Assembly (NCBI RefSeq): GCF_030294945.1
Contig: NZ_AP018448.1
Coordinates: 3,596,001-3,660,000, forward strand
Length of the DNA: 64,000 nucleotides
From: Streptomyces graminofaciens
GTDB lineage: Bacteria > Actinomycetota > Actinomycetes > Streptomycetales > Streptomycetaceae
Direction of reading: 5' to 3'
Under the pieces are notes generated by a model. It was not told where the DNA came from. It saw only the letters and a program-made list of their open reading frames with translations, and ran no database searches. The number at the start of each line of letters is the position of its first letter. Position 1 is the stretch's first letter. Position numbers and translations under genes: made by a program. Positions 1 to 64,000 of this stretch are shown in pieces.

Positions 1-588
1 CTGCGGTCCGCCGACGGCGGCCAGGTCGAGATCGCCGGGAAACGGCCGCGGCCGGGAAGCGTGCCCGCCGCGCTCGCCGCGGGCGCCGGGTTCGTGCCCC
101 AGGACCGGCACCACCAGGGCTTCGTCCCGGACCTGTCGATCGCGGACAACGCCACGCTGTCCGTGCCCCACCGGCTCGGCCGGAACGGGTTCCTCAGCAG
201 CCGCAGCCGGGACCGGCTCGCCGAGGACATGATCGAGAACCTGGCGATCAAGACACCCGGCCCCGAGCTGCCCGTCTCCTCCCTGTCCGGGGGCAACCAG
301 CAGAAGGTCGTCATGGCCCGTGCCCTCGCCGACGACCCCCGGCTGCTGGTCCTGATCAACCCGACCGCGGGGGTGGACGTGCGCTCCAAGGAGTTCCTCC
401 TCGGCAAGGTCGAGGAGACCGCGGACACCGGAACCGGAGTGCTCATCGCCTCCGACGAACTCGACGACCTGCGGATGTGCGACCGGGTCCTGGTGATGTT
501 CCAGGGCCGGGTGACCTCGGAGATCGCCCGCGGCTGGCACGACCACGACCTCGTGGCCGCGATGGAAGGAGTGGACCTCAATGCCTGA
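1..588 (+). CDS. Sugar ABC transporter ATP-binding protein, C-terminal part (5' end outside window)
   Basis: This frame is open from the first base, so the gene begins upstream. The roughly 195 residues seen match the second nucleotide-binding domain of RbsA/XylG-type sugar importers: a Q-loop-like FVPQDR near the start, the signature LSGGNQQKVVMARAL, and the D-loop/H-loop region (GVLIASDEL). It would supply energy for sugar uptake at the inner face of the membrane. The Walker B region reads LLVLINPTAGVDV where the family usually has LDEPT, so the catalytic Glu is Asn and the preceding Asp is Ile. The second domain of these tandem ATPases is often the weaker one, so the protein may still work. 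The stop overlaps the permease start by 8 bp. The downstream genes point to L-fucose or a similar sugar as substrate. Confidence 0.9.
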   Translation: MRSADGGQVEIAGKRPRPGSVPAALAAGAGFVPQDRHHQGFVPDLSIADNATLSVPHRLGRNGFLSSRSRDRLAEDMIENLAIKTPGPELPVSSLSGGNQQKVVMARALADDPRLLVLINPTAGVDVRSKEFLLGKVEETADTGTGVLIASDELDDLRMCDRVLVMFQGRVTSEIARGWHDHDLVAAMEGVDLNA

Positions 589-1624
589 AACCGTCCTCGC
601 GGACACCCCCGCGCCCAAGGCCGCCGAGCCGGGGGCCAGGCGGACCGCGCTGTTCGGCGGCCGCATACCCCTGGCCCGGCTGCGCGACCTCGCGCTGGTC
701 CCCGCGATCGTGGTCATCGCGATCGTCGGTCAGATCGTCAACCCGGTCTTCCTGCAGGCCGACAACCTCATCAACGTCCTGCAGACCATGTCCGAGATCG
801 CCCTGCTGGTCCTCGCCCAGACGATGATCCTGATCGTCAAGAAGATGGACCTGTCGCTGGAGTCCACCATGGGCCTCGCGCCCGGCGTCGCGGCCTGGCT
901 GGTCGTACCGACCGGCGCCGGACACGGACTCGGGCTCCTCCCCGGCGCCTGGGCGATCCCCGTCACGCTCGCCGTGGGCGCGCTCATCGGCGTGATCAAC
1001 GCCCTGCTGATCATCCGCTTCGGCCTCAACGGCTTCATCGTCACCCTCGGCATGCTGATCGTGCTGCGCGGTGTCCTGACGGGCATCTCCGGCGGCCAGA
1101 CCTTCTTCCAACTGCCGCAGTCGATGCTCTACCTGGGCACGGCCCAGTGGTTCGGAATGCCGGCCTCCATCTGGCTCTGCCTCACCCTGTTCGCCGTCGC
1201 CGTCGTCGTCCTCGGCTGGACCAGCTTCGGCCGCTCGCTGTACGCCATCGGCGGCAACGTCGACGCGGCGAAGGCGGCCGGCATCCGCACCGATCGGGTG
1301 CTGTGGATCGTCATCGTCACCGGCAGCCTGCTCGCCGCCCTCGCCGGGCTGCTGCTGTCCGGGCGACTCGCGTCCGTGGCGTCCGCGCAGGGCAACGGCT
1401 ACATCTTCACCGTCTTCGCCGCCGCCGTGATCGGCGGGATCAGCCTGAACGGCGGCAAGGGCACCATGTTCGGCGCCTTCAGCGGCATCCTGCTGCTCTT
1501 CATGATCCAGAACGTGCTCACCCTGGCAGGCGTCCCCGCCCAGTGGATCGGCGCCCTCAACGGCCTGATCATCCTGGTCGCGCTGATGATCTCGCGCATC
1601 ACGGGCGGCAAGGTCCAGGAGTGA
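581..1624 (+). CDS. Sugar ABC transporter permease, RbsC family
   Basis: This 347-residue integral membrane protein has about nine to ten hydrophobic segments after a short cytoplasmic N-terminus. It shows the conserved loop of BPD_transp_2 permeases ([15 protein letters not shown] and a later [19 protein letters not shown] coupling region that contacts the ATPase). It forms the channel of the importer whose ATPase ends at 588; ATG at 581 overlaps that stop, so the two are translationally coupled. The solute-binding protein is not in the window and presumably lies upstream. The 109-bp gap to the dehydratase gene shows no clear terminator, so transport and catabolism are likely cotranscribed. 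The substrate is inferred only from context. Confidence 0.93.
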
Positions 1625-1733
1625 CTCCGGACGGCCGTCGCCGGACACACCGTGCCGGCACGGCCGCCGGACCCCCGTTCTTCCCCCGTCTCGTCGCAGG
1701 GCCTGTTCGCCCCCTGCTCGCACAGGAGTTGCC

Positions 1734-3059
1734 ATGTCGTCCTCTGAATCCGCCTCCGCCCGCATCACCGCCCTGGACGTCCTCGACGTACGTTTCCCCA
1801 CGTCCGAGCATCTGGACGGGTCGGACGCGATGAACCCCGAACCCGACTACTCGGCCGCCTATGTCGTCCTGCGCACCGACGCGGCCGACGGGCTGGAGGG
1901 CCACGCCCTGGCCTTCACCACCGGCCGCGGCAACGACGTGCAGGCAGCCGCCATCGCGGCCCTGGCCCCGCACGTGGTGGGTCTGTCCGTCGAGGAAGTC
2001 TGCGGTGACCTCGGCGCGTTCTCCCGCTCCCTTGTGCACGATCCCCAACTGCGCTGGCTGGGACCGGAGAAGGGCGCCATCCACATGGCCACCGGCGCGG
2101 TGGTCAACGCCGCGTGGGACCTCGCCGCCAAGCGGGCCGGCAAGCCCGTCTGGCGCTTCCTCGGCGAGATGCCGCCCGAGGAACTGGTCGCCCAGGTCGA
2201 TTTCCGCTGGCTCAGCGACGCCCTCACCCCCGAGGAGGCGCTGGAGATCCTCCAGCGTGCCGAACCGGGCCGCGAGGAGCGCGTCGCCCGTCTGCTGGAG
2301 CGCGGTTACCCCGCCTACACCACCACCCCCGGCTGGCTCGGCTACTCCGACGAGAAGCTCTCCCGCCTCGCCCGGGAGGCCGTCGCGGACGGCTTCACCC
2401 AGATCAAGCTGAAGGTGGGCGCGTCCCTGGAGGACGACGTACGGCGGATGCGCACCGCCCGAGAGACGGTCGGCGACTCCATCCGTATCGCCGTCGACGC
2501 CAACCAGAGATGGGACGTCCAGCCCGCCATCGACTGGATGAGCGCCCTCGCCCCCTACCAGCCGTACTGGATCGAGGAGCCGACCTCACCCGACGACATC
2601 CTCGGCCACGCCGCCGTCCGCCGGGCCGTGACCCCGATCAAGGTCGCCACCGGTGAGCACATCGCCAACCGGGTCGTCTTCAAGCAGCTGCTCCAGGCGG
2701 GCGCCGTGGACATCGTGCAGATCGACTCCGCGCGGGTCGGCGGGGTCAACGAGAACCTCGCGATCCTGCTGCTCGCCGCGAAGTTCGGCGTGCCGGTCTG
2801 CCCGCACGCGGGCGGGGTGGGCCTGTGCGAGATGGTCCAGCACCTGTCGATGTTCGACTACGTCGCCGTCTCCGGCACGCTCGAGGACCGCGTCATCGAG
2901 TACGTCGACCACCTGCACGAGCACTTCGTCGACCCGGTACGCGTCTCCGACGGCCACTACCTCGCGCCCACCCTGCCCGGCCTGAGCGCGGAGATGCACC
3001 AGGAGTCGCTCAAGGAGTACACCTACCCCGACGGCCCGGTCTGGTCCGCCCGTGTCTGA
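1734..3059 (+). CDS. fucD: L-fuconate dehydratase, enolase superfamily
   Basis: The 441-residue protein has the capping domain of mandelate-racemase-type enolases followed by a barrel. The barrel carries the base lysine in QIKLKVG, metal ligands in [16 protein letters not shown] and GEHIANR, and the second-half histidine in CPHAGGVG. The block [15 protein letters not shown] and the overall length match the L-fuconate dehydratase group (bacterial FucD, vertebrate ENOSF1) rather than the shorter gluconate or mandelate subgroups. It removes water from L-fuconate to give 2-keto-3-deoxy-L-fuconate. The ATG at 1734 follows CAGGAG-like sequence. It overlaps the next gene by 8 bp. Specificity for the L-fuco configuration is a family inference supported by the neighbouring FucU and fucose dehydrogenase-like genes. 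Confidence 0.9.
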
Positions 3060-3942
3060 CACCCGGCGTCTGGTGGACGCCCACCACCATGTGTGGGACC
3101 TGGATCACCGCCCCCAGCCCTGGCTGGACGAGCCCGGCCACGAACCGATCCGCCGCTCCTTCGGCACGGCCGACCTGTGCTCGACCGCGACCCGGTCGAT
3201 CGGGGGACGGCGGCTGGGCAGCACAGTCGTCGTCCAGTGCGTCACCTCCGTGGCGGAGACACGCGAACTGCTCGCCCTGGCCGAGCAGGACCCCCTGATC
3301 GAAGCGGTCGTCGGCTGGGTCGACCTGACCTCCCTCGCTATCGCCGACGTACTCGACGAACTGCGGGCCGGTCCCGGCGGCCGGTATCTGCGGGCCGTGC
3401 GACACCTCGTCCAGGGCGAGTCGGATCCGGCGTGGCTGCAACGCCCCTCCGTGGAGTGGGGGTTGCGGAACGTCGGCGAGCGCGGACTGGCGTACGACGT
3501 GCTGATCCGCGACCACCAGTTCGACCAGGCCGTACGGCTCGCCGAACGCCTCCCCGACCTGCCGCTCGTCCTCGACCACGCGGGAAAGCCACCCATCGCG
3601 TCGGGTGAACTGAAGCTCTGGGAAGAGGCGCTGCGGCGACTGGCAGCGCACCCCCAGGTGTACTGCAAGGTCTCGGGCCTGGTCACGGAGGCCGACCACC
3701 GGACGTGGACGACCGACGACATCCGCCCGGTGTGGGACGTGCTGCTGTCCGCCTTCGGCGCCGACCGGCTGATGTTCGGCTCGGACTGGCCGGTCTGCGT
3801 CCTCGCGGGCGGCTGGAACCAGTGGGCCGCCACCGTCGAGGACCTGCTCGGCGACTGCTCCGCCGCCGAGACCGACGCGATCCTCGCCGGCACCGCGACC
3901 GGCTTCTACCACCTGAACTCCCTCGCACCTACAGCCCTTTGA
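3052..3942 (+). CDS. Amidohydrolase-family lactonase, probable L-fuconolactonase
   Basis: This 296-residue protein of the amidohydrolase 2 family (2-pyrone-4,6-dicarboxylate lactonase-like barrel) has the N-terminal metal site [10 protein letters not shown], a central VLDHAGKPP, and the C-terminal aspartate motif FGSDWPVC. Family members next to fuconate dehydratases hydrolyse L-fucono-1,4-lactone to L-fuconate, which is the step needed between the dehydrogenase at 8026 and the dehydratase at 1734. The start is GTG inside the 3' end of the dehydratase gene (8-bp overlap). L-rhamnonolactonase activity is the main alternative, since those enzymes share the fold, but the dehydratase next door is of the fuconate type. 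Confidence 0.87.
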
Positions 3943-3960
3943 GAGGAAGGAGGGAACACC

Positions 3961-4398
3961 GTGCTCCTGACCGAACTGCTGCACCCCGGGATCCTCGAAG
4001 CGCTGGCCGGAGCCGGCCACGGCGCCCGCGTCCTGCTCGCCGACGGCCACTACCCCGCGAGCACCGCCATCGGCGACCGTGCCCGGACCGTCCACCTCAA
4101 CCTGACCCCCGGCCTGCTGGACGTCACCACTGTGCTCGACGTCCTGCTGAGCGCCCTGCCCGTCGAGTCGGCCCACGTGATGGTGCCGCCCGAGGACGAA
4201 CCGGAACCGCCGGCCATCGCCGAGTACCGCGCACGTCTGACGCCCGCCCCGGTCGACACGCTCGGCCGCTTCGAGTTCTACGACGCCGCCCGCTCCCCCG
4301 ACCTGGCGCTGGCGATCGTCACCGCCGACATCCGCACCTACGCCAACCTGCTGCTGACCATCGGCGTCCGCGCAGAAGGGACCCTGAGAACACGATGA
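3961..4398 (+). CDS. fucU: L-fucose mutarotase, RbsD/FucU family
   Basis: The 145-residue protein carries the RbsD/FucU signature: an N-terminal LLHPGILEALAGAGHG helix, the catalytic histidine motif ADGHYPA, and a C-terminal IVTADIRTYANLLLTIG strand. FucU proteins interconvert the alpha and beta anomers of L-fucose so that dehydrogenase or isomerase receives the right anomer. The GTG start at 3961 follows a strong ribosome-binding site (AGGAAGGAGGG) 5-6 bases upstream. The stop overlaps the ATG of the next gene as ATGA. It is the best single indicator in the window that the operon handles L-fucose or a stereochemically similar sugar; RbsD-like pyranase activity on another sugar is a less likely alternative. 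Confidence 0.9.
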   Translation: MLLTELLHPGILEALAGAGHGARVLLADGHYPASTAIGDRARTVHLNLTPGLLDVTTVLDVLLSALPVESAHVMVPPEDEPEPPAIAEYRARLTPAPVDTLGRFEFYDAARSPDLALAIVTADIRTYANLLLTIGVRAEGTLRTR

Positions 4399-5447
4399 CA
4401 CTCGCCGTCCGTTACACGGCCGCCCGCACCCTGGACACGGCTCCCGCACTCAGTGCGCCGCCCGGACCCGGCGAGGTGGAACTGGCCCCCGCCTACGTCG
4501 GCATCTGCGGCACCGACCTGCACATCTTCCACGGCGACATGGACGCCCGGGTCGACACGCCCGCCGTTCTCGGGCACGAGATGTCGGGCCGTGTCGTGAG
4601 CGTCGGCCCGGGCGTGGAGGGCTGGGCTCCCGGTGACGCGGTGACCGTGATGCCGCTGCGCTGGGACGACACCTGCCCGGCCTGCCAGGCCGGTCACCAG
4701 CACGTCTGCCAGAACCTGGACTTCATCGGCATCGACTCCCCCGGTGCGATGCAGCAGCGCTGGACCGTGCCCGCCACCACCCTGATCCGGCTGCCCGAAG
4801 CCCTCGCCCTGGACCGGGCCGCGCTCGTCGAACCAACAGCGGTCGCCGTGCACGACGTGGGCCGGGCCGGAGTGAAGGAGGGCGAGCGGGTCGTCGTGGT
4901 CGGCGGCGGGCCCGTCGGCATCCTGATAGCGCTGGTCGCGCGGGCCGCCGGAGCCGACGTACGCATCGCCGAACTCAGCGCCCACCGGCGCGCGCTCGCC
5001 GAGGAGTCGGGGCTGACCGCCTGGGACCCGGCCGTGGACGACGTGCCCGAGCTGGTCCGCGAGTGGACCGGGGACGCGGGCGCGGACGTCGCCTTCGAGG
5101 TGTCCGGCGCCGCGGCCGGCGTCGGCACGGCGGTCGAGGTGCTCGGAGTGCGCGGCCGGCTGTGCCTCGTCGCCATCCACCCCCGGCCTCGCGAGATCAA
5201 CCTGCACCGCTTCTTCTGGCGCGAACTCACCCTCGTCGGCGCCCGGTTGTACGACCGTTCCGACTTCGAGAAGGCGGTGGCGCTCGTCGCCGACGGCACC
5301 GTTCCGGCCGACCGGCTCATCAGCAAGGTCGTGCCACTCACCGAGGCGCCCGCCGCGTTCGAGGCGCTGGAGGCGGGCGGCGACGTGATGAAGATCCTCG
5401 TGGACTGCACCGACGAGAGCGACGACGCTCAGGGAGCCGCCGTATGA
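4395..5447 (+). CDS. Zinc-dependent MDR alcohol/polyol dehydrogenase
   Basis: This 350-residue medium-chain dehydrogenase has the catalytic zinc ligands in GICGTDLHIFHGD and GHEMSGRV and a Rossmann motif VVVVGGGPVGILIA. Its structural zinc lobe is incomplete: CPACQAGHQHVC keeps three cysteines, while the position of the first is Asp. It resembles sorbitol, threonine and galactitol dehydrogenases. In this operon it could oxidise the free sugar, the 2-keto-3-deoxy acid, or lactaldehyde made by aldolase cleavage; the sequence does not decide. A longer reading frame extends upstream of 4395, but the ATG at 4395 fits the family N-terminus and forms an ATGA overlap with fucU. The 3' end overlaps the SDR gene in the same way. 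Confidence 0.87.
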   Translation: MTLAVRYTAARTLDTAPALSAPPGPGEVELAPAYVGICGTDLHIFHGDMDARVDTPAVLGHEMSGRVVSVGPGVEGWAPGDAVTVMPLRWDDTCPACQAGHQHVCQNLDFIGIDSPGAMQQRWTVPATTLIRLPEALALDRAALVEPTAVAVHDVGRAGVKEGERVVVVGGGPVGILIALVARAAGADVRIAELSAHRRALAEESGLTAWDPAVDDVPELVREWTGDAGADVAFEVSGAAAGVGTAVEVLGVRGRLCLVAIHPRPREINLHRFFWRELTLVGARLYDRSDFEKAVALVADGTVPADRLISKVVPLTEAPAAFEALEAGGDVMKILVDCTDESDDAQGAAV

Positions 5448-6205
5448 CCTCCTTCGACCTCACCGGAAAGCTCGCCGTCGTCACCGGGGCCCGGCGCGGC
5501 ATCGGCCGGGCCATGGCCCGCGCGCTCGCCGAGGCCGGCGCGGACGTCATCGGCGTCAGCGCCACGCTGGAGGAGTCCGGCAGCGACATCGAGAAGGACG
5601 TCGTCGCCGCGGGCCGCGCCTTCGAGGCCATCCGCACCGACTTCGCCGACCCCGAGGCCGTACGTGCCCTGGGCGCGGACCTCGCGGGGCGGGAACGGCC
5701 GGTGGACATCCTGGTCAACAACGCGGGCACCATCCGTCGCGCCCCGGCCGCCGAACACACCGACGCCGACTGGGAGTTGGTCCTCCAGGTCAATCTCAAC
5801 GCGCAGTTCGCCCTCACCCGGGCCGTCGGCGCGGCGATGGTGGCACGCGGCCAGGGGAAGATCATCTTCACCGCGTCGCTGCTCAGCTTCCAGGGCGGCA
5901 TCACCGTGCCCGGCTACACCGCCGCCAAGCACGGCGTGACCGGTCTGACCAAGGCGCTGGCCAACGAGTGGGCTCCGCACGGCGTCAACGTCAACGCCAT
6001 CGCCCCGGGCTACATCGCCACCGACAACACCCAGGCCCTCCAGGACGACCCGGCACGCAGCAAGGCGATCCTGGAGCGTATCCCGGCCGGACGCTGGGGC
6101 AGCGCGGACGATCTGGCGGGCGCCACGGTCTTCCTCGTCTCGGACGCCGCCGCCTACGTCCACGGCACCGTACTGCCCGTCGACGGCGGATGGCTGGGCC
6201 GATGA
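5444..6205 (+). CDS. SDR family dehydrogenase, probable 2-keto-3-deoxy-L-fuconate dehydrogenase type
   Basis: The 253-residue classical short-chain dehydrogenase shows the cofactor motif GARRGIGRA, the NNAG strand, a catalytic Ser in FTASLLSF, and YTAAK as the Tyr-Lys pair, ending with PVDGGWLGR typical of this family. Its closest named relatives by pattern are KduD-like 2-deoxygluconate 3-dehydrogenases and the 2-keto-3-deoxy-L-fuconate dehydrogenase of non-phosphorylative fucose pathways, which oxidises C4 before hydrolysis to pyruvate and lactate. It overlaps both neighbours by four bases (ATGA), so it is firmly part of the operon. The hydrolase that would follow such an oxidation is not seen in the window, whereas an aldolase is, so the actual branch remains open. 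Confidence 0.85.
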   Translation: MTSFDLTGKLAVVTGARRGIGRAMARALAEAGADVIGVSATLEESGSDIEKDVVAAGRAFEAIRTDFADPEAVRALGADLAGRERPVDILVNNAGTIRRAPAAEHTDADWELVLQVNLNAQFALTRAVGAAMVARGQGKIIFTASLLSFQGGITVPGYTAAKHGVTGLTKALANEWAPHGVNVNAIAPGYIATDNTQALQDDPARSKAILERIPAGRWGSADDLAGATVFLVSDAAAYVHGTVLPVDGGWLGR

Positions 6206-6837
6206 GCGACACCGACGACCTGGCCTGCGTCCTGGCGGGCGCCCGGCTCATGCCGGTGCTGACCGTGCCGGACGCCGACGTGGCGGCGCCGCTGGCCGCC
6301 GCGCTCGTCGCGGGCGGCGCCCGGTGCGCCGAGGTCACCTTCCGCACCCCCGACGCCGAGCAGGTGCTCAAGGCGATGGCGGCGCACGGCGGGCTCACCG
6401 TCGGCGCCGGCACGGTCCTCACCCCCGAGCAGGCGGAGCGGGCCGTGGCTGCGGGCGCCCGCTTCGTGGTCTCCCCCGGGTTCGACGGGGACGTCGTCGC
6501 GAAGTGCCGGGAGCTGGGCGTGCCGGTGGTACCGGGTGTCGCCACCGCCACCGAGCTGATGAGGGCCCTGCGGGCTGGTGTGGACACGGTCAAGCTCTTC
6601 CCTGCCGAGCCCCTCGGCGGCCTGCGGACCCTGCGGGCGCTCGCCGCGCCCTTCCCCCAGGCACGTTTCGTGCCGACCGGTGGAATCGGCGCGGACCGGC
6701 TGACCGACTACCTCGCCGAGCCGGCGGTCGTCGCCGTCGGCGGCAGTTGGATGGCGACCTCCGCGCACCTGGAGCGGGGCGACTTCGACGAGATCCGCCG
6801 GCTGACCGCCGAAGCCGTGGAGAGGAGCGCGCCGTGA
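6202..6837 (+). CDS. eda: 2-dehydro-3-deoxyphosphogluconate (KDPG)-type aldolase
   Basis: The 211-residue class I aldolase has the KDPG/KHG family landmarks: catalytic Glu in CAEVTFRT, VGAGTVLTPEQ, the FVVSPGFD strand, the Schiff-base lysine in DTVKLFPAE, and FVPTGGIG near the C-terminus. It splits 2-keto-3-deoxy-sugar acids (normally 6-phosphates) to pyruvate plus an aldehyde. With 2-keto-3-deoxy-L-fuconate as substrate the second product would be lactaldehyde. ATG at 6202 overlaps the SDR stop, and the stop overlaps the kinase GTG. Whether the natural substrate is phosphorylated depends on the kinase that follows; L-fucose-derived acids lack a C6 hydroxyl. Confidence 0.9.
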   Translation: MSDTDDLACVLAGARLMPVLTVPDADVAAPLAAALVAGGARCAEVTFRTPDAEQVLKAMAAHGGLTVGAGTVLTPEQAERAVAAGARFVVSPGFDGDVVAKCRELGVPVVPGVATATELMRALRAGVDTVKLFPAEPLGGLRTLRALAAPFPQARFVPTGGIGADRLTDYLAEPAVVAVGGSWMATSAHLERGDFDEIRRLTAEAVERSAP

Positions 6838-7901
6838 CCGACGTGGTGGCGCTCGGCGAGGTGATGCTCCGCTTCGATCCGGGCGAGGGACGGATCCGCA
6901 CCGCCCGCACCTTCCAGGTGTGGGAGGGCGGCGGCGAGTACAACGTCGTGCGCGGGCTGCGCCGCTGCTTCGGATGGCGGACGGCCGTCGTCACCTCCCT
7001 CGCGGACAACGCGGTCGGGCGTCTCGTCGAGGACCTGATCCTTCAGGGCGGCGTCGACACGTCACTGATCCGCTGGGTGCCCGAAGACGGCATCGGCCGC
7101 ACCGCCCGCAACGGCCTGAACTTCGTCGAGCGCGGCTACGGCATCCGGGGCGCGCTGGGCGTCAGCGACCGCGCGCACACGGCCGTCTCCCAGCTCGCCG
7201 AGGGGGACGTCGACTGGGACGCGATCTTCGCGGCGGGGCCGCGCTGGTTCCACACGGGTGGCGTCTTCGCCGGCCTGTCGGACACCACCGTGGAGGTCGC
7301 GGACGAGGCGATGGCCGCGGCCCGGCGCCACGGCGTCACGGTCTCCTACGACCCCAACCACCGCCCCAGTCTCTGGGTCGGCCGGGGCGGCGCCGACCGG
7401 GCCCGCGAGGTCGATCTGCGGCTCGCCCGGCACGCGGATGTGGTCGTCGGCGCCCTGGGGCTGGCCGGTCCGCGCCCGGGCGACGGGCGGGTCCTCGCCG
7501 ACGAGGTGCCGGACGCGCTCGCCGAGGTGGCGGGACTGGTCCCCTCCGCCAGGGTGCTGGCGACGACCCTGCGCGAGGTGCCCTCGGCCGGTGTCAACGA
7601 CTGGGCCTCGGCCGCCTGGTCACCCGAGACCGGCCTGGTCACCGGCCCCCTGATGCCCGGCCTGCACGTCCTGGACCGCATCGGCTCCGGCGACGGCTTC
7701 GCCGCCGGTCTCATCCACGGCCTGCTGACCGGGGACGGCGTCCGGCCGGGCCGGTTGACGAACGCCTGCCTGGAGCGGGCCCTCGCCTACGGCACCGCGC
7801 ACGGCGCGCTCACCATGACCACCCCCGGGGACGTCTCCATGGCCTCGCTCGCCGAGGTCGAGGCGCTCATGGCCGACGGCTCGGCCGCCGTCAGGCGCTG
7901 A
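6834..7901 (+). CDS. kdgK: PfkB-family sugar kinase, 2-keto-3-deoxygluconate kinase-like
   Basis: This 355-residue ribokinase/PfkB-fold kinase begins VALGEVMLRFDPGEGRI, has the substrate-side motif GGEYNVVRGLRRCFG and the C-terminal anion hole/catalytic motif DRIGSGDGFAAGLIHG, where Asp is the base. The N-terminal pattern fits 2-keto-3-deoxygluconate kinases. In an operon built around a 6-deoxy sugar this is odd, since 2-keto-3-deoxy-L-fuconate has no C6 hydroxyl to phosphorylate. The cluster may therefore also process a 6-hydroxy sugar acid through KDPG-like aldol cleavage. GTG at 6834 overlaps the aldolase stop (GTGA). Confidence 0.86.
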   Translation: MTDVVALGEVMLRFDPGEGRIRTARTFQVWEGGGEYNVVRGLRRCFGWRTAVVTSLADNAVGRLVEDLILQGGVDTSLIRWVPEDGIGRTARNGLNFVERGYGIRGALGVSDRAHTAVSQLAEGDVDWDAIFAAGPRWFHTGGVFAGLSDTTVEVADEAMAAARRHGVTVSYDPNHRPSLWVGRGGADRAREVDLRLARHADVVVGALGLAGPRPGDGRVLADEVPDALAEVAGLVPSARVLATTLREVPSAGVNDWASAAWSPETGLVTGPLMPGLHVLDRIGSGDGFAAGLIHGLLTGDGVRPGRLTNACLERALAYGTAHGALTMTTPGDVSMASLAEVEALMADGSAAVRR

Positions 7902-7933
7902 CCTGCGACCGGGCCCGACCGCACCACCCGTAT

Positions 7934-8011
7934 CCCCGTAGTCCCCGTAGTCCCCGTAGTCCCCGTAGTCGTAGTCGTAGTCGTAGTCGTAGTCGTAGTC
8001 GTAGTCGTAGT
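7934..8011. repeat. Compound microsatellite: four 9-bp then seven 6-bp units
   Basis: Four tandem copies of ccccgtagt (7934-7969) run directly into seven copies of cgtagt (7970-8011). The tract sits between the kinase stop and the ribosome-binding site AGGAG (8016-8020) of the aldo/keto reductase gene. Length changes by replication slippage would alter promoter-to-RBS distance without touching coding sequence. Confidence 0.95.
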
Positions 8012-8025
8012 CGCTAGGAGCGCAG

Positions 8026-9054
8026 TTGAGGCACCGGACCATCGGACGCCGGAAGATCACGAACACCCCTGTCGAACTCACCGAACTCGGCTTCGGGGCC
8101 TCCGTCATCGGCAACCTGTACCGCGTCACCCCGGTCGAGGACGCGACCGCCGCGGTCGAGGCAGCCTGGGAAGCCGGCATCCGTTACTTCGACACGGCCC
8201 CGCACTACGGCCTGGGCCTGTCCGAGCTGCGCCTGGGCGCGGCCCTGCGGCAGCGGCCCCGCGCCGAGTACGTCGTCTCCTCCAAAGTGGGACGGCTGCT
8301 CGTACCCAACGAACACCCGCGGGGCGTCGACAGCGAGGGCTTCGTCGTACGGGACGACCTGCGCCGCCAGTGGGACTTCAGCCGCGACGGAGTGCTGCGG
8401 TCCATCGAGGCCACGCTGGAGAGGACGGGCCTCGACCGCCTGGACGTCGTCTACCTGCACGACCCCGACGACCACTGGAGGCAGGCCGCCGACGAGGCCA
8501 TGCCCGCCCTGGCGGACCTGCGCGACCAAGGAGTGATCGGTGCGATCGGCGCCGGCATGAACCAGTCGGCCATGCTAGCCCGCTTCCTGCGCGAGACCGC
8601 CGCCGACGTGGTGATGCTCGCCGGCCGCTACACCCTCCTCGACCAGTCGGCGCTGGACGACGTACTGCCCGCCGCACGGGAATCGGGCAAGAGCGTCGTG
8701 GCCGTCGGCGTGTTCAACTCGGGACTGCTGTCACGCGACCGGCCCGCCGAGGGCATGAAGTACGACTACCAGGCCGCCCCGCCCGCCCTGGTCGACCGAG
8801 CCCGGGCGATCGCCGAGGTCTGCGCGGCACACGGGACGACCCTGCCCGCGGCAGCGATCGCCTTCCCGCACACTCATCCCACCGTCACCAATGTCACCCT
8901 CGGCATGCGGACTTCGGAACAGGTCAGACGGAACGTGGAACTCCACCGGCGGTGCGTTCCCGAAGGCCTCTGGGACGAGCTCCGAGCCCAAGGACTGATC
9001 AGGTCGGACGTGCCCGGGGTGGGCGGTAGGGCGAGGAGTTCTCAGTGTCTCTGA
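8026..9054 (+). CDS. Aldo/keto reductase, probable L-fucose (D-threo-aldose) 1-dehydrogenase
   Basis: The 342-residue AKR has the catalytic tetrad in family positions: Asp in RYFDTAP, Tyr in HYGLGLSE, Lys in VVSSKVGRLL and His in VVYLHDPDD. The SSKVGR block is characteristic of the D-threo-aldose 1-dehydrogenase subgroup, whose members oxidise L-fucose at C1 to the lactone, the first step needed here. The start is inferred as TTG at 8026, five bases after AGGAG; there is no in-frame ATG or GTG near the expected N-terminus. A slippage-prone repeat lies just upstream. The 3' end overlaps the GntR gene by 10 bp, so regulator and enzyme are coupled. Confidence 0.87.
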   Translation: MRHRTIGRRKITNTPVELTELGFGASVIGNLYRVTPVEDATAAVEAAWEAGIRYFDTAPHYGLGLSELRLGAALRQRPRAEYVVSSKVGRLLVPNEHPRGVDSEGFVVRDDLRRQWDFSRDGVLRSIEATLERTGLDRLDVVYLHDPDDHWRQAADEAMPALADLRDQGVIGAIGAGMNQSAMLARFLRETAADVVMLAGRYTLLDQSALDDVLPAARESGKSVVAVGVFNSGLLSRDRPAEGMKYDYQAAPPALVDRARAIAEVCAAHGTTLPAAAIAFPHTHPTVTNVTLGMRTSEQVRRNVELHRRCVPEGLWDELRAQGLIRSDVPGVGGRARSSQCL

Positions 9055-9767
9055 CGGACAAGGCCATCGATCAGCTCCGGGAGCTGATCCGCACGGGTGC
9101 GCTGCCCCCGGGATCGAAGCTCCCCCCGGAACCGGACCTGGCCGCCCAGCTGGGTCTGTCCCGCAACCTCGCGCGTGAGGCGGTCAAGGCGCTGGCCGTC
9201 GCCCGGGTCCTCGAGATCCGCCGGGGCGACGGCACCTACGTCACCAGCCTGCAGCCGAGCCTGCTTCTGGAGGGGCTCGGCGGGGCGGTGGAGCTGATGC
9301 AGAGCGACTCGGCCGCCCTGCAGGACCTCATGGAGGTGCGCCGGCTCCTCGAACCCGTCGCCACCGCGCTGGCCGCCACCCGGATCACCGACGATCAACT
9401 CGCCGAAGTCAAAGGCCACTTGGACGCCATGCGCGAAGCCCGCGATGACGTCGAACTGCTCAACTCGCACGACGCCGCCTTCCACCGGGCCGTCGTCGCG
9501 GCGACCGGCAACGAGACCCTGCTCACCCTCCTGGAAAGCGTTTCCGGCCGAACGTTGCGCGCCCGGATCTGGCGCGGCCGGGTCGACGACCAGGCCGCCG
9601 GCCGGACCCTCGCCGAGCACGAGGCGATCTACTCGGCCCTCACCACCCGCGACTCCGCCCTCAGCCAGGCCGCCGCGTTGCTGCACTTGAGCAACACCGA
9701 ACAGGCGCTGAGGGAACACCTGCGCTCCAACCAGCCCCTCCCCTTCGGAGCGTCGGCACACGAGTGA
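9045..9767 (+). CDS. GntR family regulator, FadR/FCD subfamily
   Basis: This 240-residue protein has an N-terminal winged helix-turn-helix (roughly residues 1-70; LPPGSKLPPEPDLAAQLGLSR, then a wing RRGDGTYV) and a C-terminal all-helical FCD ligand domain with the metal-binding Asp/His residues (NSHDAAFHRAVV, LAEHEAIYSAL). FCD regulators commonly sense sugar acids and repress adjacent catabolic operons. GTG at 9045 overlaps the end of the aldo/keto reductase gene, so it is the last gene of the fucose operon and is probably an autoregulating repressor responding to a fuconate-type intermediate. The operator would be expected upstream of the transporter genes, outside the window. Confidence 0.9.
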   Translation: MSLTDKAIDQLRELIRTGALPPGSKLPPEPDLAAQLGLSRNLAREAVKALAVARVLEIRRGDGTYVTSLQPSLLLEGLGGAVELMQSDSAALQDLMEVRRLLEPVATALAATRITDDQLAEVKGHLDAMREARDDVELLNSHDAAFHRAVVAATGNETLLTLLESVSGRTLRARIWRGRVDDQAAGRTLAEHEAIYSALTTRDSALSQAAALLHLSNTEQALREHLRSNQPLPFGASAHE

Positions 9768-9794
9768 GGAGCGCCGTCGCCCGCACGCCCCGTG

Positions 9795-9824
9795 TGAGGC
9801 CGTCCGTGCGACGCGGCGGCCTCA
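9795..9824. terminator. Stem-loop between convergent genes
   Basis: Eight-base arms TGAGGCCG (9795-9802) and CGGCCTCA (9817-9824) form a hairpin in the 74-bp gap between the GntR gene and the convergent Rieske-domain gene. There is no U-tract, as is common in high-GC actinobacteria. Confidence 0.5.
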
Positions 9825-9841
9825 GCGAGGTCAGACGACCG

Positions 9842-10816
9842 TCAGTCGTGGTGGCCGTGAGGGTTACGCGCCGCTCCTGTCCCGCTCATCCGCCAGCCCG
9901 CTCCCCGGCCGTTCGCCGCGCGCTCGCCCCCGTCCTGGTGGCGCAGGCGTATCTCGACGTGGCCGCCGACGATCCGGGTGTCGAAGGCGGGCTGGGGCGC
10001 GGTCGCGGGACCGCGTACGTTCCAGCCGTCCACGAGCCGGAAGGCGCTGCCGTGCCACGGGCACTCGATACACCCGTCCACGATCGTGCCCTCGGACAGC
10101 GGCCCCGCGAGGTGGCTGCACCGCTCGGCCAGCGCGTGGACCGCCCCGCCGGTCTCCCGGACGACCAGGACCGGCACGTCGTCCACACTGCGCCGCACGG
10201 GCCGACCTACCGGGAACTCGTCCACGGTCCCGATCCGGTGCCAGCCCTCCGTGACGACGTGCGGGACCTCTTCGGCGTGGTTGGCGCCGGACGCCTGCCG
10301 GTACGCGAGGTGGCCGCCCAGCATCCCGCCGACACCGACCGCCGTCAGCCCCAGGAAGCCGTACGCCCGGCCGGCACCCGTACGGCCCTTGAGTCGGCAG
10401 ACCAGGGAGGTTGTGTACAGGCCGACGGCCGCCCAGTTGGCCACGGCGTGCACCAGGCCGACCCGCTGTTGCCGGTGGTGCAGTTCCGCCCAGTCGACAG
10501 CGCCGGCCAGAGCCGCCGGAGCGGCCGTGGCCAGTCCGACTCCGACCAGGAGGCCCGCCTCGCGGGAGTGGCCGGGTCGCAGATCCAGTACCGCCGCCGA
10601 CAGCCAGCTGCCGATCGGCACCTGCACCATCAGCGGATGGACCGGGTGCCCCAGCCACCTGCCGTGCAGTACGTCCCTGCCGCGCCCCAGCGGCAGGGAC
10701 CGCACCCGTCTGCGGGCCGCGTCGATCAGCGCATCGGCCCGTGGTTCCCGCTCCAGGCGGTCCAGCAGCCACAAAATCCGGTTCTGCCCCATCTGGCGGC
10801 GTTGTGTCGTATTCAT
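9842..10816 (-). CDS. DUF2231 membrane domain fused to Rieske [2Fe-2S] protein
   Basis: This 324-residue protein has an N-terminal DUF2231-like region with about four hydrophobic segments (starting at HPVHPLMVQVPIGSW) and a C-terminal Rieske domain with both cluster motifs, CSHLAGPLSEG and CPWHGSAF, supplying two Cys and two His. It is probably a membrane-anchored electron carrier; no partner oxygenase adjoins it. The ATG at 10816 (residues MNTTQRR) is preferred over the longer frame because the extension lacks domain similarity. This fusion is common in actinobacteria, but its function is not established. Confidence 0.83.
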   Translation of the reverse strand: MNTTQRRQMGQNRILWLLDRLEREPRADALIDAARRRVRSLPLGRGRDVLHGRWLGHPVHPLMVQVPIGSWLSAAVLDLRPGHSREAGLLVGVGLATAAPAALAGAVDWAELHHRQQRVGLVHAVANWAAVGLYTTSLVCRLKGRTGAGRAYGFLGLTAVGVGGMLGGHLAYRQASGANHAEEVPHVVTEGWHRIGTVDEFPVGRPVRRSVDDVPVLVVRETGGAVHALAERCSHLAGPLSEGTIVDGCIECPWHGSAFRLVDGWNVRGPATAPQPAFDTRIVGGHVEIRLRHQDGGERAANGRGAGWRMSGTGAARNPHGHHD

Positions 10817-11030
10817 GGGCAACCGGGTCCCCACCTGCCCGGAAGGCAAACGAAGCGACGGGTGAGATCGCGTACTCGCCGGCCATGCGAACAGCGCTGG
10901 GCGTCGCCCTGCACGTCGACCATGACGGAGCACGGCCGCTCCTCGCCGCGCGCGCCCGGACGGCTGTGCGTGAAAACCCGGGGGCGTTCCGCCCGGCGGC
11001 CGCCGACGCGGTGGCGACCGGGCCCTGAGG

Positions 11031-11729
11031 TCAGCCCTTCTTGCCCGGTGCCGGTGAGCTGGGGCCCGCCGGACCGGCGCGGAGCATGGCCTTGTAGAGG
11101 GCGTCGTGTTCGGGCGAGGCGGGCAGGGGGCCGCGGGCAGGGGCCTCGAGGGACTGGATCAGCAGGGCGACGACGCGGCGCCAGGCGTCGGGGGCGGCGT
11201 CGCCGGTGGCGTTGACGACGCCGGCGTTGGCCATGTGGATCAGGACCAGGTCGGAGGGGGCGAAGTCCTCGCGCAGCCGGCCGGTGGCCTTGGCGCGGCG
11301 GATGAGCTCGACCATGGCCTCGTAGGCCTCGTCGCGTCGCTTCTCCAGGGCTTTGGCGGTGGGGAAGGTCATGGTCAGGACGTCGGCGAAGCCGTAGTCG
11401 GCGGCCTGCATGGCGCAGGCGGTCTCGATGTAGCCGGTGAACCCGTGCCAGGGGTCGGGGTCCGCGAGCGCGACTGCCACGGCGTCGGCGTAGGCGTCCA
11501 TCCGGTCGGAGAAGACGGCGGCGACCAGGTCCGCCTTCGCGGGGAAGTGGCGAAGGATGGTGGCGATCCCCACGCCCGCCTCCCGGGCCACGGAGGCCAT
11601 CGAGGCGTTCAGCCCGTCTCGCGCGAACACCTTGCGCCCGGCGGCGATGATGCGGGCCCGGTTGCGCTCGGCGTCACTGCGCAGCCGCTGGGCGGCGGGG
11701 GCGTGGGGTTCTCGGGCGCCAGGGTTCAT
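11031..11729 (-). CDS. TetR family transcriptional regulator
   Basis: The 232-residue protein has a TetR-type DNA-binding head at about residues 20-65 (NRARIIAAGRKVFARDGLNA, ASVAREAGVGIATILRHFP) and a C-terminal ligand domain of the SbtR_C-like type common in streptomycetes. It is transcribed divergently from the SDR gene at 12003 across a 273-bp region that holds the inverted repeat GGATAG-AC-CTATCC and another CTATCC copy, so it likely represses that SDR gene and itself. The ligand is unknown. The C-terminus is rich in Pro, Gly and Lys. Confidence 0.9.
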   Translation of the reverse strand: MNPGAREPHAPAAQRLRSDAERNRARIIAAGRKVFARDGLNASMASVAREAGVGIATILRHFPAKADLVAAVFSDRMDAYADAVAVALADPDPWHGFTGYIETACAMQAADYGFADVLTMTFPTAKALEKRRDEAYEAMVELIRRAKATGRLREDFAPSDLVLIHMANAGVVNATGDAAPDAWRRVVALLIQSLEAPARGPLPASPEHDALYKAMLRAGPAGPSSPAPGKKG

Positions 11730-11819
11730 GGCGCCCAGTCTAGCTACCGGATCACCCTATCCATTTCTGCTTCCGCACTGGCCGCACCGAACCGGATCGG
11801 GCTAACCGAATCCGGAAAC

Positions 11820-11833
11820 GGATAGACCTATCC
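11820..11833. promoter_or_regulatory. Candidate TetR operator GGATAG-AC-CTATCC
   Basis: A perfect inverted repeat with 6-bp arms and a 2-bp spacer lies in the intergenic region between the divergent TetR (11729) and SDR (12003) genes. A further half-site CTATCC occurs at 11757-11762, close to the TetR start. Position and symmetry suit a TetR dimer site; binding is inferred. Confidence 0.5.
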
Positions 11834-12002
11834 AACGGGTGTTCCATGTCGCCGTCATCGGAGCCGGCCCCGGCGCTCGCCCTGGCCATCGCCCGCGCCT
11901 GTCCCCAGAAGCCCTCTTCACGTCTCCGGCCGAGGCGGGAGGAAAGGCTTTTCCCCCTTTCAGTCCCCGATGAACTGCGGTTCGTTCGAGAAGATGACTG
12001 AC

Positions 12003-12716
12003 ATGGCACTGATTCTGGTGTCCGGGGCCTCCAGCGGGCTCGGACGCGACACGGCGAACATGTTGGCCGACGACGGGCATGACGTGGTCGTCCACGTCCG
12101 CAATCCGGCCCGTCTCACCGACGCCGACGACGCCGACCGGTGGAAGGGCGTCGTCGTCGGGGACCTCGCCGATCCGGACGAGATCCGCGGAGTTGCCCGA
12201 CAGGCCGCCGAGTTCGGCCGCTTCGACGCCGTCATCCACAACGCCGGCGTCCTGCACTCCCCCGAAGCGATCACTGTCAACACCGTCGCGCCCTACATGC
12301 TGACGGCCCTGATGGACAAACCGGCCCGCCTCATCTACCTCAGCAGCTCCATGCACCGAACCGGCTCCACCGACCTACGGCGGCTGACCGCGGGCACCGC
12401 TTCCTACGACGACACCAAACTCTGGGTCACCACCCTCGCGCTCGCGTTCGCGTCCCGCTGGGAAGGAACCTCCAGCCACGTCGTCGACCCCGGATGGGTT
12501 CCCACCCGCATGGGCGGTCCCGGCGCGCCGGACGACCTGGCCGCCGGCCACCAAACACAGGTGTGGCTCGCCACCCACGACGACGTGACCCCGGGCACCG
12601 GCGGCTACTGGTACCACCGGCGGACCCAGACACCACACCCCGCGTCACGGGACGAGGAGTTCCAGGCCCGCCTCGTTCGAGTCCTGGAAAGCCACACGGG
12701 CGTCCGGCTCGGCTGA
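12003..12716 (+). CDS. SDR family NAD(P)-dependent oxidoreductase
   Basis: This 237-residue short-chain dehydrogenase has the cofactor motif LVSGASSGLGRD, the HNAG strand and the catalytic SYDDTK in which Tyr and Lys are spaced as usual. The substrate-binding region is short compared with classical SDRs, as in a subfamily typically controlled by an adjacent TetR gene. In-frame ATGs at 11970, 11994 and 12003 are possible; 12003 is chosen because GAGAAG precedes it by about nine bases and it aligns with the family start. The substrate cannot be named from sequence. Confidence 0.85.
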   Translation: MALILVSGASSGLGRDTANMLADDGHDVVVHVRNPARLTDADDADRWKGVVVGDLADPDEIRGVARQAAEFGRFDAVIHNAGVLHSPEAITVNTVAPYMLTALMDKPARLIYLSSSMHRTGSTDLRRLTAGTASYDDTKLWVTTLALAFASRWEGTSSHVVDPGWVPTRMGGPGAPDDLAAGHQTQVWLATHDDVTPGTGGYWYHRRTQTPHPASRDEEFQARLVRVLESHTGVRLG

Positions 12717-12742
12717 CCACGACGACAGCGACCGCCGGTTCG

Positions 12743-13552
12743 TCAGGCGCGGCCGGTTGCCGCGACGAGCGCGGCGATGTCGTCCTCGTGGGTCAGGTAG
12801 CGGCCGGTGAGCGCGTCGGCCTCGCCCCGGATCAGCCGGAGCAGGTTGGCGACGGCCTCGGCGACCGGGGTGTAACGGCCGCTCTCCCGCTGGGAGTCGA
12901 GCCAGGAGTCGACGCGGCGCTGCCATGGGTTGTCGCTGGTCCGGGTCGCCGTCGCCGACGCCCCCAGGCCGACGTCCAAGATCCCCGGGTGGTAGCTGAA
13001 CGCGCTGATCCCGTGCGGCAGCAGTTCGATGGCCATGTTCTCGGTCAGCTTGTTCACCGCCGCCTTGGACACCGAGTACGCGCTGACGTAGGGCCAGCGG
13101 GTGTGCCCCGCGTGGCTGGAGATCGTGACGACCCGCCCCCGGCCGCGCTCGATCATGCCCGGCAGCACCGCCCGGCACGCTGCCAGCGCGCCGCCCAGGT
13201 TGACCTCCATGGTGTGCACCCACTCGGCCGGGTCGTTCTCCCAGGCCGGTCCGGCCGGTCCGGGCACGCCGGCGTTGTTGACCAGTACGTCGATCCCGCC
13301 GAGCCGCTCGGTGGCCAGCTCGACGGCCTTGGCCAGCTCGACGTCGTTGGTGACGTCGGCGGCGGCCGTGACGACCTCGGGGCCCCGGTCGAGACCGGCG
13401 GCGGCTCTGGGCAGCGAGTCGGCGTCCCTCGTGGTCAGCACCAGGTGCGCGCCCGCCGCGTGCACGGCCTCGGCGATGGCCCGGCCGAGTCCGCCGGCCG
13501 CGCCGGTCACCAGGACCCGCAGGCCGGCCAGGTCCGTCGTGTCTTGAGACAT
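12743..13552 (-). CDS. SDR family oxidoreductase
   Basis: The 269-residue classical SDR has VLVTGAAGGLGRA, NNAG, an active-site Ser within VTISSHAGH and the YSVSK Tyr-Lys pair. The ATG at 13552 is chosen over an ATG seven codons upstream because GGAGG lies five bases before it. It stands alone, convergent with the SDR at 12003 and separated by 190 bp from the PKS terminator, so there is no strong argument that it belongs to the PKS locus, although a tailoring ketoreductase or dehydrogenase role cannot be excluded. Confidence 0.85.
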   Translation of the reverse strand: MSQDTTDLAGLRVLVTGAAGGLGRAIAEAVHAAGAHLVLTTRDADSLPRAAAGLDRGPEVVTAAADVTNDVELAKAVELATERLGGIDVLVNNAGVPGPAGPAWENDPAEWVHTMEVNLGGALAACRAVLPGMIERGRGRVVTISSHAGHTRWPYVSAYSVSKAAVNKLTENMAIELLPHGISAFSYHPGILDVGLGASATATRTSDNPWQRRVDSWLDSQRESGRYTPVAEAVANLLRLIRGEADALTGRYLTHEDDIAALVAATGRA

Positions 13553-13749
13553 CACAACCTCCACCATGTTCAAGCATGTTCAAGTCAGTTGCTGGGATTC
13601 GCTGAGGCCCACCAGGACACTTCGCCGTACGCGTCGTGCCGCCCGGTCTTCTTCCTCGGCACGGCGGTCGAACTGCTGGAGCCGGCCTCGCACGGCCCGG
13701 TCGGCCGACAGCGGGCCCGGGCGCGGTCGGCCTTCGCCCGCGTCGAGTG

Positions 13750-13782
13750 GCGCCGGGCGACCCGTGACCGGTCACCCGGCGC
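13750..13782. terminator. Stem-loop downstream of the PKS gene
   Basis: Eight-base arms gcgccggg (13750-13757) and cccggcgc (13775-13782) flank an internal palindrome GTGACCGGTCAC. It lies 24 bp beyond the PKS stop and fits a rho-independent-like terminator for the leftward lyase-PKS operon. Confidence 0.55.
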
Positions 13783-13805
13783 GGGGGCACAGCCGTACGG
13801 CCGCA

Positions 13806-16800
13806 TCAGGCGCTCGCCTCCACCGGAGCGTCCAGCACTCGGTGGAGGTGGTCGGCCAGGGCCCGCGGAGCGGGGTGGTCGAACACCAGCGTGGCGGGCA
13901 GCCGCAGCCCGGTCAGGGCGCTCAGCCGGTTGCGCAGTTCCACCGCGGTCAGCGAGTCCAGCCCGGACTCGTGCAGGCTCCGGTCCGGGGGTACGGCCTC
14001 GGCATCCGGGTGGCCGAGCAGCTCGGCGGCGGCCGCGCGCACCTCGGCCAGCAGCCGTTCGGCCCGCTCGGCCGGAGTCAGGTCGCGCAACTGGACGGTG
14101 GGTGCGGAGGCTGCCGGTCCGGCGGGCACGAGACGGCTCAGCAGCGCGGGCGCCCCGCGGGTGCGCAGCTTGGCGATGTCGAACCTGGCGAGGGTGAGTA
14201 CCGCGTCGTCCTGCCGCAGCGCCTCGTCGAACAGGGCCAGCGCGAACTCGGTGGGCATGGGCAGGGTGGAGTCCGGCAGGGTGCCGTCGCGGTCGGTCTC
14301 GCGCAGCACGGCGGTCATACCGGAGGCCTCCTCCCACAGGCCCCACGCCTGGGACTGCGCCGGCAGCCCGTCGGCCCTGCGGCGCTCGGCGAGCGCGTCC
14401 AGGAACCCGTTCGCGGCCGCGTAGTTGCCCTGCCCCGGGCTGCCCAGCACCCCGGCCAGCGAGGAGAACAGTACGAAGGCGGCCAGCTCGGTGTCCTTGG
14501 TCAGCTCGTGCAGGTTCAGCGCGCCGTCGACCTTGGGGCGCAGCACCTGCTCCACCCGGTCGGCGGTCATCCCGGTCACCACCCCGTCCGCGAGGACGCC
14601 GGCCGCGTGCACCACCGCGACCAGCGGGTGTCGGGCGGGCACAAGGTCGAGGGCTGCGGCCAGGCTGTCCCGGTCGGCGACGTCGCAGGCGGCTACGGAC
14701 ACCTCGGCGCCCAGCCCGGTCAGTTCCGCGACGAGAGGGCCGGCGCCCCGCGCACCGCTGCGGCTGGTGAGCAGGAGGCTGCGTACCCCGTACTCGGTCA
14801 CCAGGTGCCGCGCCACCAGCGATCCGAGCGTGCCGGTGCCGCCGGTGATCAGCACCGTGCCGCGGCTGAGGTCCGGTCGGGCGTTCCGCCCCGGCGTGAC
14901 ACGCTCCAGTTCCGGCGCCCGGAGGCGTCCGCCGCCGATCCGCACGTGCGGCCGTCCGGCGGCCACCGCGTCGGCCAGCCGCGCCGAGGAGCGGGGATCC
15001 TCGGCCATGTCGTCCATCTCGACCAGCAGGAACCGTCCGGGGTGCTCGGACTGCGCCGAGCGCACCAGGCCGCGCGCCGCCGCGTGCGCCAGGTCGTCGC
15101 TGCGGGTCAGCACGACGAGGGGGACGTCGGCCGGGCGGTCGGCCGCCAGCCAGTGCTGGATGTGGGACAGCGTGTCCAGCGTCGCCGCCCGGACGTCGCC
15201 GGGCGCCGGGATGCAGAGGACCGCGTCGGCATCGGCGAGATCCACCAGGTCGGCGTCAGCGGTCACACCGAGGTGGTCGGTACCCAGCAGCGCCCATCGC
15301 GGCGCGGGTGCCGCCACCGGGTCGGCGAGTTCGGTCCACCGCGTCCGGTACGCCGAATCCGTCGGCAGCGCGCCCGTCAGCTCGCGCAGGGCCACCGTAC
15401 GTATGCCGAGTGTGCCCCGGAACAGCGGTTCGCCCTCGGCGGTGGTGAGGGTGACGGTGAACTCGTCCCGGCCGCCGGGTGCCAGGTGGGCGTACGCGTG
15501 GGTGGTGTGCCGGTCGGCGGCCCATACGTCGTGCCACACGAACGGCAGCCCGACGTGGCCGTCCGGGCGCTGTTCGGTCAGGGCGAGGGCGTGCAGGGCG
15601 GCGTCACCGAGCACGGGGTGCAGCCCGGGGCCGGCGAAGCCGCCGGGTGCCTCTTCGGGCAGCCGCAGCTCGGCGAACAGTTCCCCGCCTCGCCGCCAGA
15701 GCCTGCGTACGGCCCTGAACGCGGGACCGTACTCGTAGCCGCGCGCGGCCGACGACGCGTAGTCGACGTCGATCTCCTCGGCGTCGGCCGGCGGGGGTGC
15801 CCCGACGAACGGCTCCTGGCGGGTGTCGTCGATCGTGCCTTGCGCGTGGCGTCGCCACTGGCTGCCGGGCTGTTCCGGCCTGCTGAACACCTCGACCGTA
15901 CGCCGGGCCGGGTCCGCGACGACCTGAAGTTCCGCCGTGCCCTGCTGCGACAGTGCCAGGGGCGCCTCGATGACCAGCTCGCCGACTCCGGTGCCACCGG
16001 TGCCGTGCGCGGCGCGCAGCGCGAGGTCCAGCAGCGCGGTGCCGGGCAGGATGCAGGTCCCGTTCACCGCGTGGTCGGCCAGCCAGGGCTGCTCGACCGG
16101 CGAGATGCTGCCGGTGGCCACGGACTCACCGCTGCGGGCGGATTCGACGAACGTGCCGAGCAGCGGATGGCCGGTGCTCGGCCTGGCCGAGGCGGTGGTC
16201 GTGAGCCAGAACCGCCGCCGTTGGAACGGTGTGGTCGGCAGGGGCACCGGCCGGCCGGTGCCGGTGCCGGAGGCAGTGCCGGTGCCTGTTCCGTAGGCGG
16301 TGCCGGTGGCGAGGCGCACGCCGTCCTTGCCCCGCGTGTACAGCTGTGCGGCGGAGGTCAGGAACCGTGTGGGGCCGCCGTCGTCGCGGCGCAGGGTGCC
16401 GGTGACCACCCCGGTCGTGCCGCTCTTCTCCAGCGTCTGCTCGACGGCGGAGGTCAGCGCCGGGTGCGGGCTGGACTCCACGAAGACCCGGAAGCCCTGG
16501 TCGACGAGATGCTCGACGGCCGGCTGGAACAGCACGGGTTGCCGGAGGTTCCGATACCAGTACGCGCCGGTCAGTGTGGCGTCGCCGACCCAGTCCAGGT
16601 CCACGGTGGAGTACATCGGCACCGAGGGCCTGGTCGTGTGCACCTCGCCGAGGCGGGCCACCAGTTCCTCGCGCAGTGCCTCCATCTTCGGGCAGTGCGA
16701 GGCGACGTCGACGCGGATGCGGCGGGCGTGCAGGCCGTCCAGCGCGCACTCGACGAGCAGGCCGTCGATCGCCAGGTCGTCACCGGCGACCACGGTGGTG

Positions 16801-19800
16801 GACGGACCGTTGAGCGCGGCGATCCAGAGCTGGTCCGGCCAGCGCTCCAGCAGCCAGTCCAGCTGTGCGCGCGACGCGGTCACCGACGCCATGCCGGCGC
16901 TGACGCCGAGTTCGGCGATGACCTGGCTGCGCACCACGACGACACGGGCGGCCTCCTCCAGCGACAGCGCGCCCGCGACACACGCGGCGGCCACCTCACC
17001 CATGGAGTGGCCGAGCACCGCGTCGGGTTCGACGCCACGAGAGCGCCACAGGGCGGCCAGCGACACCATCACCGAGAACAGCGCGGGGTGGATGAGGTCC
17101 AGCCGTTCCAGTCGGTCGGCGCCGCCGGCCAGCACCTCCGTGAGGGACCAGTCCACATGGGGCTTGAGCGCCCGTTCACAGGCGTGGATGGATTCGGCGA
17201 ACACCGGTTCGCTCATCAGCCCGGCCGCCATGCCCGCCCACTGGGTGCCCTGCCCCGGGAAGACGAACGCCACCTTTCCGTCCACATCGGAGACTCCGAG
17301 TACGGTGTTCCGCGCCGGCTTGCCCTCGGCGACGGCCCGCACCCCGGCCAGCAGCTCCTCGCGGTCGCCGCCGACCACGACGGCGCGGTGGGTGAAGTGG
17401 CCGCGCGACACCGCGAGTGAGTGCGCCAGGTCCACGGGTGCGACGTCCTCGGCCACGGGGAGCAGCCGGGCCGCCCAGTTGCGCAGACCCTCGGGAGTCC
17501 TGCCGGACAACGTCCACGCGACGACGGACGGCTCCGTGGCGGGCGGCTCGGCGGCGGGCGTCGGTGCGGGTTCCTCCGACGGTGCCTCCAGGATCAGGTG
17601 CGCGTTGGTGCCGCTGATCCCGAAGGAGGAGACAGCCGCGCGCGGCGGCCGGCCCCGCTCCGGCCACGGCATGCTCTCGGTGAGCAGCCGGACGTCTCCC
17701 GCCGCCCAGTCGACGTGCGGCGACGGCTCGTCCACGTGCAGGGTCTTCGGCAGGGTGCGGTGCAGCATGGCCTGTACGACCTTGATCACGCCGCCGACCC
17801 CGGCCGCGGCCTGGGTGTGCCCGATGTTGGACTTCAGCGAGCCCAGCCAGAGCGGGGTGTCGCGGTTCTGCCCGTAGGTGGCCAGCAGCGCACCGGCCTC
17901 GATCGGGTCGCCGAGCCGGGTGCCGGTGCCGTGTGCCTCGACCGCGTCCACGTCGGCCGGTGTCAGTCCGGCGTCCCGCAGGGCGAGCCTGATCACCTCC
18001 TGCTGCGCCGCCCCGTTCGGTGCCGTCAGGCCGTTGGACGCGCCGTCCTGGTTCACCGCGGAGCCCCGGATCACGGCCAGCACCGGGTGCCCGGCGCGGC
18101 GGGCGCTGGACAGCCGTTCCAGCACCACCATGCCGACGCCCTCCGCCCAGCCGGTGCCGTCCGCCGCCGCGGCGAACGCCTTGCACCGCCCGTCCACGGC
18201 CAGCGCGCGCTGCCTGCTGAGCTCCACGAACGCGCGCGGCGTCGCCATGACGGCCACCCCACCGGCCAGCGCGACCTCGCACTCGCCCCGGCGGATCGAC
18301 TGCACCGCGAGGTGGATGGCCACCAGCGACGAGGAGCAGGCGGTGTCGACCGTGAGCGCCGGACCGCGCAGCCCGAGCACATAGGCGATCCGCCCGGAGG
18401 CGACGCCACCGGCCGTGGCCGTGCCGATGTAGCCCTCCAGTTCGCGGGGCACCCGGCCCGGATCGGTGACGTAGTCGTGGTGCATCAGCCCCGCGTACAC
18501 CCCGACCCGCTCGCCGCGCAGGGACGTCGGGTCGATGCCGGCGCGCTCCAGCGCCTCCCAGGAGGTCTCCAGGAGCAGCCGGTGCTGCGGGTCCATCGCC
18601 AGCGCCTCGCGCGGCGAGATCCCGAAGAACTCGGGGTCGAAGTCGGCCGCCTCACGGAGGAACCCGCCCCGCCGGGTGTAGGAGGTGCCGCTGCGGTCGG
18701 GGTCGGGGTCGAACAGTCCGTCGAGGTCCCAGCCCCGGTCGTCGGGGAACTCGGAGGTGACGTCGGCGCCGTCGGCCAGCAGCCGCCACAGTTCATCGGG
18801 GGAACCGACCCCGCCGGGGTAGCGGCAGCCGATGCCCACGAGCACCACGGGGTCGTCGTCGGTGCCGGTCGACGCGGCGGTCGTGGCGTGCGGCTCGGGT
18901 GTGCCGGTGAGCTCGCCGCGCAGGTATCCGGCGATCGCACGCACCGAGGGGTGGTCGAACACCAGTGTCGTGGGCAGGCGCAGTGCCACGGCGGCGGCGA
19001 TCCGGTCCCGCAGCCGGACCGCGTCCGCCGAGGTGAGCCCGTACTCGCGCAGGGCCCGGTCCGGCTCGATTCCACCGGTTTCGCCCAGCACATGGGCGAC
19101 CTCGCCCGAGACGAGGTCGACGAGTGCCCTGCTGAGGTCGGACCCGGTGAGCCCGGCCAGGTCGACCCTGGCCGGCAGCCGGTCCGACGCGGTGGCCGAC
19201 ATCGACCAGACGGTTGCGACGAGTGTGCTGCCGGGCCGGCTCAGGGCGACGTCCACGGCGTTGCGGATCCGGTGGCCGGTCAGCCCCTTCGCCAGCACCA
19301 GGGTGGTGGGAGCGGACCCGGCGGCGGTGATCGTCACGGTGGAGCCGGTGACCGTGACGGTGACGTCGTGCTCGGTGCCGGACGGCTCGACGCTCCGGGC
19401 CTCGTGGCCGGCCGCGAGATGGTGGGCGATCAGGTCGGCGAGGTCTCCGGCGTCTCCCGTCAGAGCCACGTCGCGGCCGGCGAGCGGCCCGGCCCCGGCG
19501 GGCAGTCCGGCACCCGGGAGCGGGGCCAACTCACCGTCGGCGCCCATGAGGTGCAGTCCGTCGTGGGAGCCGGCGACCGCGAGCAGCCGGCCGGGCAGTT
19601 CGGCCAGTGCCTTGCGCGCGACCTTGCCCGTGCCCGTCCTCGGCAGCGCGGCCACGGCGCGGACCTCCACCGGCACCTTGAAGTAGGCGAGGTCCCGGCG
19701 GCAGCGCGCGAACAGCTCCGCGCAGTCGACGCCGTCGGGTTCGGGCACCACCAGCGCCACCGGGACCTGGCCGAACTCCTCGTCCGCGAGTGCCGTCACG

Positions 19801-21146
19801 GCGGCCTCGCGCACACCGGGCACCTGGGCGAGTACGGCCTCGATCTCGGTGGGGTGCACGTTCTCCCCGCCCCTGATGATCACGTCGTTGCGCCGGCCGG
19901 TGATCCAGAGATAGCCGGCGTCGTTCTGGCGGGCGAGGTCGCCGGTGCGGTACCAGCCGTCGCGGATCACCTCCGCGGTGGCCTCCGGCAGGTTGTGGTA
20001 GCCCAGCATCACGTTGGGGCCGCTGACCCAGACCTCGCCCTCCTCACCGGTCGGCACGTCGACGCCGGTGTCCGGGTCCACCACGCGCAGGCCCAGTCCG
20101 GGCACCGGCGGACCGCACGAGCCGGGGACCCGCTCGCCGTCCGGCCGCATGGCGGTCATCGTCCCGCTCGTCTCGGTGCTGCCGTAGCTGTCGGTGAGCC
20201 TGACACCGAAGGCGGCCTCGAACGCGTCGGCGAGCGCGGGCGTGCTGACGGCACCCGCGATGAAGCACACGCGCAGCGCGGGCAGCGTGAGTCCTTCCGC
20301 ACCGGCGGCATGGACCAGGTTGTGGTAGACGGTCGGCACGCCGACCAGGAAGGTGTAGGGCCGCGAGCGCAGTTCGTCGAGCACCTCGGCGGCGTCGAGC
20401 CCCGCCATCAGATGCGCCGTGGCGCCGACCGCGGTCACACCGATCACGCACAGGTGGTGGCCGAGGGTGTGGAACAGCGGCAGCGGCCACAACAGCGTGT
20501 CCGCCGAGGAGAGTTCGACGATCGGGGCATAGCAGTTGGCGACGTTCCACAGCGCGGCGCGCAACGTGGACAGCACGCCTTTGGGGCGGCCCGTCGTGCC
20601 CGAGGTGTAGAGCAGGAAGGCCGGTTCGTCCAGACCGAGGTCGTCACGTGCGGGGACGGCCGGCTCGCTCGTGGCCAGGTCCTCGTAGGACATCGCGTCC
20701 GGGCAGTCGCCCACGACGACGAGGTGGCGTGGACCGGCCGGCAGCACCGCGCGCACCTGGTCGGCGTGCGCGGTGTCGGTGATCACCGCGTGGGCGTCGC
20801 TGTCGGTGAGCATGTGCAGCAGTTCCGCGTCGGAGGAGTGCGGGTTGACCGGCACGCCGACGCAGCCGGCCCGGTTGACACCGAGGTAGCTCTCCACCAT
20901 CTCGACGCGGTTGCCCAGCAGGATCGCCACGCGGGCGCCCCGGGGCAGGCCGAGTGCGACCAGGTGACCGCCGAGCCGGGCCGTACGCCGTTCCAGTTCC
21001 GTGTAGGTCACCGTCCGGCGCGCGTCGGAGTACGCGGCCTTGGTCCCGCGCAGCGCCGCGTGTTCGCGCAGCAGCTCGGGCAACGGGCGGACCAGGTCGG
21101 CACTGCGTGTCGCGGGCATGCCTGCCCTTTCTCGCGGTTGGGTCAT
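13806..21146 (-). CDS. Type I polyketide synthase: CoA ligase-ACP-KS-AT-DH-KR-ACP
   Basis: The 2446-residue protein is a loading plus one extension module. Residues 1-515 are an acyl-CoA ligase ([13 protein letters not shown] at 179-190, YGSTE at 321, final Lys in PRTGTGK). Residues 520-660 match no domain I recognise. ACP1 spans about 665-745 with Ser706 in a non-standard EYGLTSAD motif. KS spans 766-1190 with Cys937 (TACSSS), EAHGTGT and KSNIGHT. AT spans 1290-1580 with GHSMG (Ser1381) and a VASH specificity motif (1481-1484) where malonyl ATs have HAFH and methylmalonyl ATs YASH. DH has His1692 and Asp1848. KR (2097-2300) has [11 protein letters not shown] (B-type Asp), Ser2229 and Tyr2242. 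ACP2 has Ser2398 (GLDSL). No ER or thioesterase is present. Expected product is starter plus one alpha,beta-unsaturated, probably alpha-alkylated unit. ATG overlaps the lyase stop (ATGA). Confidence 0.95.
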
Positions 21147-22699
21147 GAAAGGGCTCCGATCACTGACTCGACTGCGGCGAGAACGGCGCCCGAGCCGACG
21201 AGTTCGACCGTGTTGTCGATCTCGGGCGCCAGGTACCGGTCAGGGCCGGGACCGGGCACACCGGAGGACCTCAGCAGCGCCACGACCGCGCCGGTGGCGG
21301 CGGACGGCGTCAAGGGGGCGCGTAAGTCGAGCGCGCGGGCGGCGGTGAGGATCTCGATGGCGACGACGCGGGTGAGGCCGTCGACGGCACGCCGCAGTTT
21401 GCGGGCGGCGCCCCATCCCATGGACACGTGGTCCTCCGCCATCGCGCTCGACGGTATGGAATCGATCGACGCGGGTGCCGCCAGACGCTTGAGCTCGGAG
21501 ACGATCGCGGCCTGGGTGTACTGGGCGATCATGTAACCGCTGTCCACCCCGGGGTCGTCGGCGAGGAACGCCGGCAGGCCGTGGTTGCGGGCGACGTCCA
21601 GGAACCGGTCGGTTCGGCGTTCGCTGATCGAGGCGACGTCCGCGGTCGCGATGGCCAGGAAGTCGAGCGCGTAGGCGACGGGCGCGCCGTGGAAGTTGCC
21701 GTTCGACGCCACCCGTCCGTCGCTGAAGAGCACGGCCGGGTTGTCGATGGCCGCGGCCAGTTCACGGCCGGCCACGGCGGCGGCGTGCTCGACGGTGTCA
21801 CGTGCGGCGCCGTGGACCTGGGGCGTGCACCGCAGGGAGTACGCGTCCTGCACGCGTGTGCAGTGCGGCCCGCGATGGGAGGCGACGACACCGGAACCGG
21901 CCATGACGGCGACCAGGTTGGCCGCGGCGGCGGCCTGACCGGGATGGGGCCGAAGTGCCTGGAGTTCGGGCGCGAACGCCCTGTCGGTCCCGAGCAGTGC
22001 CTCGACGGACATGGCGGCGGCGATGTCCAGGGTCTTCAGCAGCCGCCATAGATCGGTGATCGCGAGGACGAGTTGGGCCAGCATGCCGTCGGTGCCGTTG
22101 ATGAGGGCGAGGCCCTCTTTCTCGTGCAGCTCGACCGGGCTGAGGCCGGCGGCGGTGAGCGCCTCGGCGGCGGGCATGCGGGCACCCGACGCGTCGCGTA
22201 CCTCGCCCTCGCCCATCAGCGCCAGCGCGCAGTGGGCGAGCGGTGCCAGATCGCCGGAGCAGCCGAGCGAGCCGTACTCGCTCACCACCGGTGTGATCCC
22301 GGCCGACAGCATGGCGGCGAGCCGCTCCGCGGTCTCGACCCGCACGCCGGTGTGGCCGGTCGCGAGCGTCGAGAGCCGCAGCAGCATCATTCCGCGTACG
22401 ACTTCCCGCTCGACCTCCTGCCCCGAGCCGGCCGCGTGGGAGCGGACCAGAGACCGCTGCAGCTGAGCCCGCTGCTCGGGCGGGATGTGCTGGGTCGCCA
22501 GAGCGCCGAACCCGGTCGAGATCCCGTACGACGGTGTCGGGGCGCAGGCGAGTTCCTCCACGACGGCCCGGCCCTTCTCCAGTGCCGAGAAGGCGTCGTC
22601 ACCGAGGCAGACCGTCGCGCCTTCCCGGGCGACGGCGGCGACGTCGACGAAGGAGAGCGGTCCGGTCCCGACGGTCACGGTGTGGCGCGGCATACCCAT
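21143..22699 (-). CDS. MIO-type aromatic amino acid ammonia-lyase (His/Phe/Tyr lyase family)
   Basis: The 518-residue protein belongs to the histidine/phenylalanine ammonia-lyase family: Tyr58 in SYGISTGFG, the cofactor-forming triad in [32 protein letters not shown], and EDHVSMG near residue 425. The triad is Cys-Ser-Gly (147-149) rather than Ala-Ser-Gly; as I recall streptomycete histidases also have Cys here. Ser87-His88 match histidases, but the usual Gln before the Glu-Asp pair is Ala (AED, 420-422), and residues 272-280 (ASHRGPHCT) differ from the histidase pattern. It is coupled to the PKS, so it most likely makes the arylacrylate starter (cinnamate, coumarate or urocanate) for the N-terminal ligase. 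A hut enzyme would not be expected in this operon. Confidence 0.88.
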
Positions 22700-22764
22700 C
22701 AGGCGGCCGCCTCCGCCTCGGCGGTCTCGGGTCGGACGAAGTCGCGTTCGAGTTGCCTCTTCAT
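22699..22764 (-). CDS. Small ORF (21 residues) coupled to the ammonia-lyase gene
   Basis: On the minus strand ATG at 22764 is preceded by AGGAAG with a seven-base spacer. The frame begins MKRQLERDF, continues through an acidic-alanine tail and stops at TGA, which overlaps the lyase ATG as TGATG. The encoded peptide is strongly charged (basic start, acidic end) with no hydrophobic segment. It has the better ribosome-binding site of the two genes, so it may act as a translational coupler for the lyase-PKS operon, or be a genuine small peptide. I recognise no family. It may also be fortuitous. Confidence 0.45.
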   Translation of the reverse strand: MKRQLERDFVRPETAEAEAAA

Positions 22765-22787
22765 GGCGTTTCTTCCTATCGAGCTGG

Positions 22788-22940
22788 TCACGTGGGGGGC
22801 TCGGCTAGCGGAGGGTCTTCACCAAGAAGCGGCAGCCCACAGCCCCTCCGGGACAGGTCCGCGGCAGAGGGAGAGCGCGGTGTCCAGCGAGGCGCCGGCC
22901 GCCTGAGCCCAGGAAATGATGTCGAGCGTTCACATGTCAT
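22788..22940 (-). other. Possible leader ORF beginning MTCERS upstream of the lyase operon
   Basis: A 50-codon frame starts at ATG 22940, preceded by GAGGG, and stops 23 bases before the 21-codon ORF. Its first codons (MTCERS) and the DNA around them are nearly identical to a frame before the CCR gene (ATG at 26287), but the remainder is unrelated. Conservation restricted to the start suggests a shared transcript leader or promoter element more than a conserved peptide. Confidence 0.35.
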
Positions 22941-22946
22941 CCCTCT

Positions 22947-22963
22947 GTGCCGAGGAGCGGCAC
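22947..22963. promoter_or_regulatory. Palindromic operator, copy 1 (upstream of lyase-PKS operon)
   Basis: The sequence gtgccgaggagcggcac has 6-bp inverted arms GTGCCG/CGGCAC. It lies 183 bp upstream of the minus-strand 21-codon ORF and lyase operon. Read on the minus strand it is followed by a conserved GAGGGATGACATGTGAACG block, as at copy 2. Other copies are at 26294, 29252 and 45591. Confidence 0.75.
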
Positions 22964-22989
22964 GTGCGGGGACGGGGACGGGGTTCGCG

Positions 22990-24810
22990 TCAGCGTCGGC
23001 CGGCGGTGCGAAAGCCCCGGCGGTTCTTGCGGCCCAGTGCGCCGGTGGCGACGAGGTCTTCCAGGAGGGGGGCCGGTTTCTGCTCGGGGTGGGCGAGTTG
23101 GTCGTACAGGCGGTGCTGGATGGCCAGCGCGACGTCCAGGCCGATCGTGTCGAGGAGCGCGAAGGGGCCCATGGGGTGGCCGTAGCCGTTCCGGACGGCG
23201 CTGTCCGTGGCCTCGATGTCGGTGCCGGGGCGCCGCAGCAGATCGACCGCCGCGCCGAGGTAGGGGAAGAGGAGGCAGTTGACGATGAAGCCGGCGCGGT
23301 CGGGACAGGTGACCGTGGTTTTCCCCAGGCCGGCGGCGAAGGCCTGGGCGCCGGTGAACACGTCGTCGGAGGTGTCGTCGGTGCGGACCAGTTCGACGAG
23401 TCGCAGTACGGGTGCCGGGTTGAAGAAGTGCATGCCGACGACATCGGCGGGCCGTCCGGCGGCCTTCGCGCAGGCTGTCACGGACAGGCTGGACGTGGTG
23501 GTCGCCAGGACGGCTTCCGGTTTGGCGACCGTGCCGAGCCGGGAGAAGAGGAGTCGCTTGACGTCGAGGTCTTCCGCCACCGCTTCGATGATCAGATCGC
23601 GGTCGGCGACTGCTCGTATGTCCGTGGCAGGGGTGAGCAGCGGCAGGGCGGCCGCCTTCTGCCGGGGTGTCATCCGGCCGCGGCGGACAGCGTGGGTCAG
23701 GGATTCGGAGATCGCCGCGAGGGCCGTTTCGGCCTTCTCCCGGCTGCGCGCCACCAGCACGGTGGGATGGCCCGCGGTCGCCGTGACCTCCGCGATGCCG
23801 CGCGCCATGACGCCGGAGCCCAGGACGGCGACCGTACGCACCGGTCGGCGGACGGCGGGGGGATGGTCCACGGGCCTGTCCCGGGTTGTGCCGCCCTCGT
23901 TGCCCCCGCTGCCCCTGCTGCCCCTGCTGCCCCTGCTGCCCACGGTGGCCTCGTTGCCCTCGGTGTCGTAGCTGTAGAAGCCTTCGCCGGTCTTGCGTCC
24001 CAGGCGGCCGGAGTCGACCGTGCGGGTCAACAACGGGGCCGGGATGAAGGAGGCGTCGCCCGTCTGCCGGTGCAGTCGCGTCAGGGTCGCTTGGGCCGTG
24101 TCCAGCCCGATGGTGTCCAGCAGGCGCAGCGGCCCGGCCGGCAGACCGCAGCCGAGTCGCATCGCCGTGTCGATGTCGTCGCGGGTGGCATGGCCGGCGT
24201 CGAGAAAGGCCACGGACCGGTTCAGGTACGCCATCACGAGTGCGGTGGCGTCCTGTGCCGGTCCGGCGCCGATCTCGACCTGTGTCAGGCCCAGTTCGGC
24301 GATCAGCCGGTCCGCGGCGCTCGCGGTGGACGGGGAGGTCAGGGCGGTGGGTGCCGCTTCCACCGTGCCCGAGGGTCCGGGCGGGACGAGGAAGCGCAGA
24401 CCCGCGACCGACTCCGGTCGGCCGGACGCGATGGCGAGGTGGGGGACGGAGAGGGCGGAGGTCGTCGTGAGGACCGGGGCCTGCGAGACCTCGCCGATAC
24501 GGCGCAGTACGTCCGTCTTGACGGCCAGGTCGTCGGACACGGCCTCGATCACCACGGTGGCGTCCGCGAGTGCCGCCACGTCAGGTGTGAGGACGACCGA
24601 CTCCGCCGAGCCCGCGCTGCTTGCCTTGAGGCGGTCGCCGACCCGTGCGAGTGCGTCGAGGTCGGTGTCGACGGCCACGATGCGGTGGCCGGCCCGGTGG
24701 GCCAGGCGGAGGAACGCCTCGCCGACCGTGCCGAGGCCGACGATGCCGGTGAGGGGTGCGGTGAGGGGTGCGGTATGGGGTGCGGTGTGGGGTCGCTGAT
24801 CGGTCGTCAT
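22990..24810 (-). CDS. Fused tandem 3-hydroxyacyl-CoA dehydrogenase, N-terminal half degenerate
   Basis: The 606-residue protein contains two complete 3-hydroxyacyl-CoA dehydrogenase units. Unit 2 (326-606) looks active: GSGVMARGIA, His461 in GMHFFNPAPVLRLVE, GFIVN, and a C-terminal NGYGHPMGPFALLDTIG. Unit 1 (22-285) keeps the Rossmann GLGTVGEA and the LPAGPLRLLDTIG helix, but the catalytic HFFNP block is RFLVPPG (139-145), so the His is lost. The linker holds a Ser-Arg-Gly repeat from a DNA tandem repeat. With CCR it would turn acetoacetyl-type CoA esters via the enoyl-CoA (using an enoyl hydratase from elsewhere) into alkylmalonyl-CoA extender, or oxidise the PKS product. ATG at 24810 overlaps the CCR stop; a longer upstream frame is a shadow of CCR. 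Confidence 0.9.
   Translation of the reverse strand: MTTDQRPHTAPHTAPLTAPLTGIVGLGTVGEAFLRLAHRAGHRIVAVDTDLDALARVGDRLKASSAGSAESVVLTPDVAALADATVVIEAVSDDLAVKTDVLRRIGEVSQAPVLTTTSALSVPHLAIASGRPESVAGLRFLVPPGPSGTVEAAPTALTSPSTASAADRLIAELGLTQVEIGAGPAQDATALVMAYLNRSVAFLDAGHATRDDIDTAMRLGCGLPAGPLRLLDTIGLDTAQATLTRLHRQTGDASFIPAPLLTRTVDSGRLGRKTGEGFYSYDTEGNEATVGSRGSRGSRGSGGNEGGTTRDRPVDHPPAVRRPVRTVAVLGSGVMARGIAEVTATAGHPTVLVARSREKAETALAAISESLTHAVRRGRMTPRQKAAALPLLTPATDIRAVADRDLIIEAVAEDLDVKRLLFSRLGTVAKPEAVLATTTSSLSVTACAKAAGRPADVVGMHFFNPAPVLRLVELVRTDDTSDDVFTGAQAFAAGLGKTTVTCPDRAGFIVNCLLFPYLGAAVDLLRRPGTDIEATDSAVRNGYGHPMGPFALLDTIGLDVALAIQHRLYDQLAHPEQKPAPLLEDLVATGALGRKNRRGFRTAGRR
23911..23937. repeat. Three 9-bp in-frame tandem repeats in the dehydrogenase linker
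   Basis: Three copies of gcccctgct encode the Ser-Arg-Gly repeat between the two halves of the fused hydroxyacyl-CoA dehydrogenase. Unit length is a multiple of three, so slippage keeps the frame and only changes linker length. Confidence 0.9.
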
Positions 24811-26162
24811 GACGTTCCTCGCACCTTCTGCTCGCGGAAGCGATTGATGGCGTCGATGTGCTGGGCGCGCAGTTCGTGGTCGCGCACACCGAGGCCCTCC
24901 TGCGGCGCCAGGCAGAGGATGCCGACCTTGCCTTGATGGAGGTTGGAGTGGACCTCGTACGCCGCCTGCCCGGCCTGTTCCAACGGGTAGACCTTCGACA
25001 ACGTCGGATGGATTCTGCCCTTGGTGATGAGCCGGTTGGCCTCCCAGGCCTCTCGGTAGTTGGCGAAGTGAGAGCCGACGATGCGCTTCAGCGACATCCA
25101 CAGGTAGCGGTTGTCGTACTCGTGCATGTATCCGGAAGTGGACGCGCAGGTGACTACGGTGCCGCCCTTCCTCGTCGCGTACACCGATGCGCCGAACGTC
25201 TCCCGGCCCGGGTGTTCGAAGACGATGTCGACGTCCTCGCCGCCGGTGAGCTCCCGGATGCGCCCGCCGAACCGCTTCCACTCCTTGGGGTCCTGGGTGC
25301 GTTCGTCCTTCCAGAACCTGTAGCCCTCGGCGTTGCGGTCGATGACCGCTTCGGCGCCCAAGGAGCGGCAGATGGCCGCCTTCTGCGGCGACGAGACCAC
25401 GCAGACGGGGTTGGCGCCGCCGGCGAGCGCCAACTGGGTGGCGTACGAACCGAGCCCGCCGCTCGCGCCCCAGATCAGCACGTTGTCGCCCTGCTTCAGC
25501 TGGGCGCCGTTGCGGGAGACCAGTTGCCGGTAGGCGGTCGAGTTCACCAGCCCCGGAGCGGCGGCCTCCTCCCAGGTCAGGTGCTCGGGCTTGGGCATCA
25601 GCTGGTTGGACTTCACCAGCGCCAGCTCGGCGAGGCCTCCGAAATTGGTCTCGAAGCCCCAGATGCGCTGCTCGGGGTCCAGCATCGTGTCGTCATGGCC
25701 CTCGGGGCTCTCCAGTTCGACGGACAGGCAGTGCGCCACGACCCGGTCGCCCGCGCGCCACCGGTTGACTCCGGGCCCGGTGCGCAGCACCACCCCCGCC
25801 AGGTCGGATCCCAGCACGTGGTAGGGCAGGTCGTGGCGCTTGGCCTGGTCGCTGAGGCGTCCGTAGCGCTCCAGGAAGCCGAAGGTCGGCAGGGGCTCGA
25901 AGATCGAGGACCACACGGTGTTGTAGTTGATCGCGCTCGCCATCACGGCGATCAGGGCCTCGCCCGGTCCCGGCTCCGGTGTCGGAACCTCCTGCACCTG
26001 CAGGGACTTGCGAGGATCCTTCTCCTTCGAGTGCATGCCCTCGAACATCGCGGTGTCCTCCCGGCGCACCACGTTGCCCCGGTAGTGCCCCGGCAGGCGC
26101 AGACCCGTCACATCTCGCGGTGTGAGGTCCTCCGAGAGGAGAGCGCCGATGATCTCATCCAT
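24807..26162 (-). CDS. ccr: Crotonyl-CoA carboxylase/reductase
   Basis: The 451-residue MDR-fold enzyme shows the CCR hallmarks: AINYNTVWSSIFEPLPTFGFLERYG, HVLGSDLAGVV, GLVNSTAYRQLVS, the NADPH site LIWGASGGLGSYATQLA, IDRNAEGY, and VFEHPGRETFGASVY. It reductively carboxylates crotonyl-CoA to ethylmalonyl-CoA; related enzymes accept larger enoyl-CoAs. It heads the minus-strand operon with the double dehydrogenase (ATGA overlap) and is divergent from the P450 across an operator-containing region. Within a PKS locus it most likely supplies a branched extender unit, consistent with the non-HAFH acyltransferase motif of the PKS. The length and motifs are canonical; the acyl-pocket preference cannot be judged by eye. 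Confidence 0.94.
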   Translation of the reverse strand: MDEIIGALLSEDLTPRDVTGLRLPGHYRGNVVRREDTAMFEGMHSKEKDPRKSLQVQEVPTPEPGPGEALIAVMASAINYNTVWSSIFEPLPTFGFLERYGRLSDQAKRHDLPYHVLGSDLAGVVLRTGPGVNRWRAGDRVVAHCLSVELESPEGHDDTMLDPEQRIWGFETNFGGLAELALVKSNQLMPKPEHLTWEEAAAPGLVNSTAYRQLVSRNGAQLKQGDNVLIWGASGGLGSYATQLALAGGANPVCVVSSPQKAAICRSLGAEAVIDRNAEGYRFWKDERTQDPKEWKRFGGRIRELTGGEDVDIVFEHPGRETFGASVYATRKGGTVVTCASTSGYMHEYDNRYLWMSLKRIVGSHFANYREAWEANRLITKGRIHPTLSKVYPLEQAGQAAYEVHSNLHQGKVGILCLAPQEGLGVRDHELRAQHIDAINRFREQKVRGTS

Positions 26163-26464
26163 ATGCCATCCCGTGACGTGTCGAGTGGGGTCGAGCGGTT
26201 ACGACTCAGGCGGAGTTCGGGTCCGGCCGCGCGATGAAGGCACTGACGACCCGATTCAGGAGATGACCTTGAACGTTCACATGTCATCCCTCCGTGCCGC
26301 AGAGCGGCACGGGCAGAGGCGGAGCATGGACGGGCGGGCGCACGCTGGGGCACCGCCGACTGCCGGGACCAGCCCGTTCTTCCGCAACTCATCTCCCTGG
26401 CAAGGGAGTTCACCCGGCCGCGGCGGACCACGACCGAACGAGGACGACCGAGAGGAAGAGCGAG
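26163..26464. promoter_or_regulatory. Divergent control region CCR / P450
   Basis: The 302-bp region contains no convincing long gene. It carries operator copy 2 (26294-26310) and, on the minus strand, a block shared with the lyase promoter (GAGGGATGACATGTGAACG) that could start a 59-codon leader frame (ATG 26287) running out of frame into CCR. On the plus strand GAGAGGAAG precedes the P450 ATG by six to eight bases. Confidence 0.6.
26294..26310. promoter_or_regulatory. Palindromic operator, copy 2 (CCR / P450)
   Basis: The sequence gtgccgcagagcggcac is an inverted repeat with 7-bp arms GTGCCGC/GCGGCAC around three bases. It is 132 bp from the CCR start and 155 bp from the P450 start, so one bound factor could govern both directions. 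Confidence 0.75.
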
Positions 26465-27721
26465 ATGACCAGTCGGCCCACGGATGCGCCGGTCGAGGAC
26501 GTCCAGCCGCGGTACAGGCCGTACACGGCCAAGACCACCGAACCCTGGGAGGAGCTCGCACACGACCGGGCCCGCTGCCCCGTCGCCCGCAACGCCGAGC
26601 TGGACGCGGTGCAGATCAGCACCTACGAGGGAGTCAAGGAGGTGCTGGCCGGACACCAGACGTGGTCCAGCGCGCTCGGCAACATCTGGCCGCTGAAGGA
26701 GCCGCTGCCGCCTCAGGAGCAGGTGCTCGGCTGGGCCGACCCGCCGCGCCACACCCGCCAACGGAAACTGCTGGTCAAGGCGTTGTCGGCGTCCCGTATC
26801 CAGAACATGCGCGCTTTCAGCGAACGCTTCGCGGATGACCTCGTCGACGAGCTCTCCGACCGGGGATCCTTCGAGATGTACGACGACTTCGCGGCTCGGA
26901 TGGCCGCCGGTCACATATGCGAGCTGCTGGGCGTGCCGGAGAGTGAACGCGACGAGTACGCGCGGTCGGCGCAGCGGATGGAGGAGCTCGTCACCGACAC
27001 CATGGACGGTCGGGCGGAGGGCGGGTACGGCACCGAGCTCAACGAGTGGCTGGACCACCTCGGCGGGATGATCCGGGCGAAGCGGGCGGCCGGGCCGGGC
27101 AGCGACGACCTGATCACCCAGCTGTCGTTCGCCCAGGTGGACGGCGACTACTTCGAGGTGGGCGAGATCGCGCGCATGATCCAGCTGCTGAACGTGGCGG
27201 GGATCGGTACGACGATCGGGGCGATCGGCAACACCGCCTATCTGCTGGACCGGTACCCCGAGCAGAAGGCGCTGTTCCTGTCCGACGTCGAGGGGATGTC
27301 GCCCTCCCTGGCAGCGGAGTCACTGCGGTTCGAGTCACCCATCTCGGGTCTGTGGCGCACCTGCGCCAAGCCGACCAGACTCGGGGGCCTCGATGTCGAA
27401 CCGGGTGAGAAGGCCTTCGCCGTCATCAGCGCCGGGAGCCATGATCCGCTGGTCTACGACCGGCCGGACGAGTTCATCATCGACCGTGACTGGGCGAACC
27501 TGCCGCTGGATCTGCCGTTCGGTCAGGGCATCCATTTCTGCGTCGGTATGAACCTGGCCCGGCTCGAGATTCAGGTCGCCGCCGCGAAGCTGTACAAGCG
27601 GCTGCCCAACCTCCGGGTCAGGCCCGGCTTCGAGCCCGAACTCTTTCCGGGGGCGGTGCTGCGTCGCTTCAAGACACTGGAGATGGTCTTCGACGCCCCG
27701 GCCCTGCCGAGGACTACCTGA
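26465..27721 (+). CDS. Cytochrome P450
   Basis: This 418-residue soluble bacterial P450 has the heme-ligand loop FGQGIHFCVG with Cys359, the ExxR motif AESLR (285-288), and an I-helix motif AGIGTT (245-250). That motif normally reads AG-x-D/E-T; here the acidic residue is Gly248 while Thr249 remains, which may affect proton delivery. It is a likely tailoring hydroxylase for the PKS product. The ATG at 26465 is preferred over a longer upstream frame because AGGAAG lies upstream and the upstream residues are not P450-like. Redox partners are not adjacent. It is monocistronic and divergent from the CCR operon. Confidence 0.95.
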   Translation: MTSRPTDAPVEDVQPRYRPYTAKTTEPWEELAHDRARCPVARNAELDAVQISTYEGVKEVLAGHQTWSSALGNIWPLKEPLPPQEQVLGWADPPRHTRQRKLLVKALSASRIQNMRAFSERFADDLVDELSDRGSFEMYDDFAARMAAGHICELLGVPESERDEYARSAQRMEELVTDTMDGRAEGGYGTELNEWLDHLGGMIRAKRAAGPGSDDLITQLSFAQVDGDYFEVGEIARMIQLLNVAGIGTTIGAIGNTAYLLDRYPEQKALFLSDVEGMSPSLAAESLRFESPISGLWRTCAKPTRLGGLDVEPGEKAFAVISAGSHDPLVYDRPDEFIIDRDWANLPLDLPFGQGIHFCVGMNLARLEIQVAAAKLYKRLPNLRVRPGFEPELFPGAVLRRFKTLEMVFDAPALPRTT

Positions 27722-27759
27722 CACCTGGCCTGCGGCGAGAACCTGCCACCGCGTAGCAC

Positions 27760-27786
27760 GGTGGCCGCCCGGCGTGGGCGGCCACC
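27760..27786. terminator. Stem-loop between convergent P450 and MFS genes
   Basis: Perfect 11-base arms ggtggccgccc (27760-27770) and gggcggccacc (27776-27786) with a 5-base loop sit in the 86-bp gap and would terminate both genes. Confidence 0.75.
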
Positions 27787-27807
27787 CTGTGTCTGCCCCC
27801 ACACCGG

Positions 27808-29142
27808 TCAGACGTCGAACTCCCCGTCCCTGGTCTCCGGCAGAGCCAGCACACACACCAGGCTGATCAGGCACATCCCGCCCGCGTAGAGACCGAGCAC
27901 CAGCGGTGACGCCCAGTGGCTGTTCAGCCAGGTGGCGACCAGCGGAGCGAAACCGCCGCCGAGGGTGTTGGCGAGGATGAACGTCGCGGACGCGCCGGTG
28001 TAGCGCAGGCGGGCGGGGAACAGCTCCGGCAGAAACGCCGCGATCGGTGCGAACATCAACGAGAACAGGGCCAGGCCGACCGTGAACGCGCCCGCGATGA
28101 CGAGCCCGTCACGGGTGTTCAGCGCCGCGAACATGGGCAGCGCCCACACGACGCACCCGATCGCGCCCGCGAGGATCACCGGCCGTCTGCCCACCCGGTC
28201 GGCCAGCCGGGCGGCTGGCACGGTGACGGCGGCCGCGGCGACGGCCCCCGCGCTCGCGGCGGCCAGCATGGTGCTCTGGGAGATGCCGAGGGCTTTCGGC
28301 CCGTACGAGATGCTGTAGACGATCGTCAGGTAGTAGACCGACGAGCCGCCGATGCCCGCGCCGATCCCGAGCAGCAGCCGGCCCGGGTGTTCCCTGAGCA
28401 GAGCGCCGAGCGGAAACCGGGGCGCGGCACCCGTGGTGCGTCCCCGCTCCGCGAACACCGGGGACTCGGTGACCCTCGTACGTACCCACAGCCCCATGAC
28501 GATCAGTACGGCGCTCAGCAGGAAGGGCACGCGCCAGGCCCCGGCGGCGAAGCCGTCCCGGCCGGCGATCGAGAGGGTCGGCAGAATCACGGCGCTGGAC
28601 AGCAGGAAGCCGAGCAGCGGGCCCACCTGGGGTATCGAGGCGTACATCGCCCGGCGCCCCGGGGGCGCGTGCTCGGCGGCCAGCAGGACCGCGCCGCCCC
28701 ACTCGCCGCCCATACTGACGCCCTGCAGCAGGCGGAGCGCCACCAGCAGGACGGGGGCGAGAAGGCCGGCGGTCTCGTACGTCGGAAGCAGCCCGACCCC
28801 CACCGTCGCCACGCCCATCAGGAGGAGTGAGATGACCAGTGCCCGTTTGCGGCCCAGTCGGTCGCCGATCGTGCCGAACAGCACCACGCCCACGGGGCGG
28901 GCCAGGAACGCGGCGGTGAAGGTGAGGAAGGCGGCGAGGGTCTGGAGCGTGGTGTTGCCTGCCGGAAAGAAGGCCGGGCCGAGGACGAGTGCGGCGGTGG
29001 TGCCGTACACGGCGAAGTCGTAGTACTCGACCGTGGTTCCGATGAGGCTCGCGACGGCGACCCGTGACACCGTGCGCTTGTCACCGCTCCGGTCGCTCGG
29101 GGCGGTGTCGGGGGGTGCGAGCGGTCTGACGCTTTCGGACAT
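27808..29142 (-). CDS. MFS transporter, metabolite:H+ symporter (MHS) type
   Basis: The 444-residue protein has twelve hydrophobic segments and MHS-family marks: VEYYDFAVYGT at the first helix, RPVGVVLFGTIGDRLGRKRAL as the loop 2-3 motif, GGEWGGAVLLAAEHAPPGRR, and a second GRRPV loop. Relatives import shikimate, aromatic acids, 2-oxoglutarate or betaines. The ATG at 29142 (MSESVRPL) is chosen over a longer frame that would overrun the operator. It is a close paralogue of the transporter at 45714 (same length, same motifs), and both share the palindromic operator. It may import a precursor or export the product of this locus. Confidence 0.92.
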   Translation of the reverse strand: MSESVRPLAPPDTAPSDRSGDKRTVSRVAVASLIGTTVEYYDFAVYGTTAALVLGPAFFPAGNTTLQTLAAFLTFTAAFLARPVGVVLFGTIGDRLGRKRALVISLLLMGVATVGVGLLPTYETAGLLAPVLLVALRLLQGVSMGGEWGGAVLLAAEHAPPGRRAMYASIPQVGPLLGFLLSSAVILPTLSIAGRDGFAAGAWRVPFLLSAVLIVMGLWVRTRVTESPVFAERGRTTGAAPRFPLGALLREHPGRLLLGIGAGIGGSSVYYLTIVYSISYGPKALGISQSTMLAAASAGAVAAAAVTVPAARLADRVGRRPVILAGAIGCVVWALPMFAALNTRDGLVIAGAFTVGLALFSLMFAPIAAFLPELFPARLRYTGASATFILANTLGGGFAPLVATWLNSHWASPLVLGLYAGGMCLISLVCVLALPETRDGEFDV

Positions 29143-29251
29143 GAGCGGCTCACTTCTGCTGGGACTGCGGCCTCGGATGCCGGTGATCCGCACCACAGTG
29201 GGGACTTGGTGCCAGCAAGGTGCGGCCTGGCCGAAACCCGCGCACGCGGAT

Positions 29252-29268
29252 GTGCCGTTCTGCGGCAC
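29252..29268. promoter_or_regulatory. Palindromic operator, copy 3 (MFS / XRE-cupin)
   Basis: The sequence gtgccgttctgcggcac is an inverted repeat with arms GTGCCG/CGGCAC. It is located 109 bp from the MFS start and 89 bp from the XRE-cupin GTG. Presence before the regulator gene itself suggests autoregulation. Confidence 0.75.
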
Positions 29269-29357
29269 GCGGGAGGCGGCCGCGCCGTGGGCACTCCGTC
29301 GAAGTGCCGACCGTGGCCGGGGTCCGCTGCTCTCTGACCTGTGCCTAGAGTGGTGCT

Positions 29358-29960
29358 GTGTCTTCAGGTAATGGTGTGGTGGCGCGTAATGTGCGCTTTC
29401 TCAGAGAGCAGCGTGGTCTGTCTTTGGCTGAGTTGGCCCGACAGGCGGGGCTGGCGAAACAGACGCTGTCGAATCTGGAGCAGGGGACGGGTAATCCCAC
29501 GGTGGACACCTTGTTCTCGATCGCGGCGGCGCTGGGTGTGCCGGTCACCAGGCTGGTGGCGGAACGCGAACAGGTGATGACCGTGCAGCGGGGCGACGAG
29601 GTCGTCTGGGAGCGGCACGAGGGCTATGAGTCCCGGGCGTTGGACCACATCTACGGGTCCGGTGTCATCGAGAACTACGTGGTGCGGATCGGTGAGGACG
29701 CGGGGGCGCCGTGTGATGCGCATCCGGTGGGGACGCTGGAACACCTGTATGTGATCAGCGGGCGGGTACGCGTCGGTCCCGCCGACGGGCCGGTGGAGCT
29801 GTCGGCCGGTGACTTCGTGCGCTACCCGGGCGACCGGCCGCACGTGTACGAGTCGTTGGACGGCGAGAGCCTGGTGCACATCGTGGTCAGTGTGCCCCGG
29901 GTGCAGCCCGGCACCAGCGGCACGACCGTCGTCCGTACCCACGGCGGCGGCCGCCACTGA
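29358..29960 (+). CDS. XRE family regulator with C-terminal cupin sensor domain
   Basis: The 200-residue protein has an N-terminal helix-turn-helix of the XRE type (residues 8-62; REQRGLSLAELARQAGLAKQTLSNLEQG, NPTVDTLFSIAAALG) and a C-terminal cupin with the usual Gly/His pattern (EHLYVISGRVRVGP, GDFVRYPGDRPHVYE). Such proteins regulate catabolic or antibiotic genes in response to small metabolites bound in the cupin. It is divergent from the first MFS gene with an operator copy between them, making it the best candidate for the factor that recognises the GTGCCG-CGGCAC palindrome. GTG at 29358 is the first plausible start; no strong ribosome-binding site precedes it, so the transcript may be leaderless. 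Confidence 0.92.
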   Translation: MSSGNGVVARNVRFLREQRGLSLAELARQAGLAKQTLSNLEQGTGNPTVDTLFSIAAALGVPVTRLVAEREQVMTVQRGDEVVWERHEGYESRALDHIYGSGVIENYVVRIGEDAGAPCDAHPVGTLEHLYVISGRVRVGPADGPVELSAGDFVRYPGDRPHVYESLDGESLVHIVVSVPRVQPGTSGTTVVRTHGGGRH

Positions 29961-29968
29961 GCGACTGC

Positions 29969-29982
29969 CCCGCCGCGGCGGG
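29969..29982. terminator. Short GC palindrome between convergent regulator genes
   Basis: The perfect 14-bp palindrome CCCGCCGCGGCGGG lies in the 41-bp gap between the XRE-cupin and IclR genes. A stem-loop could form only with a few central bases unpaired, so terminator function is tentative. Confidence 0.3.
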
Positions 29983-30001
29983 TGCCGTCCGACGGGCGGG
30001 G

Positions 30002-30844
30002 TCAGGCCCCGGACAGCGCGCCGATCCCGGCCGGTACCGCCTGCCGCGCCCTCGCCGAGGAGACTGCCCGGCTCGCCTCGTACGCCACGCGGCGCAGCGC
30101 CGGGGCGAAGCGGGCGGGGTCGAAGCGGCGGTCCGCGCCCGCGATGGAGAGGGCCGCCACGGGGCGACCGGCGGGCCCCATGATCGGTACGGCGACGCAG
30201 GTGAGGCCGAGGACGGCTTCCTGGCGGTCGTAGGCGATGCCGTCCTGGCGGATGCGGCGCAGATCGGCCCGGAAGCTGCAGGGGTCGGCGAGGGTGTACT
30301 CGGTGCGCGCGGTCAGCCCGGCCTCGATGGCGGCCTCGGCGGCGTCGTGGTCGAACGCCAGGAGGGCTTTGCCGACCCCCGTGCAGTAGGCGGGCAGACG
30401 GGCGCCGATCCGGGAGGGCGAGCGGGCCGCCCGGTGACCGTGGAGCTTGTTGACGTAGACGATGTTCGTGCCGTGGAGCACGGCGAGATGGACGGTCTCG
30501 CGGGTCAGCTCGTACAGATCCGCCAGGTGGGGCAGCAACCGCTCCTGAAGCAGTGGAGTGGTGGGGCCGTAGGCGCGGCTGCCGATGTCGATGAGCTGAG
30601 CGCCCAACCGGTAGTCGCTGCCGACCCGCTCGACGAGGTCGTTGCGCTGCAGGATGCCCAGCAGCCGGAAGGTCGTCGACTTGCTCATCCGGGTGCGGCG
30701 GGCCAGCTCGCTCACGCCGATCTCGCCGTCCATCTCGGCGAGGGACTTCAGCAGGGTGAGCGCCTTGTCGACCGCGGTCCGCTGTTCCGGTGCGGTGTCC
30801 GGTGCGGGTGCGTTGTGGTGCGGGAGGGGGGAGTGGAGTGGCAT
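30002..30844 (-). CDS. IclR family transcriptional regulator
   Basis: The 280-residue protein has an N-terminal winged helix-turn-helix (about residues 25-85; AVDKALTLLKSLAEMDGEIG, ELARRTRMSKSTTFRLLGIL) and a C-terminal IclR effector domain (TVHLAVLHGTNIVYVNKLHG, GVGKALLAF). IclR proteins often control aromatic catabolism. It is divergent from the ring-hydroxylating dioxygenase operon, which it most likely regulates in response to phenylpropionate, cinnamate or an intermediate. The ATG at 30844 follows GGGAG; an upstream in-frame ATG at 30886 would overlap the palindromes and is less likely. Confidence 0.9.
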   Translation of the reverse strand: MPLHSPLPHHNAPAPDTAPEQRTAVDKALTLLKSLAEMDGEIGVSELARRTRMSKSTTFRLLGILQRNDLVERVGSDYRLGAQLIDIGSRAYGPTTPLLQERLLPHLADLYELTRETVHLAVLHGTNIVYVNKLHGHRAARSPSRIGARLPAYCTGVGKALLAFDHDAAEAAIEAGLTARTEYTLADPCSFRADLRRIRQDGIAYDRQEAVLGLTCVAVPIMGPAGRPVAALSIAGADRRFDPARFAPALRRVAYEASRAVSSARARQAVPAGIGALSGA

Positions 30845-30882
30845 GGGGGGCTCCCGGTGAGCGGTCACGACGATCCGGCGTT

Positions 30883-30905
30883 CCATTAAAATGGACGCAC
30901 GTCCA
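30883..30905. promoter_or_regulatory. Overlapping palindromes, candidate IclR operator
   Basis: CCATT-AA-AATGG (30883-30894) overlaps TGGACG-CA-CGTCCA (30892-30905). Both are perfect inverted repeats in the short region between the IclR gene and the dioxygenase operon. The spacing fits a regulator that controls the operon and represses itself. Confidence 0.6.
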
Positions 30906-31041
30906 ATCTAGGGGACCGTTTCCGGCTTGTAAACGGGTGGGAAGCCCGCGCGCACGATGCGGCTGAATCGAATCCCCGCGCTGTTCCACATCCCGGCACG
31001 GTGGCTGGGCAGGGCGTCGCCGGCCGACGTCTGCTGTGCCC

Positions 31042-32346
31042 ATGGAGCGACACCGTGAGCCGTCCGTCGACGTCGGCGCCTACTTCGACCTCGACCGGGG
31101 CCTGATCGACCGGACGATCTTCGGCGATGCCGGCCTGTACCGGCAGGAGCTGCGCCGTGTGTTCGCGCCGAGCTGGCTGTTCCTCGCGCACGAGAGCCAG
31201 TTCGCGAAGCCGGGCGACTTCTTCACCACGTACATGGGTGAGGATCCGGTCATCGTCACGATGGGCCGGGACCGGAAGCTGCGGGCCTTCCTCAACGCCT
31301 GCCGCCACCGGGGCATGCGGGTCTGCCGCGCCGACGCGGGCGCCACGAAGGCGTTCACGTGCAGCTATCACGGCTGGGCGTACGACACCTCCGGCAAGCT
31401 GATCAACGTACCCAACGGCGAGGACTACCCCGCCCACTTCGAGCAGGAGAAGTGGGGACTGATCGAGGTCGCGCAGCTCGACACGTACAAGGGGCTCGTC
31501 TTCGCGACCTGGAACCCCGAGGCGCCGCCGCTGGTCGAGGCGCTGGGCGGCCTCGCCTGGTATCTGGACGCCATGCTCGACCGCGACCCGGAAGGCACCG
31601 AGGTCGTCGGCGGGGTGCACAAGTGGGTGCTGGAGGGCAACTGGAAGCTCGCCGCCGAGCAGTTCGCCTCCGACTGGTACCACGTCAACATCTCGCACGC
31701 CTCGGCGCTGATGGTCATGTCGCCGACGGGCAAGGGGCCCAAGACCGAGATCGTGCAGACACCGGGACGGCAGTACACCGATCCGCTCGGCCACGGACAC
31801 GGCTTCCCCACCCACCCCAAGAGCCGCTTCGACGACCGGGTCGTGCACGACTGGTACGACTACGACGCGCTGCGCGAGCGTCTCGGTGACGCCCGCGTCG
31901 AGGGCCCGATGACCACCGGCCACGGCACGGTCTTCCCGAACTTCTCCTATCTGCCGGTCAACGGCTCCATCCGTGTCTGGCATCCCAAGGGCCCGGACCG
32001 GATGGAGGTGTGGGCCTGGACGCTCGTCGACAGGTCGATGCCGGACGAGGTCAAGGACGCCCAGCGGATCTACAACCTGCGCACGTTCGGACCGACGGGC
32101 ATCTTCGAGCAGGACGACGGCGAGAACTGGTCGGAGGTCCAGGCCACCGCCCACGGCTTCGTGTCCGGCTCCATGACCCTCAACTACCAGATGGGCCTGG
32201 GACTCGAGACGCAGGACGGTATCCATCCCGGTACCACCGGCCATCTCTACAGCGACGGCGCCGCCCGCGGCTTCTACACCCGCTGGCGCGACCTGATGAA
32301 CACACCCGCCTGGCACGAGAACGTCACGGAGAAGGACACCCCATGA
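31042..32346 (+). CDS. hcaE: Ring-hydroxylating dioxygenase alpha subunit, 3-phenylpropionate/cinnamate type
   Basis: The 434-residue catalytic subunit has a Rieske domain (CRHRGMRVC then CSYHGWAYD) and a C-terminal iron domain with the ligand run SDWYHVNISH providing two histidines. Together with its own ferredoxin, reductase and beta subunit it forms a class II three-component dioxygenase of the biphenyl/phenylpropionate type, adding O2 across the ring to give a cis-dihydrodiol. Assignment to phenylpropionate/cinnamate rests mainly on the co-transcribed mhpB homologue. A GTG two codons upstream (31036) is an alternative start; no clear ribosome-binding site is seen for either. The stop overlaps the ferredoxin ATG. 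Confidence 0.9.
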   Translation: MERHREPSVDVGAYFDLDRGLIDRTIFGDAGLYRQELRRVFAPSWLFLAHESQFAKPGDFFTTYMGEDPVIVTMGRDRKLRAFLNACRHRGMRVCRADAGATKAFTCSYHGWAYDTSGKLINVPNGEDYPAHFEQEKWGLIEVAQLDTYKGLVFATWNPEAPPLVEALGGLAWYLDAMLDRDPEGTEVVGGVHKWVLEGNWKLAAEQFASDWYHVNISHASALMVMSPTGKGPKTEIVQTPGRQYTDPLGHGHGFPTHPKSRFDDRVVHDWYDYDALRERLGDARVEGPMTTGHGTVFPNFSYLPVNGSIRVWHPKGPDRMEVWAWTLVDRSMPDEVKDAQRIYNLRTFGPTGIFEQDDGENWSEVQATAHGFVSGSMTLNYQMGLGLETQDGIHPGTTGHLYSDGAARGFYTRWRDLMNTPAWHENVTEKDTP

Positions 32347-32690
32347 GCACGACCAGCACCGGTATCCGCGTCGCCGAGGTGGGCGACATCGAGGACGGCG
32401 AGGCGCTGAAGGTACCCGCCGAGAGCACCGGCCACGGTGACGCCATCGCCGTCTTCCACGACAACGGCGCCTACTACGCCCTCGACGACACCTGCTCCCA
32501 CGGCCAGGCATCCCTCTCCGAAGGCTGGATCGAGAACGGCGAGGTCGAGTGCCCGCTGCACAGCGCCCGCTTCTGCCTCAAGTCCGGCGAACCGCAGTGC
32601 ATGCCCGCCACCGTCGCCGCCCGCACCCACCGGGTCGAGGTCCGCGACGACGCCGTCTGGCTGCACCCCGGCCAGGGGGCCACCGCATGA
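32343..32690 (+). CDS. hcaC: Rieske-type ferredoxin of the dioxygenase
   Basis: The 115-residue protein is almost entirely one Rieske domain: CSHGQASLSEG with Cys and His, then CPLHSARF with the second pair. It resembles BphF/HcaC ferredoxins that carry electrons from the reductase to the oxygenase. It is coupled by ATGA overlaps to the alpha subunit upstream and the reductase downstream, which supports a stoichiometric electron-transfer chain. Confidence 0.93.
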   Translation: MSTTSTGIRVAEVGDIEDGEALKVPAESTGHGDAIAVFHDNGAYYALDDTCSHGQASLSEGWIENGEVECPLHSARFCLKSGEPQCMPATVAARTHRVEVRDDAVWLHPGQGATA

Positions 32691-33898
32691 ACCACCCGCG
32701 GCGCATCGCCGTCGTCGGCGCGGGCCTGGCCGCCGTCTCGACCTGCGACGCACTGCGCGCCCAGGGCTACGACGGCGAACTGGTGCTGTACTCCGCCGAG
32801 CGCGGACTGCCGTACGACCGGCCCCCGCTGAGCAAGGACGTCCTGCTCGGCAAGGCCCGACGCGAGGACGTCCTGCTGCGCCCGGAGCAGTGGTACGAGG
32901 AGCGGCGCGTCGACCTGCGCGAGGGCACCCCGGTCCGGGCGATCCGCAGGGACGCGGGTGGCCTGGAGCCGGCCGACGGGTCGGTCGTGAACGCCGACCG
33001 GATCGTGCTGGCCACCGGCGGCACCCCGCGTCCACTCCCCGTGCCCGGCGGCGACGACCCGGCCGTACACCCGTTGCGCACCTGGGAGGACGCCGAGCGG
33101 CTGCGCGAACGTCTGCTGCCCGGCGCGCGGGTGGCCGTGGTCGGGGCCGGGCTGATCGGCGCCGAGACCGCGGCCGTCGCCCACGCCCTGGGCTGCCGGG
33201 TCACCCTGATCGACCCGGTGGCCGTGCCGCTGGCCGCGGTGGTCGGTGAGGACATCGCGGGCGCGCTGCACGCTCGGCACACCGACGAGGGCATCGAGGT
33301 GATCACGGCCGGTGTCGAGCGCGTCGAGCGCGGGTCGGCGGGGGTTCTGCTGCACCTGGTCGGGCACGGCCGGGTCGTCGCCGCCGACACGGTGGTCGTC
33401 GGCATCGGCATCCGGCCGGCCACGGAGTTGGCGGAGGCGGCGGGGCTGACGGTCGACAACGGGATCGTCGTCCACGCCGGTGGGCGCACCTCCCACCCGA
33501 ACGTCTTCGCCGTCGGCGACGTCGCCCGGCGGGAAGGCCATCGCGTACGGCACGAGCACTGGGAGGCCGCCCAGCGGGACGGCGAGGCCGCCGCGTTCGG
33601 CATTCTGGGGCTGCCGGTGCCGGAGCACGGCGCGCCGTGGTTCTGGTCGGATCGCCATGGCTCGCGGCTGGAGGCGGTCGGCACGATGGCTCTGGCCGAG
33701 CGGACCGTGGTGCGGGGCGACCCCGGCAGCGGAGCCTTCACGGTCTTCGGGCTGCGCGCGGACCAGGTGGTCGCCGCAGCCGCCATCGACCGGGCTCGGG
33801 ACGCGAAGGCCGCGCGGCGGCTCGTCGACCGCGGCATCGTCGTCGACGCGGGGCGGCTGGCCGATGAGGGCGCGGATCTGCGTGCGCTGCTCCGCTGA
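32687..33898 (+). CDS. hcaD: Ferredoxin reductase, FAD-dependent
   Basis: The 403-residue BphA4/HcaD-like reductase has an N-terminal FAD motif AVVGAGLAAVSTCDAL, the PYDRPPLSK block, an NADH motif VAVVGAGLIGAETAAVA, and FAVGDVARRE near the C-terminus. It transfers electrons from NADH to the Rieske ferredoxin encoded just upstream. ATG at 32687 overlaps the ferredoxin stop. A 213-bp non-coding stretch separates it from the beta subunit gene. Confidence 0.92.
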   Translation: MNHPRRIAVVGAGLAAVSTCDALRAQGYDGELVLYSAERGLPYDRPPLSKDVLLGKARREDVLLRPEQWYEERRVDLREGTPVRAIRRDAGGLEPADGSVVNADRIVLATGGTPRPLPVPGGDDPAVHPLRTWEDAERLRERLLPGARVAVVGAGLIGAETAAVAHALGCRVTLIDPVAVPLAAVVGEDIAGALHARHTDEGIEVITAGVERVERGSAGVLLHLVGHGRVVAADTVVVGIGIRPATELAEAAGLTVDNGIVVHAGGRTSHPNVFAVGDVARREGHRVRHEHWEAAQRDGEAAAFGILGLPVPEHGAPWFWSDRHGSRLEAVGTMALAERTVVRGDPGSGAFTVFGLRADQVVAAAAIDRARDAKAARRLVDRGIVVDAGRLADEGADLRALLR

Positions 33899-33961
33899 AG
33901 GTGTTGCCGGGGCCGCGCCCCGGACGGCCGGATCAGGGGCTGCCACGTGATGTCGGTTGTC

Positions 33962-34007
33962 TGCCGCGGGCTGTCTGTGGCCGGTCGCGCGGTTCCTCAC
34001 GCCCCTT
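33962..34007. repeat. Streptomyces-type extragenic repeat, copy 1
   Basis: The stretch containing ggtcgcgcggttcctcacgc followed by ccctt resembles an extragenic element I recall as scattered through streptomycete genomes (consensus like gtcgcgcagttccccgcgcc). It lies inside the dioxygenase operon between reductase and beta subunit genes, suggesting the gap was acquired or enlarged. A diverged copy is at 52116-52148. Confidence 0.5.
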
Positions 34008-34111
34008 CACGGCGCCACCTTGCCGTGCCGTCCACCGGCACACCCGCTCCCCAAACCACCCCCTCCGCGCTGGAATGACCCCCGAGCGCGGACCGCAGGA
34101 GGACCCACCCC

Positions 34112-34669
34112 ATGAGCATCCACCCCCCGGAGTCGACGACTCCCTCGGCCGTCTCGTACGACGACATCCGGCTGCACTTCGAGGTGCAGCGCCTGTACGC
34201 CGTCGAGGCGCGGCTGCTCGACGAGCACCGGTACGCGGACTGGCTGGAGTTGTTCGCCGACGATCTGCACTACTGGGCGCCGGTGCGCACGAACCGGCTG
34301 CGCCGTCAGCAGGCCCTGGCGGACGGGTCGCCCGGCGAGGTGGCGATCTTCGACGAGACCAAGGCGAGTCTGGCCTGGCGGATCCGTCGCTTCGACTCGG
34401 GCATGGCCTGGGCCGAGGATCCGCCCTCAAGGACCCGGCACCTGATCACCAACGTCCTGGTCAGGGCGGCCGACGAGCCCGGCGAGTACATCGCGGAGTC
34501 GGCGTTCCTCTGCTACCGCAACCGGCTGGAGCGCGAGGTCGACATCTACGCCGGCGGTCGCACGGACACCCTGCGCCGTACCGGGGACGGCGGCCTGCTG
34601 ATCGCCCGCCGCACGATCCTGCTCGACCAGAACGTCCTGCTCGCCAAGAACATCAGCACCTTCCTGTGA
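34112..34669 (+). CDS. hcaF: Ring-hydroxylating dioxygenase beta subunit
   Basis: This 185-residue NTF2-fold protein (YDDIRLHFEVQRLYAVEARLLDEHRYADWLELFADDLHYW arrangement, then the FYCYRNR-like FLCYRNRLEREV and a C-terminal RRTILLDQNVLLAKNISTFL) is the structural partner of the alpha subunit in alpha3beta3 dioxygenases. Beta subunits usually sit next to alpha; here it comes after the ferredoxin and reductase genes, separated by a repeat-bearing gap. The RBS GCAGGAGG lies upstream of ATG 34112. Confidence 0.9.
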   Translation: MSIHPPESTTPSAVSYDDIRLHFEVQRLYAVEARLLDEHRYADWLELFADDLHYWAPVRTNRLRRQQALADGSPGEVAIFDETKASLAWRIRRFDSGMAWAEDPPSRTRHLITNVLVRAADEPGEYIAESAFLCYRNRLEREVDIYAGGRTDTLRRTGDGGLLIARRTILLDQNVLLAKNISTFL

Positions 34670-34687
34670 TGACCGACGGAGACCCAC

Positions 34688-35554
34688 GTGAGCACTGCAC
34701 AGACTGAAGAGCCGAAGCTCGTCGAGCACACCGTGCACACGACGCTCGGGACCGTCGCGGTCAGCGAGGCCGGCGAGGGGCCGGTGCTGGTGATGCTGCA
34801 CGGCGGTGGCCCCGGCGCGAGCGCCGTGGCCAACTACCGCCAGAACCTGGCCGCCCTCACCCCGCACTTCCGGGTCGTCCTGCCCGACCAGCCGGGATTC
34901 GGCGGCAGTTACCGGCCCACCGAGGCGGACCTCGACGCCCGCGGCATCACCGAGATCACGGTCGACGCCCTGCTGCAGACCCTGGACGCGCTCGGCGTCG
35001 ACCGCTTCCACCTGCTGGGCAACAGCCTCGGCGGTGCCGCCGCCATCGCGACCGCGCTCGCCGCCCCCGAGCGGGTCGAGAAGCTGGTGCTGATGGCGCC
35101 GGGCGGCGGCTGGCTGCCGTTCGGGCCGACCCCGACCGAGGGCCAGAAGGCCATGTTCCGCTACTACAACGGCGAAGGCCCGACCGTGAAGAAGATGCGG
35201 GACTTCATCCGTGTCATGACGGCCGAGCCGAAGCGCTGGGAGGACACGGTCCAGGCCCGCTACGAGGCCTCCCTCGACGAGTCCCACATCGCCTTCTACC
35301 ACGCCTACAACGCGGCCTTCGCCAAGCGCCACGGCATGGACCCGCTCTGGCAGCGCGTCCACCGGATCAAGGCACCCACCCTTCTCCTCTGGGGCCGCGA
35401 CGACCGCACCATCACCCTCGACGGGGCCCAGCTGATGCTCAAGCAGATCCGCGACGTCCAGCTGCATGTCTTCGGCGGCTGCGGCCACTGGGTGCAGTTG
35501 GAGCGGCAGGCCGAGTTCGAGCGCCTGGTCACCGACTTCCTCGGAGCCCGGTGA
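34688..35554 (+). CDS. mhpC: Alpha/beta hydrolase, meta-cleavage product hydrolase
   Basis: The 288-residue serine hydrolase has the oxyanion motif MLHGGGPGASAVANY, the nucleophile GNSLGGAA, the Asp in LLWGRDDRTI and the His in FGGCGHWVQLE. This is the MhpC/BphD C-C bond hydrolase pattern, which cleaves the ring-fission product into 2-hydroxypenta-2,4-dienoate and succinate or fumarate. It precedes the cis-diol dehydrogenase with a TGATG/GTGA overlap. The start is GTG at 34688. Confidence 0.9.
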   Translation: MSTAQTEEPKLVEHTVHTTLGTVAVSEAGEGPVLVMLHGGGPGASAVANYRQNLAALTPHFRVVLPDQPGFGGSYRPTEADLDARGITEITVDALLQTLDALGVDRFHLLGNSLGGAAAIATALAAPERVEKLVLMAPGGGWLPFGPTPTEGQKAMFRYYNGEGPTVKKMRDFIRVMTAEPKRWEDTVQARYEASLDESHIAFYHAYNAAFAKRHGMDPLWQRVHRIKAPTLLLWGRDDRTITLDGAQLMLKQIRDVQLHVFGGCGHWVQLERQAEFERLVTDFLGAR

Positions 35555-36375
35555 TGGGCGGCTGGCTGGAGGGCGACGTCGCCCTGATCACCGGCGGCGG
35601 CTCCGGCATCGGCCGCGCGGTCGCCCTGCGGTATCTGGCCGAGGGCGCGCGGGTCGCCGTACTGGACCGGGACACGGGGCGGCCGGGCGACCTCCCGGAC
35701 GGCGTGCTGACCGTCACCGGGGACGTGCGCTCCCCCGAGGACCTGCACCGGGCCGTCGAGACCACCGTGGAGCGCTTCGGCAAACTCGACATCCTCGTCC
35801 CGAACGCCGGAATCTGGGACTACCACCGCAGCGTCACCCGGCTGACCGGCGAGGAGCTGTCCGACGCGTTCGACGAACTGTTCGGCATCAACGTCAAGGG
35901 CTATCTCCTGGCCGTGGAGGCCGCCTGGCGCGAGCTGGCCGCCACACGCGGGAGCATCGTCATGACCCTGTCCAACGCCTCCTTCCACACCGACGGCGGC
36001 GGCTCTCTCTACACCGCCAGCAAACACGCCTGCCTCGGACTGCTCCGCCAGCTCGCCTACGAACTGGCACCCAAGATCCGCGTCAACGGCGTCGCCACCG
36101 GCGGCATGCGCACCCAGCTGAGCGGCCCCGAGAGCCTCGGCCTGCACCACCGCACCCTGGCCGCCTCCTTCGCCAGGAACGAGGCCTCCGGCGAGGCACA
36201 GCCGCCCCTCATCCCCTTGTACGACTCCAGCGTCGAGCCGGAGGATTTCACCGGCCCCTATGTCCTGCTCGCCTCCCGCGCCAACAGCGCCACCGTCACC
36301 GGAGCCGTCATCCCGGCCGACGGAGGCATCGCCGTACGAGGCTTCCGTACCGCCGCCGGCGGCACCGGTCTGTAG
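35554..36375 (+). CDS. hcaB: cis-Dihydrodiol dehydrogenase, SDR family
   Basis: The 273-residue SDR (VALITGGGSGIGRAVA, PNAGIWDYH, catalytic Ser in TLSNASFH, YTASK) matches the BphB/HcaB group, which oxidises the cis-dihydrodiol made by the dioxygenase to the catechol. The PNAGIWDY block is distinctive for this group. ATG at 35554 sits in a TGATG overlap with the hydrolase; GTG at 35551 is possible. It completes the chain from arene to 2,3-dihydroxyphenyl compound. Confidence 0.9.
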   Translation: MGGWLEGDVALITGGGSGIGRAVALRYLAEGARVAVLDRDTGRPGDLPDGVLTVTGDVRSPEDLHRAVETTVERFGKLDILVPNAGIWDYHRSVTRLTGEELSDAFDELFGINVKGYLLAVEAAWRELAATRGSIVMTLSNASFHTDGGGSLYTASKHACLGLLRQLAYELAPKIRVNGVATGGMRTQLSGPESLGLHHRTLAASFARNEASGEAQPPLIPLYDSSVEPEDFTGPYVLLASRANSATVTGAVIPADGGIAVRGFRTAAGGTGL

Positions 36376-36407
36376 AAATCCTCCGTTTCCCGTACGCCGG
36401 CCGTCAC

Positions 36408-36468
36408 ACATCGAGTACGACAGTCATCGAGCATCCGTACGACAGCCACCGAGCACGACAGCCATTGA
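36408..36468. repeat. Imperfect short tandem repeats before the CoA ligase gene
   Basis: Three to four imperfect copies built on catcgag and cgacagc fill most of the short gap between the cis-diol dehydrogenase and the CoA ligase. They precede the ligase RBS GAAGGAG. No function is evident. Confidence 0.6.
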
Positions 36469-36481
36469 AGGAGCCGCCGCC

Positions 36482-38062
36482 ATGGCCGCCGTCGACATCA
36501 GCCCCGCAGTCGCCCTGCACCGCAGAGCCAAGTACCCGACGCCCACCGCCCTCGTCTACGAAGGGCAGGAGTTCTCCGCCGCCGACCTCAGCCGCACCGC
36601 GGTCGAGCTGGCCGCCGGGCTCGCCGAGCAGGGGCTGCGCCGCGGCGACCGCATCGCCTACCTCGGCTTCAACAGCGCGGTCTTCCTGCACACCCTGTTC
36701 GCCGCCGCGCATCTCGGCGCCGTCTTCGTCCCGGTCAACTTCCGCCTGGCCGCCGACGAGGTACGCCACATCCTCACGGACAGCGGTGCCCACACCCTCG
36801 TCGTGGAGGAGGGCCACCGTGAACTCGTGGAGTCGATCCTCGGCGAGGTACCCGCCCGTCGCCACCTCCTCGTCGACACCGACCCCGCCTGCCCGGCCGC
36901 CGCCACGGCTGCCTCGGACGTCTGGACGCCGCTGTCGCGGCTGCTCGGCCCCGGGCGGCCCACCCGCGAACCGGTGCCGCTGCACGACGACGACCTCGGC
37001 GCCCTGATGTACACCTCCGGCACCACCGGCCGCCCCAAAGGCGTCATGCTCACGCACGGCAATCTGTGGTGGAACGCCGTCAACGTCGACAGCATGGTCG
37101 ACACCCGCTCCGACGACGTGAACCTGGCCGCCGCCCCCCTCTTCCACATCGGCGGCCTCAACGCCCTCACCCTGCGCACCCTGCTGCGCGGCGGCACGGT
37201 CGTCCTGCGGCGCGGCTTCGACCCCGCCCAGTGCCTCGACGACCTCGTCCGGTACCGGGTGAACGGTCTCTTCGCCGTCCCCGCCATGTTCGCCGCCCTC
37301 GCCCGTGTGCCCGGCTTCGCCGACGCCGATCTGAGCGCCCTGCGCTCCGCCGTCGTCGCGGGAGCGCCCGTGCCTCCGCAGCTGATCAAGGACTACGCCG
37401 AGTGCGGGATCCTGCTCCAGCAGGCGTGGGGGCTCACCGAGACGGCCCCCTTCGCCACCTATCTGCCCGCCGGGCTGACCCAGGAGAAGGCGGGTTCGGC
37501 CGGCGCCCCGATGCCGTACACCGAGATCTGTCTCACCCACCCCGGCACCGGAGCCAGGATCGACGAGGCGGACACACGCGGCGAGATCTGCGTCCGCGGC
37601 CCCAACGTCACCCCCGGCTACTGGAACAACCCCGAGGCCACCGCCGCCGCCTTCGACGACGCAGGCTGGTTCCACACCGGTGACGTCGCCCACCGCGACA
37701 AGGACGGCTTCTACTACATCGTCGACCGGCTCAAGGACATGATCATCAGCGGTGGCGAGAACATCTACCCCGCCGAGGTGGAGCGGGTCCTCGCCGCCTG
37801 CCCCGGCGTCCTGGAGGCAGCCGTCATCGGCGTCCCCGACCCCAAGTGGGGCGAGACCGTCCAGGCCGTCCTCACCTGCGCCTCCGGAACGGTCCTGACA
37901 CTGGAGGACGTACGGGAGTTCGCCGGCCGGCACCTCGCCCGCTACAAGCTCCCCACCCGACTCCTGCTCGTCGACCAACTGCCCCGCAACGCCAGCGGCA
38001 AGCTCGCCAAGGCCGAACTGCGCCGCATGGCCGAGGCCGCGCCCGCCACCGACACCGTGTGA
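36482..38062 (+). CDS. Acyl-CoA synthetase, AMP-forming
   Basis: The 526-residue ANL-superfamily ligase has [14 protein letters not shown], the QQAWGLTET motif, GDVAHRDKDGFYYIVDRLKD and the C-terminal Lys in NASGKLAK. It is similar to medium-chain or aryl acyl-CoA synthetases. In an operon for a phenylpropanoid it may activate cinnamate or phenylpropionate, or a dead-end acid. Classical hca/mhp operons lack such an enzyme, so it is an added branch. ATG 36482 follows GAAGGAG; a longer in-frame extension reaches back into the dehydrogenase gene and is discounted. Confidence 0.88.
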   Translation: MAAVDISPAVALHRRAKYPTPTALVYEGQEFSAADLSRTAVELAAGLAEQGLRRGDRIAYLGFNSAVFLHTLFAAAHLGAVFVPVNFRLAADEVRHILTDSGAHTLVVEEGHRELVESILGEVPARRHLLVDTDPACPAAATAASDVWTPLSRLLGPGRPTREPVPLHDDDLGALMYTSGTTGRPKGVMLTHGNLWWNAVNVDSMVDTRSDDVNLAAAPLFHIGGLNALTLRTLLRGGTVVLRRGFDPAQCLDDLVRYRVNGLFAVPAMFAALARVPGFADADLSALRSAVVAGAPVPPQLIKDYAECGILLQQAWGLTETAPFATYLPAGLTQEKAGSAGAPMPYTEICLTHPGTGARIDEADTRGEICVRGPNVTPGYWNNPEATAAAFDDAGWFHTGDVAHRDKDGFYYIVDRLKDMIISGGENIYPAEVERVLAACPGVLEAAVIGVPDPKWGETVQAVLTCASGTVLTLEDVREFAGRHLARYKLPTRLLLVDQLPRNASGKLAKAELRRMAEAAPATDTV

Positions 38063-38439
38063 GCCCCGCCGTGATCACCGCTCTCGACCTGCCGCTGCCG
38101 CCCGGCCTCCGGCTGTACCGCGTGCGGGACCACCCCCTGCGGGCCTGTTATCCGTACGGCGCGCACGACCTCGCCGTACGCCTGGTACGGCAGGACCTCG
38201 CCGAGGCCGGCCGGCTGCTGCGCGACCTCGTCCCGGCGCTGTTCGCCGCCGATCCGCGCTGCCGCCGCGTGGTCGCCGCACCGGCCGAGGACGACATCGC
38301 CGCCCAGGCTGCCTTCGAGGCGGGCGGCTTCCGCCGGGTCGCGGAGGCGGACCTGCCGGACGGCAGCGTGGTCCTGTACACGGTGGAACCCCCCGAGATC
38401 GCCGAACTACCCACAGCCCTGGACGACATGCCCCACTGA
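38059..38439 (+). CDS. Small GNAT-like acetyltransferase domain protein
   Basis: The 126-residue protein overlaps the CoA ligase stop (GTGA). Its C-terminal half, AQAAFEAGGFRRVAEADLPDG followed by a final strand, looks like the last beta-alpha-beta part of the GNAT fold (similar to the RhbD/siderophore acetyltransferase type), preceded by helices with LLRDLVPALFAADPRCRRVVA. The acetyl-CoA loop is not clear, so activity is uncertain. It may be a partner of the ligase, perhaps regulating it by lysine acetylation as some GNATs do with acyl-CoA synthetases; this is inference from the overlap only. Confidence 0.6.
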   Translation: MSPAVITALDLPLPPGLRLYRVRDHPLRACYPYGAHDLAVRLVRQDLAEAGRLLRDLVPALFAADPRCRRVVAAPAEDDIAAQAAFEAGGFRRVAEADLPDGSVVLYTVEPPEIAELPTALDDMPH

Positions 38440-38576
38440 TCCCGCTTCCCGCCACGACGGCCGACGGCACAGGCAGCAGACCTGGCCGTCGGCCCCGGCG
38501 TTTTCACAGGTCGCCCGTGCTGTACAGCGGCACGACCAGTGGAGCCCGGCCCCGGTCACCGGTCACCGTAACCCTC

Positions 38577-39566
38577 GTGCTTGCCGCTATCGCCATCTCC
38601 CAGAGCGCCACCGATCCCCTGTCCGGGCTCGTCCTGCGCGACGTACCGAAACCCGAACCCGAGCCCGGCTGGTCCCGGGTGCGTGTCATGGCCTCCTCGC
38701 TGAACATGCACGACCTGTGGACCCTGCGGGGCGTCGGCCATCCGCCCGAGCGGCTCCCGATCATCCTCGGCTGCGACGCCGCCGGATACGACGAGGACGG
38801 CAACGAGGTCATCGTCCACCCGGTGCTGGGCGACCCGGACGCCGGCCGCGGCGACGAGACGCTGGACCCGAACCGGGCGCTGCTGTCCGAACGGCACGAC
38901 GGTTCGTTCGCCGAGTGGCTGACCGTCCCCACCCGCAACCTGGTGCCCAAGCCCGCGTGGCTGTCGTTCGACGAGGCCGCCTGTCTGCCGGTCGCCTGGA
39001 CCACCGCCTACCGCATGCTGTTCACCCAGGCCAGGATCACCGCGGGCGACCGGGTCCTCGTCCAGGGCGCGGGCGGCGGTGTCGCCTCCGCCGCGATTCG
39101 GCTCGCGGTGGCCGCGGGCGCCGTCGTCTACGCCACCAGCCGCAGCGAGGACAAGCGCGCCGAAGCCCTCGGCTGGGGCGCCAGGGCCGCCGTACCCACC
39201 GGGGAGCGGCTGCCCGAGAAGGTCGACGTGGTGATCGAGACGGTGGGAGAGGCCACCTGGTCGCACTCCCTGAAGTCACTCCGTCCCGGCGGCACCGTCG
39301 TGATCGCCGGCGCCACCAGCGGCACCAACCCGCCCGCCGACCTGGGCCGCGTCTTCTACCTCCAGCAGCGCATCCTCGGCTCCACCGGCGGTACCCGCGC
39401 CGAACTGGTCGCGATGCTCCGCATGCTCGACGCGACCGGCACCCGCCCGGTGATCGACCGGACCCTGCCGCTCACGGACATCCACAAGGGATTCCAGCTC
39501 ATGATCGACGGCGGGCTGACCGGAAAGCTCGTCATCCATCCGTCGGACTCCCGCCCGCAGAAGTAA
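38577..39566 (+). CDS. MDR family reductase without zinc site (quinone/enoyl reductase type)
   Basis: This medium-chain dehydrogenase (329 residues from GTG 38577) has LGCDAAGYD where zinc enzymes carry GHE, so it lacks the catalytic zinc; the NADPH motif is VLVQGAGGGVASAAIRLA. It resembles quinone oxidoreductase and 2-enoyl reductases. It could reduce the side-chain double bond of a cinnamate-type substrate before ring attack, which would explain its place in the operon. An upstream GTG at 38517 (349 residues) is an alternative start with AGG six bases before it; 38577 aligns better with the family N-terminus. Confidence 0.8.
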   Translation: MLAAIAISQSATDPLSGLVLRDVPKPEPEPGWSRVRVMASSLNMHDLWTLRGVGHPPERLPIILGCDAAGYDEDGNEVIVHPVLGDPDAGRGDETLDPNRALLSERHDGSFAEWLTVPTRNLVPKPAWLSFDEAACLPVAWTTAYRMLFTQARITAGDRVLVQGAGGGVASAAIRLAVAAGAVVYATSRSEDKRAEALGWGARAAVPTGERLPEKVDVVIETVGEATWSHSLKSLRPGGTVVIAGATSGTNPPADLGRVFYLQQRILGSTGGTRAELVAMLRMLDATGTRPVIDRTLPLTDIHKGFQLMIDGGLTGKLVIHPSDSRPQK

Positions 39567-39575
39567 GGAACGCCC

Positions 39576-40514
39576 ATGCCCGCAGCAGCCGTCGGGTTGT
39601 CCCACTCGCCCCTCATCGGCAAGAACGACCCGGAGCCCGAGGTCCTGGCCCGCGTCGACGAGGCCGTCGAGACCGCGAAGACCTTCATCCGGGCCTTCGA
39701 CCCGGACCTGGTCGTGCTCTACGCACCCGACCACTACAACGGCTTCTTCTACAAGGAGATGCCCCCGTTCTGCCTGGCCACCGAGGCCCACGCGGTGGGC
39801 GACTTCGGCACGGCCGCCGGCCCGCTGTCCGTCGACACCGCCGCCGCCAAGGCCCTGGCCCAGGGCGTGCTCGACCGCGGTATCGACCTCACCGTCTCCG
39901 CCCGCATGACCGTCGACCACGGCTTCGCCCAGCCCCTCGAAGTCCTCTTCGGCGGCATCGACCGAGTCCCGGTCGTGCCCGTCTTCGTCAACGGGGTGGC
40001 CACCCCGCTCGGCCCGGTCAGCCGGATCAGGGCCCTGGGCACGGCGATCGGTGAGGCCGCCGCCGCACTCGACCGCCGCGTGCTGTTCCTCGCCTCCGGC
40101 GGCCTCTCGCACGACCCGCCGGTCCCGGTGCTGGACGGAGCGCCGCCCCGCGTCGCCGACGCGCTCATCGAGGGCCGGCCGCCGACCCCCGAGCAGCGCG
40201 CGAAGGGCGAGCAGCGGGTCGTCCAGGCGGGCCGCGACTACGCCGCCGGATCGACCGCGATGATCCCGATCAACCCCGCCTGGGACAACCGCCTCCTCGA
40301 CCACCTCGAACGCGGTGAGCTGGCGGAGTTCGACTCCTGGACCGTGGACGGCATGGCCGAGGAGGCGGGCGGCTCCGCCCACGAGGTCCGGGCGTGGATC
40401 GCCGCTTTCGCGTCCCTCGCCGCGACCGGCCCGTACGACATGACCTCCCGCTTCTACGAGGCCATCCCCGCGTGGATCGCCGGGTTCGCCGTGGCCACCG
40501 CGGAAGGGCGGTGA
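39576..40514 (+). CDS. mhpB: 2,3-Dihydroxyphenylpropionate 1,2-dioxygenase (class III extradiol)
   Basis: The 312-residue protein matches E. coli MhpB along its length: LSHSPLIG, the metal/acid region YAPDHYNGFFYKEMPPFC, VDHGFAQPLE, FVNGVATPLGP and SGGLSHDPPVP. It opens 2,3-dihydroxyphenylpropionate or 2,3-dihydroxycinnamate next to the side chain. This is the strongest specificity marker in the operon and shows that the upstream dioxygenase acts on a phenylpropanoid. It follows the MDR gene by nine bases and overlaps or abuts mhpD. Confidence 0.95.
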   Translation: MPAAAVGLSHSPLIGKNDPEPEVLARVDEAVETAKTFIRAFDPDLVVLYAPDHYNGFFYKEMPPFCLATEAHAVGDFGTAAGPLSVDTAAAKALAQGVLDRGIDLTVSARMTVDHGFAQPLEVLFGGIDRVPVVPVFVNGVATPLGPVSRIRALGTAIGEAAAALDRRVLFLASGGLSHDPPVPVLDGAPPRVADALIEGRPPTPEQRAKGEQRVVQAGRDYAAGSTAMIPINPAWDNRLLDHLERGELAEFDSWTVDGMAEEAGGSAHEVRAWIAAFASLAATGPYDMTSRFYEAIPAWIAGFAVATAEGR

Positions 40515-40519
40515 CCGGC

Positions 40520-41332
40520 ATGGCGTATCCGCCGGCCGACACGGACGCGGTGGCCAGGGCGGCCGCCCGCCTCGCTGCCGCCCTGGACGAGGGACGGCCC
40601 GTCCCACCCGTACGGGACCTGCTCGGCGAACACGATGTCGCCGCCGCCTACGCCGTACAGCGGGAACTCACCCGTCGCAGGCTGGCGGCCGGCGCGGTCG
40701 TCGTCGGCCGTAAGATCGGCCTGACCTCACCGGCCGTACAACGTCAACTCGGCGTGGACCAGCCCGACTTCGGTGTGCTGTTCGCCGACATGGACGTCTC
40801 GGGCCTGCCCGAGGTGCCGTCCGGGCGGCTGCTCCAGCCCAAGGCCGAGGCGGAGATCGCCTTCGTGCTGAGGGAGGACCTGGCCGACGGCGATCTGGAC
40901 CCGGTACGGATCCGGGCGGCCGTGGACCACGCGGTCGCCGCGCTGGAGATCGTCGACAGCCGTGTCGCCGACTGGGACATCCGCCTCACCGACACGGTCG
41001 CGGACAACGCCTCCAGCGGACTGTTCGTACTCGCCGAACGCCGGCTCACCCTCGACGAGTTCGAGCCCCGCGAGGCCACCATGCGGCTGTACGCGGACGA
41101 CGTGCTCGTCTCCGAGGGCAACGGCGCCGCCTGCCTCGGTGACCCGCTGAACGCGCTGGCCTGGCTGGCCCGCACGGCAAGGGAGTTCGGCGAGCCGCTG
41201 CGCGCGGGCCAGGTCGTCCTGTCCGGCGCGCTCGGCCCCATGGTCCCCGCCCCGCCCGGCACCCGCGTGCGCGCCGAGATCAGTTCGCTCGGTGAGGTCA
41301 CCGCCGCCTTCTCCGAAAAGGGCGACACGTGA
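40520..41332 (+). CDS. mhpD: 2-Keto-4-pentenoate hydratase
   Basis: The 270-residue protein has the hydratase/decarboxylase pattern KIGLTSPAVQRQLGVDQPDFGVLF, KAEAEIAFVL, ALEIVDSRVADWDI and VADNASSG, and the usual length of MhpD (about 269). It hydrates 2-hydroxypenta-2,4-dienoate to 4-hydroxy-2-oxovalerate. ATG 40520 is preferred because GGAAGGG lies about ten bases upstream; GTG 40511, overlapping mhpB, is an alternative. The following aldolase and acylating acetaldehyde dehydrogenase (mhpE, mhpF) are not in this window. Confidence 0.92.
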   Translation: MAYPPADTDAVARAAARLAAALDEGRPVPPVRDLLGEHDVAAAYAVQRELTRRRLAAGAVVVGRKIGLTSPAVQRQLGVDQPDFGVLFADMDVSGLPEVPSGRLLQPKAEAEIAFVLREDLADGDLDPVRIRAAVDHAVAALEIVDSRVADWDIRLTDTVADNASSGLFVLAERRLTLDEFEPREATMRLYADDVLVSEGNGAACLGDPLNALAWLARTAREFGEPLRAGQVVLSGALGPMVPAPPGTRVRAEISSLGEVTAAFSEKGDT

Positions 41333-41436
41333 CGAAGACCGAGGTCGTCGTCATCGGGTCCCACGTGGCGACACGGCTGCGGCCTGCTCGCCCTCCGGGA
41401 CACGGCCGACGACCTGGTCGGCCGTGTCCGTGACCG
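41329..41436 (+). pseudogene. Possible truncated start of a flavoprotein gene
   Basis: GTG at 41329 overlaps the mhpD stop (GTGA) and opens with a [10 protein letters not shown] strand like the first FAD-binding strand of flavoprotein monooxygenases, but the next residues lack a Gly-rich loop and the frame ends after 35 codons. It may be the remnant of a deleted next gene in the operon (for example an mhpA-type hydroxylase) or a chance ORF over the terminator. Confidence 0.3.
41398..41429. terminator. Strong stem-loop at the end of the hca/mhp operon
   Basis: Perfect 13-base arms ggacacggccgac (41398-41410) and gtcggccgtgtcc (41417-41429) around a 6-base loop lie in the 256-bp gap between mhpD and the convergent aldehyde dehydrogenase. 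The rest of the gap shows no other clear feature. Confidence 0.75.
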
Positions 41437-41588
41437 CCCTGTTCAGGTCGACCACGAGACGCTCACCCTCGGCTGCGGAGGCGAGCGCTCCTCCTTCCTC
41501 CGCCACTCCGGGCGAGGCGGCCTCGGCGAGCTGAACCGCAGCCCCGGCGGCACGGACGGCCCGCCGGGCGCGGTCCGCCCGGCCGGCC

Positions 41589-43013
41589 TCATGCCTTACG
41601 GATGGACAGGACCTGGATGTCGGTGTGCTCCAGCACGCCTTCCAGGCCGTTCTCGACGCCGATGCCGGAGGCCTTGTGGCCGCCGAAGGGCAGGTCGGGG
41701 GTCGGGATCGCCTCCTGGTTGATCCAGACGGTGCCGACCTCGATCCGCGCCGCCAGTTCCTCGGCCGCCGCGATGTCGCGGCTCCAGACGGTGCCGGCGA
41801 GCCCGTACTCGGAGTCGTTGGCGCGGCGGACGACGTCGTCGACGTCCCGGAACCGCAGCAGGGGGACGACCGGGCCGAACGGCTCCTGGGTGACGATCGC
41901 CGCGTCGTCGGCGGGGTCGTCCACCACGGTCGGGTGCACGAAGTAGCCGGGGCCGTCCGGGATCGCGCCCTCGACCAGCAGCCTGGCGCCGGAGCCGATG
42001 GTCGCCTTGATCAGGCCGACGACCTTCTCGTACTGCGCGCGGTTCTGGAGGGGGCCCAGCTGGACGCCGTCCTCCATGCCGTTGCCGACCTTGACGGACC
42101 GTGCGAGCTCGGCGAATCGCTCCGCGAACGCGTCGTAGACGTCCTCGTGCACATAGACCCGCTTGGCGGCGATGCAGAGCTGGCCGCTGTTGACGAAGCA
42201 GGTCCAGAAGACCCGCCTGGCGACCTCGTCCACGTCCACGTCGGGCAGCACGATCGCGGCGTCGTTGCCGCCCAGCTCCAGGGTGACGCGGGAGAGGTTG
42301 CGGGCGGCGGAGGCCATGACCTTGCGGCCGGTCGCGCTGGAGCCGACGAAGGCGATCTTGCGGATGCCCGGGTGCCCGGTGAGTCTCGGGCCGAGACTGT
42401 CACCACCGCTGATGATGTTGACGACGCCGGCGGGTACGACATCGGCCAGCAGCTCGCCGACACGCAGCGTGGTGAGCGGTGTGTACGGCGAGGGCTTGAC
42501 CACGATGGTGTTGCCGGCGAGCAGCGCCGGGCCGATCTTCTTGGCGGCCAGGACGACCGGGTAGTTCCACGGCACGATGCCGGCGACGACGCCGAGCGGT
42601 ACGCGGCGCACCCGGACGCGGTGGGTCCCGGTCTCGGTGATCTCGTCGTCGGGGTACTCCATGGCGGCGTGCGCGTCGAGCCAGTCGGCGAAGGTCGTGA
42701 TCTCGATGCGCGCGTCGGCCAGCGGTTTGCCCTGCTCGGTGGTGAGCAGTACGGCCAGTTCCCCGGTGTGCTCGCGGACGGTCGACGCGCAGGCGGCCAG
42801 CACGGCGCGGCGCTCGTCCACAGGTGTGGCGCGCCAGGTGACGAAGGCCCGTCGCGCGGCTGAGACGGCGGCGTCCAGCTGGGCGTCGCCGGCGTCGGGG
42901 ACGTGGCCGACGATCTCCTCGGTGGCGGGATTCAGCACGCTCAGCAGGCCGCCTTCGGCGCCGACGAGGCGGCCGCCGATGAGCATGCGATGGGTGGGTT
43001 CGGGGTGGATCAC
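41589..43013 (-). CDS. NAD(P)-dependent aldehyde dehydrogenase
   Basis: The 474-residue ALDH has PWNYPV, the Glu in VTLELGGND, the catalytic Cys in [11 protein letters not shown], and the C-terminal EPFGPVVPL and [10 protein letters not shown] blocks. It resembles aminobutyraldehyde/betaine-aldehyde type enzymes with a broad range. It is the third gene of the LuxE-LuxC operon, so it may oxidise an aldehyde formed by LuxC or protect against it. GTG at 43013 is chosen because AGGGAA lies nine bases upstream; GTG 43022 is also in frame. The much longer frame upstream is a shadow of LuxC. Confidence 0.9.
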
Positions 43014-43030
43014 CGACGTCACTTCCCTGG

Positions 43031-44410
43031 TCAGCGGATACAGGCCTTCGTGCGCATCAGGAACGATTCGAGGTAGTCGTCGTGCGGGATGCCGGGGGGA
43101 AGCCAGTACGTCGGGTGGTCGCCGAGGTAGACGTTGGCGATGCTGGGCTCGTCGATGAGCCGGTCCACGAGCGTCTCGTCGTCGGTGACGGCGGTGAGCA
43201 CCACGGTGTCCTTGAGCGGCTCGACCCCGGCCTCCGGGCTCCACGGCGCCACCCACACACAGGGAAAGCGCTGCTCGACACGGGTCTGTGGGGCATCGGG
43301 GCGGGATACCTGGTGCACGGCGGGGCGCAGCACCGCGGTGCCGTCCCCGAGGTCGTCGACGATCCCGTCGCCGCCCAGCCAGGGGGTGGTGCCGGCGGCC
43401 TTGGCCAGCAGGTACTGCTCGATCCGGCGGGCCTCCTCGATCGGCTTCACGGGCAGCACCGCCTTGGGGTCCTGCGGCGGCAGGCTGGGGAGTACGGAGA
43501 GCCGCTCGGCGATCGCCTGTGCCACCGGTGCCGGGTCGCCCTCGACGAACACCGCGGTGGTGTTGATGCACGCGGCTCCGCCGTGAGCGCTGACCGAGGA
43601 GACGATGGTGTCCAGGTAGGACGTCCAGTCGGCGTCCTTGGTGACGAGGAACTTCGACCGCCCCGGCCCCTGCGGCAGCACCGTCGCCATCGAGGAGTAC
43701 TTGCGCACCACCTCGTCGTCGCCGTACACCATCGCCCGGTCCGCGCCCCGCACGACCTCGTCGGCGGTGGCGTGGTCGGTCGGCAGCAGGGCGACCTGGT
43801 CGGCGCCGAAACCGGCGTCGCGCAGGGCGGTGATCCACCGGTGGGAGCTGAACGGTTCGCGGCTCGACGGCCGCACCGCCACCCGGTAGCCGAGGGCGAG
43901 GGACTGCAGCCACAGGGTGTGGGCGCTCGGCGTGTTGCCGGGGGCGTGGACGGCGAACACGTTTCCGCGACGGGCCCACACGCCGCCGCCGTTGCGGGTG
44001 CGCGGGTCGCGCCAGTCGTTGACCGCCCCGGTGGGCCGGGCCTCCTGGGAGCTGAGGTAGGCGAGATCCGTGTACTGCACGGTGTATTCGAGGGCCATCT
44101 CGGTCGTGATCCAGGGCAGGCCCGACACCCGGCACACCGCGTGCTGGTACTCCGTGACGGACAGTCCACCGACGGTTTCGGTGGCGAAGGCCTTGCCCGC
44201 CCTGGCGATGGCGTCCAGGCGCTGTTCCAGCGGCAGCGGGTCGGCCTTGCGCAGCGCCGACATGGTCCTGGCGACGAAGAGCGGGGGGACCAGGCTCAGT
44301 TCGGCGAACGGCGCGCCGTAGATGTCCTTGACGGTCTGGATGTTCTTCGACCGGTACGCGCCGCCGGGGCCCAGTGCGTCGAGTCGGACGAGGTCGCTCA
44401 TCACGCTCAT
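43031..44410 (-). CDS. luxC: LuxC-like acyl-CoA/acyl-protein reductase
   Basis: The 459-residue protein belongs to the LuxC family (ALDH-fold fatty acyl reductases). It has VFAVHAPGNTPSAHTLWLQSLALGYRVAVRPS in the cofactor region and GGAACINTTAVFVEG with the probable catalytic Cys. LuxC reduces activated acyl groups to aldehydes with NADPH. The start ATG 44410 overlaps the LuxE-like stop as ATGA, so the two are translationally coupled and likely form a complex. Here there are no luciferase genes, so the pair probably produces an aldehyde for another purpose. The shared operator suggests it serves the PKS locus. Confidence 0.88.
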   Translation of the reverse strand: MSVMSDLVRLDALGPGGAYRSKNIQTVKDIYGAPFAELSLVPPLFVARTMSALRKADPLPLEQRLDAIARAGKAFATETVGGLSVTEYQHAVCRVSGLPWITTEMALEYTVQYTDLAYLSSQEARPTGAVNDWRDPRTRNGGGVWARRGNVFAVHAPGNTPSAHTLWLQSLALGYRVAVRPSSREPFSSHRWITALRDAGFGADQVALLPTDHATADEVVRGADRAMVYGDDEVVRKYSSMATVLPQGPGRSKFLVTKDADWTSYLDTIVSSVSAHGGAACINTTAVFVEGDPAPVAQAIAERLSVLPSLPPQDPKAVLPVKPIEEARRIEQYLLAKAAGTTPWLGGDGIVDDLGDGTAVLRPAVHQVSRPDAPQTRVEQRFPCVWVAPWSPEAGVEPLKDTVVLTAVTDDETLVDRLIDEPSIANVYLGDHPTYWLPPGIPHDDYLESFLMRTKACIR

Positions 44411-45507
44411 CAGTAGACTCCCTCGATCACGGCTTCGCCGTCGAAGACCTGGACCGGGGTCACATCCGCCAGGGAGTCGCCCACCTGTCCTCGCGGCCCC
44501 GGCACACGGGTGGCCTCGTCGCGGTCGAGGTTGTTGGGCAGCAGGAAGCTCCGGCTGACGTGGTTGACCACCACCCGGCCGCGGGCGCCGTGTTCGACCT
44601 GTTTCCCGCTGTCGGGGTCGACGACCCGGAAGGTGATGAACGGTGCCGGCGGATCGAAGACGCACTCCCCGGCGTCCTCGGTGACCCGCTGTCCGCAGCT
44701 GTGCAGCATCATCGTGCTGCCGAAGAACCCGATGAGCGGGAGGCCGGGAAAGACCTCGCTGCCGAGCACGTCACGGGTGCCGGCGTCCATGTGCGCGCCG
44801 GCCCAGATGATCGCCCTGGCCTTGTCCCGCACCAGGTCGGTCAACTCGTCGTCGACGGCGAGGCGTTCGAGTACCGGTGGCGTGATGGCGAGGACGCCCA
44901 CGTCCTGGCTGCGTAACACGTGCCGGGCCTGTTCGAGCAGATGGTCGGCGTAGGCGCGGGCGTCCTCGGTGCGGCCGGAGGAGATGAGTCGTTTGACCCA
45001 GCGCGGGTCCATGTCGATCGAGAACGCGTGGCCACCGCGATCCTTGGCGAGCCGCGCATACGCGTAGCCGCCCATGTGCGGACCGGTGGGAAACATCATC
45101 AGCCAGTTCGCGCCCCTCGGCGCGCCGTGCGCGTCCAGGGTCGAGTCGAGCCATTCCTGCGACTTGCGGAACCAGTCCCGCAGGAGGACCACGCGCTTGG
45201 GCTGGCCGGTCGTGCCACCGCTCTCGAAGATCCCGCAGATCTCCGGCTTGTCGCCGTAACCGCGCGGAACGAGGTCCTCGACGCGTACGTCGCGCAGCTC
45301 GTCGCACACGTTGGGGAACAACGCCAGATCATCGACCCCCCGGACATCGGTCAGCGGGTCGAAATCGAGTGTCTTCGCCCGCGCCAGCCAGAACGGCGAC
45401 CCTGTCCTCGGGTCGAAGTGCCATCGCATCGCCGCCCTGATGAACTCGCCCGGGTCATGGCCGTCTCCGATCGGCCTGTCGAGAACGGTGTCGATATCGT
45501 CGATCAT
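44410..45507 (-). CDS. luxE: LuxE/phenylacetate-CoA ligase-like acyl-activating enzyme
   Basis: The 365-residue protein is an ANL-fold acyl activator with FESGGTTGQPKRVVLLRDWF as the ATP loop and FFGSTMML later, lacking the full C-terminal lid of classical CoA ligases; this is the LuxE acyl-protein synthetase pattern. LuxE adenylates a fatty acid, takes it on a Cys and hands it to LuxC. The ATG at 45507 follows CCGGAGG. It heads a minus-strand operon LuxE-LuxC-ALDH divergent from the second MFS gene, with the palindromic operator between them. Substrate (fatty or aryl acid) is not evident. Confidence 0.82.
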   Translation of the reverse strand: MIDDIDTVLDRPIGDGHDPGEFIRAAMRWHFDPRTGSPFWLARAKTLDFDPLTDVRGVDDLALFPNVCDELRDVRVEDLVPRGYGDKPEICGIFESGGTTGQPKRVVLLRDWFRKSQEWLDSTLDAHGAPRGANWLMMFPTGPHMGGYAYARLAKDRGGHAFSIDMDPRWVKRLISSGRTEDARAYADHLLEQARHVLRSQDVGVLAITPPVLERLAVDDELTDLVRDKARAIIWAGAHMDAGTRDVLGSEVFPGLPLIGFFGSTMMLHSCGQRVTEDAGECVFDPPAPFITFRVVDPDSGKQVEHGARGRVVVNHVSRSFLLPNNLDRDEATRVPGPRGQVGDSLADVTPVQVFDGEAVIEGVY

Positions 45508-45590
45508 GACGCCTCCGGTGTCTCGCCCCTCGTGCGGGCCACGCTCGGTGCGGTCATTCCAGCGGGGAGGGGGTGACGCGGGAAGGACGC

Positions 45591-45607
45591 GTGCCGCAGG
45601 GCGGCAC
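45591..45607. promoter_or_regulatory. Palindromic operator, copy 4 (LuxE operon / second MFS)
   Basis: The sequence gtgccgcagggcggcac is an inverted repeat identical in both 7-bp arms to copy 2. It lies 84 bp from the LuxE-like start and 107 bp from the MFS start, in a divergent promoter region. Confidence 0.75.
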
Positions 45608-45713
45608 ATGGAGACTTCCGCCGGTGACCGGAGCACTACAGTCCCCGCTCAGTCCTCCTACCGTGTGTCCTGGATCACTGAGCATCCGGGCCTGGCCGGA
45701 AGCGAGCCGCTCC

Positions 45714-47048
45714 ATGTCCGAGATCACCAGCGATACCGAACGGGTCGGCGCCACCGCGACGAGCACGCCCGCCGCCGCACGGAAATCCTCCGCGTCGCGG
45801 GTCGCCGTCGCGAGCCTCGTCGGCACGATCATCGAGTACTACGACTTCGCCGTGTACGGTACGGCCGCCGCCCTCGTCCTCGGCCCGGCCTTCTTCCCCT
45901 CCGGCAACGCCACGCTGTCCACGCTGGCCGCCTTCCTCACCGTCGCCGCCGCGTTCGTGGCCCGACCGGTCGGCGTGGTGGTGTTCGGGAGCATCGGCGA
46001 CCGGCTCGGCCGCAAGCGTGCCCTCTTCCTCTCCCTGGTCCTGATGGGCCTGTCCACGGTCGGCGTCGGACTGCTGCCCACCTACGAGACCGCGGGCCTC
46101 GTCGCCCCCGTGCTCCTGATCGTCCTGCGCCTGCTGCAGGGCGTGAGCATGGGCGGTGAGTGGGGCGGAGCCGTGCTGCTGGCCGCGGAGCACGCGCCTC
46201 CCGGCCGCCGCGCGTTGTACGCGTCGATCCCGCAGGCCGGCCCGGCACTCGGCTTCCTGCTGTCCAGCGCCGTGATCCTGCCGACGCTGGCGATCGTGGG
46301 CAAGGACGGCTTCGCCGAATGGGCCTGGCGTGTCCCGTTCCTGCTGAGCACCGCCCTGATCGCCGTCGGCCTCTGGGTCCGGTCCCGGGTCGCCGAGTCC
46401 CCCGTGTTCGACGAGCGGTCCACCGGCGACCCCGCCCGCTTCCCGCTCGGCGTCCTGATCAGGGAGTACCCCGGCAAGCTGCTCCTCGGCACGGGCGCGG
46501 CGATCGGCGGTTCCGCGATCTACTACCTGACGACCGTCTACAGCCTCTCCTACGGGCCGACTGCCCTCGGCATCCCGCAGCCCACGATGCTGACCGCCGC
46601 GAGCATCGCCGCCGCGGCCGACGCGGCCGTCACCGTGCCGGTGGCGATCATGGCCGACCGGGTCGGCAGACGCCCGGTGATGCTGGCCGGCGCGGCGGGG
46701 TGCGCCCTGTGGGCCCTGCCCATGTTCGGCTCCCTGCAGACCGGCAACGCCATACTGATCACCGGGGCCTTCACCATCGGGCTCGTGCTGTTCGTCATGA
46801 TGTTCGCGCCCATGGCCGCGTTCCTGCCGGAGCTGTTCCCGGCCCGGCTGCGCTACACCGGAGCCTCGGCGACCTTCATCCTCGCCGTCACCCTCGGCGG
46901 TGGCTTCGCCCCGCTGGTCGCCACCTGGCTGACCTCGCACTGGCAGTCGCCGTTCGTCCTCGGCCTCTACGCCGGCGTGCTGTGCCTGGTCAGCCTGGGC
47001 TGTGTCCTGGCCCTGCCCGAGACCCGCGACAAGGACTTCAGCGTGTGA
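45714..47048 (+). CDS. MFS transporter, MHS type, paralogue of the 27808 gene
   Basis: The 444-residue, twelve-helix transporter carries the same blocks as the earlier paralogue: IEYYDFAVYGT, RPVGVVVFGSIGDRLGRKRAL, SMGGEWGGAVLLAAEHAPPGRR, FPARLRYTGASATFI, and PETRD near the end. Identity is high over the whole length by eye. ATG 45714 (MSEITSD) is chosen to match the start of the paralogue; the longer frame overruns the operator. Both paralogues lie next to a copy of the same palindrome, so one may import and the other export related metabolites, or they may respond to the same effector. Confidence 0.92.
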   Translation: MSEITSDTERVGATATSTPAAARKSSASRVAVASLVGTIIEYYDFAVYGTAAALVLGPAFFPSGNATLSTLAAFLTVAAAFVARPVGVVVFGSIGDRLGRKRALFLSLVLMGLSTVGVGLLPTYETAGLVAPVLLIVLRLLQGVSMGGEWGGAVLLAAEHAPPGRRALYASIPQAGPALGFLLSSAVILPTLAIVGKDGFAEWAWRVPFLLSTALIAVGLWVRSRVAESPVFDERSTGDPARFPLGVLIREYPGKLLLGTGAAIGGSAIYYLTTVYSLSYGPTALGIPQPTMLTAASIAAAADAAVTVPVAIMADRVGRRPVMLAGAAGCALWALPMFGSLQTGNAILITGAFTIGLVLFVMMFAPMAAFLPELFPARLRYTGASATFILAVTLGGGFAPLVATWLTSHWQSPFVLGLYAGVLCLVSLGCVLALPETRDKDFSV

Positions 47049-47058
47049 CGCAGCTCGG

Positions 47059-48414
47059 TCAAACCAATTCGGGTCGTGGTTCCAGTTGCCGTAGCGGTGC
47101 GGCCTTCGGGTCCCAGAGTCTGGTGGTCCGTATGTAGCCGTAGACCACCGAGGCCATCGCCAGAAGGAGAAGTGGTCCGAACATCCACGGGTGTTCGGCC
47201 ATCTCCACCGGCAGATAGCGATAGGACGTCAGGAGCGCGGCGAAGACCGCTGTGCCATAGGCGACCAGCTGGATTCCCGACCGGTCCCAGCCACGCTGGA
47301 GCGAGCGCAGCGCCGCCTCGATCGTGACGGCGAACACCACGCCGGCGATGAGGTCCACACCGTAGTGGTAGCCGAATCCCAGCGTCGCGGTGAGCGTGGC
47401 GATCAGCCAGAACGTGCCCGCGAATCGCAGAGCCCGTGGGCCGTTGCGGGAATGGATGAAGATCGCGGTGGCCCACGCCGTGTGCAGACTGGGCATGCAG
47501 TTGCGCGGGGTGATGTCGTCGAACGACATCGGGTGCGGGGTGGTGACCGGTAGCGGCGCGTCCGGCCACAGGAGAGCCGCGGCCCACTGCTCGCCGCCGG
47601 TGCCGAACGCGCCGGTGCCGTAGGCGAGGATCGGTCCGACCACCGGGTAGATCATGTAGATGCCCGGCCCGAGGAGGCCGATGACCAGAAAAGTGCGGAC
47701 CAGATGGTGGCTCGGGAAGCGGCGCTCGACCGCCACGGTACGCAGCTGGTAGAGCGCGACGGCGACCGCGGCCACCGCGAGTTGCCCGTAGACGAGGTCG
47801 AGGAGAAGTTCGCCGAACGGGCCCGTGGCCCTGACCAGCCGGCCCATCAGCCACGACGGGTTGCCCAGCGCGTGATCGGCGGTCGCCATGTACGGGTCGA
47901 GCACCGCCGGGCGGGTCTTCGCCGTGATCAGCAGCCAGGTGTCACCGGTCTTGCGGCCGGCCACCAGCAGCAGGCCCAGCCCGACGCCCTTCAGCAGCAG
48001 GACACGTTCCGGGCCGGTGCGGCGCGTGAGGGCGATGACCGCGTAGCCCAGCATGACCCACAACGCGCCGTTGCCGAAGGTCATCTTGGCGTCGAGAGCC
48101 CATCGCGCCAGAAAGAAGGGGATGTCGACGGCGATCGCGACACCGGCGGCGATGAACCGCTCCCGCCAGGAGAGCACCACCATCATCAACGCCATTCCGG
48201 CATACAACAGCGGCCCCGACGCGGGGGGAAATATCAGCTCTTGCACCTGGTTGGTGATCGGCCCAGGCAGGCCGTAGCGGCGCGCGGAAATCTCCAGCGC
48301 GATGAGGAATCCGAGGCCCGCCACACCCCCCGTGGTCCACAGGATCGCCCGTGGCTGACGCCATAGGGCGAACGCCGGTCTGCCTTTTATTCGCGAAAAC
48401 ACCCGCGATGCCAT
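47059..48414 (-). CDS. PAP2-superfamily polytopic membrane phosphatase-like protein
   Basis: The 451-residue protein has about ten hydrophobic segments and the PAP2 active-site signature in its second half: MPSLHTAWA (C2-type His) and FGYHYGVDLIAGV (C3-type His/Asp). Such proteins in actinobacteria resemble inositol phosphorylceramide synthase or phospholipid phosphatases acting at the outer membrane face. A long N-terminal membrane region precedes the catalytic part. ATG 48414 is chosen over TTG 48423. It converges with the MFS gene with only ten bases between, and faces the decayed two-component locus. Confidence 0.85.
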   Translation of the reverse strand: MASRVFSRIKGRPAFALWRQPRAILWTTGGVAGLGFLIALEISARRYGLPGPITNQVQELIFPPASGPLLYAGMALMMVVLSWRERFIAAGVAIAVDIPFFLARWALDAKMTFGNGALWVMLGYAVIALTRRTGPERVLLLKGVGLGLLLVAGRKTGDTWLLITAKTRPAVLDPYMATADHALGNPSWLMGRLVRATGPFGELLLDLVYGQLAVAAVAVALYQLRTVAVERRFPSHHLVRTFLVIGLLGPGIYMIYPVVGPILAYGTGAFGTGGEQWAAALLWPDAPLPVTTPHPMSFDDITPRNCMPSLHTAWATAIFIHSRNGPRALRFAGTFWLIATLTATLGFGYHYGVDLIAGVVFAVTIEAALRSLQRGWDRSGIQLVAYGTAVFAALLTSYRYLPVEMAEHPWMFGPLLLLAMASVVYGYIRTTRLWDPKAAPLRQLEPRPELV

Positions 48415-48641
48415 GGATATCAATTGTCGTCAGGCCGATTTGTCAGTTGTCGGTCAAGTCATGAGTTCGATCGGTCATGTTATCGGAGCGGTGCAAGTGG
48501 GTTTCGACGGCGCCGGCGGGGCCGCGCACCGGCATCAAGTAGGAGTGCCTGCGCCCGCGCCTGGTTCCATGGCCTATTGCGACCTTCCACGGCTCAGCTC
48601 CCGCACAGCCTCCGCACAGCCCCCGGAGCGAAGATCAGGAC

Positions 48642-49434
48642 ATGACTGGTACCTCTGCGGGCCGGCAGGGCACGGTTCGTGTGCTGATCGTCGATGACGA
48701 GCCCGAGCTCACCGAGTTGTTGTCCGCGGCCGTCACCGAAGCGGGATGGCGGCCCTTCGCGGCGCCGGACGGGCCAGCGCCCTGAGGCTCGCGCGTGGCT
48801 GCGCCCCGCACATCGTCGTACTCGACGGGATGCTGCCCGATGTGGACGGGGTGCAGGTACTGCGCCGGCTCAGACGCGAGAACGCGCGGCTGCCCGTACT
48901 GATGCTCACCGCCCGGGACGCGCTGGAACACCGCGACTCGGCGAGGGGCGGCCGTCGCGGTCCGCCGAGGTCAACCTGGCGACACTGGTCGCCGAGGCCG
49001 TGTGGGACGCGCAGGCCGCGGGCGGCGACCACGACTGGCAGCTCGCACTGCGCCTCGACATCCCCGCCTCGGTCGTCGGCGAGGCGTCCCGGCTCCACCA
49101 GGTGGTGGCCAACCTCCTGGCCAACGCGCGGGTCCACACCCCCAAGGGCACGAAGATCACCGTCGTCGTGGAGGCCACGGACACCCATGGCGTCATCAGG
49201 GTCCGCGACAACGGGCCCGGCATCCCCCCGGTCCTCCTCCCCTCGGTCTTCGAACGCTTCACCCGCACCGACGCCTCCCGCTCCCGCGCCCCCGGCGCGG
49301 AGGGCGGCGCCGGCCTGGGCCTGGCCATCGCCGCGGCCATCACCGAGGCGCACGGCGGCCGCATCGACGTCGAGAGCGAGCCGGGGCGCACGGAGTTCAC
49401 GGTCACGCTTCCCGTCGTCGACCGGCCCCGCTGA
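48642..49434 (+). pseudogene. Remnant of a two-component system: receiver start fused to kinase ATPase end
   Basis: From ATG 48642 the frame reads a response-regulator N-terminus (VRVLIVDDEPELTELLSAA). After about 43 codons it stops, but the next frame continues the receiver (ALRLARGCAPHIVVLDGMLP, LPVLMLTARDAL), consistent with loss of one G near 48770. Around 48940-48960 the sequence jumps to a third frame with a histidine-kinase ATPase domain (EVNLATLVAEAV, HQVVANLLANARVHTPKG, DNGPGIPP, GAGLGLAIAAAITEAHGG). The receiver tail, DNA-binding domain, and kinase sensor, HAMP and phospho-His box are missing, so a deletion joined regulator to kinase. This is a dead OmpR-type pair. Confidence 0.85.
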
Positions 49435-49632
49435 ACCGATCGACACCGCTGTCCACGAACTCTCAGCAGCTCCACAGAGACACAGGTCAGACCCGCTCCG
49501 AGGGCGCGTCCGCGCGCCGATCTCGGCGGACGTATCGCCTCCGGTTCAGTTCGGCCTCAGTTGGCTCCCCCACTGTGGTGGTCCTGCGGCCGTCCGCTCC
49601 GGACGGCCCCATGACGAAGGGAGCCAGCGACG

Positions 49633-50991
49633 ATGACCGAGCTCGACGGCGGGGAACCGGCGGCCCGGGAGCCACAGACCGCGAGGAGCCTCCGTGCTCA
49701 CGCGAACCGCCGCGACTTCATGCGCAAGGTCTTCTTCGCCAGTGGCGCCACGGCCGTCGTGACCATGGGCGGCGCGGGCGCCTGGGCGGCGACGGCCGAC
49801 GACACCACGGGCACGGCCGACGCGACGGCGAGCCCCGCCCCCAGCGGAGCCCCCAGTGGCGGCCCGGGCGGCGGCACCGGCGGCCCCGGAAACCAGTCGA
49901 TCACCGAGGACTTCTTCGACCTCACCACCGACGGCAAGCGCGTCGACGACCTGTTCACGATCCACTCCACCGGTGTCTCCACCGCACCCGTCAGCACCGC
50001 CGCGAAGGCCTTCCTCGCCGGACTCACCGACGCCCAGCGGACCTCGACGCAGTTCACCGTGCACTCCACCGAGTGGCGGCTGTGGAGCAACATCGACTCC
50101 TACGACCGCCAGGGCGTCTCCCTCGCCGACCTGAGCGACGACCAGAAGGCCCTCGGCACGGCCCTGCTGAAGGCCGCACTGAGCGCCGACGGCCTGGAGA
50201 CCACCGAGAAGATCCGCCGGATCAACCAGGCAGCCGGCGAGGCGATCGACAACACCGGCGCCTTCAACGAGGACGCCTTCTACTGGACCGTGATGGGCAC
50301 GCCCTCGGCCGACGAGCCCTGGGGCTTCCAGTTCGACGGCCACCACCTGGTCGTCAACTACTTCGTCCTCGGCGACCAGGTCGTCATGAGCCCCTGCTTC
50401 TGGGGGTCCGAGCCGACCTCCATGGAGATCGACGGCGAGACGGTCACGGTCTGCCACGAAGAGGTCGTCGCGAGCCTCGCCTTCATCAACTCCCTCACCG
50501 AGGCACAGCAGCAGGTCGCCATCGCCTCCTCGACCAAGTCGAACGAGTCGAACGAGTCGAACGAGTCGATGAAGGCGGGCGCGTTCTCCGACAACACGGT
50601 CCAGGCGTACGAGGGGCTGCGCGGCAACGCCCTCACCGCCGCCCAGAAGAAGAAGCTCCTCGGCATCGTCCAGGCGTTCGTCGGCCGGGCGAAGGCGGAC
50701 GCGGCCGAGGTGCGCATGGCGGAGGTCCGCAAGCACATCGCCGACACGTACGTCACCTGGGCCGGTGGCACCGGGGACGAGGACGCCTTCTACGTGCGTG
50801 TGCACAGCCCCGTCGTCTGGGTCGAGGTCGACTGTCCGTCCCCGGGGCCGCTCGCGGGCGCGTACGGGGCGAGCCAGGGCGGCTCACCCACCCAGAAGCA
50901 CGTCCACTCCGTCATCCGCACCCCCAACGGCAACGACTACGGAAAGGAGCTCATCAGGCAGCACTATCTGACCTCGCCGCATCACCGATGA
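49633..50991 (+). CDS. Tat-type exported DUF3500 protein
   Basis: The 452-residue protein begins with a long twin-arginine-like signal (NRRDFMRK followed by FFASGATAVVTMGGAGAWA), then a Ser/Pro/Gly-rich linker (about residues 60-90). The mature domain matches DUF3500: STEWRLWSNIDSY, MGTPSADEPWGFQFDGHH, VMSPCFWGSEP, and near the end SPVVWVEVDCPSPGPLAGAYG and KHVHSVIRTPNGNDYG. Function of DUF3500 is unknown; the His-rich conserved motifs suggest a metal-dependent enzyme outside the membrane. It lies just downstream of the decayed two-component genes, which may once have controlled it. A small in-frame SNE repeat is inside. Confidence 0.85.
   Translation: MTELDGGEPAAREPQTARSLRAHANRRDFMRKVFFASGATAVVTMGGAGAWAATADDTTGTADATASPAPSGAPSGGPGGGTGGPGNQSITEDFFDLTTDGKRVDDLFTIHSTGVSTAPVSTAAKAFLAGLTDAQRTSTQFTVHSTEWRLWSNIDSYDRQGVSLADLSDDQKALGTALLKAALSADGLETTEKIRRINQAAGEAIDNTGAFNEDAFYWTVMGTPSADEPWGFQFDGHHLVVNYFVLGDQVVMSPCFWGSEPTSMEIDGETVTVCHEEVVASLAFINSLTEAQQQVAIASSTKSNESNESNESMKAGAFSDNTVQAYEGLRGNALTAAQKKKLLGIVQAFVGRAKADAAEVRMAEVRKHIADTYVTWAGGTGDEDAFYVRVHSPVVWVEVDCPSPGPLAGAYGASQGGSPTQKHVHSVIRTPNGNDYGKELIRQHYLTSPHHR
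50539..50565. repeat. Three 9-bp in-frame tandem repeats in the DUF3500 gene
   Basis: Three copies of tcgaacgag encode Ser-Asn-Glu repeats in a presumably flexible loop of the exported protein. The unit length preserves the frame. Confidence 0.9.
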
Positions 50992-51090
50992 GCCGGTCAC
51001 AGGTGGGGTCCCTGGACGGGAGAGGGCCGTTGGCACGGTGGCGTACGGCGACGCCTTCGCCGACCGGGTCCACGGCCGCTTGCCGCGGGT

Positions 51091-51900
51091 TCAGCTCTGG
51101 GCCGGGGTGAGCACCACGAAGTCCGCCTTCGACGGGTCGACGCAGACGGCCAGTCGGCCGACGCCCTCCGCGTCCTCCGGTCCCATCTGTACGCTGCCGC
51201 CGTTCTCGGTGACCTTGGCGACGGCCGCGTCGCAGTCGGCGACGGCGAAGACCGGGTGCCAGTACGGCCGTCCGTTCGTCAGGGCGAGGTCCTGCTCGCG
51301 GAGCTGCATGAGGCCGCCCTGCATGCGCTCCTCGGGGAGGTCGGCCGGGGTGATGAGGCTGTACGTGCCCCCGCCGCCCGGCAGCGCCATGTCGCTGAAC
51401 CGCCAGCCGAGGACATCGCCGTAGAACTCCTTGGCGGCCGCGGCGTCGCTCGTGTACAGCTCGGTCCAGGACAGCGAGCCCGGCTTGTCCACCAGCTCGA
51501 AGCCCGGGTTCTTCCCGGGCTGCCAGACGGCGAACTGGCCGCCCAGCGGGTCGCTGTACTGCGCCATCCGGCCCCAGTCGCCGAGGTCCCTCGGCGCCAC
51601 CCGTACCGTGCCGCCCGCGCGCTCCACGGCCTGGGTCGTGGCGTCCGCGTCGGTGACGCCGAAGTAGATCATCCAGGCCGAGCGCGCGCCCTCCTCGGTG
51701 AGTTTGCCGAGCCCGGCGACGGTCTTGCCGTCCTTCCGGAACGCCCCGCCCTCCATGTCCTGCGCCTCGTCCTCCCCCACGTCCATCGGTTCGTACTCCC
51801 AGCCGAGCACCGCGCCGTAGAAGGCCGCGGCGGCCTGGACATCGGGGGCGCCGAGGTCGAGCCAGCAGGGGGTGCCGGGAGTGGCGTCGGTGGTGATCAC
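51091..51900 (-). CDS. VOC (glyoxalase/bleomycin resistance) family protein, two domains
   Basis: The 269-residue protein has two tandem VOC modules: residues 8-125 (PCWLDLGAPDVQAAAAFYGAVLGW, GGQFAVWQPG) and 140-265 (SWTELYTSDAAAAKEFYGDVLGW, HPVFAVADCDAAVAKVTENGG). This type is widespread in streptomycetes as small-molecule binding or modification proteins; no substrate can be named. It is convergent with the DUF3500 gene. Confidence 0.9.
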   Translation of the reverse strand: MITTDATPGTPCWLDLGAPDVQAAAAFYGAVLGWEYEPMDVGEDEAQDMEGGAFRKDGKTVAGLGKLTEEGARSAWMIYFGVTDADATTQAVERAGGTVRVAPRDLGDWGRMAQYSDPLGGQFAVWQPGKNPGFELVDKPGSLSWTELYTSDAAAAKEFYGDVLGWRFSDMALPGGGGTYSLITPADLPEERMQGGLMQLREQDLALTNGRPYWHPVFAVADCDAAVAKVTENGGSVQMGPEDAEGVGRLAVCVDPSKADFVVLTPAQS

Positions 51901-52115
51901 GGCGGTTCCCTTTCGCAGGTCGGGTGTGACCTCAGCCTGACATCGGGTACCGACAATCGCGCGTCGGCCGCGGTCACGGTGGTCCGGCGGGGTTTTCCAC
52001 CCCCGCCGCCCCTACCCGTCCCATCCCCCAGGGGCTGCCGCCCCTTCGCCCCCGCCTCGCGCGCGGGAGAGCTCGGGTGGACCGGTTCGCCGGCGGGCGC
52101 GGGATCGTCATGGCA

Positions 52116-52148
52116 GTTCGCGCCGTTCCCCGCGCCCCTTCGGGGTGC
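52116..52148. repeat. Streptomyces-type extragenic repeat, copy 2
   Basis: The stretch starting gttcgcgccgttccccgcgc and ending ccccttcggggtgc resembles the same extragenic element as 33962-34007. It abuts the 3' end of the SDR gene and includes a small stem (ccccttcgggg) that may act as terminator. Confidence 0.55.
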
Positions 52149-52814
52149 TCAGGGTTCCAAGTCGTCCGCGAAGTGGCGGAATTCGTGGCGGTCGCGGTGA
52201 ATCGTCCACAAGGTGTCCGCCAGGACCGCCGGGTCCTTGCGGGGGTGGCCGGGGACGATCGCGCCGGGGATGATCAGTTGGGCCACATGGATGCCCTCGC
52301 CCGCCAGCGTGTCGTGCAGCAGGCGGCCGTACGCGCTCTCGGCGGCGAAGGCGATGGATGTTCCCGCCCGGTCCGGGTGCGGGACCACGGCGGTGCCGCC
52401 GTTGACCAGGAGGATCGTGCCGCGGCCGAGTTCGCGCATGTCGGGCAGGACCTGCCGGACGGCGGTGACGGGGCCGTGGACGGAGAACTCGAGCGGGCCG
52501 ACGAGGTCGTCCGCCGTGGTCTCGAGGACCGGTCGCATGAAGTCCGCGTGCGGCACCGGGCTGTACTGCAGGACCTCGATCGTGCCGAGCGTCGCGTGTG
52601 CCGCGTCGAGGGCGGCTGCCAGGGAGTTCCGGTCGCGTACGTCGGCGGCGAAGCCGCGTGCGGTGATGCCCTCGCGGGCGAGGTCTGCGGCGAGGGCGTT
52701 CGTCCGCTCCGGGTCGCGGGCGACGAGCGCCACGTCGAAGCCCTCGCGGCCGAAGCGGCGGGCGACGGCGGCTCCGAGGCCGGGGCCGGCTCCGATGACG
52801 ACGATGGTGGTCAT
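52149..52814 (-). CDS. SDR-like protein lacking the catalytic YxxxK motif
   Basis: The 221-residue protein starts TTIVVIGAGPGLGAAVARRFG, a Rossmann motif close to SDRs, and has LLVNGGTAVVP where the catalytic Ser strand falls. The expected Tyr-x-x-x-Lys is replaced by ESAYGRLLH, without Lys. It may be a binding or atypical reductase family known in actinobacteria. The longer upstream frame overlapping the next promoter is not used; ATG 52814 fits the domain start. Confidence 0.78.
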   Translation of the reverse strand: MTTIVVIGAGPGLGAAVARRFGREGFDVALVARDPERTNALAADLAREGITARGFAADVRDRNSLAAALDAAHATLGTIEVLQYSPVPHADFMRPVLETTADDLVGPLEFSVHGPVTAVRQVLPDMRELGRGTILLVNGGTAVVPHPDRAGTSIAFAAESAYGRLLHDTLAGEGIHVAQLIIPGAIVPGHPRKDPAVLADTLWTIHRDRHEFRHFADDLEP

Positions 52815-53019
52815 GGTGTTTCCCTTCGGGGCGGTCGGGCGCAGGTGTCGCCCCTGAGGATGGATCAACCGCGTTACGAGAACGGGCATTGCCGCGCGGC
52901 GGGCCTCAGCGAGGTTGAGCCGCGGGCCTGTCGCCGTGGACCGCCGTGCCGACGCTCGCCTCATCGGGCACGCGAGGAGTCCCGTACCTGTCCCCCACCT
53001 GTCAATGTTGGGCACTTTA

Positions 53020-53048
53020 TTGACGACGGCTATCGAGACGCCTAACTT
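53020..53048 (+). promoter_or_regulatory. Promoter-like TTGACG-17-TAACTT
   Basis: In the 310-bp gap before the secreted hydrolase gene, TTGACG (53020-53025) and TAACTT (53043-53048) are spaced 17 bp, close to a housekeeping sigma-factor promoter. It is 77 bp upstream of the ATG at 53125. The rest of the gap shows no gene. Confidence 0.5.
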
Positions 53049-53124
53049 CATCATGTCCCTCCCCGTCCCCACGGCACCGCCCCCACCGTTCCCCACCGCT
53101 CCCCCACACGGAAGAGGTCCCCGC

Positions 53125-54534
53125 ATGATGCCCCGCACCCGCCCCGCTCGCCGCACGACCGCTCGTCGTAGCGCCTGCGCGGCGGCCCTTCTGCTCGCCG
53201 TCACCGCCCTGCCCGCCTCGACGGCCGTGGCCGCCGACACCGCGAGCCACGTCGAGGGCCAACTCCCCTCGGGCGCGACGTACATGATGGACGTGCCCGC
53301 CGCCTGGAACGGCACCGTCCTGCTCTTCAGCCACGGCTACACCCAGGCCGGCTCGCCCAACCCCGCCCAGAACGGGCCGGACGCCACCACGAAGGCCCTT
53401 CTGCTGGAGCAGGGCTACGCGCTCATCGGCTCCTCCTACGCCACCACCGGCTGGGCGGTGACGGACGCCGTGCCGGATCAGCTCGCGACGCTCGCCGCGT
53501 TCAACGACCGCTTCGGGGCGGCCCGCCGCACCATCGCGTGGGGCAGGTCGTACGGCGGGTTGGTCACCACGGCCATCGCCGAGCGGCACGCGGACCGGAT
53601 CGACGGTTCGCTGTCGATGTGCGGGCTGGTCCACGGCGGTGTCGCCAACTGGAACAACACGCTCGACCCGGTCTTCGCCATCAAGACGCTCCTCGCACCC
53701 GACTCCGACGTCCCGCTGACCGGTCTGAAGGATCAGGCCGCCGCCACCGGCGCGGCGGACGCCATGACGGCCGTGGTCGACTCGGCGCAGACGACGGCCG
53801 AGGGGCGGGCCCGGATCGCGCTGGCCGCCGCCCTGCACAACATCCCCGTCTGGAACCAGACGACGCAAGCACGGCCCGCCGCCGACGACTGGGACGCGCA
53901 GCAGGCCAACCAGTACGACGCCGTGAAGGGCCTGCTGAAGATCGCCGCGTTCAGCCGGCGACAGGAGGCCGAGGTCCGCGCGGGCGGCAACATGTCCTGG
54001 AACACCGGCGTCGACTACGCGAAGCTGCTCGGCCGGTCCTCGGTCCGCAAGGAGGTCAAGGAGCTGTACAAGAAGGCCGGGCTGTCCCTGAAGGCGGATC
54101 TCGCCGCCCTCGACCGCGCCCCGCGCGTCAGCGCCGACCCGGACGCCGTCGCGTGGATGAGCCGCACCAGCTCCTTCACCGGCGAGCTGACGAAGCCGCA
54201 GTTCTCCATCCACACCATCGGTGACGCGCTCGTCCCCGTGCAGACGGAGAGCGCCCTGCGCCGGGCGGTCACCGCCGCCGGTTCGGCCTCTCTCCTGCGG
54301 CAGGCGAACGTCGACAACGCCGGGCACTGCACCTTCAGCCCCGCCGAACAGGTCGCCGCCCTGCACACCCTGGAGGACCGCATCAGCACCGGCAAGTGGC
54401 ACGGCACCGACGCGGAGTCCCTCAACTCCCGTGCGGCGGCGGCCGATTCCACGACCCCGGCCCGCTATGTCGCGTACCGCCCGACGCCGTATCTGCGGCC
54501 GTACGACCTCGCCCACCCCGCAGACGGGCAGTGA
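53125..54534 (+). CDS. Secreted alpha/beta hydrolase
   Basis: The 469-residue protein begins with a signal peptide (MMPRTRPARRTTARRSACAA, a hydrophobic core, cleavage after VAA about residue 36). The mature part has LLFSHGYTQ (oxyanion), the nucleophile elbow WGRSYGG, Asp in TIGDALVPVQ and His in DNAGHCTF. It resembles bacterial secreted peptidases or esterases of the prolyl-oligopeptidase-like fold, but the exact activity is not clear. GGAAGAGG precedes ATG 53125, which is preferred over an upstream frame lacking a signal peptide. It is probably monocistronic. Confidence 0.87.
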   Translation: MMPRTRPARRTTARRSACAAALLLAVTALPASTAVAADTASHVEGQLPSGATYMMDVPAAWNGTVLLFSHGYTQAGSPNPAQNGPDATTKALLLEQGYALIGSSYATTGWAVTDAVPDQLATLAAFNDRFGAARRTIAWGRSYGGLVTTAIAERHADRIDGSLSMCGLVHGGVANWNNTLDPVFAIKTLLAPDSDVPLTGLKDQAAATGAADAMTAVVDSAQTTAEGRARIALAAALHNIPVWNQTTQARPAADDWDAQQANQYDAVKGLLKIAAFSRRQEAEVRAGGNMSWNTGVDYAKLLGRSSVRKEVKELYKKAGLSLKADLAALDRAPRVSADPDAVAWMSRTSSFTGELTKPQFSIHTIGDALVPVQTESALRRAVTAAGSASLLRQANVDNAGHCTFSPAEQVAALHTLEDRISTGKWHGTDAESLNSRAAAADSTTPARYVAYRPTPYLRPYDLAHPADGQ

Positions 54535-54586
54535 CACGGTACGGCCGCCCGCCTCGCTGTCGGTGGGCGGCCGTACCCTTGCCACC

Positions 54587-55444
54587 GTGGAGAACGACGA
54601 CATCCTGGACGCTCCGGACACCTCGGACGGCCCACAGCCGCGCCCCCAGTCCCTCATGCTCGCCTTCTTCGGCAACCACGTGCTGGAGGAGAACGACGAC
54701 GGCATGTGTGTCTACTCGGGCAGCATCATCGATGTGCTCGGCCGTGTGGGGGTGGGTGAGCAGGCCGTACGTTCCACGCTGACGCGGATGGTCAACCGGG
54801 GGCTGCTGCGGCGGCAACGCGACGGTCGCCGTATGTACTTCGGACTGACGCCGCAGGCACTGCGCGTGCTGCACGACGGCCGTACGCGCATCTGGAAGCA
54901 GGGCGCGGTCAACGACGACTGGGACGGTTCCTGGACCCTGCTGGGCTTCTCCCTGCCGGACTCCTGGAAGCGCCAGCGCCACGACCTGCGCTCCCGGCTG
55001 ACCTGGTCCGGCTTCGGCGCCCTCTACAGCGGACTGTGGATCGCCCCGGGCAGCGTCGACATCTCCGGCGTCGTCTCCGAGCTGGGGCTCGCCGACCACG
55101 TCAAGATCTTCCACGCACGGGCCGACGTCGCCACCGACATCGAGCTGATGATCCGGGACACCTGGGACCTGGAGAGCATCGCGGCCCGTTACGTCACCTT
55201 CGACAAGCGGTGGACGGCACGGCTCGACGGCGGGCCCGGTGACGATCCGATCGGGACGCGGCTACGGCTGGTCAGCGAGTGGCTCTGGACCATCCGCACG
55301 GACCCGAGACTGCCCACCCGCCACCTCCCCGCCCGCTGGCCCGCGGGCCCGGCCCAGGAAACCTTCCGACGCATCGCCGAACAGACCACGGAGCCCGCGC
55401 GGCGCATGGCCCACGGGCTGCTGGAGACCATTCCGTCCCGCTAG
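54587..55444 (+). CDS. paaX: PaaX family transcriptional regulator
   Basis: The 285-residue protein has an N-terminal winged-helix (SLMLAFFGNHV, VRSTLTRMVNRGLLRRQRDGRRMYFGLT) and the PaaX central and C-terminal domains (WTLLGFSLPDSWKRQRHDLRSRLTWSGFG, APG, and the C-terminal LVSEWLWTIRTDPRLPTRHLP). PaaX represses phenylacetate catabolism in response to phenylacetyl-CoA; actinobacterial paralogues control varied aryl-acid genes. No paa genes are adjacent. GTG 54587 is preferred since the upstream frame overlaps the hydrolase end. Confidence 0.88.
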   Translation: MENDDILDAPDTSDGPQPRPQSLMLAFFGNHVLEENDDGMCVYSGSIIDVLGRVGVGEQAVRSTLTRMVNRGLLRRQRDGRRMYFGLTPQALRVLHDGRTRIWKQGAVNDDWDGSWTLLGFSLPDSWKRQRHDLRSRLTWSGFGALYSGLWIAPGSVDISGVVSELGLADHVKIFHARADVATDIELMIRDTWDLESIAARYVTFDKRWTARLDGGPGDDPIGTRLRLVSEWLWTIRTDPRLPTRHLPARWPAGPAQETFRRIAEQTTEPARRMAHGLLETIPSR

Positions 55445-55517
55445 GGCGTGTTTCGAAAGTGGCGTCGTCCGCCCGGAGGGCGGGGCAGACGGGACTGTCG
55501 AAACACTCCCTAGCGGG
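55437..55517. mobile_element. MITE-like palindromic element (81 bp) at the paaX 3' end
   Basis: Arms cccgctagggcgtgtttcga (55437-55456) and tcgaaacactccctagcggg (55498-55517) are inverted with a single mismatch, bounded by CTAG, and enclose a second small hairpin in the centre (gcccggagggc). It overlaps the last codons of paaX. It may be a miniature transposon or just a bidirectional terminator for paaX and the convergent TetR gene. Confidence 0.55.
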
Positions 55518-55568
55518 TGTCACCCGGCCGCCTCGTCCATGGCGCCGGCCCGCGCTTCCCCCCGCAGC

Positions 55569-56273
55569 TCACCCAGCAGACGCACGCCCGTTCCCTGCCC
55601 CCCGCCCCGTCGCCAGGAGCCCGTTGATCACGAGCGTCGCCAACGCCTCGGCCGTGTCCGAGAGTTGTTCCGGTGAGGCGTCGTCGGACCGGCCGAGGCG
55701 TCGCGCCAGGGGTACCTCGACCATGCCGCTGATGGGGCCCATGATGGCGAAGAACAGCACGTCGAGCGGGACGGACGCCATGCGTCCGGTGGCGACGAGC
55801 CGCTCGATGCTGGCCATCACGCCCTTCAGGACCGGGGCGATGTAGCGCTCGTACACATAGTCCAGCCGCTCGGTGTCCCGGCCGAACTCGTCGACGAAGA
55901 TCCGGCCGAGCTGGGGCGTCACCACGGAGGTCCGGTAGAGCCCGGAGATGAACTGCCGTACCTGCTCGGCGTCGTCGGCCGTGGGGTCCACCGGCGGCAT
56001 CAGCGCCAGCTGCGCCCCCATGGCGGCGTCGACGACCGCGCGCCAGAAGGCAGCCTTGGAGCCGTAGCGGTCGTTGATGAAGTTGTGGCTGACGCCCAGG
56101 CGGCGGGCCAGTTCGCGGGCGGAGGCCCGGTCGTAGCCCAGCTCCGCGAAGGCGTCCAGGCCACGCAGCAGGACGACGTCCTCCTCGGGCACCGCGGGAG
56201 TGTCCGCGCCGGGTCGCCCCGGTCGTCGAGCGGACTCGGCTTGTGCTCCCACCCTTGCCTCCGTCTCGGTCAA
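55569..56273 (-). CDS. TetR family transcriptional regulator
   Basis: The 234-residue protein has a helix-turn-helix at about residues 35-75 (GLDAFAELGYDRASARELARRLGVSHNFINDRYGSK) and a TetR_C ligand domain with the ISGLYRTSVVTPQLGRIFVDEFGRDTERLDY helices. TTG 56273 is the longest start, with AGGG upstream; GTG 56252 is also possible. It is divergent from the MpaB-like oxygenase and DHA2 exporter genes with a long perfect palindrome between, so it likely represses both the oxygenase-exporter unit and itself. Confidence 0.86.
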   Translation of the reverse strand: MTETEARVGAQAESARRPGRPGADTPAVPEEDVVLLRGLDAFAELGYDRASARELARRLGVSHNFINDRYGSKAAFWRAVVDAAMGAQLALMPPVDPTADDAEQVRQFISGLYRTSVVTPQLGRIFVDEFGRDTERLDYVYERYIAPVLKGVMASIERLVATGRMASVPLDVLFFAIMGPISGMVEVPLARRLGRSDDASPEQLSDTAEALATLVINGLLATGRGAGNGRASAG

Positions 56274-56340
56274 TGGCCCTGTCGATGGCCCGGTCAGTCG
56301 ATGGCCCGGTCAATGGCCAGGTCAACGGCTTGGTCGATGA
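56267..56340. repeat. Imperfect tandem repeats upstream of the TetR gene
   Basis: About six imperfect 11-16-bp units of the type ggtcaatggccc / ggtcgatggcccc run through the leader of the TetR gene, from its start codon to about 70 bp upstream. They could alter leader length by slippage. Confidence 0.7.
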
Positions 56341-56397
56341 CTCCCCGCACACAGTCTAAGGACGTGAACACCGGTCAGGAGCCCACGAGCACCTTAC

Positions 56398-56436
56398 TTG
56401 ACACCTGTCAGATTACAGCTAATCTGACAGGTGTCA
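56398..56436. promoter_or_regulatory. Perfect palindrome containing a promoter, TetR operator
   Basis: Arms TGACACCTGTCAGATT (56399-56414) and AATCTGACAGGTGTCA (56421-56436), 16 bp each, surround ACAGCT. Reading rightward, TTGACA (56398-56403) and TAATCT (56420-56425), 16 bp apart, form a promoter whose elements lie inside the palindrome, so TetR binding would block RNA polymerase. It is 28 bp before the oxygenase ATG. Confidence 0.85.
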
Positions 56437-56463
56437 GAGCGTTTCTCTCGCATGGAGAGCCCC

Positions 56464-57627
56464 ATGACCGCACACCAGCCACCCCCCACGACCCCCGGGC
56501 GCGTGATCAACCTGATGCTCACCGCCGGGGACCCCCTCGCCGACGCCGTCGTCGCCGAGCTGGACGCCCTCGGCGGCCCGGCCCGGCGAGCCCTCGACGC
56601 CGGGCTCCGGCACGGCCTGGCGAGCCTGGACGAGCAGCCCCCCGAGGCGATCGCCCTACTGCTGGAGCAGTCGGAGACCGCCCCGGCGTGGGCCGACCCG
56701 CTGATGCCGCACCGGGGCGATGTGGTGAGCCTGTCCGTACCGCCCATGTGGTTCGGGCTCTGCTCGCTCACCAGCGCGCTCGCGCACAGCTACGCGTCCC
56801 CGGCCGTCGCCCGGCTGCTGGCCCGGACGGGCGAGCCCACGGCCATGGCGTCACGCCGGCTCGTGGAGAGCGCGGTGTGGGTACGGCAGACCATGCGCCC
56901 GGGAGGGCTGCTGCGCGGGGCCCCCGGCTATGTGGCGGCCGTTCAGCGGCGGCTGCTCCACGCCCGGATACGGATCACCGCGCTCGAAGGCGGCTGGGAC
57001 ACCTCCGAGTGGGGGCTGCCGATCGGCCAGACCGACCTCGCCCGGATGTGGCTGGGCCTCACCTACGTCCCGTTCCGGGCGCTGGCCGCCGTCGGTATCG
57101 AACTCGACGCCGAGGAGCAGTTCCAGCTCTACCGCTACTGGTCGTACGTCGGCCATCTGCTGGGCCTGGACGAGAACTACTGCAAGGACGTCGTCGACCA
57201 TGCCGACGCCGCCCGTCTGCGGGACTTCCTGGACTCCACCACGGCCGCCCCCGACGAGAACTCCCGGGCCCTGACCGCGGCCATGGTCGAGGCACAGGCC
57301 CGCGCGATGGCCGGTGCGCCGGGTGCCGTGCTGTCCGAGGAGCAGCTGCGCGACCTCGTCCACAGCGTGCTCCGGCGGTCCATCGGGGAGGAGCAGGCGG
57401 AGCGGCTGGGCGTCCCGGTCCCCGCCGCACACCACCTGCTGCCGCTGATCAGCAAGCTCAACCGCCAGTCCCGTTACTGGCAGACGTTCTCGCCCGCCTC
57501 GGCCGGGGAGGCCCGCCGCCGGGCACTCGACGGGCCCGGGCCCGAGCTGATCGCCGCCGTTCTCCCCGGCGGCTTCACCGGCCGGCCGTGGGCGGGAGCG
57601 GATCGCCCGGGCGTACCGGCAGCCTGA
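56464..57627 (+). CDS. MpaB/Lcp-like oxygenase (DUF2236)
   Basis: The 387-residue protein fits the oxygenase MpaB/latex-clearing-protein group (DUF2236): PPMWFGLCSLTSALAHSYASP, TGEPTAMASRRLVESAVWVRQ with the Arg/Thr region, a LLHARIR block with the candidate heme-binding His, and ARMWLGLTYVPFRALAAVGI. Lcp enzymes are heme dioxygenases of rubber; other members have unknown substrates. No signal peptide is seen here, unlike Lcp. GGAGAG precedes ATG 56464, chosen over GTG 56431 which lies inside the operator. It precedes a DHA2 exporter by 137 bp. Confidence 0.8.
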   Translation: MTAHQPPPTTPGRVINLMLTAGDPLADAVVAELDALGGPARRALDAGLRHGLASLDEQPPEAIALLLEQSETAPAWADPLMPHRGDVVSLSVPPMWFGLCSLTSALAHSYASPAVARLLARTGEPTAMASRRLVESAVWVRQTMRPGGLLRGAPGYVAAVQRRLLHARIRITALEGGWDTSEWGLPIGQTDLARMWLGLTYVPFRALAAVGIELDAEEQFQLYRYWSYVGHLLGLDENYCKDVVDHADAARLRDFLDSTTAAPDENSRALTAAMVEAQARAMAGAPGAVLSEEQLRDLVHSVLRRSIGEEQAERLGVPVPAAHHLLPLISKLNRQSRYWQTFSPASAGEARRRALDGPGPELIAAVLPGGFTGRPWAGADRPGVPAA

Positions 57628-57764
57628 TCCGTCCCCCGCCCCGCCCCGCCCCCCCCACGTCCGCGCGGCCGAACCATCACGTGACGAGCTCCATCGACGC
57701 AGCCGTCCCGCCCCCGGCACCGAACCTCGTCTTCACCCCTCATCACCTTTACTGGAGATTCGTC

Positions 57765-59279
57765 ATGCCCCGAACCTCAGCCTCCGTCGACCTGCCCGAC
57801 ACGGACGCCCAGCCCCCCGCCCCGGCCGCCGACCCACCGCACCGCCATCGCTGGTGGATCCTCGCCGTGATCGGTGTGGCCCAGCTGATGGTGGTGCTGG
57901 ACGCGACGATCGTGAACATCGCGCTGCCGTCGGCCCAGCAGGACCTGGGCTTCTCCGACGGCGACCGGCAGTGGATCGTCACCGCCTACGCGCTCGCCTT
58001 CGGCAGCCTGCTCCTGCTCGGCGGCCGTATAGCCGACCTGTTCGGCCGCAAGACGACCTTCCTCGTCGGCCTGGTCGGCTTCGCCGGCGCCTCCGCCCTC
58101 GGCGGCGCGGCCGGCAGCTTCGAGATGCTCGTCGCCGCCCGCGCCGGGCAGGGTGTGTTCGGCGCGCTGCTCGCCCCGGCCGCCCTGTCGCTGCTGACCA
58201 CGACGTTCACCGATCCCAGGGAGCGCGGCAAGGCCTTCGGCGTGTACGGCGCCATCGCCGGCGCGGGCGGTGCCGTCGGCCTGCTGCTCGGCGGTGTGCT
58301 GACCGAGCACCTCGACTGGCGCTGGACCCTGTACGTCAACCTGGTCTTCGCCGCGATGGCCTTCGTCGGCGGGGCGATCCTGCTCGGCCGTGCGAGCCGC
58401 GACAAGTCCGCCAAGATCGACGTCCCGGGTGCCGTCCTGGTCTCCGCCGGTCTGTTCTGCCTGGTCTACGGGTTCTCCAACGCCGAGAGCCACGACTGGA
58501 GTTCGCCCGCCACCTGGGGTTTCCTCGTCGCCGGAGCCGCCCTTCTCACCACGTTCACCTGGTGGCAGACCCGCTCCCCGCACCCGCTGCTTCCGCTGCG
58601 TGTGCTGCTCGACCGCAACCGGGGAGCCTCGTTCGTCTCCGTCCTGATCATCGGCGCGGGCATGTTCGGGGTGTTCCTCTTCCTCACCTACTACCTGCAG
58701 CAGAGCCTCGGCTACACGCCCATCGAGACCGGGCTGGCCTTCCTGCCCATGATCGGCGGGCTGATGCTCACCTCGACGCTCGCCTCCACCGTGGTCATCC
58801 CGCGCATGGGCCCCAAGCCGGTGGTGCCGCTGGGCATGGGCATGGCCGCCGCCGCGATGGTCTGGCTGACCGCCCTCGACCTGAACAGCTCGTACGCGAC
58901 GGACATCATGCCGCCACTGGTCCTGGCGGGACTCGGCTTCGGTCTGATCATGGCGCCCGCCATGAGCCTGGCCACGGACGGGGTGCGCACCGAGGACGCG
59001 GGCGTCGCCTCGGCGGCCGTCAACACCATGCAGCAGGTCGGCGGCTCCCTCGGCACCGCGCTGCTCAACACCCTCTCCACCAGCGCCGCCGCCGACTATC
59101 TCGTCGGCAAGAACCCCAAGGACCCCGCCGTTCTCGCGGGTGCCGGACTTGAGGCCTACTCCACCGCGTACTGGTGGTCGGCCGCCTTCTTCGCCGCCGG
59201 CGTGATCATCAGCGGCCTCATGTACCGGCGCGGCGCGCCCGTCCACAACCCGGACGCGGCACCCGTGGTGCACATGTGA
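57765..59279 (+). CDS. MFS drug exporter, DHA2 (14-helix) family
   Basis: The 504-residue protein has about fourteen hydrophobic segments and DHA2 marks: VVLDATIVNIALPSAQQDLG, GGRIADLFGRKTTFL, GVFGALLAPAALSLLTTTF, the motif C-like GAIAGAGGAVGLLLGGVLTEHLDWRW, and ASAAVNTMQQVGGSLGTALL. It likely expels a hydrophobic compound from the cytoplasm using the proton gradient. It lies downstream of the MpaB-like oxygenase, presumably under the same TetR-controlled promoter. ATG 57765 follows ACTGGAGA. The upstream longer frame is a shadow. Confidence 0.92.
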   Translation: MPRTSASVDLPDTDAQPPAPAADPPHRHRWWILAVIGVAQLMVVLDATIVNIALPSAQQDLGFSDGDRQWIVTAYALAFGSLLLLGGRIADLFGRKTTFLVGLVGFAGASALGGAAGSFEMLVAARAGQGVFGALLAPAALSLLTTTFTDPRERGKAFGVYGAIAGAGGAVGLLLGGVLTEHLDWRWTLYVNLVFAAMAFVGGAILLGRASRDKSAKIDVPGAVLVSAGLFCLVYGFSNAESHDWSSPATWGFLVAGAALLTTFTWWQTRSPHPLLPLRVLLDRNRGASFVSVLIIGAGMFGVFLFLTYYLQQSLGYTPIETGLAFLPMIGGLMLTSTLASTVVIPRMGPKPVVPLGMGMAAAAMVWLTALDLNSSYATDIMPPLVLAGLGFGLIMAPAMSLATDGVRTEDAGVASAAVNTMQQVGGSLGTALLNTLSTSAAADYLVGKNPKDPAVLAGAGLEAYSTAYWWSAAFFAAGVIISGLMYRRGAPVHNPDAAPVVHM

Positions 59280-59335
59280 GGTCGTGAGCTTTCCCAGGCC
59301 TCGTCGGGGTCCCCCTCCCCCAGGCCCCGACATCC

Positions 59336-59375
59336 CCGAAACGGCCCGCCGGGCACCTCCGGCGGGCCGTTTCGG
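59336..59375. terminator. Strong bidirectional stem-loop
   Basis: Perfect 17-base arms ccgaaacggcccgccgg (59336-59352) and ccggcgggccgtttcgg (59359-59375) with a 6-base loop lie between the convergent DHA2 exporter and MoaF-like genes. Confidence 0.9.
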
Positions 59376-59399
59376 CCTGTCTCTCGGGCAACCGCGCGC

Positions 59400-59723
59400 T
59401 CAGATCTCCTCAAGCGTGCCGGTGTGGAGTTCGGCCACCCGGCCGTCGGGGGTCTCGTAGGTCCAGAAGGCGTGGACCGTCCCGGTGTTGAGGTTCATGG
59501 CGTGGGTGATGGTCATGCCGGACTTCTCCAGCCAGCCGAGGACGAAGACACCGGGGACGACCTCGGCGGCGTGCAGGTCGACGTCCTCGACCGCGCCCTT
59601 CGTCGGCCCGGCGACCGTCTCGTAGTGCAGAGTGGTGCCGTCGGCCGCGTAGGTGTTGTGGAAGACAACGCCGTTGTCGACGGTGAAGCGGAAGGTCTTC
59701 CCCGCGTAGGTCAGGTTGCTCAT
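59400..59723 (-). CDS. MoaF-like small protein
   Basis: The 107-residue protein (FRFTVDNGVVFHNTYAADGTTLHYE..., GVFVLGWLEKSGMTITHAMNL, a closing VHAFWTYETPDG) resembles the single-domain MoaF/lipocalin-like proteins found beside amine or aromatic metabolism genes. Such proteins are calycin-like binders of unknown ligand. GGAGGG precedes ATG 59723. It lies 13 bases after the SnoaL-like gene, so they form one operon. Confidence 0.75.
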   Translation of the reverse strand: MSNLTYAGKTFRFTVDNGVVFHNTYAADGTTLHYETVAGPTKGAVEDVDLHAAEVVPGVFVLGWLEKSGMTITHAMNLNTGTVHAFWTYETPDGRVAELHTGTLEEI

Positions 59724-59736
59724 TGCCCTCCGCCGC

Positions 59737-60495
59737 TCAGAACAGGCCGTTGGAGTGCGGGAGTTCGGCCGGTACGGGGGCGATGACGTCCCAGTGTTCG
59801 ACGATCTTGCCGTCCGCGACGCGGAACAGGTCCCAGTAGGCGACCGCCTCGCCGAACTCGCCCTCGGACTGCAGCAGCACGAGATCGCCCTCGGCGAGGA
59901 CCTTGTGGACGGTCTTGTAGACCAGGTTCTTGCCCTGCTCCGCCCACTTGCCGGCTGCGGCACCGAAGCCGTCCAGGCCGTCGGCGGCCTCCGGGTTGTG
60001 CTGGTGGTACGTCTCGGTGGAGATGTAGTCGGTCAGCACCGAGTAGTCGGCGCCGACGAGGACCTTCTCGGCGAACTCGGTGACCAGCGCGCGGTTGGCC
60101 TCGGTCCGGTCCAGGTCGCCCGGCTCGGTCGGCCCGTCGGTCTGCGAGCGGCCGGAGGCGGTGTCCGTGACGACCGGGGTGAGCGCGTCCCAGTGCTCGG
60201 CCAGCCTGCCGTCCGCGTCGACGCGGAACAGGTCGAACGCCACCAGCGGATGCGGCCCGAAGCCGTGGTAAGTGCCGTGCAGCGCGACCAGATCACCGTC
60301 GGCGATCACCCGGGCACCCTCGTAGCGGAAGCCCTCCGGCAGCCCCGCCACCAGTTGGCGCAGGGCCTCCGGACCATCCGCGGCCAGGCTGCTGTGCTGA
60401 CGGTAGTCAGCGGCCACCCAGCGGTCCACCGCGCTCGGGTCCTTCGCCCCGAAGAGTTCACCCGCTGCGTTGACGACGATTTCCTTGCTGCTCAC
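59737..60495 (-). CDS. SnoaL-like (NTF2-fold) protein, two domains
   Basis: The 252-residue protein has two repeated NTF2/SnoaL-like halves, about residues 5-110 and 130-245. Each carries a YRQHSSLAADG / YHQHNPEAADG segment, and a final FDLFRVDADGRLAEHWDAL / WDLFRVADGKIVEHWDVI strand pair, so it is an internal duplication. SnoaL-like proteins include polyketide cyclases and hydrolases, but this type (two EHWD-ending halves) is mostly uncharacterised. It is co-transcribed with the MoaF-like gene and divergent from an AraC regulator. Confidence 0.85.
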   Translation of the reverse strand: MSSKEIVVNAAGELFGAKDPSAVDRWVAADYRQHSSLAADGPEALRQLVAGLPEGFRYEGARVIADGDLVALHGTYHGFGPHPLVAFDLFRVDADGRLAEHWDALTPVVTDTASGRSQTDGPTEPGDLDRTEANRALVTEFAEKVLVGADYSVLTDYISTETYHQHNPEAADGLDGFGAAAGKWAEQGKNLVYKTVHKVLAEGDLVLLQSEGEFGEAVAYWDLFRVADGKIVEHWDVIAPVPAELPHSNGLF

Positions 60496-60593
60496 AGCAC
60501 GCCTCCGATCTGCGCTTTTCCGGTGACACCTTGCTCACCGGCACGCAGTCCACTCTCGCCGCCCACCCCGGTGGGCGCACGGTAGAGTCGGGC

Positions 60594-61490
60594 ATGCCTA
60601 TGGTGGAAACGGGACAAGCTCCGGTGGTCCAGCGGGACTATCGCAATCCGACGCGGCCTGATCTGGGCCTGGAGATCCTCACGTTCGCGGACCTCAGGGA
60701 CCGTCTGCCGGGCGCACAGTTCACACGGCTGAACCGGCTGGACTTCCATCACCTCACCCTGGTCCACCGGGGCGAGGGCACCGGGATGGTCGACTTCGTG
60801 GACCACCCCTGCCGGCCGGGGACGCTGCTGCACATCCGCCCCGGGCAGGTGCAGCGGCTGCCCACGGCCCCCGGCGGCGGCCCCGCGGACCTGGACGCCA
60901 CGATCGTCCTGTTCACCCCGGCCTTCCCGCCCCGGCTCCCGTCGACCGCCCGGGTGACCGACGACCCCTTCGGCCCGGCCTCCTGGCAGCTCGACGCCCT
61001 AGACCACGACCGGTTTCGCCGCACCCTGGCCGACCTGGCCGCGGAGTACGCCGGACCGCCCGACCGGGAGCCGGAGATCACCAGGGAACTCCTGCGCCAA
61101 CTGCTGGCCGTGACCCTGCTGCGGATCGCCCGGCTGCCCGCCCCCGAGGGCGGCGTACGGACCCTGGCCGCGCAGGAGCCGTACCGCCGCTTCCGGCACG
61201 AGCTGGAGCGCTCCTTCGCCGTCGTACGCCAGGCCCACGACTACGCCGCCCGCCTCGGCTACTCCCTCAAGACCCTCAACCGTGCCTGCCGACGTGCCAC
61301 CGGGCACACCGCGAAACAGCTCGTCGACGCCCGTGTGGCCCTGGAGGCCAAGCGGCTGCTGGCCCACACCGACCTGCCCGTCGCCGCGATCAGCCACCGC
61401 CTCGGCTTCACCGAGCCCACCAACTTCAGCAAGTTCTTCACGCGGGCGACAGGACAGACCCCGGGCACGTTCCGGGAGGCGCAGAGCTGA
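60594..61490 (+). CDS. AraC family transcriptional regulator
   Basis: The 298-residue protein has an N-terminal cupin-like sensor (FHHLTLVHRGEGTGMVDF, GTLLHIRPGQVQRL) and a C-terminal pair of helix-turn-helix motifs (residues 190-295; AARLGYSLKTLNRACRRATG and VAAISHRLGFTEPTNFSKFFTRATGQTPGTFR). It is divergent from the SnoaL/MoaF-like operon, which it may activate. ATG 60594 (MPMVETG) is chosen over a longer frame without domain support. Confidence 0.9.
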   Translation: MPMVETGQAPVVQRDYRNPTRPDLGLEILTFADLRDRLPGAQFTRLNRLDFHHLTLVHRGEGTGMVDFVDHPCRPGTLLHIRPGQVQRLPTAPGGGPADLDATIVLFTPAFPPRLPSTARVTDDPFGPASWQLDALDHDRFRRTLADLAAEYAGPPDREPEITRELLRQLLAVTLLRIARLPAPEGGVRTLAAQEPYRRFRHELERSFAVVRQAHDYAARLGYSLKTLNRACRRATGHTAKQLVDARVALEAKRLLAHTDLPVAAISHRLGFTEPTNFSKFFTRATGQTPGTFREAQS

Positions 61491-61506
61491 CGCCCTCACC
61501 TCCAAT

Positions 61507-61551
61507 TTGCACACTGGTGAGCAACAAATTAGTCTGCACATCAGTGAGCAA
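61507..61551. promoter_or_regulatory. Twin palindromic operators over a promoter, DHA2 exporter
   Basis: Two sites of pattern TTGCnCACnnGTGnGCAA occur: TTGCACACTGGTGAGCAA (61507-61524) and the weaker CTGCACATCAGTGAGCAA (61534-61551), 27 bp apart. TTGCAC (61507-61512) and TAGTCT (61530-61535), 17 bp apart, can serve as promoter elements. The exporter ATG is 42 bp beyond. Confidence 0.75.
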
Positions 61552-61592
61552 ATAACTGCTCCGAAGCTGCCGCTTCCCTCTAGGAGCTTCCG

Positions 61593-63221
61593 ATGTCCCT
61601 CCTCGCGAACACCCCCGTCGAGAAGATGACGGGCCCGTACCGGCGGCGCTGGTGGGCGCTGCTGGTGCTGTGCCTGAGCCTGCTGATCGTGGTCATGGCG
61701 AACACCTCGCTGATCGTGGCCGCCCCGGACATGACCACGGATCTGGGCCTGTCCAGCAGTGACCTCCAATGGGTCATCGACGGCTACACCGTCCCGTACG
61801 CGGCGCTGATGCTGGTGCTGGGCGCGGTCGGCGACAAGTACAGCCGCCGTGGCGCGCTCGTCGCCGGTCTGCTGGTCTTCGCGGGCGGTTCCGTGATGGG
61901 CAGCCTGGTCGACGAGACGAACCTGGTCATCACGGCCCGGGCGATCATGGGCGTCGGCGCGGCCGTCGTCATGCCCGCCACGCTCTCCCTGCTGGTCGCC
62001 ACCTTCCCCAGGCGCGAGCGGACCAAGGCCATCACCGCCTGGACCGCCACCTCCGGCCTCGCGATAGCAGCCGGACCGCTGCTGGCGGGCCGGCTGCTGG
62101 AGGACCACGCCTGGGGCTCGACGTTCCTGATCAACGTGCCCATCGCGCTCGTGGCCGTCGTCGGCGCGTTCTTCCTCGTACCGCCGTCCAAGGCGGAGGG
62201 CATGGGCCGAATCGACTACGTCGGCGGGCTGCTCTCCATCGTCTCCGTGGGCTCCCTGGTCTACGCGATCATCGAGGGCCCGCACTTCGGCTGGGGCAAG
62301 GGCCCGGTCACCGCGGCCGTCGTCGCCGGTGTGGGCCTGCTCGCCTTCGTCCTGTGGGAGCTGCGCCACCCGCACCCCATGCTGGACGTCCGCAAGTTCC
62401 TGCTGCGCCCCTTCAGCGGCTCGATGATCGCGGTGCTGTTCTTCTTCTTCGGCACGTTCGGCGCGATCTACTACTCCACCCAGTTCCTGCAGTTCATCCT
62501 CGGCTACGACGCCCTGGAGACCGGCATACGGCTGGTGCCGCTGGCCGGAGCCGTGTTCGTCGGTGCCGCGATCACCGGGAAGCTGACCCCGAAGCTGGGC
62601 GTGAAGCCGATGGTGGTCACCGGCATGGCGATCGGCGCGACGGCAGTCCTCCTGCTCACCCGGATCGAGTCGGGCTCGACGTACGGCGGCTTCCTGCCCA
62701 CGATGCTGATGCTCGGCTTCGCGATCGGTCTGAGCGTCTCGCCGGCCACCGACACCATCATGGACACCTTCCCCGAGTCGGAGCTGGGCGTGGGCGGCGG
62801 CGCCAACGACACCTCGCTGGAGCTCGGCGGCTCCCTCGGTATCGCGCTGCTGGGCTCGCTGCTGAGCACCGCGTACAAGGACAAGCTGACCGACCTGGTG
62901 GGCGCCCAGTTGCCGGCGGACGCCCTGCACACGGCGCAGGAGTCGGCGGGCGCCGGGCTCGCCGTCGCCCAGGAGGTCGCGAAGAACCCGGCCGGCGGTG
63001 CCCAGCAGGCGCAGGCCCTTGTCGACGCCGTCCACCAGGCCTTCGCCCACGGTGTCGCCCACACCAGCCTCATCGGCGGCGTCATCATGACCGTCGGCAC
63101 GATCGTCGTCCTCGTGATCCTCCCCGGGCGCCGCAAGGCCGACAAGCCCGAGCCGGAGGCGGAGCCGGTGCCGGAGACGCTCGAGGCGCAGAAGCTGAAA
63201 GAGGGCGCGGGCGCCGCCTGA
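61593..63221 (+). CDS. MFS drug exporter, DHA2 family
   Basis: The 542-residue, fourteen-helix transporter shows VVMANTSLIVAAPDMTTDLG, LGAVGDKYSRRGALVAG, a motif C-like ATSGLAIAAGPLLAGRLLEDHAWG, ANDTSLELGGSLGIALLGSLL and a cytoplasmic tail rich in Glu/Pro. It belongs to the EmrB/QacA type and exports a small hydrophobic compound. Its promoter region has two palindromic operators but no adjacent TetR or MarR gene, so the regulator may be distal (the AraC gene upstream binds a different motif class). ATG 61593 is preceded by TAGGAG. Confidence 0.93.
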   Translation: MSLLANTPVEKMTGPYRRRWWALLVLCLSLLIVVMANTSLIVAAPDMTTDLGLSSSDLQWVIDGYTVPYAALMLVLGAVGDKYSRRGALVAGLLVFAGGSVMGSLVDETNLVITARAIMGVGAAVVMPATLSLLVATFPRRERTKAITAWTATSGLAIAAGPLLAGRLLEDHAWGSTFLINVPIALVAVVGAFFLVPPSKAEGMGRIDYVGGLLSIVSVGSLVYAIIEGPHFGWGKGPVTAAVVAGVGLLAFVLWELRHPHPMLDVRKFLLRPFSGSMIAVLFFFFGTFGAIYYSTQFLQFILGYDALETGIRLVPLAGAVFVGAAITGKLTPKLGVKPMVVTGMAIGATAVLLLTRIESGSTYGGFLPTMLMLGFAIGLSVSPATDTIMDTFPESELGVGGGANDTSLELGGSLGIALLGSLLSTAYKDKLTDLVGAQLPADALHTAQESAGAGLAVAQEVAKNPAGGAQQAQALVDAVHQAFAHGVAHTSLIGGVIMTVGTIVVLVILPGRRKADKPEPEAEPVPETLEAQKLKEGAGAA

Positions 63222-63543
63222 GCCCTCACGGAGGTCGGCCGGACGCCCGTCCGGACTCCTCCACCCCCAGAGCGGGTCGTGCCTGAGCGGCGCACGGCCC
63301 ACCAGGGATCGTGCCTGAGCGGCGCACGACCCCGGACGGTGCCGGGAGGGGACGCCCGGCACCGTCCTCCGTCCCGCCGGGTCTCGCAGGACCACGGCAC
63401 GGGACCGGGCAGGCGCGGGCAGCCGACCGGGAACCGACGGCCGCCCCCGCCCGGTCCTCGCGCGGACCGCCACCGCACACCGGCTCCCTCCCCTCCCCCG
63501 GCGCGTCGCCAGGTGCCGGGCCTCCTCCGGTGGCAGGCCGAAC
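63222..63543. other. Non-coding gap with a direct repeat
   Basis: The 322-bp stretch after the exporter gene shows no convincing gene on either strand. Its only clear structure is the pair of 20-bp direct repeats at 63277-63328. Confidence 0.6.
63277..63328. repeat. Two 20-bp direct repeats with internal dyad
   Basis: The sequence tcgtgcctgagcggcgcacg occurs at 63277-63296 and 63309-63328. Each copy contains the inverted ends CGTGC/GCACG, so each can form a hairpin. They may be termination or protein-binding sites after the exporter gene. Confidence 0.75.
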
Positions 63544-63789
63544 ATGGCGCAGGAGGTTGGCGGCGAGACGGTCGGTGGCCCGGTCGGCGGGCAGATTCGG
63601 CTTGATGTCGAGGAGTTGTGCCGGGCCGCCTCGATCAGGCCCGTCCGTGTGCGGGACTTACGCCGGGCGACGCGGCCGGGCCCGGCTTCCGCTGTCTCAC
63701 CGGCTCCCCAGCTGAACGAGACGTTCACCACCGCCGAGCGGCTGAAGATGGAACGCGCCAACGCCCTGGCCCGGATCCCGCGCGCCTGA
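63544..63789 (+). CDS. Hypothetical protein, 81 residues, possibly a fragment
   Basis: A frame from ATG 63544 encodes a Gly-rich start, then IRLDVEELCRAASIRPVRVR, and a C-terminal helix TTAERLKMERANALARIP. I recognise no family and no strong ribosome-binding site. Coding bias is weak compared with neighbours, so it may be a gene fragment or spurious. Confidence 0.3.
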   Translation: MAQEVGGETVGGPVGGQIRLDVEELCRAASIRPVRVRDLRRATRPGPASAVSPAPQLNETFTTAERLKMERANALARIPRA

Positions 63790-63800
63790 CGCTCCGGCTG

Positions 63801-63848
63801 AAGGCCGGAAGGCCGGAAGGCCGGAAGGCCGGAAGGCCGGAAGGCCGG
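63801..63848. repeat. Six tandem 8-bp repeats aaggccgg
   Basis: Six exact copies of aaggccgg run to two bases before the stop codon of the minus-strand ATP-binding protein gene. The GGCC core makes the array self-complementary. Confidence 0.95.
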
Positions 63849-63849
63849 A

Positions 63850-64000
63850 TCACGCCGCCGAGTTACTCAGCTCGGCCCAGACCGTCTTGCCGTGGCGGGC
63901 GTGGCGGGTTCCCCAGTGCTCGGCGAGCTGGGCGACCAGGAACAGGCCGCGTCCGCCCTCGTCGTAGACCCGGGCGCGGCGCTGGTGCGGGGTGGTGTTG
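63850..64000 (-). CDS. RsbW-like serine kinase/ATP-binding protein, C-terminal part
   Basis: Reading leftward from the window edge the frame gives about 49 residues including VYDEGGRGLFLVAQLAEHWG and GKTVWAEL, the C-terminal half of the HATPase_c_2 fold of anti-sigma-factor-like kinases abundant in streptomycetes (GGRGLFLV is the G2-type box). The start lies outside the window. The gene ends next to an 8-bp tandem repeat array. Partners, usually an anti-anti-sigma factor or PP2C phosphatase, are not visible. Confidence 0.85.
   Translation of the reverse strand, partial: NTTPHQRRARVYDEGGRGLFLVAQLAEHWGTRHARHGKTVWAELSNSAA

Follow-up and report, generated by a model that had tools for sequence, protein, structure and literature searches.

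The 3-phenylpropionate/cinnamate pathway of Escherichia coli, encoded by the hca and mhp genes, uses two regulators, HcaR, which is of the LysR type, and MhpR, which is of the IclR type. Phenylpropanoid catabolism genes have also been described in Streptomyces scabies, where SCAB_2141 is upregulated about 20-fold with p-coumarate and not with ferulate; the passages of that report considered here tie no regulator or operator to SCAB_2141 (PMC6904314). Regulators of a further kind, the XRE-cupin proteins, are known from Pseudomonas aeruginosa (ErfA, PsdR, PauR and others). Those with determined regulons in PMC7901475 are all repressors, mostly binding to core promoters and to the region beside their own gene. 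Their operators are palindromic, they control nearby genes for metabolic enzymes and transporters, and most have one or two targets, with 29 genes for PauR. Palindromic sites of XRE regulators have been sought computationally and experimentally (PMC12565409), and neither TGCCG nor CGGCA, which concern us here, appears in the main text of that paper. A regulon of the XRE-cupin/hca/PKS kind was not found among the titles and abstract openings listed in literature searches, as far as this could be covered without most subscription journals.

We analysed a 64,000-nt stretch of Streptomyces graminofaciens DNA (GCF_030294945.1, NZ_AP018448.1, positions 3,596,001 to 3,660,000), hereafter the window. 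On its plus strand lie an hcaE-like gene for a ring-hydroxylating dioxygenase alpha subunit (31042-32346), probably leaderless; an hcaF-like beta subunit gene (34112-34669), heading an hcaF-hydrolase-dihydrodiol dehydrogenase-CoA ligase unit; and a zinc-type dehydrogenase gene (ADH, 38577-39566), heading an ADH-mhpB-hydratase unit in which mhpB encodes a 3-carboxyethylcatechol 2,3-dioxygenase-like protein (39576-40514). The cluster resembles the E. coli pathway in HcaF, HcaB and MhpB, a comparison made through NCBIfam models alone: the proteins scored 194.6 bits against a cut-off of 145 (PRK10069), 333.1 against 330 (PRK06200) and 500.9 against 291 (PRK13370.1-4), respectively, and all three types occur together with the dioxygenase alpha subunit. 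The strict equivalog models (NF042946, NF042947 and NF042950) failed for HcaE (449 of 830 bits), HcaF (149.6 of 230) and HcaB (324.8 of 450), so the proteins are named Hca-like here and their substrate may differ. Published primers place SCAB_2141 in one of our loci (L074) as the hcaB-like dihydrodiol dehydrogenase gene of the orthologous hcaF operon, and the two Streptomyces clusters thus share this ortholog. In place of HcaR and MhpR, the S. graminofaciens cluster has an XRE-cupin gene (29358-29960, plus strand) plus an IclR-family gene (30002-30886, minus strand). The XRE-cupin protein matches PF01381 and PF07883 above their cut-offs, with an N-terminal Cro/cI-type helix-turn-helix and a C-terminal cupin domain, the same HTH_3 and Cupin_2 order as in P. 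aeruginosa (PMC7901475), and its phmmer match to 1y9q spans residues 8-186.

The remaining genes fall on both sides of this cluster. On the minus strand are a type I polyketide synthase (PKS) gene (13806-21146; N-terminal AMP-binding, then KS, AT, DH, KR and carrier-protein domains), a HutH-like aromatic amino acid lyase gene (HAL, 21143-22699), a two-domain 3-hydroxyacyl-CoA dehydrogenase gene (HAD, 22990-24809, with its predicted start inside the ORF 22990-25281) and a crotonyl-CoA carboxylase/reductase gene (CCR, 24807-26162), followed on the plus strand by a cytochrome P450 gene (26465-27721). Two genes encode metabolite/H+ symporters of the 2A0106 type, both matched below the NCBIfam cut-off: MFS1 (27808-29142, minus strand, predicted start inside ORF 27808-29268) and MFS2 (45714-47048, plus strand, predicted start inside ORF 45573-47048). 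Next to MFS2, on the minus strand, a LuxE-like acyl-protein synthetase gene (44410-45507) heads LuxE-LuxC-ALDH, LuxC being an acyl reductase-like ORF (43031-44665). Both Lux names come from an earlier reading of the sequence; LuxC has an Aldedh match and LuxE a sub-threshold AMP-binding match only.

An earlier note on this DNA had reported four copies of the palindrome GTGCCG-n5-CGGCAC, all intergenic, and had placed the hca/mhp operon outside the regulon that they define. The four copies are exact and, under the gene models used, intergenic: operator 1 (22947-22963), in register with the HAL-PKS promoter on the minus strand, with TTTCCT at offset 47; operator 2 (26294-26310), common to the divergent CCR (minus) and P450 (plus) genes; operator 3 (29252-29268), in register with MFS1 on the minus strand, with CACCTT at offset 46; and a site at 45591-45607, common to the divergent LuxE (minus) and MFS2 (plus) genes, each side showing a -10-like hexamer at offset 46. 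Their distances to start codons, given as 80 to 185 bp, are 84 to 171 bp for CCR, P450, MFS1, XRE-cupin, LuxE and MFS2; the lyase lies at 248 bp, or 183 bp if a 21-codon ORF preceding it is taken as the first to be translated and the count ends at its start. The total in the window is five, against a mean of 0.02 in shuffled windows, since a fifth exact copy on the plus strand (34025-34041), 87 nt upstream of hcaF, had been overlooked. Weaker plus-strand copies lie 59 nt upstream of the in-frame hcaE ATG at 31042 (30983-30999, two mismatches) and 60 nt upstream of the ADH start codon (38517-38533, one mismatch, GTGCTG). All three hca/mhp transcription units as drawn therefore have a copy, and the exclusion of hca/mhp does not hold.

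The earlier note's suggested whole-genome scan for random coding copies found 14 exact palindromes in 11.6 Mb, the five in the window falling within 22.7 kb. Outside the window, long high-GC3 ORFs account for five of the nine copies, a further one sits where a called IS200-like transposase ORF has its 5' end, and the last three (L001, L003 and L009) were left without an assignment. When palindromes were ranked over all 6-mer half-sites and spacers of 0 to 20, with runs of N removed, this one came first across the 30 loci that carry the XRE-cupin gene (45 copies, spread over 23 of them; 24 for the next palindrome), counts that are not independent because the sites come from related genomes. The 45 copies have spacer 5; other spacers from 0 to 15 gave at most two, except for 13 copies at spacer 11. 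At base -1, a position on which no selection was made, all 104 half-sites from the 52 exact sites carry a pyrimidine, a rule obeyed by only four of the nine outside copies. Genomes with an XRE-cupin orthologue have a median of 9 of the resulting 19-bp sites (n = 9) versus 3 in those without (n = 369; p = 9e-6). Another palindrome, CTGGCT-n16, was rejected as hcaE coding sequence. Palindrome-type 17-mers also occur as repeats in some other genomes.

The site is not universal among relatives. An exact copy is absent from 6 of 28 orthologue loci (L067, L073, L075, L078, L082 and L092), and no site with at most one mismatch occurs in L067 (20.6 kb, 87% identical XRE-cupin) or L092 (4.8 kb). No good site was seen at the expected places of the tier-2 loci L130, L128 and L129, nor an exact one in the roughly 4 kb each around 19 LuxE relatives at 54 to 60% (L016 to L034). 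Around HcaF relatives at about 47 to 50% (L131 to L134) the motif is missing, save for one single-mismatch site inside hcaF of L131, and a phylum-wide HcaF search of 396 genomes found one further distant locus only. In these protein searches, scoring was limited to the few best candidates that a first look gave in each genome.

Across orthologous loci, the sites mark the heads of operons. With at most one mismatch allowed, they lie upstream of hcaF in 24 of 29 cases, MFS1 in 8 of 8 and hcaE in 14 of 28, and 17 of 21 ADH rows have a site; hcaF and ADH promoters are thus among the most consistently marked. Internal genes are nearly devoid of them (FdR 1/30, Fdx 0/29, ABH 0/26, SDR 0/24, ACS 0/24). 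In these counts the HAL row of L085 is an artefact, its start lying outside the locus, and in one count MFS1 and MFS2 orthologues could match each other. In 69 of 72 target promoters, belonging to seven target classes, a -10-like hexamer lies 46 or 47 nt from the first base of the operator (shuffle control: mean 8.6, maximum 18 of 72); three sites fail, and sites upstream of the XRE-cupin and IclR genes were kept out of this set and tested separately. An in-frame start codon falls at offset 58 to 60 in 14 of 15 ADH and 12 of 13 hcaE promoters, the latter becoming 11 of 16 rows when the best site within 330 bp is taken. The -35 element is weakly defined, with at least four of six matches in 11 of 72 promoters and about four in shuffles. 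From the end of the site it is about 6 nt to the expected -35 position and 29 to 30 nt to the -10 hexamer, a spacing that is constant across about five unlike promoter lineages. The operator centre would therefore lie about 50 bp before the predicted transcription start, a position typical of activators. The copy in the IS200-like ORF and the repeats elsewhere could suggest chance palindromes, or RNA hairpins or repeats without a regulatory role, an explanation made extremely improbable by the clustering, operon-head placement and fixed spacing. Sites upstream of predicted starts would not be part of their target's own transcript, arguing against a hairpin, and the window's one Rfam match lies elsewhere.

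A likely binder of the palindrome is suggested by what travels with it. The earlier note had named the XRE-cupin protein on the ground that a copy precedes its own gene. That ground is not supported: the copy at 29252 lies in the intergenic region beside the XRE-cupin gene, yet its register fits MFS1, on the opposite strand, and not XRE-cupin. A copy with at most one mismatch occurs upstream of just 7 of 37 XRE-cupin genes; two of the seven are in register with a hexamer, the window's not among them. Since the XRE-cupin promoter is mostly out of register, the argument from autoregulation falls, while the choice of protein is supported, if unproven, by other evidence. A matching HcaF is present in 14 of 15 XRE-cupin genomes of the two closest tiers, and the reverse holds in 14 of 14 (392 genomes each). 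This co-occurrence with hcaF, and a separate palindrome for the neighbouring IclR protein, make the XRE-cupin protein the likely binder.

The IclR-family protein could itself bind GTGCCG-n5-CGGCAC. IclR proteins are frequent regulators of aromatic catabolism, the gene adjoins XRE-cupin and is kept in most loci, and 9 of 33 IclR upstream regions have a copy with at most one mismatch, versus 7 of 37 for XRE-cupin. Only one of those nine sites, however, stands at the proper distance from a -10-like hexamer, and the IclR promoter has a different palindrome, TGGACG-n2-CGTCCA (30892-30905 in the window), a candidate IclR operator that tracks IclR identity. With at most one mismatch, it is kept in 25 of 25 loci whose IclR is at least 74% identical (counting L084, where a 76% IclR has an exact IclR palindrome beside a 31% paralogue) and in none of eight at 48 to 54%, whereas GTGCCG-n5-CGGCAC survives in seven of those eight. 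L087 and L090 are the clearest cases: XRE-cupin is 80 to 81% and IclR 52 to 53% identical, and GTGCCG-n5-CGGCAC is exact. We therefore consider binding by IclR quite improbable. Slightly less so, and still unlikely, is a regulator encoded elsewhere, with XRE-cupin a mere neighbour; the out-of-register XRE-cupin promoters and the site-free loci L067 and L092 would fit it, but the XRE-cupin gene closely co-occurs with the marked genes and genomes that have it carry an excess of sites.

The motif, its conservation, operon-head placement and fixed spacing are computed, the start sites, binder, ligand and activation inferred; we put at roughly 70% the probability that the palindrome is an XRE-cupin operator that switches catabolic and polyketide targets, most likely by activation. 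The XRE-cupin protein encoded at 29358-29960 would recognise the 19-bp operator Y-GTGCCG-n5-CGGCAC-R as a dimer whose midpoint lies about 50 bp ahead of the transcription start of each target, bordering a poor -35 region on its upstream side, and its cupin domain may hold a phenylpropanoid-type acid or its CoA ester, leading to activation. Predicted targets in the window are the hcaE, hcaF and ADH operons for aromatic-ring cleavage, both MFS symporters, HAL-PKS, CCR-HAD, P450 and LuxE-LuxC-ALDH, so that a single signal could induce both a polyketide pathway and the genes that take up and degrade phenylpropionate/cinnamate-like acids. Given XRE-cupin binding, the dimer position makes activation the somewhat favoured mode, repression relieved by ligand having rather less than an even chance. 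Taken over all readings, such a repressor on the same operator, released by ligand as in Pseudomonas, is unlikely while well within consideration. The regulators with determined regulons described in PMC7901475 are its precedent, and the induction of SCAB_2141 by p-coumarate fits derepression as well as it fits activation. Against it stands the constant spacing: a repressor acting as a roadblock could sit in any phase, and its site would usually be expected to overlap the core promoter.

The proposed activator would differ from the P. aeruginosa repressors as PMC7901475 describes them: they have a site beside their own gene, whereas here the predicted geometry is that of an activator and the own promoter is out of register; about nine promoters would be targets; and the predicted regulon joins catabolic genes to a PKS cluster. 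The earlier note's link between lyase-PKS/CCR/P450 and LuxE-LuxC is borne out by four other genomes, in which HAL, P450 and MFS2-LuxE-LuxC-ALDH are contiguous and the corresponding promoters have the operator with no or one mismatch. In relatives, the PKS and LuxE-LuxC genes retain the operator also when they lie on a different contig from the regulator. Tentatively, a ligand-responsive XRE-cupin activator, acting through one fixed site that has its centre near -51 and often serves two divergent promoters, may couple destruction of phenylpropanoid-type acids with the formation of a new polyketide/aldehyde product, even where the genes for that product are located apart from the regulator.

Overall, the same palindrome at the same distance before both gene sets suggests that one predicted regulator switches putative aromatic-acid breakdown and polyketide genes together in this soil Streptomyces. 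An activating XRE-cupin regulator is suggested, in contrast to the repressor-only picture from Pseudomonas. If correct, this would supply an operator, a regulator and an inducer class for an uncharacterised PKS/LuxCE cluster of several Streptomyces, feeding of cinnamate/phenylpropionate-type acids would be a way to reveal its product, and breakdown of plant-type aromatics would be tied to specialised metabolism.

The palindrome GTGCCG-n5-CGGCAC occurs as five exact copies in the window (at 22947, 26294, 29252, 34025 and 45591), where shuffled windows contain a mean of 0.02. The four copies listed in the earlier note are all exact, but its total was wrong, and its statement that the hca/mhp operon lacks the motif does not hold, because the fifth exact copy, at 34025, lies 87 bp before the hcaF-like gene. 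The single 11.6-Mb contig of the genome contains 14 copies, five of them in a 22.7-kb part of the window, and of the nine outside the window, five lie inside long ORFs of high GC3. Another outside copy (genome position 9016150-9016168; L012) marks the 5' end of an ORF called as an IS200-like transposase (Y1_Tnp), and the identical 19-mer is found five times in another genome, G212. In some genomes the 19-bp form of the pattern (see below) reaches 18 to 51 copies, and bare site counts can therefore mislead.

Orthologues of the XRE-cupin gene (29358-29960, + strand) with 79 to 90% identity were found at 28 loci in Streptomyces, Actinomadura, and Nonomuraea, together with three more distant matches. 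The motif came first when 6+6 palindromes with spacers of 0 to 20 were ranked across 30 loci, namely the 28 with L093 and L094 added: it had 45 copies in 23 loci, and the runner-up had 24. The exact motif is absent from six of the 28 orthologue loci (L067, L073, L075, L078, L082, and L092), several of the six being cut by contig ends. The palindrome shows specificity for the 5-nt spacer, except that GTGCCG-n11-CGGCAC, with 13 copies (L065 to L094), stands far above neighboring spacers. In 52 exact sites, every one of the 104 half-sites has a pyrimidine at position -1, which lies outside the search pattern. This extends the operator to the 19-bp sequence Y-GTGCCG-n5-CGGCAC-R, a form kept in nine of the genome copies, five of these in the window.

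The operator is placed before operon heads. With at most one mismatch, it lies upstream of 24 of 29 hcaF orthologues, 8 of 8 MFS1 symporter genes, 14 of 28 hcaE genes, and the ADH gene of 17 of 21 rows, two of which come from one genome, and it is almost absent upstream of the internal operon genes FdR (1/30), Fdx (0/29), ABH (0/26), SDR (0/24), and ACS (0/24). By the same measure it precedes 7 of 37 XRE-cupin genes and 9 of 33 IclR genes. Exact copies were also seen 113 to 189 bp before the IclR gene in L074, L076, L077, L079, L080, L083, and L086, mostly out of register with that gene in the sense defined next.

Among 72 distinct sequences upstream of seven target classes, 69 have a -10-like hexamer, matching two or more of T1, A2, and T6, that begins at offset 46 or 47 counted from the first base of the operator (ADH, 15/15; hcaE, 12/12; hcaF, 21/22; MFS, 11/12; LuxE, 5/6; P450, 3/3; CCR, 2/2). 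The corresponding mean is 8.6 (maximum, 18) in shuffles and 5.5 (maximum, 14) at other offsets. As a control tested apart, sites upstream of XRE-cupin genes were in register in two of seven cases and those upstream of IclR genes in one of nine. Start codons lie at offset 58 to 60 in 14 of 15 ADH promoters, each of them in frame, and in 13 of 13 hcaE promoters, including the two-mismatch site of the window and all in frame except that of L069; when the best site within 330 bp was taken instead, 11 of 16 hcaE rows had an in-frame start there. These start codon positions fit leaderless mRNAs and, with the hexamer, would place the operator center about 50 to 51 bp before the predicted start site. 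All nine target promoters of the window fit this spacing, and the single operator at 45591 serves both LuxE and MFS2, with equal spacing on either side. Matches to a -35 element are poor (at least four of six positions in 11 of 72 sequences versus about 4 in shuffles). We read this geometry as that of an activator site, although it could also be that of a repressor. The promoter sequences are related rather than independent, those of hcaF and LuxE looking homologous, and we estimate about five independent promoter lineages.

Pfam and NCBIfam models support a polyketide synthase (PKS) with an N-terminal AMP-binding domain, a HutH-like lyase (HAL), a two-domain 3-hydroxyacyl-CoA dehydrogenase (HAD), a crotonyl-CoA carboxylase/reductase (CCR), a P450, the HTH_3+Cupin_2 and IclR regulators, and a ring-hydroxylating dioxygenase with HcaF-, HcaB-, and MhpB-like partners. 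Each partner exceeds one curated cutoff; scores against the HcaE and stricter HcaF and HcaB equivalog models in NCBIfam fall below theirs. For the two MFS symporters the closest type is 2A0106, with scores under its cutoff, and the names LuxE and LuxC come from the earlier note, Pfam giving just a subthreshold AMP-binding match and an Aldedh match. In the lyase, the sequences RSHAAG and EDHVSM are retained and align with solved HALs, suggesting that its product may be urocanate rather than cinnamate. A second lyase of the genome (genome position 5340757-5342283), 66% identical to it, is perhaps the housekeeping HutH, in which case the window lyase may have arisen by duplication and been drafted into the PKS cluster. 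A 21-codon ORF, MKRQLERDFVRPETAEAEAAA (22699-22764, - strand), finishes with TGATG, which overlaps the start of the lyase gene, and may encode a coupled leader peptide or a small precursor; by eye, similar short starts lie near the equivalent place in L139 to L142. Opposite the PKS gene, an Rfam match to the ASpks antisense RNA (17832-17900, + strand; 59.5 bits, gathering threshold 52) may merely reflect conserved PKS coding sequence.

The proposal that the palindrome links the PKS and Lux genes is supported by other genomes. A search for HAL orthologues that covered the genomes behind 26 of the 28 XRE-cupin loci (all but L083 and L092) found one in six. Five of these (87 to 95% identity) carry the operator in the P450-to-CCR or P450-to-HAL gap (exact in L147, L148, and L149; one mismatch in L145 and L146), and in four of the five MFS2-LuxE-LuxC-ALDH is contiguous with the P450/CCR/HAL genes and has the operator there too (exact in L145, L146, and L147; one mismatch in L148). 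Both features are missing from the sixth (L144/L150; 75%), the operator between P450 and CCR or HAL as well as the contiguous, operator-bearing MFS2-LuxE-LuxC-ALDH segment. In the draft genomes of Streptomyces sp. cf386, S. caeruleatus, and S. ipomoeae, the HAL/Lux cluster and the XRE-cupin/hca locus lie on separate contigs. When 238 genomes of the genus were searched, the window's own genome alone contained a HAL with 87% identity or more, four others having 74 to 77%. The HAL and CCR operators (- strand) also have in common a further downstream block, GAGGGATGACATGTGAACG (22927-22946 and 26274-26293), partly present in L139, suggesting that a promoter may have been duplicated between P450-HAL and CCR-HAD.

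The earlier note took the XRE-cupin protein as the binder on the ground that a copy precedes its own gene. That ground does not carry the assignment, because the gene's own promoter, an apparently leaderless arrangement of a TAnnnT-type hexamer, 6 nt, and the start codon in 27 of 28 orthologues (TAGAGT, 6 nt, then GTG at 29346-29358 in the window), is mostly out of register with the motif, which counts against this protein. So do L067 and L092, where it is present with no site in the locus. In L074 (S. scabiei) the promoter and a one-mismatch site are in register, and autoregulation may occur there. The XRE-cupin protein is still the likely binder on other grounds. Co-occurrence was examined in 392 genomes for each protein: XRE-cupin orthologues were found in nine at 82% or more (this one included) and in six at 46 to 50%, and HcaF orthologues in eight at 85% or more and in six at 68 to 71%, coinciding in 14 of 15 XRE-cupin and 14 of 14 HcaF genomes. 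The exception, G139, has its XRE-cupin gene at a contig end. XRE-cupin-positive genomes have a median of 9 of the 19-bp sites (n = 9) versus 3 (n = 369; p = 9e-6), and the second tier has a median of 6 (n = 6; p = 0.001). The helix-turn-helix stretch KQTLS is identical in both tiers and reads KQALS in L094 (55%). The rival binder, encoded by the IclR gene (30002-30886, - strand), has its own promoter palindrome, TGGACG-n2-CGTCCA (30892-30905), probably an autoregulatory site: with at most one mismatch, it occurs in 25 of 25 loci with IclR identity of at least 74% but in none of eight with 48 to 54%, and seven of these eight retain GTGCCG-n5-CGGCAC (at most one mismatch).

The quantitative PCR primers for SCAB_2141 of S. 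scabies match the dihydrodiol dehydrogenase gene in the L074 orthologue of the hcaF operon, which has a one-mismatch site 88 bp before hcaF. This gene is reported to rise about 20-fold with p-coumarate and not to rise with ferulate (PMC6904314), so a signal of phenylpropanoid type is likely, whichever regulator mediates it. The XRE-cupin regulators of Pseudomonas aeruginosa, as described in PMC7901475, are repressors with palindromic, mostly local sites. The Streptomyces system resembles these in architecture and in its largely local targets. Its predicted mode and number of promoters differ, and, unlike them, it links catabolic and biosynthetic clusters.
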